Positions 1 to 34,121 of a stretch of DNA of 34,121 nucleotides are shown in pieces. Below the pieces are notes generated by a model. That model made no database searches and was not told the origin of the DNA. It saw only the letters and a list, made by a program, of their open reading frames with translations. A program made the position numbers and the translations under genes. The DNA is from Anaerolineae bacterium. Lineage in GTDB: Bacteria > Chloroflexota > Anaerolineae > DTLA01. How positions within the stretch are numbered: the stretch's first letter is position 1; every line of letters starts with the position of its first letter. The stretch is from the NCBI GenBank assembly GCA_029907165.1, contig JARYMK010000011.1, positions 1 to 34,121 on the forward strand. Reading direction: 5' to 3'.

Positions 1-1
1 C

Positions 2-58
2 CACACCGGTGACTTCTTCTACTGGTCCTACTTCTTCGGCGGCTTCAAGGGAGAATAA
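2..58 (+). CDS. C-terminal end of an upstream gene, possibly an ABC solute-binding protein (partial)
   Basis: A reading frame open from the window edge ends with TAA at 56-58. It encodes 18 aromatic-rich residues that finish in GGFKGE. Nothing in so short a tail identifies a family. A solute-binding protein is suggested only by position: the next genes are peptide-type ABC permeases, and such operons usually start with the binding protein. The frame is supported by its clean stop just before an intergenic hairpin. The product assignment is inference. Confidence 0.45.
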   Translation, partial: HTGDFFYWSYFFGGFKGE

Positions 59-74
59 CCCTGCCCGTCAACCC

Positions 75-107
75 GACCTCCGAGGCTCCTAGAGAGCCTC
101 GGAGGTC
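75..107 (+). terminator. Strong intercistronic hairpin between the upstream gene and the ABC permease
   Basis: A perfect 14-bp inverted repeat (arms 75-88 and 94-107, 5-nt loop) lies between the stop at 58 and the permease start at 131. Only a short TATAT stretch follows, so it is not a convincing full terminator. A hairpin here commonly acts as a partial terminator or 3'-end stabiliser that gives more binding protein than permease. That role is inferred. Confidence 0.6.
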
Positions 108-130
108 TATATCGGAACCTGGAGGCATGA

Positions 131-1210
131 GTGACACGGTACATTGCACAACGCCTGGTATTACTCATTCCTGTACTGCTGGGCATCCTCGTGATTACGT
201 TTTCCATGCTACGCCTTATCCCCGGGGACCCCGCGCGCATCATGCTGGGTGAACACGCCACCGAGGAATCCATCGCACGGTTCCGCGAGGCCATGGGCCT
301 CAATGACCCCATCCACGTGCAGTTCTGGCGTTACCTTACCAACATCCTCCACGGCGACCTGGGCCGCGCCATCCGCACCAACGAGAAGGTAACGGTGGAA
401 CTCATGCAGCGGCTGCCCGCCACGGTGGAACTCACCTTCGGGGCCATGTTCCTGGCCTGTATCATCGGCATCATCGCGGGCATCATCGCTGCCTACTACC
501 ACAACAGCGTGATAGACCTGGGCACTATGGTTGGGGCGCTCGTCGGCGTGTCCATGCCCGTGTTCTGGCTTGGCCTCATCCTGATGTACATTTTCGGGTT
601 CAAACTCAAGTGGCTGCCGCCGTCGGGTCGCCTGACCGTCGGAGTGGAACTCCAGAGCCTCACGGACTTCTTCCTGGCGGGCGCGGCCGAGAGCACCTGG
701 CAGTACAAACTCAAACCGCTTACTGATTTCCTGTCCAACTTCTACATCCTGACGGCCATTCTGACGGGCAACGGCAAGGCGCTATGGGATGCGCTGAAGC
801 ACCTCGTCCTGCCGTCGCTGGCACTGGGGAGCATTCCGGCAGCCATCATCGCCCGCATGACCCGCTCCAGCCTGCTGGAGGTGCTGGGCGAGGATTACAT
901 CCGCACCGCGCGGGCCAAGGGGCTGAGTGAGCGCGTCGTCCTCTTCGGCCACGCGATGAAGAACGCTTTTCTGCCGGTGATCACCGTCATCGGATTGCAA
1001 TTTGGCTCCCTTCTCGGCGGCGCGATCCTGACCGAGACCATCTTCTCGTGGCCGGGGATGGGGCGGCTGGTGGTGGACCGCATCCTGGCCCGCGACTATC
1101 CGGTGGTGCAGGGCACCGTGCTGGTGATCGCCCTCATCTTCGTCTTCGTCAACCTTCTGGTGGACATCTCATACGCGTACCTGGACCCGCGCATCCGGTA
1201 CGGGAGTTAG
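131..1210 (+). CDS. dppB: DppB-type ABC transporter permease (peptide/nickel family)
   Basis: This is an inner-membrane permease of the DppB/OppB/NikB family, 359 residues against roughly 310-340 usual. The first membrane helix begins almost at the N-terminus, followed by the family signature LIPGDPA. The C-terminal half holds the EAA loop (TARAKGLSE, then LPVITVIG), which docks the ATPase, and the typical FSWPGMG segment. A hydrophilic stretch at about residues 160-220 makes it a little longer than average. The start is GTG at 131, with GGAGG at 121-125 five bases upstream; the ATG at 127 is in another frame. The dppC-type partner follows three bases after the stop. No DppD or DppF ATPase gene follows, so the substrate is unknown and the symbol denotes family only. 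Confidence 0.93.
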   Translation: MTRYIAQRLVLLIPVLLGILVITFSMLRLIPGDPARIMLGEHATEESIARFREAMGLNDPIHVQFWRYLTNILHGDLGRAIRTNEKVTVELMQRLPATVELTFGAMFLACIIGIIAGIIAAYYHNSVIDLGTMVGALVGVSMPVFWLGLILMYIFGFKLKWLPPSGRLTVGVELQSLTDFFLAGAAESTWQYKLKPLTDFLSNFYILTAILTGNGKALWDALKHLVLPSLALGSIPAAIIARMTRSSLLEVLGEDYIRTARAKGLSERVVLFGHAMKNAFLPVITVIGLQFGSLLGGAILTETIFSWPGMGRLVVDRILARDYPVVQGTVLVIALIFVFVNLLVDISYAYLDPRIRYGS

Positions 1211-1213
1211 GCC

Positions 1214-2122
1214 ATGGCCGACAGATCAGACACCATCCCAACCACAACGCCCCGCGCCGCCGGACTACAACTGCCGCCGCAGACGACGCTGTACCTGGAT
1301 GCGCTCCGCCGCCTGTTTCGCAACCGTCTGGCCATCGCCGGCATGGTCATCCTGGGCCTGCTCCTCATCTGCGCCATCTTCGCGGAGCAACTGGCCCCCT
1401 ACGACCCCATTGAGCAGGAACTGTTGTTGCGACGCCAGCCCCCCTCGGCGCAGCACTGGATGGGGATGGATGAGGTGGGGCGCGACATCCTGAGCCGCAT
1501 CATCTTCGGCGCGCGTATTTCGCTCCAGATCGGCGTGGTGTCGGTGTCGTTGGCCATCATCGTCGGGGCATTGCTGGGGGCCGTCGCGGGCTACAAAGGC
1601 GGCTGGGTGGATGACCTCATCATGCGCGTGATGGACATCCTGCTGGCGTTCCCCAGCCTGCTGCTGGCCATCGCCGTGGTCGCCATTCTCGGCCCTGGCC
1701 TGATGAACATGCTATACGCCATCGCCTTCGTGTCTATTCCCGTGTACGCGCGCATCGTGCGGGCGTCGGTGCTGTCGGTGAAAGAGCAGGACTACGTGCT
1801 GGCTGCGCGGGCCGTCGGCGTGCCGCCCATGCGCATCCTGTTCCGCAACGTCCTGCCCAACTGCCTGACGCCCCTCATCGTGCAGGGTACGCTGGGCATC
1901 GCAACGGCCATCCTGGACGCCGCCGGCCTGAGTTTCCTGGGCCTGGGCGCGCGCCCGCCGACGCCTGAATGGGGCGCCATGCTGGGCCAGGGCCGCGGGT
2001 CCGTCTTCACCGCGCCGCACATCGTCATCTTCCCGGGCCTGGCCATCATGCTGACGGTGCTGGGGTTCAACCTGCTGGGCGACGGCCTGCGCGATGCCCT
2101 GGATCCCAGGCTGCGAGTCTAG
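1214..2122 (+). CDS. dppC: DppC-type ABC transporter permease (peptide/nickel family)
   Basis: This is the second permease of the peptide/nickel family (DppC/OppC/NikC), 302 residues, the usual length. It has a cytosolic N-terminus with the family feature of a first helix preceded by RRLFRNRLA, then LAPYDP and a periplasmic GMDEVGRDI motif, and five further helices. The EAA loop (ARAVGVPPMRILFRNVLPN) is near residue 200-220, followed by GLSFLGLGARPPTPEWG, diagnostic of DppC proteins. It pairs with the upstream permease as a heterodimer. The start is ATG at 1214 with a weak GGGAG upstream, so translation is probably coupled to dppB. The next gene belongs to a different permease family. Confidence 0.93.
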   Translation: MADRSDTIPTTTPRAAGLQLPPQTTLYLDALRRLFRNRLAIAGMVILGLLLICAIFAEQLAPYDPIEQELLLRRQPPSAQHWMGMDEVGRDILSRIIFGARISLQIGVVSVSLAIIVGALLGAVAGYKGGWVDDLIMRVMDILLAFPSLLLAIAVVAILGPGLMNMLYAIAFVSIPVYARIVRASVLSVKEQDYVLAARAVGVPPMRILFRNVLPNCLTPLIVQGTLGIATAILDAAGLSFLGLGARPPTPEWGAMLGQGRGSVFTAPHIVIFPGLAIMLTVLGFNLLGDGLRDALDPRLRV

Positions 2123-2150
2123 GCAACTCCGTGAAGAGAGAGGTGCACAA

Positions 2151-2991
2151 GTGCCAGATGTTGAACGACTAGAGAGAACCATAGAAACAAAAGCCGTGGT
2201 GCTCCCAAAGGAGCGCGAACGCTTTGACACGTGGTGGTTCCTGGTCCTCGCCGTCGCGGGCGTGGTGGCCCTGCTGGTCTTCGTCAAGCCCGACCCATTC
2301 CTGCGAATCGTCCTCTTCTTGCGCGACGGTATCGGCGTTACCGTGCGCATCACGGTCATCTCGTTCGCGTTCATCCTCGTCGTTGGCCTCATCGGGGGCT
2401 TGGGGCGGCTGGCGAAGAACTGGCTTATCCATGGCATCGCGTCGCTGTACGTGGAAATTATCCGCGGCATTCCGCTGTTGGTGCAGTTGTTGTTCCTTTA
2501 CTTTGCCTTCCCGCAGGTGCTGGACACCGTCGGGGCGTGGCTGATGAAACTCTCGCCGTCGCTGCACGGGGCAGGCAAGTGGCTCGTGGACGTGAAGCCG
2601 GACCCGTTCGTGATGGCCGTGGCTGGCCTCACCATCTGCTACGGCGCGTACATGTCGGAAATCTACCGCGCGGGCATCCAGAGCATCTCCAAGGGGCAGA
2701 TGGAAGCGGCCCGCTCGCTGGGGATGTCTTACTTCCAGGCCATGCGCTACGTCATCCTACCCCAGGCCGTGCGGGTCATCCTGCCGCCGGTGGGCAACGA
2801 GTTCGTGGCGCTGCTGAAGGACTCGTCGCTGGTATCAGTGGTGGCCGTGTCCGACATGACCCGCCGCGGGCGCGAGTTCATGTCCAGTTCGTTCATGTCG
2901 CTGGAAACCTGGACGATGGTCGCCTTGCTCTACCTGGTCATGACGCTGTTTGCGTCGCGGGTAGTGGCGTACATAGAAAGGAAGACTGCCT

Positions 2992-3002
<11 letters not shown>
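2151..3002 (+). CDS. Polar amino acid ABC transporter permease (HisM/GlnP family)
   Basis: This 283-residue permease belongs to the polar amino acid uptake (PAAT) family. After about 25 hydrophilic residues come the first helix, then [22 protein letters not shown] and the classic EAA loop ([15 protein letters not shown], then ILPQAVR...LPPVGNE), ending in LKDSSLVSV. These together are typical of HisQ/HisM/GlnP proteins. I place the start at GTG 2151, because GAGGTG at 2140-2145 gives a good ribosome site five bases upstream. An in-frame ATG at 2094 would overlap dppC by 29 bases and has no such site. The gene overlaps the ATPase downstream by 11 bases. No PAAT binding protein gene is in the window, so the substrate is unknown. 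Confidence 0.92.
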
Positions 3003-3726
<724 letters not shown>

Positions 3727-3736
3727 GATCTCGCAC

Positions 3737-3765
3737 TTGCAGGTCCGCTGCTCTTGTGGTATGAT
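3737..3765 (+). promoter_or_regulatory. Sigma70-type promoter of the superoxide reductase gene
   Basis: TTGCAG (3737-3742) and TATGAT (3760-3765) are separated by exactly 17 bases. They lie 67 bases upstream of the superoxide reductase start. This indicates that the gene is transcribed separately from the ABC operon ending at 3726. Confidence 0.7.
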
Positions 3766-3832
3766 GGGCTTGCGGAAAACAAAACAAACTCACTCCCAAA
3801 AGGTATCTTTCACACACGCAAGGAGGTGTAGG

Positions 3833-4225
3833 ATGAAACTGGCGGACGTCGTCAAGCAGGCAGACTGGAAGACTGAGAAGCACGTGCCGGTCATTGAGGC
3901 CCCGGCTGCGGTCAAGGCGGGCGAGTTCTTTGATGTAACCGTTACCATCGGCAAGGAGATCGCCCACCCCAATACCACCGAGCACCACATCCGGTGGATC
4001 ACCGTGTACTTCATGCCCCAGGGCGCCAAGTTCCCGTTCCACGTCGGCACCTTTGAGTTCACCGCCCACGGCGAATCCACCGACGGTCCCAACCAGGGCC
4101 CGGTGTACACGCACCACAAGGCCACCTTCGGGATGAAGATCTCCCAGCCCGGCACCATCATCGCCACGTCGTACTGCAACATCCACGGCCTGTGGGAGAA
4201 CGCGCAGGAAATCGCCCTCGCCTAA
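3833..4225 (+). CDS. Superoxide reductase, neelaredoxin type (class II, desulfoferrodoxin family)
   Basis: This 130-residue cytoplasmic enzyme reduces superoxide to hydrogen peroxide without making oxygen, as is usual in anaerobes and microaerophiles. It contains only the catalytic Fe(His)4Cys domain and no desulforedoxin N-domain. All expected ligands and the catalytic Lys are visible: E15-K16-H17 in EKHVP, H45 and H51 in HPNTTEHHI, C115 and H118 in SYCNIHGLW. The closest family pattern I recognise is that of the archaeal and thermophile enzymes of about 124 residues. The start is ATG at 3833, fixed by the perfect AAGGAGGTG at 3820-3828; upstream in-frame codons lie within the leader. It has its own promoter and converges on thioredoxin reductase and ferredoxin, which are plausible electron suppliers (inference). 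Confidence 0.95.
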   Translation: MKLADVVKQADWKTEKHVPVIEAPAAVKAGEFFDVTVTIGKEIAHPNTTEHHIRWITVYFMPQGAKFPFHVGTFEFTAHGESTDGPNQGPVYTHHKATFGMKISQPGTIIATSYCNIHGLWENAQEIALA

Positions 4226-4310
4226 CTGCTGGCGACAAACAAGACGGTCCGCTGTCAAGAAGTATCGTCGTGAAGCGCTGGCGAGGCCACGCGGACAGGC
4301 GGAACGCAAC

Positions 4311-4361
4311 AAAAAGCGGGCGAGGTGTGGGTCCCTGCTCCATCCCACGCCCCGCCCGCTT
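4311..4361 (-). terminator. Intrinsic terminator of the ferredoxin-thioredoxin reductase unit, perhaps bidirectional
   Basis: A long hairpin has arms 4314-4331 and 4344-4361, 17 pairs with one mismatch and one wobble. Read on the minus strand it is followed by TTTTT (complement of 4311-4315), sixteen bases past the trxB stop. On the plus strand only TT follows, so it would terminate the superoxide reductase transcript less well. Confidence 0.8.
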
Positions 4362-4376
4362 GTGCGTCCCGACGCG

Positions 4377-5321
4377 CTACTTGTGCTGGCGCTCCGGATA
4401 CGGCTCGCCCTCCAGTTCCGCCAGGAACCGCTCGGCCTCCATAGCGGCGATGGCCCCGCTTCCCGCTGCCGTAACCACCTGGGCCAATACCCGGCCCTGG
4501 ACGTCGCCCGCTGCGAAGACCCCCGGCACGCTGGTGTGCATGCGCCGGTCGGTGATGATGAACCCGGCCTCGTCCATCTCCACCTGGCCCACGAACAGGT
4601 CGGTCTTGGGCACCTGGCCGATGTACACGAACACCCCATCAACCGGCAGGAGCGATTCCTCACCGGTCTCCACGTTGCGAATCTTCAGGCCGATTACCTT
4701 GTCATCGCCCACCACCTCGGTAACGACGGAATTCCAGATGAATTCCATCTTCTCGTTCTGCTCGGCCCGTTTCTGGGCGCTGGGATTGGCCCGCAGGCGG
4801 TTCCTGCGGTGGATGAGATACACCTTCTTGGCGAAGCGGGTGAGGTATAGCCCCTCCTCCACTGCCGCGTCGCCGCCGCCGACCACAGCCACGACCTTGT
4901 CCCGGTAGAAGAAGCCGTCGCACGTGGCGCAGTAGGACACACCGCGGCCCGTGAATTCCTTCTCGCCGGGCACGTCCAGTTTGCGCGGGGAAACGCCCGT
5001 GCAGATGATCACCGACTTGGCCTCAATCTCGCCGCCGTAGGTTGTGATCTTGAACGGGTGCCGGCTGAAGTCCACCGACGTAACGATATCGTACTCAATC
5101 CGAGCGCCGAATTTCTCGGCTTGGCGCTGAAACAGTTGGGCCAAATCGGGCCCGCTGATGCCGTCCGGGAACCCCGGATAGTTCTCAATTTCGGCGGTGA
5201 GGGCCGCCTGCCCGCCCATGGCATGGCCGGCGATGACCAGCGGGTTGAGCATAGACCTGCCGGCGTAGATGGCGGCGGTCAGCCCCGCAGGCCCCGATCC
5301 GATAATCACAACATTCTCCAT
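4377..5321 (-). CDS. trxB: Thioredoxin reductase (NADPH, low-molecular-weight type)
   Basis: This 314-residue flavoenzyme transfers electrons from NADPH through FAD and a redox-active disulfide to thioredoxin-like proteins. Visible in order: FAD motif GSGPAG (8-13), redox centre CATC (C131, C134), NADPH-domain GGGDAA (148-153), the NADPH-selective arginine patch HRRNRLRA (171-178), and the second FAD motif VPGVFAAGD near residue 275. Length and order are standard. The start is ATG at 5321, with GGGAGG about seven bases upstream. It lies 70 bases downstream of a small ferredoxin gene on the same strand with no terminator between, so the two probably form one unit under the promoter at 5664-5692. 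No thioredoxin gene is in the window. Confidence 0.95.
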   Translation of the reverse strand: MENVVIIGSGPAGLTAAIYAGRSMLNPLVIAGHAMGGQAALTAEIENYPGFPDGISGPDLAQLFQRQAEKFGARIEYDIVTSVDFSRHPFKITTYGGEIEAKSVIICTGVSPRKLDVPGEKEFTGRGVSYCATCDGFFYRDKVVAVVGGGDAAVEEGLYLTRFAKKVYLIHRRNRLRANPSAQKRAEQNEKMEFIWNSVVTEVVGDDKVIGLKIRNVETGEESLLPVDGVFVYIGQVPKTDLFVGQVEMDEAGFIITDRRMHTSVPGVFAAGDVQGRVLAQVVTAAGSGAIAAMEAERFLAELEGEPYPERQHK

Positions 5322-5391
5322 GCAAATCCCTCCCAGGCATATCGTTATCTTGTGCGCCGCTTGACGGGCGCCGTGGGCGTCGCGTCCCTTG

Positions 5392-5631
5392 CTACGACGC
5401 AGTCGCAGGTTCCTGTCTCACGATAGCATCAAACGGACAGGCCGTCAAGCACGCGCCGCACCCATAGCATTTGCTCGGGTCAATGATCGGCGGCTCGCCC
5501 GGGTCAATCTGCACGATGGCCTTGGAACGGCAGACGGCCCGCGCCGCGCACTTGCGGCACGCCCGGCACGCTGCGTCGTCCACACGAGGGACGGCGGTTA
5601 CCTGCGCTTTCGTGAACTCCACGATGCCCAT
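5392..5631 (-). CDS. Small dicluster-type 4Fe-4S ferredoxin with an unusual first cysteine motif
   Basis: This 79-residue protein has eight cysteines in two groups. The second group is a textbook 4Fe-4S site, C55-x2-C58-x2-C61-x3-C65-P. The first is C22-x2-C25-x2-C28-x5-C34, with two extra residues before the last Cys and no following Pro. The first cluster site is therefore altered, though probably still able to bind a cluster. The protein is expected to be a cytosolic one-electron carrier. The start is ATG at 5629-5631, with AGGAG at 5640-5644 seven or so bases upstream. It is the first gene behind a consensus promoter with a palindromic operator and is followed by trxB. The link to superoxide reductase or thioredoxin reduction is inferred from position only. 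Confidence 0.88.
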   Translation of the reverse strand: MGIVEFTKAQVTAVPRVDDAACRACRKCAARAVCRSKAIVQIDPGEPPIIDPSKCYGCGACLTACPFDAIVRQEPATAS

Positions 5632-5648
5632 GTCTTCGCTCCTGTTAT

Positions 5649-5665
5649 ATACCCCTATGGGGTAT
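5649..5665. promoter_or_regulatory. G-tract palindromic operator of CsoR/CstR type over the transcription start
   Basis: A perfect 17-base palindrome, ATACCCC-TAT-GGGGTAT, overlaps the -10 box and the expected start site of the ferredoxin promoter. A-T-A-C4 ... G4-T-A-T operators are characteristic of the CsoR/RcnR/CstR repressor family, which senses copper or persulfide among others. The repressor gene is not in the window, so the ligand is unknown. A redox or sulfur signal would suit the downstream genes (inference). Confidence 0.65.
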
Positions 5666-5692
5666 TATATCGCTTGTGCGCCGTATTGTCAA
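5664..5692 (-). promoter_or_regulatory. Consensus sigma70 promoter of the ferredoxin-trxB unit
   Basis: Read on the minus strand: TTGACA (5692-5687), a 17-base spacer, then TATAAT (5669-5664). Both hexamers and the spacing are exact consensus. The expected start of transcription falls inside the palindrome at 5649-5665, so this strong promoter is probably held off by a repressor. Confidence 0.88.
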
Positions 5693-5743
5693 GTTTGGAT
5701 AGCCCGACGGTTTCGGGCCTGGGGCGACGCGGGGTGTGCGTCC

Positions 5744-5779
5744 CCTTTCCCGTCGGGAGATGGCTAAGGTGGGGGCGGG
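5744..5779. repeat. REP-like element, copy A
   Basis: A run of CCC followed by CGGGAGATGGCTAAGGTG and a G-rich end. It matches copy B at 5846-5885 with several mismatches and small gaps. The CCC...GGGAGA part can form a short hairpin. It resembles the interspersed palindromic units found between genes in many high-GC genomes; copy number elsewhere cannot be seen here. Confidence 0.45.
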
Positions 5780-5845
5780 CGTTTGGATCGCGAAAGCCGC
5801 GAAACGGGCCGGCGTGGGGTGGCGCCGCCGCGCAGGGTCCGCGCT

Positions 5846-5885
5846 CCCTCGCCCGCGTGGGAGAGGCTTAGGGTGAAGGCGGGGC
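5846..5885. repeat. REP-like element, copy B
   Basis: CCCTCGCCCGCG then GGGAGAGGCTTAGGGTGA and a G-rich end, about 100 bases after copy A and in the same orientation. CTCCC/GGGAG arms can pair. It is probably one of a dispersed family; only these two copies are visible in the window. Confidence 0.5.
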
Positions 5886-6044
5886 GGGTGCTGCGCGTAC
5901 ATGGGTGAACACGGGTATTCGCCCTCCCCGCGCGAAAAACAGAGAAAAAGTGAGAAAACTCGCGATCCCATCCGTCTTGGCGCGAAAGATGTGCTCCTCT
6001 GCCAGCGGTGATATGCCATATCCTTGCAATCGCTCTGCACATCC

Positions 6045-6073
6045 TTGCATTTTGCCCCCTATTTGTGTATACG
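6045..6073 (+). promoter_or_regulatory. Candidate promoter of the zinc-ribbon acidic protein
   Basis: TTGCAT (6045-6050) and TATACG (6068-6073) with 17 bases between, 46 bases upstream of the start codon. The -10 box is imperfect, so this is a moderate prediction. Confidence 0.45.
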
Positions 6074-6118
6074 CTAGGTAGGCTTACATGGGATTCACAA
6101 CTTCACGAGGAGATTCTC

Positions 6119-6370
6119 ATGATTCAAGAATGGGAGTGCTTGGAATGCGGCTACATTGATGACGGCCCCCGGCCCCCTGCCCGGTGCCCGGAATGCGGCG
6201 CGCCGCGCCACCGATTCCAGCGCCTAGACATCCTTGACGAGGAAGAAGAAGACGAAGCCCTTGACCTTCTGGATGACTACGACGAACTGGATGAGGAGGA
6301 TGAGGACATCTGGGACGAGGAAGAGGAGGACGAGGACTTCTTTGACGACGAGGACGACGAAGACTTCTAG
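6119..6370 (+). CDS. Small rubredoxin-like zinc-ribbon protein with a very acidic C-terminal tail
   Basis: The protein has 83 residues. Residues 5-29 form a compact metal-binding knuckle pair, C7-x2-C10 ... C23-x2-C26, with the sequence style of the rubredoxin-like domain at the end of rubrerythrins (ECLECGY ... CPECGAP). It could bind Zn or Fe. From residue 37 to the end the chain is almost wholly Asp and Glu with a few aromatics, and is probably disordered. The start is ATG at 6119, with GAGGAG at 6107-6112; an in-frame ATG at 6008 would add an implausible N-terminus. An intrinsic terminator follows directly. I do not know the function. A partner-binding or redox-carrier role is possible, and the acidic tail suggests contact with a basic partner. 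Confidence 0.82.
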   Translation: MIQEWECLECGYIDDGPRPPARCPECGAPRHRFQRLDILDEEEEDEALDLLDDYDELDEEDEDIWDEEEEDEDFFDDEDDEDF

Positions 6371-6393
6371 CCCCGTCTTGTCTACATTTCACG

Positions 6394-6430
6394 CCGCGCC
6401 TGACCTGCGTCGGGCGCGGTTTTGTGTTTT
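6394..6430 (+). terminator. Intrinsic terminator after the zinc-ribbon gene
   Basis: A 10-bp stem with one wobble pair (arms 6394-6403 and 6410-6419, 6-base loop) is followed by TTTT, GTG, TTTT to 6430. It lies 24 bases past the stop codon at 6370 and separates this gene from the CoA-binding gene. Confidence 0.85.
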
Positions 6431-6442
6431 CGCCGCCCTCTA

Positions 6443-6451
6443 TGCTATACT
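6443..6451 (+). promoter_or_regulatory. Extended -10 promoter close to the CoA-binding gene start
   Basis: TGCTATACT (TATACT at 6446-6451) is an extended -10 box. A weak TTGTGT at 6422-6427 could serve as -35 with an 18-base spacer. Transcription would begin about seven bases downstream, at or next to the ATG at 6458, giving a leaderless or nearly leaderless message. The same nine bases occur before the ROK kinase gene. Confidence 0.55.
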
Positions 6452-6457
6452 CCGGTC

Positions 6458-6868
6458 ATGAACGAGCCCGAAGTCATCCAGCAAATCCTGCAACAGGCCA
6501 AGACCATCGCTGTCGTGGGTCTCTCGGCCAACCCCGACAAGACCAGCCATCATGTGGCGGCCTTCCTCCAGTCAAAGGGTTACCGCATCATCCCGGTCAA
6601 CCCGACCGTGGAAGGCCAGATTCTGGGCGAGAAGGTGTATCCTAGCCTGCAGGCCATTCCGGAGCCGTTTGACGTGGTGGACGTCTTCCGCCGGGCCGAG
6701 GATGTACCTGCCGTCGTGGACGATGCCGTCGCTGCCGGAGCGAAAGTCCTCTGGATTCAACTCGGCATCGTCAACGAGGAGGCCGCAGCCCGCGCCCAGG
6801 CCGCCGGCATGACGGTGGTCATGGACCGCTGCATGATGGCCGAATACAAAAAGCGCTGGGGATCCTAA
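6458..6868 (+). CDS. CoA-binding Rossmann-fold protein (CoA_binding_2/YccU family)
   Basis: This 136-residue single-domain cytoplasmic protein has the nucleotide-binding turn VGLSANPDKTSHHVAAFL, followed by GYRIIPVNP, VYPSLQAIPEPFDVVDVFR and KVLWIQLGI...GMTVVMDRC near the end. These are the conserved blocks of the stand-alone CoA-binding family related to the N-domain of succinyl-CoA synthetase alpha. Its cellular job is not well established. The ATG at 6458 is chosen because the protein begins here in the family. No ribosome site precedes it and the -10 box is only six bases upstream, so leaderless translation is likely. The carboxypeptidase gene begins two bases after its stop. Confidence 0.9.
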   Translation: MNEPEVIQQILQQAKTIAVVGLSANPDKTSHHVAAFLQSKGYRIIPVNPTVEGQILGEKVYPSLQAIPEPFDVVDVFRRAEDVPAVVDDAVAAGAKVLWIQLGIVNEEAAARAQAAGMTVVMDRCMMAEYKKRWGS

Positions 6869-6870
6869 CG

Positions 6871-7785
6871 GTGGAGAGACCCGCGACAGTCTTGCGTTTG
6901 CTCGTGCTTGCGTGCATCTTGCCGGTGGCGCTTGCTTTCGCCGCCGCCGCGCAGTTGCGGGCGGGGGCTCCGGGGACTTCGTTCCTGCCCACGCGCGTCA
7001 TCCCCACCGCAACGCCCACCCCAACGCCGACCGCGACGCCCACGCGCACGCCGACCCCAACGCCATCGCCCACGTCCACGCCCACACCCACGCCCACACC
7101 CACGCCTACGCCGCGTCCGCCCACGCCTACCCCCATCGTGTACAGGGGCCCTGACGCGGCAGCGCTGGCCATCGTTACCAAGACGCAGGGCCTGTCGCCC
7201 GACTACGCGCCCACCGACCTCGTCTCGCTGAACGACCTGGGCATCCCGACGTACAACAACGACCCCGAGCAACTCCGCTTCCAGGCTGCCATGGACCTGG
7301 CCGAGATGTTCGCCGTGGCCCAGCGCGAGGGCATTCACCTGCTCGTGCGCTCGGCGTATCGCTCGTACGCGGTGCAGGCCGCAACCTACGCCCAGTTCGT
7401 GGAGGAGGAGATGCGCGCCGCCGAGCAGGCCGGCCAGCCCATCACCCGCCAGGAGGCCGAGACCCGCGCCAACCGCTACTCGGCCCGGCCCGGCTACTCC
7501 CAGCACCAGTTGGGTACTACCGTGGACATCACCAGCGCCGACGCGACCGACCTGGTCCCGGACTTCGGACGCACGCCCGCCGGCCGCTGGCTCCACGATA
7601 ACGCCCACAAATTCGGCTTTGTCTTCTCGTACCCCGAGGGCAAGGAACGCCTCACGGGCTACATCTACGAGCCCTGGCATCTGCGGTGGATCGGCCGGGG
7701 CCACGCCGAGATGCTCCACGCGCTGGATTACCTCAACCCCGAATCCCCCATGACGCTAGACGTGTACCTGCAGGGCCTGCAGTAG
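6871..7785 (+). CDS. Secreted VanY-type D,D-carboxypeptidase on a Thr-Pro stalk
   Basis: The protein has 304 residues: a signal sequence or membrane anchor (residues 8-27), a low-complexity Thr-Pro stalk (about 45-88), then a VanY/LAS metallopeptidase domain (about 95-285). Zinc and catalytic motifs are clear: SAYRSY (161-166), SQHQLGTTVD with H212 and D219, and EPWH with E267 and H270. The family trims the terminal D-Ala from peptidoglycan stem peptides outside the membrane, so it implies a murein-type wall. The start is GTG at 6871, two bases after the CoA-binding gene, without a strong ribosome site, so coupling is likely. Repeated hexamers such as CCCACG at 6999-7131 encode the stalk and could expand or contract by slippage. 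Confidence 0.92.
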   Translation: MERPATVLRLLVLACILPVALAFAAAAQLRAGAPGTSFLPTRVIPTATPTPTPTATPTRTPTPTPSPTSTPTPTPTPTPTPRPPTPTPIVYRGPDAAALAIVTKTQGLSPDYAPTDLVSLNDLGIPTYNNDPEQLRFQAAMDLAEMFAVAQREGIHLLVRSAYRSYAVQAATYAQFVEEEMRAAEQAGQPITRQEAETRANRYSARPGYSQHQLGTTVDITSADATDLVPDFGRTPAGRWLHDNAHKFGFVFSYPEGKERLTGYIYEPWHLRWIGRGHAEMLHALDYLNPESPMTLDVYLQGLQ

Positions 7786-7899
7786 GGCGAGTTCCACACG
7801 CGGGCATCGTGTCGCCGCCAGCAGCGGCCACAGACTGCCACCCCATATCGCAATTGCAAAGCGGCCGCTCCGCGGGCACATCCTGCGCGGTGGCGATGC
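7786..7899. other. Gap between convergent carboxypeptidase and isomerase-like genes
   Basis: No gene seen. A small hairpin (CCGCG/CGCGG, 7870-7890) and GCGGCCGC are present, but no T-run follows on either strand, so I do not call a terminator. Confidence 0.5.
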
Positions 7900-8214
7900 C
7901 TATTCCGCGAGGCGCTTCTTCACGTCAGCAGCGAAGTCCTCGTAGCGGCGCAGGGGCGTTACGTCAACGTGTACGTGCTGGCCATGCTCCTTCATAATCG
8001 GCAGGTCCAGCAAGATCTGGTCCAGGGTGTCGGGGCTGTCCACATTGACGACAGCGACGACACGCCGCGTGCCGACGCACTTCCACAGGTCAACAACGAC
8101 CCCGGCTTGTTTTGCCCCGAGCGCCGCGTCGGCTTCCCGCGCCCAAATCGCGAACAGGTCCTTCTGGGTCATCGTGGCGGGGTACTCCACATGGAAGTCC
8201 AGCAGATACAACAT
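7900..8214 (-). CDS. Muconolactone delta-isomerase-like protein (MIase fold)
   Basis: This 104-residue ferredoxin-like alpha/beta protein follows the muconolactone isomerase family pattern: an N-terminal strand with FHVEYPATM, then LWKCVGTRRVVAVVNVDS, LDQILLDLP and the C-terminal VDVTPL. The true enzyme isomerises muconolactone in catechol breakdown, but no other catabolic gene is nearby, so the role here is unknown. It may be one of the many stand-alone MIase-fold proteins. The start is ATG at 8214, fixed by AAAGGAGG at 8221-8228 seven bases upstream; an in-frame start at 8235 lies above that site and is rejected. A promoter candidate lies at 8354-8383. Confidence 0.85.
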   Translation of the reverse strand: MLYLLDFHVEYPATMTQKDLFAIWAREADAALGAKQAGVVVDLWKCVGTRRVVAVVNVDSPDTLDQILLDLPIMKEHGQHVHVDVTPLRRYEDFAADVKKRLAE

Positions 8215-8353
8215 CTCAGGTCCTCCTTTGACCACATACTGCGAGGGCGATGAAGGCGGGAGTGCTACGGTTCAAATGGTCCTACACCTGGCCTGAATGC
8301 ACCAATCGGGGTCAGTGAATGCGCAATGTGCTCCAATCTCTGTACTATACTAT

Positions 8354-8383
8354 ATTTTATCATATCTTGCCGGTGGAAGTCAA
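8354..8383 (-). promoter_or_regulatory. Candidate promoter of the isomerase-like gene
   Basis: Minus strand: TTGACT (8383-8378), an 18-base spacer, TAAAAT (8359-8354), within an AT-rich patch unusual for this window. Overlapping alternatives (TATGAT, TATAGT) exist, so the exact -10 is uncertain. A short inverted repeat (8388-8408) sits just upstream. Confidence 0.5.
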
Positions 8384-8422
8384 TGCTTCTGCACGGAACG
8401 GCTGCAGACTTCCGCCCATCTA

Positions 8423-11023
8423 CTATGTCTTCCCTGCCCTGCGCTGGAACTCGTACAACTTGTTGATGGCCTCCAGAGGCGTCATGGTGCTGATGTCCAG
8501 TTCCCGCAACTCCTGCAGGATGGGGTCGGTCTCCGTGAGGAAACTCAACTGCCTGGCGCGCGGGGCCCTGGGCTTGATGGCCGCCCCGCTCTGGCCCGAC
8601 TCCAGTTCGCGCAGCAACTCCTCGGCGCGGTGGATTACCGACTTGGGCAGCCCCGCCAGTTGCGCGACGTGGATTCCGTAACTGCGGTCCGCGCCGCCCG
8701 GCACCACCTTGCGCAGGAAGATGACCCGGTCGCCCTCCTCGGCCACTGCCATGCTGAAGTTCCGCACCCGCGGCAGCGTTCCCGCCAGGTCTGTCAACTC
8801 ATGGTAGTGGGTGGCAAACAGCGTCTTGGCTCGCAGGCGCGGGTGGTTGTGGATGTGCTCCACCACGGCCCAGGCAATGGAGATGCCGTCGTAGGTGCTG
8901 GTGCCGCGCCCCACCTCGTCCAAGATGAGGAGACTGGCCGACGTGGCGTGGTGCAGGATGTTCGCCACCTCCACCATCTCCACCATGAACGTGGACTGGC
9001 CCGCGGCGATCTCGTCCTGCGCACCGATGCGCGTGAAGATGCGGTCTACGATGCCGATATGCGCACGCGCGGCGGGGACGAAACTCCCCACCTGGGCCAT
9101 CAGCACGATGAGGGCCACCTGCCGCAGGAACGTGCTTTTGCCCGCCATGTTGGGGCCGGTGAGGATGATAATCTCGCCCTCGCCCGGCACCAGCCGCACG
9201 TCGTTGGGCACGAAGGGCTCGTCCTTCTGGGTCAACTCCACCACCGGATGCCGCCCCTCTCGGATGTCAATAATGCCGTCCTCGGCGATTTCGGGGCGGA
9301 CATAGCGGTTGCGCACGGCCACCTCGGCCAGCGACGCCAGCACGTCCAACTCGGCCAGCGCCCGGCCGGTGTCCAGCATCCGCCCGCGCGCCGCCGACAG
9401 CCGCTCGCACAGTTCCTTGTACAGGCGCGTCTCCAATTCCAGCCGTCGCTCCTGCGCGTTGAGGATGAGCGACTCGTACTCCTTCAGTTCGGGCGTGATG
9501 AACCGCTCGCCGTTGACCAGGGTCTGCTTGCGGACGTAGTCGGGCGGGACCCGGTCCATGTTGGACTTGCTCACCTCAATGTAGTAGCCGAAGACCTTGT
9601 TGTAGCCGACCTTCAGGGACTTGATGCCGGTGCGCTGGCGTTCCCGCTGCTCCAGGCCCGCGACCCACTTCTTCGCGTCACCCGACGCCCGCGCGATGGC
9701 GTCCAACTCTTCGGAGTAGCCCGGCCGGATTACGCCGCCGTTGGCCAGTGTCGCGGGCGCGTCCTCGGCGATGGCGGCTTCTATCAGGCTAGCCTCGGCG
9801 TCGCACGGGTTCAGGCGTGCGCGCAGGTCGGCCAGCGGATGGCCTGGCGGCAAGCCTGCCAGCACGCCATCCAGCGCCGCTGCGATGTCGGGCACGCGCC
9901 GCAGCGCCCGCGCTAGCCCCAGCAAATCGCGCGGCGTGGCGATGCCCTGCGCCAGACGGTTGGTCAGCCGCTCCAAATCCCCGATGCCGCCCAGCAACTC
10001 GCGGATTTTCATGCGCTGGGGCGTGGCGTTATACAGGGCCTCCACCGCGTCCAGCCGTCGCTCAATGGCCGCCTTCTCCAGCAGGGGCTGGAGTAGGTAC
10101 TGCCGCAGCAGCCGCCCGCCCATGGACGTGCGCGTCAGGTCCAGCACGCCCAGGAGCGACCCCTTCACCGCGCCTGTGCGAATGGTCGCCGCCAATTCCA
10201 GGTTGCGGCGCGTGGACGCGTCCAGCGTCATGAACCGCGAGGTGCTGTAGGTGGTCAGCGAGTCCAGGTGGGCCAGCGCGGTCTTCTGCGTCTCCTGCAG
10301 GTACTGGACGATGGCGCCCGCCGCGCGGATGGCCTGGGGCAGGCCCTCGCAGCCGAACCCAGCCAGCGTGCCCACGCCGAAGTGCGCGAGCAGCGCCTGT
10401 CGCGCCGTATCCGCGTCAAAGCGCCAGGCGTCCCACTCCGTGATGTGCGTCTCGGCGTTGCGGACGAGGGCCCGCTCCGGCGTGTCGGCCCCGGCGGGAA
10501 TGAGACACTCGGCCGGTTGCAGGCGCGAGAGTTCCTGCAGCACATCTCGCTCCGCATCATCGCCCGCGAACTGGGTCGTAGCGAACTCACCCGTGGTGAT
10601 GTCCACATACGCCAGGCCCGCGCGGCGGTCATCCAGCACCACCGCTGCCAGGAAGTTGTTGCGCCGCTCGTCCAGCAGGGCCGGCTCCACCACCGTGCCG
10701 GGCGTTACCACCCGAACCACCTCGCGGGCCACCAGGCCCTTGCTCTCCTTGGGGTCGCTCACCTGCTCCACAATGGCGACCTTGTACCCCGCCTCAATCA
10801 GTTTCGCCAGGTAGGTGTCCACCGCATGGTAGGGGACGCCCGCCAGGGGCACGCGCTGGTCTTTGCCCACCGGCCGAGAGGTCAGGACGATGTCGCAGAC
10901 CTGCGCCACGGTCTTGGCATCCTCATCAAAGGTCTCGTAGAAGTCGCCGAGGCGGAAGAAAACGATGGTGTTTGGAAATCGCTTCTTGATGGCGAGATAC
11001 TGTCGCCGGACGGGTGTGGACAT
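8423..11023 (-). CDS. mutS: DNA mismatch repair protein MutS
   Basis: This 866-residue MutS binds mismatches and small loops as a dimer and uses ATP to recruit MutL. The mismatch-reading Phe-x-Glu is F28-Y29-E30. The connector and lever/clamp domains follow (about 120-560), with RPGYSEELD and FGYYIEVSKSN in the core. Walker A GPNMAGKST is at 623-631, then DEVGRGTSTYDG and ATHYHEL. The C-terminus ends in the TPLEAINKLYE helix of canonical MutS1. Length matches the family (about 850-870). The ATG at 11023 has AGGAG at 11029-11033; a longer frame to 11182 would add 53 residues not seen in the family and would cross the promoter. It has its own promoter downstream of the terminator of the giant operon. 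Confidence 0.97.
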   Translation of the reverse strand: MSTPVRRQYLAIKKRFPNTIVFFRLGDFYETFDEDAKTVAQVCDIVLTSRPVGKDQRVPLAGVPYHAVDTYLAKLIEAGYKVAIVEQVSDPKESKGLVAREVVRVVTPGTVVEPALLDERRNNFLAAVVLDDRRAGLAYVDITTGEFATTQFAGDDAERDVLQELSRLQPAECLIPAGADTPERALVRNAETHITEWDAWRFDADTARQALLAHFGVGTLAGFGCEGLPQAIRAAGAIVQYLQETQKTALAHLDSLTTYSTSRFMTLDASTRRNLELAATIRTGAVKGSLLGVLDLTRTSMGGRLLRQYLLQPLLEKAAIERRLDAVEALYNATPQRMKIRELLGGIGDLERLTNRLAQGIATPRDLLGLARALRRVPDIAAALDGVLAGLPPGHPLADLRARLNPCDAEASLIEAAIAEDAPATLANGGVIRPGYSEELDAIARASGDAKKWVAGLEQRERQRTGIKSLKVGYNKVFGYYIEVSKSNMDRVPPDYVRKQTLVNGERFITPELKEYESLILNAQERRLELETRLYKELCERLSAARGRMLDTGRALAELDVLASLAEVAVRNRYVRPEIAEDGIIDIREGRHPVVELTQKDEPFVPNDVRLVPGEGEIIILTGPNMAGKSTFLRQVALIVLMAQVGSFVPAARAHIGIVDRIFTRIGAQDEIAAGQSTFMVEMVEVANILHHATSASLLILDEVGRGTSTYDGISIAWAVVEHIHNHPRLRAKTLFATHYHELTDLAGTLPRVRNFSMAVAEEGDRVIFLRKVVPGGADRSYGIHVAQLAGLPKSVIHRAEELLRELESGQSGAAIKPRAPRARQLSFLTETDPILQELRELDISTMTPLEAINKLYEFQRRAGKT

Positions 11024-11054
11024 GGCCGCTCCTGGCACGCTGTGTGATAGCGCA

Positions 11055-11083
11055 ATTCTAGCGGGAGCGCGGGGAGCCGTCAA
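11055..11083 (-). promoter_or_regulatory. mutS promoter
   Basis: Minus strand: TTGACG (11083-11078), 17-base spacer, TAGAAT (11060-11055), 32 bases upstream of the mutS start. This is the expected arrangement for a housekeeping gene following a terminated operon. Confidence 0.75.
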
Positions 11084-11150
11084 AACCCGGCTTCGCGCCG
11101 TTCTCTCTGCAATCTCGGCGCGGCTGTGCGGGTGATCCGCCCGACGGCCC

Positions 11151-11189
11151 AAGCAAAAGCCGCCGATGCCATGCACAGGCAACGGCGGC
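11151..11189 (-). terminator. Intrinsic terminator of the giant protein-peptidase-stub operon
   Basis: Minus strand: GCCGCCG, one T-T mismatch, TGCC, 7-base loop, GGCA, CGGCGGC, then TTTTGCTT. Arms are 11189-11178 and 11170-11159, with the T-run complementary to 11155-11158. It stands 82 bases beyond the stop of the stub gene and 68 bases ahead of the mutS -35. Confidence 0.8.
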
Positions 11190-11271
11190 AGTTGCGCCTG
11201 CCACGAGGGTCGCGGATTCCGCTATGCGAATGTCGGGCATGGGCAGCGTTCAGGCCGCCCGCCCCAGGGAC

Positions 11272-11685
11272 CTACCGAGACGACGTGCGAACCCGCCTCG
11301 CGCCGAAGAGCAGCAGGACGAGCACCCCGGCCAGAGCCACCCCTAGCAGACCCGCACCGGTCTTCGGCACGGACGTGGCCGGCGCGGCGACTGGCGTGGC
11401 GGTCGGCTGTGGTGAAGGAGGTTGCGTCGGCGCGGGAGGCGGCTGCGTGGGCTGCGGCGCGATGGTCGGCACGGGCGTGGCCGTAGGCGGTACAGGCGTC
11501 GCGGTCGGCGTCGGCGGGACCGGAGTCTCCGTCGGACCCTCAGGCGTGAAGGTGGGCGTGGATGTGAACCCAAGCGCCAGCGCCGACCCCGCGGGGGACT
11601 CGTCCGCCGCAAGGCCCGCCGCGACAAGCCACGCGACTACCAGCAGCCCCACCAGGACCAGTCTCTTCCAGTTCATCGTCAACAT
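11272..11685 (-). CDS. Small secreted wall-anchor-like protein: Pro/Thr stalk and VPKTG-type sorting signal
   Basis: The protein has 137 residues and no globular domain. A signal peptide (about 1-27, hydrophobic core 9-25) is followed by about 65 residues of Thr-Pro and Pro-Pro repeats (41-105), then VPKTG (106-110), a hydrophobic helix (112-128) and a basic tail beginning RRVR. This is the order of an LPXTG cell-wall sorting signal with Val in place of Leu. No sortase gene is visible. The ATG at 11685 has AGGAGGA at 11691-11697; the next Met is residue 4. It is the last gene of the operon, 80 bases behind the C25 peptidase and before an intrinsic terminator. A wall stub or attachment platform for the giant protein is a reasonable guess, not shown. 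Confidence 0.8.
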   Translation of the reverse strand: MLTMNWKRLVLVGLLVVAWLVAAGLAADESPAGSALALGFTSTPTFTPEGPTETPVPPTPTATPVPPTATPVPTIAPQPTQPPPAPTQPPSPQPTATPVAAPATSVPKTGAGLLGVALAGVLVLLLFGARRVRTSSR

Positions 11686-11765
11686 CTTCTTCCTCCTAAA
11701 GGCACTACCCTGGAACCAATCATACACCCACCAGGGCGGGTTTCGCGCCCCCGCCCTGGCGGCAT

Positions 11766-14762
11766 CTACCGCACAAACAGGGCAGGGTCGCCGAACAAGA
11801 TGAACGTATCCACCAGGTCGCTGTACCCTGCGTTGTATGCACGAACCGTGCCAACCGCGACGGCAGGCCCCAACTGGCGCACGCCGTCTGTGAAGACCGT
11901 CTCGTAGAAACCCTGCTGCATGACATCGTGGCCCGTCGCCATGCCCCAGCCCGTGGACGACCAACTGGCCACCGTGCCCCCGCCGACGCGGCGAATCAAC
12001 TGCTCGGCCAGGCACTCCTGCGCGGGCGACGCCTGCGGCAAATGGAACTGACCGGTCTGGCAGGTCATCTCCAGCAGCACCGGCAGGCGCGTCCCGTTCG
12101 TCAGGCTTGGCACGTCGTCCACGTGGAGCAGGCGGTCGGCCACCCACTGATGCTCCGATGCGTGCCCCATGAAGTTCCAGAACAGCGCCCCCTGGTTGAA
12201 TTCGGAGAACAGCGCCGTCCTTGCCGTGCTGATGCTGGTGTAAATCCACGGCGCGCTGCCGGACCCGGGGTCGTAGTACACGCGGGTTCGGGTGTAGCCA
12301 GGGGCCGCTGACCCAAGCCACTCGTACATGTGGTCAGATGCCTGGATGAAGTTGTTGTAATTGGGCGCGTCGGGCTTGTCCGACACCAGGATGATCTCCC
12401 TGTCCCATGTGCCCGCGCCGGGGGCCGTGGGATAGGCCAGAATCTTGTCCACCATCGCCTTCGCCTGGTCGGCGTTGGCCGCCGGGAGCCGCCCGATGTA
12501 CATGTCCGGCAGGACGTCATCCCCGTGCACCGCCACATACCGGTTGTCGGTCGCCGTCTCGCCCATGGTCTTGTCCACCGGCGCGAGGAACGGCGGAACC
12601 AACTGCCGCCCGCCATAGCCCTTGTAGTTCAGGAAGTCGTAACTGCCGTCGCCCAGCAGCAGCACATAGGACGGTCTCATGCTCCACTGGTCGTAGGCGT
12701 ACTGAAGGAAAGCGCGGATGGCAGCGGGATCGGCCTGGCCGTAGTTGAATTCGTCGTAGATGTCCTGCACGTACACCACCAGCGGCTGCAGCCCCTGGTC
12801 TTGGTGATAGGCCACCAGTCGGTTGGCCTGCGCCGCCAGGGACGGGTCGGTGATGATGAGGTAGTCCGCCCCAATGGTCGGCGAGCGCCAGTTCGTAACG
12901 GGGTCCGCCACGATGGACAGGGGCCGCTTGACCGCAGCCGACGTCCCGACCCAGTACTTGCGCACCGCTGTTGGGCTATCCTGGAACGCGATACCATAAC
13001 CCCCTGTCGTCGCCTGCGCGAGGGCATCCTGGCGGCTCACAGTAGATGCCGGCTCGCCCATCATTGCGGCAGCCGCGCCGCTCCGCTTCCATACCGACGG
13101 CAACCGCACCCAACTGACCGGTTCCGCCGGGATGTGCGTGATTTGCACCGCGTTGCGCGCGTCCGAAACATCGTACACGGACACGTCGCCCTGGGCGAAG
13201 CCGGTGATCCAGTACCGCGCCGTCCCGCTCTGGCCCGTGAACGTGAGCGACTTCCCATCGGCTGCCACGTTGCGCGCGCTGTACTCCACGCTGAAGAAGT
13301 CCAGCCACACGCCATCCGGGGTTGCGCCCCGATCCTTGCTGGATAGCGTCAGCGTGTTGGCCCCTAGCCGCAGCGCCGTCGTCGGCACAAGGAAGGACAG
13401 CGTTCGGTACTCCGGCCCGGCCCACGTGCGGCTTCCCAGCGACAGGCCGTTGAACGCGAAGTTCAGTTCGTGCAGGTTCGCGTCGTACCCCTGAAGCCCC
13501 ACTCGGAGCACGGCGTTCGCCACGCCCGCGGGCGGCTCGGTCAACTGGAGTGTGTACGACCGCGGCGTGTACGGCGCAACGTCCAGCCAACTCAAATCAT
13601 CCCAGAACCAGTGATCGCCCTTGGGCGACGCGAACAGGCTGTCGTACCGCAAGGACTGCTCGGCGACGGCGGTAACGGAGTGCGCGGGCGCGTAGGGCGT
13701 CGTCGGATTCACCGCGCCGCTCCTCGTCCCCATCCGTTTGCCGTCGGACGCGCCAAAACTCAACCAATAAGTGCTCGTGTTCGTGTAACGGCTGTAGGGC
13801 GCCGTCGCGTAGAACAGGATGCGGTCGGTTGTGTTGAACACGCGGTCGTCCTGGCCCTCAACCTGGATGGCGATCTCCTGCCCCATGTAGCACATGGTCA
13901 GCCGCGCCGGGTCCACCGAGGCGACCGGGAACCCAGCCCCCACCAGGTCGGCGTAGGTGATTTCGTGCAGGCCCTCGGTGCTCACGATGACCTTGTACTG
14001 CGGGCCGATGCCGCAGATAGGGCCGGCCTGCGCCGCCACGGTGGACGGCTCGCGCGAGCGCCACGCCTTCGCCTGCTCGTAGTTCAGGATGGTCGCGCGG
14101 AGCACCGGCTCAAAGTACCCGTCCTGCTCGCCGTCGCACGCGGCCAGGTCCGCACCCGACAGGACTACCCGGACCCGCATGCGCTGGTACCATTCCATCT
14201 GGCCGGTTGCCGGATTGTACCGCACCGGATGCACCCGCAGCGCCAGAAATCGCTGGTCCCGCAGGTAGCCGCTTCCGGAGACTTCCACCACCTCGGCGGG
14301 GTAGAACGCCGCTGCGCCGTAGATGCGCGCGTCGGGCGTCCGCGCCTCGTCGTATCGCACCGCGCCATCGCGATCAGCGGAAACCGTCGGCCCAGGCAGC
14401 AGACGGTAAGGCCCTTCCAGTAGGATGCGGTCGGTGCTCTCCAACTGCACCTGCCATGTGGCCTTCGGCGGGATGCCCAGCACGAAGCCTTGCACCGGCA
14501 GTTCCGGCGCGCCCGGCTCCGCCGCTGTCGCAAGCCCCGCCACCCGCACCTGGTGCCAGGTCTCGCCCTGAACGTTCACCACCTGCACCGACGGGCGCGG
14601 CGTGAGGATGTCCAGCACGATGGCCTCGGCGCTGCCCGACACCACGCGAACTTCCGGCGTCGGTTCCTGTCCCCAGGAGCGTTCGGGGTGCGCGCCCTGC
14701 GCCGGCACTGCGCCCAGCAGCAGCGCCGCCGTCATGCATACCAGTACCACCTTCCGATTCAT
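11766..14762 (-). CDS. Secreted gingipain-fold cysteine peptidase (family C25)
   Basis: The protein has 998 residues. The signal peptide covers residues 1-23. The N-terminal part (about 35-200) has the style of the C25 propeptide (GAPELPVQGFVLGIPP). A mainly beta middle region follows (about 230-560), then the catalytic domain (about 620-998). The dyad is visible: H867 in NFMGHASEHQW and C901 in EMTCQTGQF, 34 residues apart, close to the 33 between H211 and C244 of gingipain RgpB. The chain ends at the usual C25 element LFGDPALFVR, without a sorting or adhesin tail. The ATG at 14762 has GGGAGAGG just upstream. It lies 105 bases behind the giant protein gene and 80 bases before the stub, same strand. 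Processing of the giant protein is the obvious hypothesis. C25 also includes the PorU sortase, but no type IX secretion gene is present. Confidence 0.9.
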   Translation of the reverse strand: MNRKVVLVCMTAALLLGAVPAQGAHPERSWGQEPTPEVRVVSGSAEAIVLDILTPRPSVQVVNVQGETWHQVRVAGLATAAEPGAPELPVQGFVLGIPPKATWQVQLESTDRILLEGPYRLLPGPTVSADRDGAVRYDEARTPDARIYGAAAFYPAEVVEVSGSGYLRDQRFLALRVHPVRYNPATGQMEWYQRMRVRVVLSGADLAACDGEQDGYFEPVLRATILNYEQAKAWRSREPSTVAAQAGPICGIGPQYKVIVSTEGLHEITYADLVGAGFPVASVDPARLTMCYMGQEIAIQVEGQDDRVFNTTDRILFYATAPYSRYTNTSTYWLSFGASDGKRMGTRSGAVNPTTPYAPAHSVTAVAEQSLRYDSLFASPKGDHWFWDDLSWLDVAPYTPRSYTLQLTEPPAGVANAVLRVGLQGYDANLHELNFAFNGLSLGSRTWAGPEYRTLSFLVPTTALRLGANTLTLSSKDRGATPDGVWLDFFSVEYSARNVAADGKSLTFTGQSGTARYWITGFAQGDVSVYDVSDARNAVQITHIPAEPVSWVRLPSVWKRSGAAAAMMGEPASTVSRQDALAQATTGGYGIAFQDSPTAVRKYWVGTSAAVKRPLSIVADPVTNWRSPTIGADYLIITDPSLAAQANRLVAYHQDQGLQPLVVYVQDIYDEFNYGQADPAAIRAFLQYAYDQWSMRPSYVLLLGDGSYDFLNYKGYGGRQLVPPFLAPVDKTMGETATDNRYVAVHGDDVLPDMYIGRLPAANADQAKAMVDKILAYPTAPGAGTWDREIILVSDKPDAPNYNNFIQASDHMYEWLGSAAPGYTRTRVYYDPGSGSAPWIYTSISTARTALFSEFNQGALFWNFMGHASEHQWVADRLLHVDDVPSLTNGTRLPVLLEMTCQTGQFHLPQASPAQECLAEQLIRRVGGGTVASWSSTGWGMATGHDVMQQGFYETVFTDGVRQLGPAVAVGTVRAYNAGYSDLVDTFILFGDPALFVR

Positions 14763-14808
14763 GAGCCTCTCCCTGCCAGGAGCCGCGATGTTTCCCGATT
14801 CAGATGAG

Positions 14809-14850
14809 CCGCGGGGGCGGACAGGGCCATCGCACCGCCGCCCCCTGCGG
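14809..14850 (-). other. Intercistronic hairpin between the giant protein and C25 peptidase genes
   Basis: Inverted repeat CCGCGGGGGCGG (14809-14820) with CCGCCCCC-T-GCGG (14838-14850), one bulged base and a 17-base loop. No T-run follows on the minus strand, so it is unlikely to be a full terminator. It may stabilise or separate the 16-kb upstream message from the peptidase part. Confidence 0.5.
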
Positions 14851-14867
14851 ATACCTTCTGTCGCGCG

Positions 14868-15236
14868 CTACCGCCACACGGACGGCAAGCGCAAGGAGTA
14901 CCTGCGCGCCTCGTCGGGGATGTACGTGTACACCCCGATGGAGCGGAGCACACGAGTCTGCACGTTGCCGTACAGGTCAATGTCCTCCAGCCAGTAGTAG
15001 TACGTGGAGCCAGGCTCCACGCCGGTGTCGGTGAAGGTGTACGTCGCGCCACCGGCCAAGCCGCGCCCCTGACCCGGAATCAGGTCGCTGTTCAGGCGTA
15101 CCGCTTCCTCAAAGTTGTCGGTCGTGCCGCGGTACACGTTGAACCCGCGGTTGTTGATCTCCGTGGCCGTGCGCCACTCCAGTTCCACCGCCGGCCCGAT
15201 GCGCCTCAGCAGGAAGTACTCCAGCGTGATGCCCGT
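14868..15236 (-). other. C-terminal fibronectin-like domain of the giant protein
   Basis: Residues 5316-5437 break from the DUF11 pattern. They begin with TGITLEYFLLRR, run through VELEWRTATEINNRGFNVYRG and GSTYYYWLEDID, and end at SLRLPSVWR. The motif order is that of a beta-sandwich often found at the end of large exported bacterial proteins. The short Leu-Pro/basic ending may be a recognition tag (inference). Confidence 0.6.
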
Positions 15237-18200
15237 GGGCGGCGCAACGGTTACGCCGAGCGGCGAGCCGAATGTGGTCGCGGGCAACTCCGCCGACCGC
15301 ACGCCATACTGGCTGTTCAGGATGACCGTCCCAACCGGCGTGTCGGGCAGGACGCGTACCGAGAAGACCGCGTAGCCGGTAACGCCCGGAGCCATGCTCG
15401 CCACGTTCCAGCGCACCTCGGTGGCCGTATGCGAGTGCCCACCCGAATGCCATTCGGTGTTCGCCGGGATGCGGTCGGTAATGACCACCGACATGGCGTA
15501 GGCATTGCCAACGTTGGTGAACACGATGGTGTAGGTCAGGATGTCGCCCGCCCGCACCGTCGCCGGCGCCAACTTGGACACGCGGAACGCCGGCGCGCTC
15601 TGCACCGTCGTGGACGCCGTGGCGCTGGCCGTAACGCCCTGCGCGTCGGCGATGACGGCGCGGTTCACCAGCACCGTCCCGTTGGGCAGCGGCGAGTTCA
15701 CCCGCACCACCACCACCACGCTACCGGTCGCGGGCGGCGTCAGGTTGCCCAGGTTCCAGACAATCTGGTTGCCGCTCCGGATGCCGCCGTTGCTGATGCT
15801 TTGCACCGTTACGTTGGCCGGCAGGGTGTCGGTAAGCACCACGCCGTTGGCAGGCTCGTTGCCCATGACCTGGTACTGGATCGTGTAGGTCAGAAGCCCG
15901 CCCGCCTGCACCGGATCGGGCGTATCCACCTTCAGCAGGCTCAGCGTGTGGCTGCTCTGCACCAGGTCGGTGATGCTTGCCTGCACCGGCGCGGGCAGAC
16001 CGCCGCCCATGGCCTCGGCCGTGTTGATGATAGGCGTGTTGTTGGGCAGCGGAGCCGCCACGCGCACCCGGTACCGCGCCGTTACGCTCCCGCCCAGCGG
16101 GATGGACACGCTGCTCGCCAGCGTGGGCGGCGTGAACCCAGGCGTGCCCGCCCCGGGCGGATCCAGCACGATGCTGCCCGGCACGAACGTCGTGTTCGCC
16201 GGAACCGTGTCGGATATCGTCAGGCCGCTGATGGGGCCGTCGCCGATGTTCTGCACGGTTACCGAGTACTGAATCTCGGCGCCGGGCTGCACGAACCCCG
16301 CCGCAGACGACTGCTTGATGACGCGCACGTTGATCTGCTGGCGCAGGGTGTTGCTGGCGCTGGACGTGTTGTTGCCGTAGTTGCGCTCGGCGGTGCTCGT
16401 GCCGATGGCCGCCACGTTGGTCAGCGTCCGCTCCGTCTCCCCGGTCGGGTTCACCGTCGCTGTGAACACCAGCGTCCCGGTGGCACCCGAGGGCAGCGTG
16501 CCCACCGACCAGATGAGGTCCTGGCCCACCTGCGACGGGCCGACCATGCCCGGCTCCGCGTGTACCACGCCGCCGAACGTCAGGCCCGACGGCAGGGTAT
16601 CGGTGATGCGCACGTTGAGCGCGGCGGCCGGCCCCGCGTTCACGTAGCCGAGCGTGTACGTGATCACATCGCCCGACTTCACCGTGGCCGGCTCAACCGC
16701 CTTGGCGATGCTTACGTCGGTATTCTCCACCAGCGTGGACGCCGAGGCGCTCGCGCCCTTACCCTGCGCGTCCAACGCGCTGGCCCAGTTGAGGATGCTC
16801 GTCCCATTGGGCACGGACGTGTCCACGCGCACCGTCAGCGTTACCACCGCCGGCTCGCCCGGACTCACCGAAGCCAGCGTCCAACGGACCATGCCCGGCT
16901 GGCCGACCGGCGGCGATTCTATGGACGTGCCGCCGCTGGCCGAGTGGAACGTGGTGCCCGCCGGGATGCCGTCCGAGACGATGACGTTGGTGGCAGGCTC
17001 GTTGCCCGTAACCTCAACCGTCAGCGTGTAGGTCAGCAACTCACCCGCCTGCACCGGGTCTACCAGGTCCAACTTGGACAGCGCCAGGGTGTGGTCGCTG
17101 GTTACCAGCGTGGTGTCGGTGGCCGAGGCGCTGCGCCCGTCCTGATCGCGGAAGTAGGCTGTGTTGGCGATGGCCGTCCCGCGCGGCAGCGGCGTGTTCA
17201 CGCGCACCGTGAAGGTTACCTCGCCCGTGGCCGGCGCGGGCAGCGTGCCCAGGTTCCACACTAGGACGCCGCCCACCGGCGTAACGCCGCCGCTCGCGCC
17301 CACGAATTCGGTGTTCGCGGGCACGCGGTCCGTGATGACCGCCAGCGGCGCGGGCTCATCGCCGATGACCTCGTAGCCGATGACGTAGGTCAGCAGGTCG
17401 CCCGCCGCCACCGGTTTCGGCGAGCCGGTCTTCGTCAGCGCCAGGATATGATCGCTGGACACCACGTTCGTAACCGTCGCGGTGATGGGATCGGGGATGC
17501 GATCCGCCGTAACCGCCGCGGTGTTGGTGATGACCGTGCCGTTGGGCAGCGGCGTGTTCACCCTCACCAGGTAACTCACGGTTACCGTCTGGCCGGACGG
17601 GACCGTCAAGCCCGAAATCACCGTCGGCGGCATGCCCGGTGTGCCGCCTGCCGACGGCGGGTTGACGGTAACGCTGTCAAACCACGTTACCTCGGCGGGC
17701 AGCGTGTCGCTGATGGTTACGTTGTTCGCCGCATCGTTGCCCGTGTTGGTGAAGGTTATGGTGTAGCGCAGCATGTCCCTGGGCAGCAACTGGCCACCGT
17801 CCACATCCTCTGACGTCTTGCGCACGCTCAGGATCGGCCCGCTCACGACGGTGTCGCAGGTCGGGTCGTCCTTCTCCGACGTGCGCGGGTCGTCCGTGGG
17901 CACGGTGGACTCGTTGGTACCGTTGCCGTCGCCATCGTAGTACACGGTGCCCTGGTTGCAGATTCGCGTCATGTGGGCCAGCGGCGAGTTCACCCGCACC
18001 TGGAAGGTGATGGCCGTCGCCTGGCTTGGGTTGAGCGTGCCGTCCCAGCGCAGTTGCGTGTTGGTCGGGTTCAGCGTTACCGAGCCGATCGTCGCGCTGG
18101 CCGACCCGACGATGTAAGTCGTGTTGGCCGGGATGTTGTCCAGGAACTCCGGATCCACGTTGTTCACCAGCGGCGCGTTGCCGATGTTGTGCAGCATGAT

Positions 18201-21200
18201 GGTGTAGAAGAGGATATCACCCGGCTCCAGGAACCCGCCGTTCTGGTCAACGGAGACCTTCGTCGCCTGCAACAGCGGCGCATGGCCCACGCGGTCCTCG
18301 GTCGGGTTATCCGGCCCGGGCACGCGCGGATCGTCTGTTACTTTGGGCGTGTCGCGTTCGTCCACGGAGCCGTCGCCGTTGCTGTCATAGAACACCCAGC
18401 CCTGGTTAGAGATGATGGTATTGTTCGGCGTGCCCTCGTCCACGGTAACCGAGAACCGGATGGTTACCGAGCCGCCCGCGGGCAGCACGCCGTCCCACTG
18501 CACCGTCGTGCCATCTACGAACAGCGCCGTGCCGCTAGTGGCCGATAGCGAGCCAGGCACGTAGTGCGTGTGCGCTGGCAGTTCATCCAGGAACTCGTGC
18601 GCGGGCGAATTGGGCTGGTCCATGCTGCCGGTGTTGGTGATGCCGATGGTGTAGCGCAGCGTGTCGCCGGGTTCCAGCAGCCCGCCGTCCAGGTCCTCCG
18701 AGATCTTCGTCGCCACGATGGTAACGCGGCTCACCACGATGTCCTCGGTGGTGTTGCTGTCCACGGTGGCCTCGTTGGACCCGTCGCCGTTGGCGTCGTA
18801 GTACGCCGTGGCGCGGTTGGCGATAACGGTGCCGTTGGCCAGGCCGTTGTTCACCTGCACGTCAAACGTGATCTGTACCGGCGTGCCTACGTTCACCGCG
18901 CCGTTCCACTCCACGCGGTTCGTGCCCGCGTTGTAGATGACCACGCCGCTGGTGGCCGTGGCCGACCCGGGCACGTAGGTCGTGTGCATCGGGATCAGGT
19001 CCGCCAGTTCGTTGCCCGGATTGTCAGCCTGATTCTGGGTGCCCACGTTCTCCACGGTGAGCCGGTAGCGCAGCACGTCGCCCGGCTGCAGGTCGCCGCC
19101 GTTCACATCCTGCGACGCCTTGGTAATCTGGAGCACGGTCGTGCTGTGCACCCGGCTGTTGAACGTGGACGACACGGCATCGGGCCACTCGGTGCAACGC
19201 ACCCAGCCGGTGTTCGGCAGCGTCGCGCCGTTGGACAGTGGGCTGGCCACGCGGCCGGTCAACTGCACCACCAGGCTCGCGCCCGGCGGGATCGTCGCGC
19301 CGCTCACCAGGCTGCCCGGCGAGCCACCCGCCTGCGCCTCGTCATAGATTTCCACGTTGTCCACGTACATCGTGTCCGCCGCGTCCAGGGTCGTGCCGGC
19401 GCGGAAGCGGATGCGCGTGGCCGTGGACTTGTACGCGCTCAGGTCCACCACGATGGTGCTGTACGCGGCCTCATCCAGCGGCCCGAACCAGGTCTGCGCC
19501 ACCTGCCACGTGGTGCCGTTGTACACGTCCAGGTAGAACGCTTTGCCGGCTTCCAGGCCCACGATGCGACGGTCAAACCGCAGTTTCGGGTTGTAGAAGT
19601 AGTTGATGTTCGCTTGCCGCCAGATGGCGCGGTTGACGTTCTGCACCATCAGGCGCAGGCTCCCCGCATCCCAGACCATGCCCACGTGGCCCGAGGTCGG
19701 CAAGCCGTCGTCGTTCTGCTCAACCCAGTTGCTGGTCCAGTTGACCGTGCCGTCGTTCTCCGCGTAACTGTAGATGGAGAACGTGTCGGCGTAGGTCGCG
19801 CCGAGCCGCCACGTGGACGAGCCGGGCACGTAAGTGATCTGCGGCGGCAGGGTATCCGACACCACGACGCCGGTCGCGGTCAACGTGCCCGAGTTGGTGA
19901 TGGCGATGGTGTAGGTAACCAGCCCGCCCGCCTCCACCGGCTGCGGCGTGCCGCTCTTGCCGATGAGCAGCGTGGGCGAGTGCACCGTGTCGGTGATGGT
20001 ATCGGTGAACGGGCCGGGCGCTTGCAGGCTGCTGACGCTGGCCGTGTTGACGATGGCGGTGCCATCCATGACCGGCCGCATCACCCGCACCTCAAAGGTT
20101 ACGGTTACCGTCTCGCCGCTGCGCACGGTCATCCCCGTCGCCACGTTGGGCGGCGTGCCCGGGATGCCGCCCGCGGACACCGGCGTGATGCTCACGTTGC
20201 CGACCCATGTCGTGTACGGCGGCAGTTCGTCCGTCAGGTTCACGTTGGTCGCGTCGGCATTGCCCGCGTTGCGGATGACCACCTGGTACCGCAGCACGTC
20301 ATACGGCGACAGCAGCCCGCCGTTCACGTCCAGGGACGTCTTGTCCACTTGGATGTCCGGCGCGGAGCGCACGGTGTTCATCGTCGTGGCGACGATAGGC
20401 GTCGGGAAGTGCTGGCTGGTTACCGACGCGGTGTTGACCAGCGTCGTGCCGTTGGGCAGCGGGCTGTTCACCTGCACCTGGAACGTGGCCCGCAGCGTGG
20501 TGCGCGGCTGGAGCGTCAGGCCCGTGGCCAGCACCGGCGGCGCGCCACCCGGCACGCCCGCGTCGTAGATCATCACGTTGTCCACGTACAGGTGATCGTC
20601 GGCGCTGTTGGACGGGCCGCTGCGGAAGCGGATGCGCGCGCCGCTCACGATGAACGGCGACAGGTCAAAGGTCTCGGTTGTGTATGCTGCATCGTTGGCG
20701 GGACCCGTCCAGGTCTGGAGCGGCGTCCAGGCGACGCCATTCCACACTTCCACGCGGAAGTAGTCGCCGGCCACGTCCAGGCTGACCAGTTTGCGGTCAA
20801 ACTTCAACGTTGGCTTGAGGAAGGGCGTCAGGTCGGCCTGCCGCCATGCGAACATACTGGTTCCGCCCACATGGAGCCGCCTGCTGCCGCCTTCCGTTAC
20901 GACGCCCACGTCGCCCGCGAGCGCGCCGCCATCGCCCGCTGTCTCCACCCAGTTGGTGGCCCAGGGGTGCGTGCCGGTGTTGCCGGTGTAGGTTGCGCTC
21001 TCAAAGTCGTCGGCGTAGGTGGTCATAACCGCCAGCAGCGTGGAGCCAGGCACGTAGGCTACCTGCGCAGGCAGCGTATCGGCCAGCGACACGTTGCCGG
21101 TCGGGTAGCCGCCTGTGTTGGACACGAGGATGGTATAGGTCAGCACCGCGCCCGCTTCCACCGGGTTGGGCACGCCGGTCTTAGAAATCGCCAGCACCGG

Positions 21201-24200
21201 CGCGTAGGCCGTGTCGGTGAGCACGGCGGTGCGCCAGGTCGGGTCTTCGGCGCACTGCACCTGCACGCGGTTCACGATGGGCGTACCATCCACCACGCCA
21301 GGCTGCACCTGCACGTTGTACGTCAGGGTTACCGACTGCTGCGCCGCGATGGTCATGCCCGACACGATCAGCGGCGGAGCGCCGATGACGCCACCGGCCG
21401 ACGGCGGGTTGATGGTTACCGCGTCCTGCCATGTGGTGTTGGCAGGCACGGTATCGCTCACCACGACGCCGGTCGCGTTGGCCTTGCCGTCGTTGCGGAT
21501 GACCACCTGGTACTGCAATACGTCGCTCGGCCCCAGGGGCGCGCCGTTCAGGTCGCTGGAGGTCTTGGTAACCACCAGCACCGGCCCGCTGACCACCGTT
21601 CGCACCGTCGGGTCGTTGATGGCCGGCGTGGACGGGTCATCCGTCGGCGCGAGCGACTCGTTGCTCCCGTTCCCGTCGGCGTCGTAGGCCAGCATGCCCT
21701 GGTTGCTGATGACGGTGCCGTTGGGCAGCGGCAGGGCCAGCGTTACGTTCAGGCGGAACGTAACCGTCGTGCCCGCGTTGACGGTGAGGTTCGTGATGCG
21801 CAATTCGGGCGACGTGGCGGCCAGCACCGCGCCGGCGGGCAGGTTCTCCACCGACAGGTAACTGGTGTTGGCCGGGATGGTGTCCGTGAACACCATGCCC
21901 ACGGCGTTCATGTTGCCCGAGTTGGTGATGGTGATGTCGTAGGCCAGGACATCGCCCGGCTCCAGCGGCGCGCCGTTCAGGTCCACGGCGGCCTTGGTGA
22001 TCTCAATGCGCGGCGCGCTGGTGATGGTGTCGGTGATAGGCCCGGCCAGCGCCACCGCCTCGTTGGTGGTGCCGTCGCCGTCGGCGTCGTAGAACGCGCG
22101 GCCCGTGTTCACGATGGCCGTGCCGTTGGGCAGCGGATTGTTCGTCTGCACCGCGAACTTCACCGTTACCGGCACGCCCACCGGCAGGTTGCCGTTCCAG
22201 GCGATGCGGTTGTAGGTGCCGTTGTACGACACCGAACCCGCCGACGCCCACGCCGAGCCGGGTACGTAGGTCGTGTTTGCCGGAATGTCGTCCAGGAACT
22301 CGGCGCCCGGCTTGTCCAGCTGGTCCATGTCGCCCGCGTTGGTGAACACCACCGTGTACGAGATGACGTCACCCGGACGCAGCGGCGCGCCATTCACATC
22401 CAGCGAGGTCTTGTGCGCCACCACGAACGGCGCGCTGGTAACGATGTCAATGATGGGGCTGGAGCGGGTGCCATCGTTAGTGTTGTTGCCGTCGGTGTCG
22501 TAGGACAGCACGGCCAGGTTGTAGATGGGCGTGCCATTCACCAGGAGCGGGTTCGTCCGCACCGAGAAGGACACCGTTACCGGCTGGCCCACGTTCACCG
22601 CGCCGTTCCACTCAATGCGGTTCATGCCGGCGTTGTACACGCCCGTGCCCGATGTGTAGAAGAGGCTGCCAGGCACGTAAGTGGTGTTGGTCGGGATCAC
22701 GTCTACCAACTCGTGGCCCGGGTTGTCGCGCTGGTTCATCGTGCCCGTGTTGTTGAGCACAATGGTGTAGTTGAGCACCTCATTGGGCCGCAGCGGGTAG
22801 CCGCTGGGGTCAAATGAGGTCTTGGTAATCTGCACGTCCGGCGCGCTGGACACGGTGGACACCAGTTGCGCCAGGACCGGCGTCGGCGTCTGCTGGCTGC
22901 TGGCGCCTGCGCGGTTGGTGATGGTGGAGCCGTTATCCAGCGGGCTGGCGACGTTGCCCTGGAAGGACACGTTCATCGCCATCCCCGGCCCGATGGACAG
23001 GGTATCGGTGAGCACCGGCGGCGCGTTGCCCGGCACGCCAGTGTCGTAGATGATCACGTTGTCCACGTACAGGTGGTCGTCGGTGGCGTTGGCCGGCCCG
23101 CTGCCGAACCGCAGGCGGAAATTGCTGGCCTTGTAGCCGCCAAGGTCCACCACCTCGTGGGTGTAGCCCGACTCGTCCGCAGGCCCGTTCCACGAGCGCA
23201 CCGTCGTCCACGTGCTGCCGTTGTACAGTTCCAACGTGAACGTGTCGCCGCTCTCCAGGCCCACCAGTTTGCGGTCAAACTCCAGCACGGGGTAGAACAT
23301 GCTGCGGATGTCGGCCTGGCGGCGGATGGTCTTGCTGGTCCCGCTCACGTGCAGGCGCAGGCTCCCGCTCTCGGACACCACGGTAATGTCGCCCGACAGC
23401 GGGCCGCCATCGGCAGGCGACTCGGTCCACGCGCCGGTCCACGGCTGCGTGCCCGTGCTCCCGCTGTAGTCGCCGGAGCCGAAATCGTCGGCGAAGACGA
23501 AGGCGCTGGCGATGCTGGTGGAGCCGGGGATGTACGCAACTTCCGGCGGCAGCGTGTCGGTTACCATCACGTTGGTGGCGGTGGTGGTGCCGGTGTTGCG
23601 CACGGTGATGATATACGTTACCACCCCGCCCGCCACGATGGGCGACGGATCCGCCGCCTTGCTGATGGACAGCGCGGCGGTGTGCACCGTATCCGTTACC
23701 GTAGAGGCCAGCGACGCCGGGATGTTCGGGCTGCTGATGGTGGCCGTGTTGGTGATGATCGTCCCCTCGGCCAGCGGCGCGTTCACCCGCACGTCGTAGG
23801 TAACGGTTACCGTGGAGCCGCCCGGCACCGACAGGCTGATGAGCACGTTGGGCGGCGAGCCTGCCACCCCGCCCGGCGGCGTAACGACCACGTTGTTCTG
23901 CCAGGTCGTGTTCGCGGGCAGCGGGTCCACGATGCTCGTGTTCGTGGCGATGCCCGAACCGGTGGCCGTCAGCACCACCTGGTACCGCAGCGTGTCGCCC
24001 GGCGTAACATCGCCGCCGTTCAGGTCAATGCTCGTCTTGGTGGCGGCCAGGCTCACGCTGCTGTTCACCACGCTCGTGGCCGTCGTGTACTGCGGAGTCG
24101 GCAGTTCGTAGCAGTACACGCCCGCCTCGTTGACGATGGACAGGCCATTGGTCAGCGGCGACGTGGCCGTTACGTTGAACGTAACGGTGATGGCCTCGCC

Positions 24201-27200
24201 CGCGCCCAGGGTCAGGCCCGTCGCCAGGTTGGGCGGCGGGTTCAGCGGCGTGCCCGCGTCGTACACCCGCACGTTGTCCACGTACAGGTAGTCAGACGCA
24301 TCGTTGGCGCTGCTGGCCCAGAACCCGATGTAGAAGCCGCCGCCCTTGTAAGCGCTCACATCAAACGACCGGGTTACGTAGGCCGATTCGCTCAGCGGGC
24401 CCGTCCAAGAGTAGACGGTGTGCCAAGCCCCGTCCCAAACCCGGAACTCAAATTGGTTCCCGGCTTCCAGGCTCACCGCCTTGGCGTCAAACTCCACGCG
24501 CGGCGAGACAAACTTGCTGATGTCGGCCTGCCTGTACGCGTACAACTCGTTGACACCATCACCCTGCATGCGGAGCCTGCGGCTGCCGGTTTCGCTCACG
24601 AGCCGTATGCTCCCGGTGGAGGAACTGCCATCATCGTTGTATTCCAGCCAGTTGGAGCCCCACGGCGTGTTGCCCGTGCTGCCGCTGTAGGTGTTGGACT
24701 CAAAGTCGTCGGCGTACACGGTGGGCACCTTCAGGCCTGCGCTCCCCGGCACGTAGGTAACATACGGCGACAGGTTGTCCACGATGCCCAAATCGTTGGC
24801 CGCCACCGGGCCCGTGTTCGTGATGTAAAGCGTGTACGTCATGAGCGAGCCGGGCGTTACCGTCATGGGCTCACTCACCTTGCGGATGTCAAACACGGGC
24901 GCGGAGACCGTCCGCGAGACCTGGTTGCTGAGCACCGGCGTGGGCGCACCCACCGCGCTCACGTCGGCGCGGTTGCGGATGACCGTCCCGTTGGCGGTGG
25001 GCCGGTTCACCGTTACGTTGAATGTTACGGTTACCGGCGTGCCCACCGGCACCGTCAGGCCGGTTACGATATTCGGCGGAGTGCCGGGCGTCCCGCCAGC
25101 CGACGGCGGGCTGATGGTGATGTTGTCGGCCCAGGTCGTATTGGCGGGCAGTGTGTCGCTGATGACGGTGTTCTCGGCGGGGGCGTTGCCCGTGTTGCTC
25201 ACCACCAGCGTGTAGCGCAGCGTGTCGCCAGGCACCAGCGGCGCTCCGTTCAGGTCGGTGGCCGACTTGGTGATGGCCAGCACGGGCGCGCTGGTAACCG
25301 GATCCCTCGTCTCGTTGGACTGGCGCAGGGACTCCATGGAGCCGTTGCCGTCGGCGTCGTACAGGATGTAGGCCCGGTTGGTGATGGACGTGCCGACCGG
25401 AATCACGCTGTCCAGCAACACGCGGAACCGGTACTGGGCCGATGCGCCCGCGGCCAGGTCAATGCCTTCAATGCGGAGCACCGGGCTCGTGGAGACCAGC
25501 ACCCCGCCGCCCGGCAGCGCACCGGACACCGAGAAGGACGTGTGCGCCGGTATGGTGTCCGTGAGCACCATGTCCACGGCGTCCATGTCGCCCGTGTTGG
25601 TGAAGTTGATGGTGTAGCGCAGTTCGTCGCCGGGCTGGAGCGGCGCGCCGCCCGTCATGTCTTCAGAGTACTTGGTGATTTCAATGACCGCCGCGCTGGT
25701 TACCGTGTCGGTTACGACGTTTGTGTACGACGGCGTATCGCCGGGACCGTAGGCCCCATCGCCGTTGCTGTCGTACCAGCACGCGCCCTGGTTCACGATG
25801 TTGGTACCGTTCGCCAGCGGCGTGTTCAACTGGATGGCGAACTTCAGCGTTACGGGCTGGCCCACAAGCAGGTTGCCGTTCCAGACGACAACCGTGCCGC
25901 CCGAGTGGCCGATAGTGCCGCTGCTGGCCCACAGGGACGCGGGCAGGAACGTGGCGTTCGCCAGCGGCAACACATCGTCAAACTCATTCTGGCCCAGGTT
26001 CAGGTAGTCCATCGTCCCAACGTTGGTCAGGACGACGGTGTAACTGATGATGTCGCCGGGCCGCAGCGGGTAGCCGTTCACGTCCAGCGAGGACTTATGC
26101 GCCACCACAAACGGCGCGCTCACCACGGTGAAATTCTTTGAAGATGTTACCGTTGTGTCGTTGACATTGTCGCCGTTGCTGTCGTAGGTGAAGTACGCCG
26201 TGTTCTGGACGTTCGTGCCGTTGTTCAGCGGCAGGTTCACGTCGGCGCTGTACGTGATCGTAACCGGCTGGCCCACGTTGACCGGGCCGTTCCACTCAAT
26301 GCGGTGCGCGCCCGAGTTGTACGTCGCCGTGCCCGACGTAGCCGCCAGGGTCCCTGGCACCAGCGTTACATACGGCGACAGGACATCCCAGAACTCGTCG
26401 CTCGCGTTATCCCCCTGGTTCATGTCGCCCGTGTTCCACAGAACCACCTGGAAGTTCAGGCGGTCGCCGGGCACCACGTTGCCGCCGTTCACGTCCGTGC
26501 CCGTCTTGGCCACGTTGCCGATGGGCGCGCTAGTTACCGTGTTCGTTACCGTTGCGGTAACCGGCGTCAGGCGGTCGGCGCTCACCGTAGCCGTGTTGGT
26601 GATGACCGTGCCGTTGGGCAGCGGCGAGTTCAGTTGCACCGCCATCGTCAGCGTTACCGACGTCTGCGCCGTAATGACCATGCCCGACACCAGGTTAGGC
26701 GGCGTCCCCAGCGTCCCGCCCGCCGACGCCGGCACGCGGGTTACGCTGCCGGGCACGTAGGTCGTGTTGGCGGGCACGGCATCGGTAACCGCGACGTTGA
26801 TGGCGTTCTCGGTGCCGGTGTTGGTGATGACAATCGTGTAACTGAGCACGTCGCCTGGGCGCAGATTGCCCCCGTTCATGTCCTGCGCGATCTTGCTCAC
26901 CGCCAGCGCCGGGGCCGCCGTTACCATGTCCCGCGTCGGGTCGTTGAGCGCGGGCGTGCGCGGGTCGTCGGTGGGGATCATCTCGTAGTCGCCCAGGCCG
27001 TCGCGGTCGTAGCGCACGTAGCCCTGGTTGCTGATGACCGTGCCATCCCACAGCGGCAGGTTCACCCGCACGCGGAACTGAATGGTAACGCTGCCACCGT
27101 TGGCCGGGATGGAGATGTTGGAAATCTTCACCTGCGACGGGGTGCTCTCGTTCACCGCGCCGCCCGGAATGGTCGGCACGTTCAGGAAGGTCGTGTTCGC

Positions 27201-30200
27201 CGGCACAACGTCGGTGAACACCGCGCCCGTAACGGGCCGATTGCCCGTGTTGGTGATGATCACCGTGTAGCGGATGCGGTCGTTGGGCTCTAGCGGCGCG
27301 CCGCCGTCCAGGTCCTCGGAGACCTTGGTCGCGTACAGCGAGGACAGGTAGTAGATGGTGTCCTGCGTCGTGTTCGTCGTAACGACCACATCGTTGGCAT
27401 CCCAGTCGCCATCAGCATCGCTGTCGTAGCGGATTTGGGCCGCGTTTGTAACGACGGTGCCGTGGCTGAGCACGCCCACATCCATCGCCCAGGTCAGCGT
27501 CAGCGGCACGCCCACGGTGATGGGGCCGGTCCACTTCACCGAAGTCTCGTCAATGCCCCACGTGCCCCAGGGCTGGGTCGCCGTCCCAGGCTTGTAGGTG
27601 AGGCCCGGGAAGATGGGGTCGTAGAACTCAAAGTGCGACGGGATGTCCGGCTGGTCCATGTTGCCGATGTTGGTGATGACGACGGTGTAACTGATGACAT
27701 CGCCCGGCTGGAACACACCGCCGTCCAGGTCCAGCGACGTCTTGTGCGCCACGATGAGCGGCGCGCTCACCACCGTCCCGGACACATAGGGCGTGTAGGT
27801 GGTGCGGTTATTCGCCTTGTCGCCGTCGTCATCCCAGTACAGGCGGCCGCGGTTCTGGATGACCGTGCCGTTGGGGATGGCGTTATCCAGCACCACGTCA
27901 AACACGATGGTAACCGGCTGGTCCACCGGCAGCGGGCCGTTCCACAGGACGCGGCGGTTCACGCTGTCGTAGGTGGCCATGCCCGAAGAGGCGAACAACG
28001 TGCCGCTCACAAACGAGGTGTAGGTGGGCAAATCGTCGCGGATTTCGTTGCCGCCGTAGTCGCCTTGGTTCATGGTGCCGCTGTTGGTAACCACCAGCGT
28101 ATAGCGGACCTGGTCGCCTGGACGCAGCGGCGGCCCGTTGAGGTCCTGCATGGTCTTCGCGCCCGCCACGGCCGGCGCGCTGCTCACGGTGAACGTGGCC
28201 GGCGCGCTCGCCACGGGCGTCGCGTTCTCGGCGCACCAGACGCTGGCCATGTTGGTGATGACCGTCCCGTTATCCAGCGGGCGCGCCAGCGTGGCCCGGA
28301 AAGTAACCGTGATGGGCTGGCCGACGGGCGCATTGATGCCCGTGGCGATAAGCGGCGGCGTCCCGGGCGTCCCGCCAACCGACGCCGGCGCAATGGTTAC
28401 GCTCCCTGGCACGAACGTGAGCGAGACTGGCAGCGTGTCGCTGACGACGACGCCCGTCGCGGGGGCGTTGCCCGTGTTGGTCAGCACAATGGTGTACGTT
28501 ACCGGCTGGCCAGGCACGATGCTCCCGCTATGCGCCTGCTTGGTCAGCGTGAACTGCGGCGAACTGGTAACCGCATCCGACACCAGATTGGACTGCGCCA
28601 GCGTGTCGTTGCCGCCCACGCCATCACTATCGTAGAAGATGTAGGCCCGGTTGGTGATGGACGTGCCCACGGTGATGACGCTGTTCAAGTTCACGCGGAA
28701 CGCAAACGACGCCGAAGACCCCGCTGGCAAACTTATGCCCTCAATCCGTAGCACCGGGCTGGTGGAGACCAGCGTGCCGCCGCCGGGCACAGGGCCAGGG
28801 CTGTAGAACGTCGTGTTTGCGGGGATGGTGTCGGTCAGCACCATGCCGGTGGCGTTCATGTCGCCCGTGTTGGTGAACACGATCTCGTACCGCAGTTGAT
28901 CGCCCGGCTGAAGCGGTGCGCCGCCCGTCATGTCCGCCGAGGTCTTGGTAACCACGATATTGGGCGAGGCGGTAACCGTGCTAACAACGGCGTTGGTCTG
29001 CGCCGGGATGTCCAGCCCGTCGTAGTCGCCATCGCCATCGCTGTCGTAGCGCACCTCACCCGTGTTGGTAATCGTCAAGCCATTGGTCAGCGGCGTGTTC
29101 AACTGGATGGCAAAGGACAGGGTTACCGGCTGACCCACCAGCAAATCGCCATTCCAGCGGACGCGGTCGGTCGCGAAGGTGATGGTGCCACTGGACGCCG
29201 TGTGCGAGCCTGCCACATACGAGGCGTTGGTGAGCGGCAGGATATCCACGAACTCGTTGTGCGCCAGGTTGTAGTAATTCATGGTGCCGACGTTGGTCAT
29301 CACGACCGTGTAACTCAGCACGTCGCCCGGGCGCAGAGGTGCTCCACCCGTCATGTCGCGGGCCGACTTCGTGGCGACGACAAAGGGCGCGCTGACGACG
29401 GTATCCGTAACCGCCGAGGAAACCACCCACGTCATGGCCTCGGTACAGCGCGCGGCGGCTACGTTGGTGATGACCGTGCCATTCTGCAGCGGCTTGTTCA
29501 CCTTCACGTCATACCGCACGGTTACCGACCCGCCCATGCCGGGGACGGAAATCCCCGTGGCGATATTGGGCGGGGTGCCTGGCGTGCCGCCCGCCGACGC
29601 CGGCGAGATCACGACGCTGCCGGGGACAAAGGTGGTATTGGCGGGCAGCGTGTCGCTCACGACCGTGCCGGTCGCGTTGCCGTTGCCCGAGTTGGTCAGC
29701 GTGATGATGTAACGCAACGTGTCATCGGGGTTCAACGGAGGCGGGCTCTGATTTTGCGACGACTTGGTGATGGTCAGCGATGGGCTGCTGTGCACAGTCG
29801 TGTAGGCCGAAGCCGAAACCGGCGTGATGATCTGCGTGCACGTAACCGACGCGGTGTTGGTGATGGTCAGGCCGTTGGTCAAGGGGGCCTGCGACTGCAC
29901 CTCAAAGGTAACGGTAACCGCCTGGCCGGGGGCCAGGGTGTGGCCGGTCAGAATCCACGGCGGCGCGCCCACGCCCGCGATCTCCACGTCGGGCGTCAGC
30001 CGCGCGCGCACCAGGCTGGAGTGCTCGGAATCCCACAGCGTGGCGCGAGGCCCAACGGAAGGCAGGCCGTCGGGCAGCAGGTCGGTCAATTGCACGCTGC
30101 CGCCCACGTAGACAGTATTCGCCGGCACGGGGTCGTAGATGGACACGTTGTTGGCCGTGGTCGTGCCGGTGTTGGTAACCCGCACAGTGTAGGTGATGCG

Positions 30201-31181
30201 CTCGCCCGCCTCTACTACCGCGGGAACCGCCCGCTTCGTAATGACAAGGATGGGCGCTTGCAGCACGTCCGTAACCTGGGCGGTCGCCAGGGGCACAGCC
30301 CCGCTCTTGACCGTGGCCGTGTTGGTCATCAGCGTGCCACCCGACAGCGGCTGCAACACCAACGCCGACAAGCGCACCACCTTGCTCGCGCCCGCCTCCA
30401 CCACCAGGTTTGTCGTCATCACCGGAGGCGCGCCCAGCGCGGTGCCCTTGTCGTAGATTTCCACGTCGTCCACGTACATAATATCGCCGGTGCCCACCGC
30501 CGAGCCCGTGCGGAACCGAATCTTGAGGTTGGAGGCCTTGTATGGGGTCAGGTTCAGTTCCTCGGAGACGTACACATCCTGGGTGGAGCCGACGCTCCAG
30601 GACTTGACGGCGTTATGCCACGCGCCGCCATCATACACGTCCAGGTAGAACCAGTCGTTCGTTTCCACCGACCACAACTTGCGGATGAAGCGCAGCGTCG
30701 GCTGGATCATCGTGGAAGTGTTGGCGGGGCGCTCTACCGACTTGTCGGCCGCGCGGAGGCGCAGGCGGAAGCTGCCCGCATCGTCCTCAATGACGATGTC
30801 GCCGGTGTGGGGGCCGACGGCGTCGTTGGTCTCCACCCACGGGCCAGCCCAGTTGGCTGTGCCGGTGTTGTTGGACCAACTGACCACGTTGAAGTCGTCG
30901 GCATACGTCAGAGGCGAGGCCGCCACGGCGCTACCGGCGACGTATTGCACCTGCGACGGGAGGTCGTCGCGCACCTCCAGCGTTACCGGGGCCGGGTCCG
31001 TGTTCGTGATCCGAATGGTGTATTGGATGACCTGGCCCGGCACGGCCATCCCTCCGGCACTGGAGGTCTTGGTCAGCAGCACGCCGGGAGCCGCATGGGC
31101 AGGGTGAATCGCCAATCCCATCCCGACCGCCAGCGCAAGCGCTACGAGCACCACTACGCCCAACCATGTTGCCTTCCTCAT
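14868..31181 (-). CDS. Giant secreted DUF11-repeat surface protein (5437 residues, 34 repeats)
   Basis: The signal peptide covers residues 1-30 (cleavage after AHA). Then come 34 Ig-like DUF11 repeats (about 34-5315, roughly 120-150 residues each without inserts). Typical blocks are K-T-S-x-D-x-N-G, Y-T-I-x-x-T-N-T-G, D-T-x-P-A-N-T-T-Y-V-P-G-S and P-L-P-N-G-T-x-I-T-N. Five repeats contain an extra ~155-residue jelly-roll-like module. The C-terminal 122 residues (5316-5437) look like a fibronectin-type domain (VELEWRTATEINNRGFNVYRG) and end in SLRLPSVWR. The chain has no catalytic domain or membrane anchor. The ATG at 31181 is fixed by AAGGAGG at 31188-31194; a longer frame to 31214 is rejected. 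It is the first gene of the operon with the C25 peptidase and VPKTG stub. A long adhesive or structural surface fibre is likely; the binding target is unknown. Confidence 0.93.
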   Translation of the reverse strand: MRKATWLGVVVLVALALAVGMGLAIHPAHAAPGVLLTKTSSAGGMAVPGQVIQYTIRITNTDPAPVTLEVRDDLPSQVQYVAGSAVAASPLTYADDFNVVSWSNNTGTANWAGPWVETNDAVGPHTGDIVIEDDAGSFRLRLRAADKSVERPANTSTMIQPTLRFIRKLWSVETNDWFYLDVYDGGAWHNAVKSWSVGSTQDVYVSEELNLTPYKASNLKIRFRTGSAVGTGDIMYVDDVEIYDKGTALGAPPVMTTNLVVEAGASKVVRLSALVLQPLSGGTLMTNTATVKSGAVPLATAQVTDVLQAPILVITKRAVPAVVEAGERITYTVRVTNTGTTTANNVSIYDPVPANTVYVGGSVQLTDLLPDGLPSVGPRATLWDSEHSSLVRARLTPDVEIAGVGAPPWILTGHTLAPGQAVTVTFEVQSQAPLTNGLTITNTASVTCTQIITPVSASAYTTVHSSPSLTITKSSQNQSPPPLNPDDTLRYIITLTNSGNGNATGTVVSDTLPANTTFVPGSVVISPASAGGTPGTPPNIATGISVPGMGGSVTVRYDVKVNKPLQNGTVITNVAAARCTEAMTWVVSSAVTDTVVSAPFVVATKSARDMTGGAPLRPGDVLSYTVVMTNVGTMNYYNLAHNEFVDILPLTNASYVAGSHTASSGTITFATDRVRWNGDLLVGQPVTLSFAIQLNTPLTNGLTITNTGEVRYDSDGDGDYDGLDIPAQTNAVVSTVTASPNIVVTKTSADMTGGAPLQPGDQLRYEIVFTNTGDMNATGMVLTDTIPANTTFYSPGPVPGGGTLVSTSPVLRIEGISLPAGSSASFAFRVNLNSVITVGTSITNRAYIFYDSDGVGGNDTLAQSNLVSDAVTSSPQFTLTKQAHSGSIVPGQPVTYTIVLTNTGNAPATGVVVSDTLPVSLTFVPGSVTIAPASVGGTPGTPPLIATGINAPVGQPITVTFRATLARPLDNGTVITNMASVWCAENATPVASAPATFTVSSAPAVAGAKTMQDLNGPPLRPGDQVRYTLVVTNSGTMNQGDYGGNEIRDDLPTYTSFVSGTLFASSGMATYDSVNRRVLWNGPLPVDQPVTIVFDVVLDNAIPNGTVIQNRGRLYWDDDGDKANNRTTYTPYVSGTVVSAPLIVAHKTSLDLDGGVFQPGDVISYTVVITNIGNMDQPDIPSHFEFYDPIFPGLTYKPGTATQPWGTWGIDETSVKWTGPITVGVPLTLTWAMDVGVLSHGTVVTNAAQIRYDSDADGDWDANDVVVTTNTTQDTIYYLSSLYATKVSEDLDGGAPLEPNDRIRYTVIITNTGNRPVTGAVFTDVVPANTTFLNVPTIPGGAVNESTPSQVKISNISIPANGGSVTIQFRVRVNLPLWDGTVISNQGYVRYDRDGLGDYEMIPTDDPRTPALNDPTRDMVTAAPALAVSKIAQDMNGGNLRPGDVLSYTIVITNTGTENAINVAVTDAVPANTTYVPGSVTRVPASAGGTLGTPPNLVSGMVITAQTSVTLTMAVQLNSPLPNGTVITNTATVSADRLTPVTATVTNTVTSAPIGNVAKTGTDVNGGNVVPGDRLNFQVVLWNTGDMNQGDNASDEFWDVLSPYVTLVPGTLAATSGTATYNSGAHRIEWNGPVNVGQPVTITYSADVNLPLNNGTNVQNTAYFTYDSNGDNVNDTTVTSSKNFTVVSAPFVVAHKSSLDVNGYPLRPGDIISYTVVLTNVGTMDYLNLGQNEFDDVLPLANATFLPASLWASSGTIGHSGGTVVVWNGNLLVGQPVTLKFAIQLNTPLANGTNIVNQGACWYDSNGDGAYGPGDTPSYTNVVTDTVTSAAVIEITKYSEDMTGGAPLQPGDELRYTINFTNTGDMDAVDMVLTDTIPAHTSFSVSGALPGGGVLVSTSPVLRIEGIDLAAGASAQYRFRVLLDSVIPVGTSITNRAYILYDADGNGSMESLRQSNETRDPVTSAPVLAITKSATDLNGAPLVPGDTLRYTLVVSNTGNAPAENTVISDTLPANTTWADNITISPPSAGGTPGTPPNIVTGLTVPVGTPVTVTFNVTVNRPTANGTVIRNRADVSAVGAPTPVLSNQVSRTVSAPVFDIRKVSEPMTVTPGSLMTYTLYITNTGPVAANDLGIVDNLSPYVTYVPGSAGLKVPTVYADDFESNTYSGSTGNTPWGSNWLEYNDDGSSSTGSIRLVSETGSRRLRMQGDGVNELYAYRQADISKFVSPRVEFDAKAVSLEAGNQFEFRVWDGAWHTVYSWTGPLSESAYVTRSFDVSAYKGGGFYIGFWASSANDASDYLYVDNVRVYDAGTPLNPPPNLATGLTLGAGEAITVTFNVTATSPLTNGLSIVNEAGVYCYELPTPQYTTATSVVNSSVSLAATKTSIDLNGGDVTPGDTLRYQVVLTATGSGIATNTSIVDPLPANTTWQNNVVVTPPGGVAGSPPNVLISLSVPGGSTVTVTYDVRVNAPLAEGTIITNTATISSPNIPASLASTVTDTVHTAALSISKAADPSPIVAGGVVTYIITVRNTGTTTATNVMVTDTLPPEVAYIPGSTSIASAFVFADDFGSGDYSGSTGTQPWTGAWTESPADGGPLSGDITVVSESGSLRLHVSGTSKTIRRQADIRSMFYPVLEFDRKLVGLESGDTFTLELYNGSTWTTVRSWNGPADESGYTHEVVDLGGYKASNFRLRFGSGPANATDDHLYVDNVIIYDTGVPGNAPPVLTDTLSIGPGMAMNVSFQGNVASPLDNGSTITNRAGASSQQTPTPVLAQLVSTVSSAPDVQITKTSFDPSGYPLRPNEVLNYTIVLNNTGTMNQRDNPGHELVDVIPTNTTYVPGSLFYTSGTGVYNAGMNRIEWNGAVNVGQPVTVSFSVRTNPLLVNGTPIYNLAVLSYDTDGNNTNDGTRSSPIIDIVTSAPFVVAHKTSLDVNGAPLRPGDVISYTVVFTNAGDMDQLDKPGAEFLDDIPANTTYVPGSAWASAGSVSYNGTYNRIAWNGNLPVGVPVTVKFAVQTNNPLPNGTAIVNTGRAFYDADGDGTTNEAVALAGPITDTITSAPRIEITKAAVDLNGAPLEPGDVLAYDITITNSGNMNAVGMVFTDTIPANTSYLSVENLPAGAVLAATSPELRITNLTVNAGTTVTFRLNVTLALPLPNGTVISNQGMLAYDADGNGSNESLAPTDDPSTPAINDPTVRTVVSGPVLVVTKTSSDLNGAPLGPSDVLQYQVVIRNDGKANATGVVVSDTVPANTTWQDAVTINPPSAGGVIGAPPLIVSGMTIAAQQSVTLTYNVQVQPGVVDGTPIVNRVQVQCAEDPTWRTAVLTDTAYAPVLAISKTGVPNPVEAGAVLTYTILVSNTGGYPTGNVSLADTLPAQVAYVPGSTLLAVMTTYADDFESATYTGNTGTHPWATNWVETAGDGGALAGDVGVVTEGGSRRLHVGGTSMFAWRQADLTPFLKPTLKFDRKLVSLDVAGDYFRVEVWNGVAWTPLQTWTGPANDAAYTTETFDLSPFIVSGARIRFRSGPSNSADDHLYVDNVMIYDAGVPGGAPPVLATGLTLQPRTTLRATFQVQVNSPLPNGTTLVNTASVTSQHFPTPIVATTMNTVRSAPDIQVDKTSLDVNGGLLSPYDVLRYQVVIRNAGNADATNVNLTDELPPYTTWVGNVSITPVSAGGIPGTPPNVATGMTVRSGETVTVTFEVRVMRPVMDGTAIVNTASVSSLQAPGPFTDTITDTVHSPTLLIGKSGTPQPVEAGGLVTYTIAITNSGTLTATGVVVSDTLPPQITYVPGSSTWRLGATYADTFSIYSYAENDGTVNWTSNWVEQNDDGLPTSGHVGMVWDAGSLRLMVQNVNRAIWRQANINYFYNPKLRFDRRIVGLEAGKAFYLDVYNGTTWQVAQTWFGPLDEAAYSTIVVDLSAYKSTATRIRFRAGTTLDAADTMYVDNVEIYDEAQAGGSPGSLVSGATIPPGASLVVQLTGRVASPLSNGATLPNTGWVRCTEWPDAVSSTFNSRVHSTTVLQITKASQDVNGGDLQPGDVLRYRLTVENVGTQNQADNPGNELADLIPMHTTYVPGSATATSGVVIYNAGTNRVEWNGAVNVGTPVQITFDVQVNNGLANGTVIANRATAYYDANGDGSNEATVDSNTTEDIVVSRVTIVATKISEDLDGGLLEPGDTLRYTIGITNTGSMDQPNSPAHEFLDELPAHTHYVPGSLSATSGTALFVDGTTVQWDGVLPAGGSVTIRFSVTVDEGTPNNTIISNQGWVFYDSNGDGSVDERDTPKVTDDPRVPGPDNPTEDRVGHAPLLQATKVSVDQNGGFLEPGDILFYTIMLHNIGNAPLVNNVDPEFLDNIPANTTYIVGSASATIGSVTLNPTNTQLRWDGTLNPSQATAITFQVRVNSPLAHMTRICNQGTVYYDGDGNGTNESTVPTDDPRTSEKDDPTCDTVVSGPILSVRKTSEDVDGGQLLPRDMLRYTITFTNTGNDAANNVTISDTLPAEVTWFDSVTVNPPSAGGTPGMPPTVISGLTVPSGQTVTVSYLVRVNTPLPNGTVITNTAAVTADRIPDPITATVTNVVSSDHILALTKTGSPKPVAAGDLLTYVIGYEVIGDEPAPLAVITDRVPANTEFVGASGGVTPVGGVLVWNLGTLPAPATGEVTFTVRVNTPLPRGTAIANTAYFRDQDGRSASATDTTLVTSDHTLALSKLDLVDPVQAGELLTYTLTVEVTGNEPATNVIVSDGIPAGTTFHSASGGTSIESPPVGQPGMVRWTLASVSPGEPAVVTLTVRVDTSVPNGTSILNWASALDAQGKGASASASTLVENTDVSIAKAVEPATVKSGDVITYTLGYVNAGPAAALNVRITDTLPSGLTFGGVVHAEPGMVGPSQVGQDLIWSVGTLPSGATGTLVFTATVNPTGETERTLTNVAAIGTSTAERNYGNNTSSASNTLRQQINVRVIKQSSAAGFVQPGAEIQYSVTVQNIGDGPISGLTISDTVPANTTFVPGSIVLDPPGAGTPGFTPPTLASSVSIPLGGSVTARYRVRVAAPLPNNTPIINTAEAMGGGLPAPVQASITDLVQSSHTLSLLKVDTPDPVQAGGLLTYTIQYQVMGNEPANGVVLTDTLPANVTVQSISNGGIRSGNQIVWNLGNLTPPATGSVVVVVRVNSPLPNGTVLVNRAVIADAQGVTASATASTTVQSAPAFRVSKLAPATVRAGDILTYTIVFTNVGNAYAMSVVITDRIPANTEWHSGGHSHTATEVRWNVASMAPGVTGYAVFSVRVLPDTPVGTVILNSQYGVRSAELPATTFGSPLGVTVAPPTGITLEYFLLRRIGPAVELEWRTATEINNRGFNVYRGTTDNFEEAVRLNSDLIPGQGRGLAGGATYTFTDTGVEPGSTYYYWLEDIDLYGNVQTRVLRSIGVYTYIPDEARRYSLRLPSVWR
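19332..19793 (-). repeat. Inserted jelly-roll-like module 5 (in repeat 24)
   Basis: Residues 3797-3950. It opens YADTF rather than YADDF, has FDRRIVGLEAG and LDVYNGTTW, and ends MYVDNVEIYDEAQ. The host repeat resumes with GGSPGSL. It is the superblock counterpart of module 3. Confidence 0.75.
20553..21017 (-). repeat. Inserted jelly-roll-like module 4 (in repeat 22)
   Basis: Residues 3389-3543, most like module 3: YADDFESATYTG at the start, FDRKLVSLDVAGD and VEVWNGVAW in the middle, LYVDNVMIYDAGV at the end. The host repeat resumes with GGAPPVL. It is the superblock counterpart of module 2. Confidence 0.75.
23034..23495 (-). repeat. Inserted jelly-roll-like module 3 (in repeat 17)
   Basis: Residues 2563-2716. 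FADDFGSGDYSG opens it, FDRKLVGLESGD and LELYNGSTW are central, and LYVDNVIIYDTGV closes it. The host repeat resumes with GNAPPVL. It is separated from module 2 by one plain repeat. Confidence 0.75.
24249..24716 (-). repeat. Inserted jelly-roll-like module 2 (in repeat 15)
   Basis: Residues 2156-2311, the same outline as module 1: YADDFESNTYSG at the start, FDAKAVSLEAG in the middle, LYVDNVRVYDAGT at the end. The host repeat continues with NPPPNL. The first half carries WGSNWLEYNDDG, matching the Trp-rich turn of the other modules. Confidence 0.75.
30441..30905 (-). repeat. Inserted jelly-roll-like module 1 (in repeat 1)
   Basis: Residues 93-247. It starts with TYADDF, contains LRFIRKLWS and LDVYDGGAWH, and ends MYVDDVEIYDKGT. 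It interrupts repeat 1 after YVAGS; the repeat resumes with GAPPV. The pattern of a Y-x-D-[DN]-V-x-I-Y-D end strand is typical of MAM- or carbohydrate-binding-type sandwiches. Confidence 0.75.
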
Positions 31182-31440
31182 GACAGGCCTCCTTGTACGC
31201 ACTGGTCTGCGCATAGGCCAAAACGAAGCCGCAGCGCTTTCCGCTGGACTTCCCGCCCATGCACGAACTCGCGCCTCCGTGCCTCGGCGCCTTCTTCAGT
31301 TGTCGGTATTCGTTTCGTGGAAACAAGCGGCGGGGTGCCACCTTCTCGCCCATGCGCCAACCGCCCTTCTCGCGCTGAAAGGCGTCCGGCCCAACCGCAT
31401 GGTGCGAAAAGGCCCCGGAGTATCAGACTCCTCTTTACGT
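31182..31440 (-). promoter_or_regulatory. Long leader of the giant protein gene, with an internal direct repeat
   Basis: About 255 bases lie between the expected transcription start and the ATG. The leader holds several GC-rich inverted repeats and a 14-base direct repeat, GCATGGGCGAGAAG, with copies at 31342-31355 and 31249-31262 (one mismatch, 93 bases apart). I recognise no known riboswitch in it. Part of it (GCCGAGGCACGGAGGCGCG) resembles low-complexity repeats scattered between genes in some genomes. It carries the ribosome site AAGGAGG at 31188-31194. Confidence 0.5.
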
Positions 31441-31445
31441 TATGT

Positions 31446-31487
31446 ATTATACAACCGTTTTCTAGCACTTGTCAATAACCTTGTCAA
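31446..31487 (-). promoter_or_regulatory. Promoter of the giant protein operon, with tandem TTGACA boxes
   Basis: Minus strand: TTGACA (31475-31470), 18-base spacer, TATAAT (31451-31446), both exact consensus. A second TTGACA lies twelve bases further upstream (31487-31482). Transcription should start near 31439. Confidence 0.8.
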
Positions 31488-31775
31488 CTTGCCTGCCAAG
31501 TGCCCGCCTCGCGCCGCCCCCACGGGTACAGACCCTGCGGCGCGGTGCCCGGCGGCATGCCCCACCGTCGGGAGGTGCACGACTCCCACATGCATCGTGC
31601 AATTTCTGTACCAGCAGCCGAGCAGATTGAAAAGCGTGGGGAGGCGGGTTACGTCATCCCAAGATCTGCGCCACACCCTGCCATGCTTCGTCTCTGGACA
31701 ACCTCTTGTTCAGACACACATTCCAGAAACGCCTGGGGTACACTCACTCGCTGAACGAGTAACAAGTGCAGGGCA
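31488..31775. other. Gene-free region between divergent promoters
   Basis: No supported gene. It holds ACTCG-CTGAA-CGAGT, an inverted repeat at 31746-31760 just upstream of the promoter at 31776. Short frames here lack ribosome sites. Confidence 0.45.
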
Positions 31776-31804
31776 TTGACAAGAGCAGGGACCTGGGGTA
31801 CCAT
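31776..31804 (+). promoter_or_regulatory. Candidate promoter of the membrane protein gene
   Basis: TTGACA (31776-31781), 17-base spacer, TACCAT (31799-31804), about 78 bases before the start codon at 31882. The -35 is consensus; the -10 has only the key T, A and T. Confidence 0.5.
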
Positions 31805-31881
31805 TGACTTGACCCAGCCATCACCCTGGTCCAGGAACCCATAGCAAGCACAGGCTTCCGGCCATCGGGGGAGTCTCCCAG

Positions 31882-33516
31882 ATGTATGAGGAACGGAAAG
31901 CGACTTCAAACGGAAGCGGCCGGGTTCCATGGCGGTTATGCGGGAACGGCGACGCCTCCCGGCCGCAGAAGGGGCTGCGTATTGCCCTGAAACGCCTGTG
32001 CAGAAATCAGGGTCGCGACTGGCGCCCAGCCGGGGGCAAGGTGCGGCATTCGCCTTGGCGCTACCTATGTCCGCGTCTTGCAGACGTGCTTTTTTTGGCC
32101 ATCTTCGCATCCGTGCTGTTGGAAGGGCCCCATCTCTTCAATGCGGATGGCGATTTGGGCAGGCACATTACTATCGGGCGCTACATCCTGTCCACCCACT
32201 CCATACCCACGCGGGATCTGTTTTCGCATACGATGGCGGGCCAGCCCCTGGCCCTTCACGAGTGGATCGCGCAGGTGATATTCGCCTGGACGCATGAGGT
32301 GCTCTCCCTTGGGGGCCCCGTTCTGGTCACTGCGCTCGTTCTGGCCGCGTGCCTGTCTTTTCTTTACTACGACAGTGTGCGCCGTAGCGGCCTGCCCCTC
32401 CTCTCCGCGTTGTTTGTGCTTTGGGCCGCAGCCGCCTCCACTCTACATTGGCTGGCACGGCCACATGTATTCACCTTCGGTATGTTGGCGGTTTGGACGT
32501 GGCTCCTGGAGCGTGTTGCGCGGAATCAGAGAACACCCGCCTGGCTATTTGGAGCCTGTATGTTGGTGTGGGCCAATACACACGGGGCTTTCCTTGCTGG
32601 CTTCGCGGTCTGGGCGATCTATCTCGCGAGCGATATTATTGAGGCACGTGGATTTAGACGGCCGGGCAGAGCCAAAGTTTTGCTCAGCGTGGGCTTGGTG
32701 GCATTCGCAGCAACGTTGGTCAATCCTGTGGGAATTGATCTGTGGCGCACCGTCTTCGGCTTCCTGAGCAGTTCCTACCTCGTCAGCCACACAGTGGAAT
32801 ACCAATCTCCAGACTTCCACAGTCCGAACTCATGGCCATTTCTCCTGTCCACCGTTCTGTGCATCGTGGCCCTTGCGTTTAACAGGAAGCGCGTGCCCCT
32901 CAGGTACGCGCTCCTACTGGGTGCCTGGACCGGCATGGGGTTATACAGCGCACGGAACATCCCCCTGTACGCGATCGTCGCTACACCGATCCTGGGGGAC
33001 GTCACGAGTGGGTTGGTGTCATCCGAGCGTTGGAGAGCAATTGAAACCAATATTCTACGAATTGACCAGTCGGTTCGCGGCTGGGCGCTACCCGTGCTGA
33101 GCATTCTCGCTGCGGTTGTGCTATTGAGCACCCCTGCTGCACAAGCGCGGAACGTCTTTGACCCCTCCCTTTTCCCTGTCCACGCCGTGGACTGGATGCA
33201 AGAGCATCATATCAAGGGACGCATCTACAACCATTTCCCTTGGGGCGGGTACCTGCTCTACCGGCTTTGGTCCGGCCAGTTGGTTTTCATTGACGGGCAG
33301 ACGGACTTCTACGGTGAAGCACTCGCACGGGAGTATCTGGAAATCGCTACTGTCTCAGCGGGTTGGGAAGAACTGCTAGCGAAATATCAGGTTGGCATTG
33401 TCCTAGTTCCCACAGATTCACCCCTCGCGTCTGCGCTCAGCCAGGCCAAAGACTGGACTAGAGTGTATCAAGACCGGACTGCGGTCATTCTCGTCAGCAC
33501 AGCATACGAAAGATAG
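31882..33516 (+). CDS. Polytopic membrane protein resembling GT-C glycosyltransferases
   Basis: The protein has 544 residues. A basic N-terminus of about 65 residues is followed by some ten hydrophobic helices (from about 66 to 410) and a C-terminal soluble part with NHFPWGGYLLYRLW, FIDGQTDFYG and YLEI. The first extracytoplasmic loop has DGDLGRHITIGRYIL, then IPTRDLFSHT and LHEW (126-128). Acidic residues in that loop and the HEW motif recall polyprenyl-phosphate-sugar-using GT-C enzymes and related unannotated families. No activity can be assigned. The ATG at 31882 has GGGGAG at 31868-31873; a GTG at 32041 would remove the basic leader and cannot be excluded. It is divergent from the giant operon. 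A role in glycosylating surface polymers is speculation. Confidence 0.8.
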   Translation: MYEERKATSNGSGRVPWRLCGNGDASRPQKGLRIALKRLCRNQGRDWRPAGGKVRHSPWRYLCPRLADVLFLAIFASVLLEGPHLFNADGDLGRHITIGRYILSTHSIPTRDLFSHTMAGQPLALHEWIAQVIFAWTHEVLSLGGPVLVTALVLAACLSFLYYDSVRRSGLPLLSALFVLWAAAASTLHWLARPHVFTFGMLAVWTWLLERVARNQRTPAWLFGACMLVWANTHGAFLAGFAVWAIYLASDIIEARGFRRPGRAKVLLSVGLVAFAATLVNPVGIDLWRTVFGFLSSSYLVSHTVEYQSPDFHSPNSWPFLLSTVLCIVALAFNRKRVPLRYALLLGAWTGMGLYSARNIPLYAIVATPILGDVTSGLVSSERWRAIETNILRIDQSVRGWALPVLSILAAVVLLSTPAAQARNVFDPSLFPVHAVDWMQEHHIKGRIYNHFPWGGYLLYRLWSGQLVFIDGQTDFYGEALAREYLEIATVSAGWEELLAKYQVGIVLVPTDSPLASALSQAKDWTRVYQDRTAVILVSTAYER

Positions 33517-33666
33517 ACCACGCGCCTGCTCATGATCGGCTGGCGTTCAGCCTTCTATGCTAGTCGGCGACCAGGTTCAGACCCCTCTGCGCAAAGAACT
33601 GGCAATCTGCGAGGCATAACGTTGCCCAATTGCCACTTGCCAAACGGGCATCGCGCCCGCGCCACA
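33517..33666. other. Gap before the ROK kinase gene
   Basis: No gene seen. A small hairpin GGCTG-GCGTT-CAGCC (33539-33553) stands about 25 bases after the membrane protein stop but lacks a T-run. The rest holds nothing I can name. Confidence 0.4.
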
Positions 33667-33696
33667 TTGACCTCCTTGCCCCGCCTGTGCTATACT
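33667..33696 (+). promoter_or_regulatory. Promoter of the ROK kinase gene
   Basis: TTGACC (33667-33672), 18-base spacer, TATACT (33691-33696) with an upstream TGC that makes it an extended -10, about 31 bases before the ATG at 33728. The TGCTATACTCC string also occurs before the CoA-binding gene. Confidence 0.7.
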
Positions 33697-33727
33697 CCAC
33701 GCCATCCGGGGACTTGGGGAGAAACGC

Positions 33728-34121
33728 ATGGAATCAGCCGTCATCGCCGTTGACCTGGGAGGTACGCACCTGCGGACCGCCGTCTGCACCGCCGACGGGC
33801 GCATCCTCTTCCGCGCGAAGACCGAAACCGAAGCGCATCGGGGTGCGGAACACGTGGTGCGCCGCATGATTCACCTCATCCGCGAGGCCACCCAGCAGAA
33901 TCCGACATGCTGCATCAAGGCCATCGGCATTGGCGCGCCCGGCCCGCTCCAGCCGCGCACGGGCATCATCATTGAGTGCCCCAACCTCCCAGGGTTTGAG
34001 ATGTACCCCCTCCGCGACCGCATCACGGAGGCCACCGGCTTACCCACCATCGTGGAGAACGACGCCAACGCCGCCGCCGTGGGCGAGCACCGCTACGGCG
34101 CCGGACGCGGCTTCGCCAACA
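33728..34121 (+). CDS. ROK-family sugar kinase, glucokinase-like (5' part, cut by the window edge)
   Basis: The first 131 residues of a ROK kinase. The phosphate-binding loop DLGGTHLRTAV (residues 9-19) opens the fold. Further on are GIGAPGPLQPRTG, CPNLPGF and ENDANAAAVGEHRYGAGRG, whose END-Asp is the catalytic base in the family. These enzymes phosphorylate glucose, mannose or N-acetylated sugars in the cytosol. The zinc-binding motif that would confirm the kinase class lies outside the window, and a ROK-type repressor is unlikely because no helix-turn-helix domain precedes the kinase fold. The ATG at 33728 has GGGGAG about eight bases upstream and its own promoter. Confidence 0.9.
   Translation, partial: MESAVIAVDLGGTHLRTAVCTADGRILFRAKTETEAHRGAEHVVRRMIHLIREATQQNPTCCIKAIGIGAPGPLQPRTGIIIECPNLPGFEMYPLRDRITEATGLPTIVENDANAAAVGEHRYGAGRGFAN

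Follow-up and report, generated by a model that had tools for sequence, protein, structure and literature searches.

The analysed stretch (hereafter the window) is 34,121 nucleotides of an Anaerolineae assembly (contig JARYMK010000011.1). It carries three consecutive genes on the minus strand, which encode a giant DUF11 protein, a C25-family peptidase and a short protein with a VPKTG sorting signal (the anchor stub), separated by intergenic gaps of 105 and 80 nt. The features of this unit, in the direction of transcription, are as follows:

31446..31475, minus strand: sigma-70-type promoter, TTGACA-18-TATAAT, with 12/12 consensus matches
31215..31440, minus strand: conserved 5' leader of ~225 nt, strongly conserved in the genus
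14868..31214, minus strand: giant fibre protein, 5,448 aa (ORF, profiles, repeat count)
11766..14762, minus strand: secreted C25 peptidase, 998 aa (ORF, Pfam, fold)
11272..11685, minus strand: anchor stub, 137 aa (ORF, sorting-signal pattern)
11155..11189, minus strand: terminator-like hairpin and short U-tract (folding; present in congener G002)

An earlier note on this DNA had described a consensus promoter and three secreted-protein genes running in one direction with gaps of these two lengths, and the ORFs and the promoter match bear this out in full. By comparison, shuffled sequence yields 0.2 sites with at least 9 of 12 matches in the region. We also looked for the independent promoters that the note had set against its own reading, and the promoter scan found no promoter-like site in either of the two internal gaps. 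The sole such site within 11000-15000 lies at 11083-11055, just before mutS, and was assigned to that gene.

The leader of the giant's mRNA (31215-31440) contains a small hairpin, GGAGTCTGATACTCC. A riboswitch in this leader was rejected, as no Rfam family matched. An inverted repeat, TGCACGA-N12-TCGTGCA (31576-31601), lies ~100 bases upstream of the -35 box and is a possible operator; it falls within the genus-conserved block, and its arms are imperfect in one congener (G001).

At the other end of the unit, the intrinsic terminator proposed in the note stands in part. The hairpin at about 11189-11155 on the minus strand pairs GCCGCCG with CGGCGGC and runs into TTTTGCTT. The 66-nt stretch around it folds at -36.7 kcal/mol (z -2.75, better than shuffles), and it is retained in G002. 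Against it, the hairpin is absent from G001, and the terminator scanner gave no flag because the loop is long. As read from the sequence, it is a plausible, though not proven, terminator for the operon.

Three further features of the window were noted. Long plus-strand ORFs inside the giant gene (e.g. 22866-26141 and 18564-22817) were discarded as antisense artefacts of GC-rich repeats. Between the giant and a ROK kinase gene, 31882-33516 encodes a 544-aa multi-TM protein; no such gene is called at this position in G001 or G002, which looks like a recent insertion here or a loss there. The product of the gene at 6871-7785 was judged by eye to be VanY-like and D,D-carboxypeptidase-like; it is secreted and has a stalk rich in Pro and Thr.

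The giant, the peptidase and the stub

The giant consists of a signal peptide, 34 DUF11 (CLIPPER) repeats, five jelly-roll inserts, an FN3-like C-terminal domain and a short tag. Its repeats match the profiles PF01345 (532 and 325 bits, the former from the C-terminal part) and TIGR01451 (531 bits). Pfam and NCBIfam together mark DUF11-type and related Ig-like repeats along with choice-of-anchor-J stretches; the count of 34 comes from a profile built in this analysis. The isopeptide lysine of the first strand is found in 34/34 repeats (shifted by two positions in repeat 32), the asparagine of the last strand also in 34/34, and the aspartate in all 29 of the repeats compared, which are those without inserts. 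In the solved DUF11/CLIPPER domain 9IFR, an isopeptide bond forms from Lys715, Asp748 and Asn806 (PMC12617251). This structure is also the best PDB match to the repeat profile, if a weak one (E 0.008), and a phmmer search of the giant against the PDB gave no match. By their tandem profile matches and the Lys-Asp-Asn triad, the repeats belong to the DUF11 (CLIPPER) family.

Repeats 1, 15, 17, 22 and 24 each carry an insert of ~150 residues, a jelly-roll or adhesin-like domain by its predicted fold; these inserts and the C-terminal module of the giant lie at:

30450..30905, minus strand: inserted domain copy 1, residues 104-255
24258..24713, minus strand: inserted domain copy 2, residues 2168-2319
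23043..23498, minus strand: inserted domain copy 3, residues 2573-2724
20562..21017, minus strand: inserted domain copy 4, residues 3400-3551, the modelled copy
19341..19793, minus strand: inserted domain copy 5, residues 3808-3958
14871..15242, minus strand: C-terminal module, an FN3-like domain and the tag YSLRLPSVWR at 14871-14900 (alignment)

The AlphaFold2 model of copy 4 has a pLDDT of 88; among solved structures it comes closest to carbohydrate-binding modules and to the K1-K3 cleaved adhesins of Lys-gingipain. The FN3-like domain has no Pfam match. In other families, giants linked to a C25 have a homologous C-terminal module, with 26 invariant columns in the alignment (A2). As predicted from its sequence, then, the giant is secreted by a Sec-type route and consists of isopeptide-type DUF11 domains interrupted by five jelly-roll domains.

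We searched 60 genomes for the ending [YF]x[VLI][YF]LP[LIV][VI]x[RK]-stop and found 54 matches, against 3 for reversed-pattern controls. The tag recurs on many secreted Anaerolineae proteins with no TM segment following (14871-14900 in the window; elsewhere, for example, L122, L188, L243, L265 and L279), and we found no paper on it. We considered and rejected the tag as a substrate signal for C25 enzymes, because a C25 is present in 11/16 of the tag-bearing genomes and in 27/44 of the tag-less ones, which is no association. Five genomes have the tag and no C25, so it does not behave as a cargo signal does for PorU. Given this independence, we did not count the tag as evidence for processing.

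The peptidase has the layout of a zymogen:

14073-14660, minus strand: C25 propeptide, residues 35-230
11778-12863, minus strand: C25 catalytic domain, residues 634-995, with His867 and Cys901

The catalytic domain matches PF01364 (Peptidase_C25) with 318.6 bits and the propeptide matches PF08126 (Propeptide_C25) with 66.9 bits; this propeptide also matches gingipain propeptides. The note had described an intact His-Cys dyad. His867 and Cys901 are indeed present, and they are invariant both in an alignment of 13 sequences and in 14/14 giant-linked C25s. With PF01364 above its cut-off, this dyad places the enzyme in peptidase family C25. The note had also described a peptidase that ends at an FGDP element and has no adhesin tail, which holds in the window's genus; elsewhere, most giant-linked C25s end in the same C-terminal tag as the giant.

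Among characterized relatives, PorU, the sortase of type IX secretion (T9SS), comes closest. The match to NF033707 (T9SS sortase PorU) is 291.9 bits, below the curated cut-off of 420. PDB sequence matches by phmmer are 58 bits to PorU and 47 bits to RgpB, and the predicted fold (pLDDT 77.7) matches PorU (6za2) with E 4.7e-28 over 623 columns and RgpB with E 4.9e-16 over 392 columns. By profile, PDB sequence and modelled fold the peptidase is thus nearest to PorU, and by the curated cut-off it is outside that family. The arginine specificity of RgpB is conferred by Asp163. The phmmer alignment has a gap at this S1-pocket position, and by this residue the enzyme does not qualify as a gingipain R. 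It is the single C25 of the window's genome. A search of 60 class genomes for the type IX translocon protein SprA (TIGR04189) gave 0 matches, and the control genomes were likewise silent. Taken together, the C25 beside the giant is a cysteine peptidase of the zymogen type, its dyad intact and its predicted fold closest to PorU.

The stub is made up of a signal peptide, a mature N-terminus beginning LGFTSTP, a Pro/Thr-rich linker, VPKTG (11356-11370), a TM segment and the basic tail ARRVRTSSR. By pattern this is a sortase substrate of the LPXTG kind; the match to TIGR01167 is 11.7 bits, below the cut-off of 15.9, and the motif is a VPKTG variant. The window's genome has two sortase genes (PF04203), both outside the operon. 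Among three species, dN/dS for the stub is 0.10-0.38, and the motif and both ends are kept despite a linker of variable length, which marks it as a real gene under purifying selection.

Conservation of the unit and exchange of its anchor

Within the genus, the trio is found in the same order in two congeners, G001 (82 per cent peptidase identity) and G002 (92 per cent; a MAG recorded as Chloroflexi bacterium Tumba.bins.16). The promoter and leader are near-identical base for base in both, and sequence outside this block is unalignable. The downstream neighbours differ among the three genomes: mutS in one case, a ribosomal S15-like gene followed by a PNPase-like gene in another, and a HAD phosphatase-like gene in the third (judged by eye).

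We then searched 396 class genomes with the C-terminal module of the giant and read the neighbourhoods in the best 22 (E <1e-33). A C25 gene adjoins the giant in 16 of these 22 genomes, which span eight families; among the other six, four have a C25 elsewhere and in two none was found. Approached from the peptidase side, in 33 C25 neighbourhoods DUF11 accounts for 11/116 of the genes within two places of the C25 and for 0/179 of those farther off, and nine additional loci have DUF11 fused to the C25 itself. On a tree of 62 catalytic domains the giant-linked C25s cluster strongly, with 2 label changes against a shuffled mean of 12.8 (0/500 shuffles as low). One clade with support of 94/96 unites ten of them, drawn from five families; the tree neither establishes nor rejects a single clade of all 14 (AU p 0.061). 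As would be predicted for a pair with shared inheritance, the distances between giant modules correlate with those between their C25s (Mantel r 0.76, p 0.0002).

A short anchor protein lies beside the giant-C25 pair in 10/16 genomes, from six families. Five of the remaining six loci end at contig boundaries, and the sixth (G324), with readable flanks, has a sortase and no stub. The anchor signal is LPXTG-like in four families and of the PEP-CTERM type in two. The LPXTG-like forms are VPKTG in the three species of the window's genus, IPVTG in G016 and G295, and, in stubs placed upstream, LPETG (G010), FPETG (G303) and LPVTG (G199). The PEP-CTERM stubs come from G017 (76 aa) and G096 (93-111 aa) and match TIGR02595 with 24.5 and 21.1 bits (cut-off 16). 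In G096 the next genes after the stub encode an exosortase (PF09721, 190.9 bits) and a protein that resembles EpsI but scores below that family's cut-off, and in G303 and G324 a sortase gene comes directly after the C25.

A strict stub rule picks out 7/42 genes beside a giant or C25 and 0/411 elsewhere; three of the seven are from congeners, which leaves about five independent cases. A lenient rule for anchored proteins gave no clear separation between near and far genes (7/116 against 4/179). Several stubs share a G(F/M)TP motif near the predicted mature N-terminus. Searching genome-wide for further stubs with the DNA pattern for GFT[PS]xPT returned essentially the known stubs and chance matches.

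The exchange of LPXTG and PEP-CTERM signals around the same giant and C25 pair shows that the anchor is a separate module, and the fact that distant relatives keep the trio while changing its anchor type shows that the parts belong together. As far as can be read from these genes, the third is a minimal sorting-signal protein whose signal type has been replaced between lineages. The earlier note had called the locus a cassette and had suggested that genes of this kind be sought together in related genomes. That search finds the trio intact in the genus despite changing flanks, and the giant and C25, often with a short anchor, in other families, which goes beyond what the note had expected. Its proposal that the stub offers a wall anchor, made from the window, is now much stronger, given the signal swap and the sortase and exosortase genes that have joined the operon. 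Since the trio stays together and recurs across families, we regard both the three-gene unit and the predicted anchor role of the stub as well supported.

Several other arrangements were seen during this survey. In G303, two further DUF11 proteins have LPETG anchors of their own (L239:2-2692 and L239:3225-9863), and their genes immediately precede the operon of stub, giant, C25 and sortase. Elsewhere in the Anaerolineae, C25 genes come after RiPP-like operons (L129:6551-6703, L068, L048, L032, L182, L187 and L246) with PqqD-like proteins, Cys-containing 50-aa precursor-like ORFs and nucleotidyltransferase-like, transglutaminase-like and radical-SAM-like genes, all judged by eye; there the C25 might be a leader peptidase. 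In another type of C25 cluster (L118, L120, L171 and L173), two C25 genes flank a 346-403-aa protein with an FN3-like domain, a Pro/Thr linker and a C-terminal TM segment with basic residues.

Possible roles of the fibre and its peptidase

The reading we prefer, to which we give about an even chance, is that Chloroflexota (class Anaerolineae in the GTDB sense) have a conserved system for a fibre on the cell surface, encoded by this unit, in which the C25 enzyme acts on the fibre. The giant would be exported, fold and lock its isopeptide bonds, and would then likely form an adhesive fibre that resists proteases and exceeds 100 nm in length. The stub, likely the base of this fibre, would be attached by a sortase to the wall or, in other lineages, by an exosortase to the membrane. 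Both roles are based on what is well known of such domains and on the anchor swap. Outside the cell, the C25 would be activated by loss of its propeptide and would then trim the fibre or couple it to its base, much as PorU treats type IX cargo. This last step is the weakest of the scheme, and we put it a little short of even. A more specific version is improbable but worth stating: a relay of two enzymes in which a PorU-like C25 transpeptidase joins the C-terminus of the giant to the stub, which is then anchored to the wall by a sortase or, in other lineages, to the membrane by an exosortase. Such a relay would operate in bacteria without type IX secretion, through a stub with a conserved GFT/GMT near its mature N-terminus and an anchor that can be swapped.

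The main competing account, doubtful though hardly far-fetched, is that the unit captures and digests, much as a gingipain split over separate genes might: the giant would hold polymers or cells, the C25, as a surface peptidase of broad action, would digest the catch, and the stub would anchor one or both, with the adhesin-like jelly-rolls on the giant instead of on the peptidase. The inserts, which fold like carbohydrate-binding modules and the K1-K3 adhesins of Lys-gingipain, and the gingipain-like propeptide agree with this account. So do the high C25 copy numbers of certain other genomes (13 match rows in G096), the frequent fusion of C25 to DUF11, and the tandem clusters in which further C25s of the class occur. 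Yet the window's genome has one C25, tied to the giant, whose best sequence and fold match is PorU and no gingipain, and the position of RgpB Asp163 is an alignment gap. The nine C25-DUF11 fusions fit a displayed enzyme as well as they fit a maturase. For maturation or attachment speak the dedicated pairing, the PorU-like fold and the single C25 copy in the window's genome; for digestion, the adhesin-like modules, the gingipain-like propeptide and the fusions. We rate maturation or attachment slightly ahead and leave the matter undecided. The earlier note's suggestion that the peptidase matures or couples the giant accordingly keeps the status it had there: the predicted fold favours it, and the tag untied to C25 and the C25-DUF11 fusions count against it.

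We consider it unlikely that the giant is a grappling hook in the strict sense, a polar structure of several parallel chains that holds cells, with the C25 and stub as assembly factors. Its size and make-up agree with GhlA (WP_141610714.1) of Litorilinea aerophila (Chloroflexota), a protein of 6,596 aa with 49 DUF11 domains found in purified polar hooks (PMC13319060). A relative of GhlA, the 5,898-residue hook protein GhpA of Aureispira, is secreted by a type IX system (PMC11205867), and the sortase of that system is a C25 enzyme. Two other giants of the class (6,530-7,081 aa), on the other hand, lack an adjacent C25, and GhlA is reported to have no signal peptide whereas the window's giant has one. 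Finally, the three genes could be ordinary secreted proteins that are neighbours by chance in one small genus. Each part does belong to a known family, and C25 enzymes, DUF11 proteins and sortases all occur commonly in the class; set against the cross-family conservation, the constant order with changing flanks, the enrichment tests and the anchor swap, we hold chance to be very improbable indeed.

The Chloroflexota are a phylum with multilayered envelopes and giant appendages. The unit names the parts of one such appendage, and the exchange of anchors shows that its anchor is modular. It also offers a setting outside type IX secretion in which the origin of PorU-like C25 enzymes can be studied, and it is compact enough for testing whether such an enzyme can link a fibre to an acceptor bound to the wall. 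The unit is real and conserved, and there is a small but real chance that it represents a new attachment mechanism.

Comparison with known systems

Among the papers searched, we found none on DUF11 giants with a C25 and a swappable anchor, and the nearest known systems each resemble the unit in part. At 5,448 aa and 34 repeats, the giant exceeds the size of about 5,000 residues that marks DUF11 chains of grappling hooks. Like GhlA, which comes from the same phylum, and GhpA, it is a tandem-DUF11 chain of thousands of residues with isopeptide residues. It differs in its five jelly-roll inserts, its signal peptide and its predicted co-transcription with a dedicated C25 and a separate stub. Searches of the PDB sequence set with the giant gave no match to GhpA. 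Known here from sequence alone, the giant appears to be of the same general kind as GhlA and GhpA by size and DUF11 make-up.

PorU itself is an enzyme that cleaves type IX cargo and joins it by a sortase-like mechanism (PMC4560394, PMC8545088). The window's peptidase shares with PorU the C25 fold and intact dyad, has it as best HMM, PDB-sequence and fold match, and adjoins a secreted giant with a C-terminal tag. Unlike PorU, it scores below the curated cut-off (291.9 <420 bits), and the tag does not track with C25; nor is this 10-residue tag the C-terminal beta-sandwich domain of T9SS cargo. Chloroflexota are also regarded as lacking an outer membrane (PMC13319060). The gingipains RgpB and Kgp likewise combine a propeptide with a C25 catalytic domain in a system with adhesin-like jelly-rolls, but in the window the adhesin modules are in the separate giant, the catalytic domain comes last, and RgpB Asp163 is unaligned.

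Sortase-anchored proteins and pilus clusters of Gram-positive bacteria, and PEP-CTERM/exosortase systems, resemble the unit in its LPXTG-like or PEP-CTERM signal and in the sortase or exosortase encoded within the operon or elsewhere in the genome. In those systems, however, the signal is not set apart as it is here, on a separate small protein with few or no other domains and not on the fibre, and in the present case two sorting systems interchange within one operon type.
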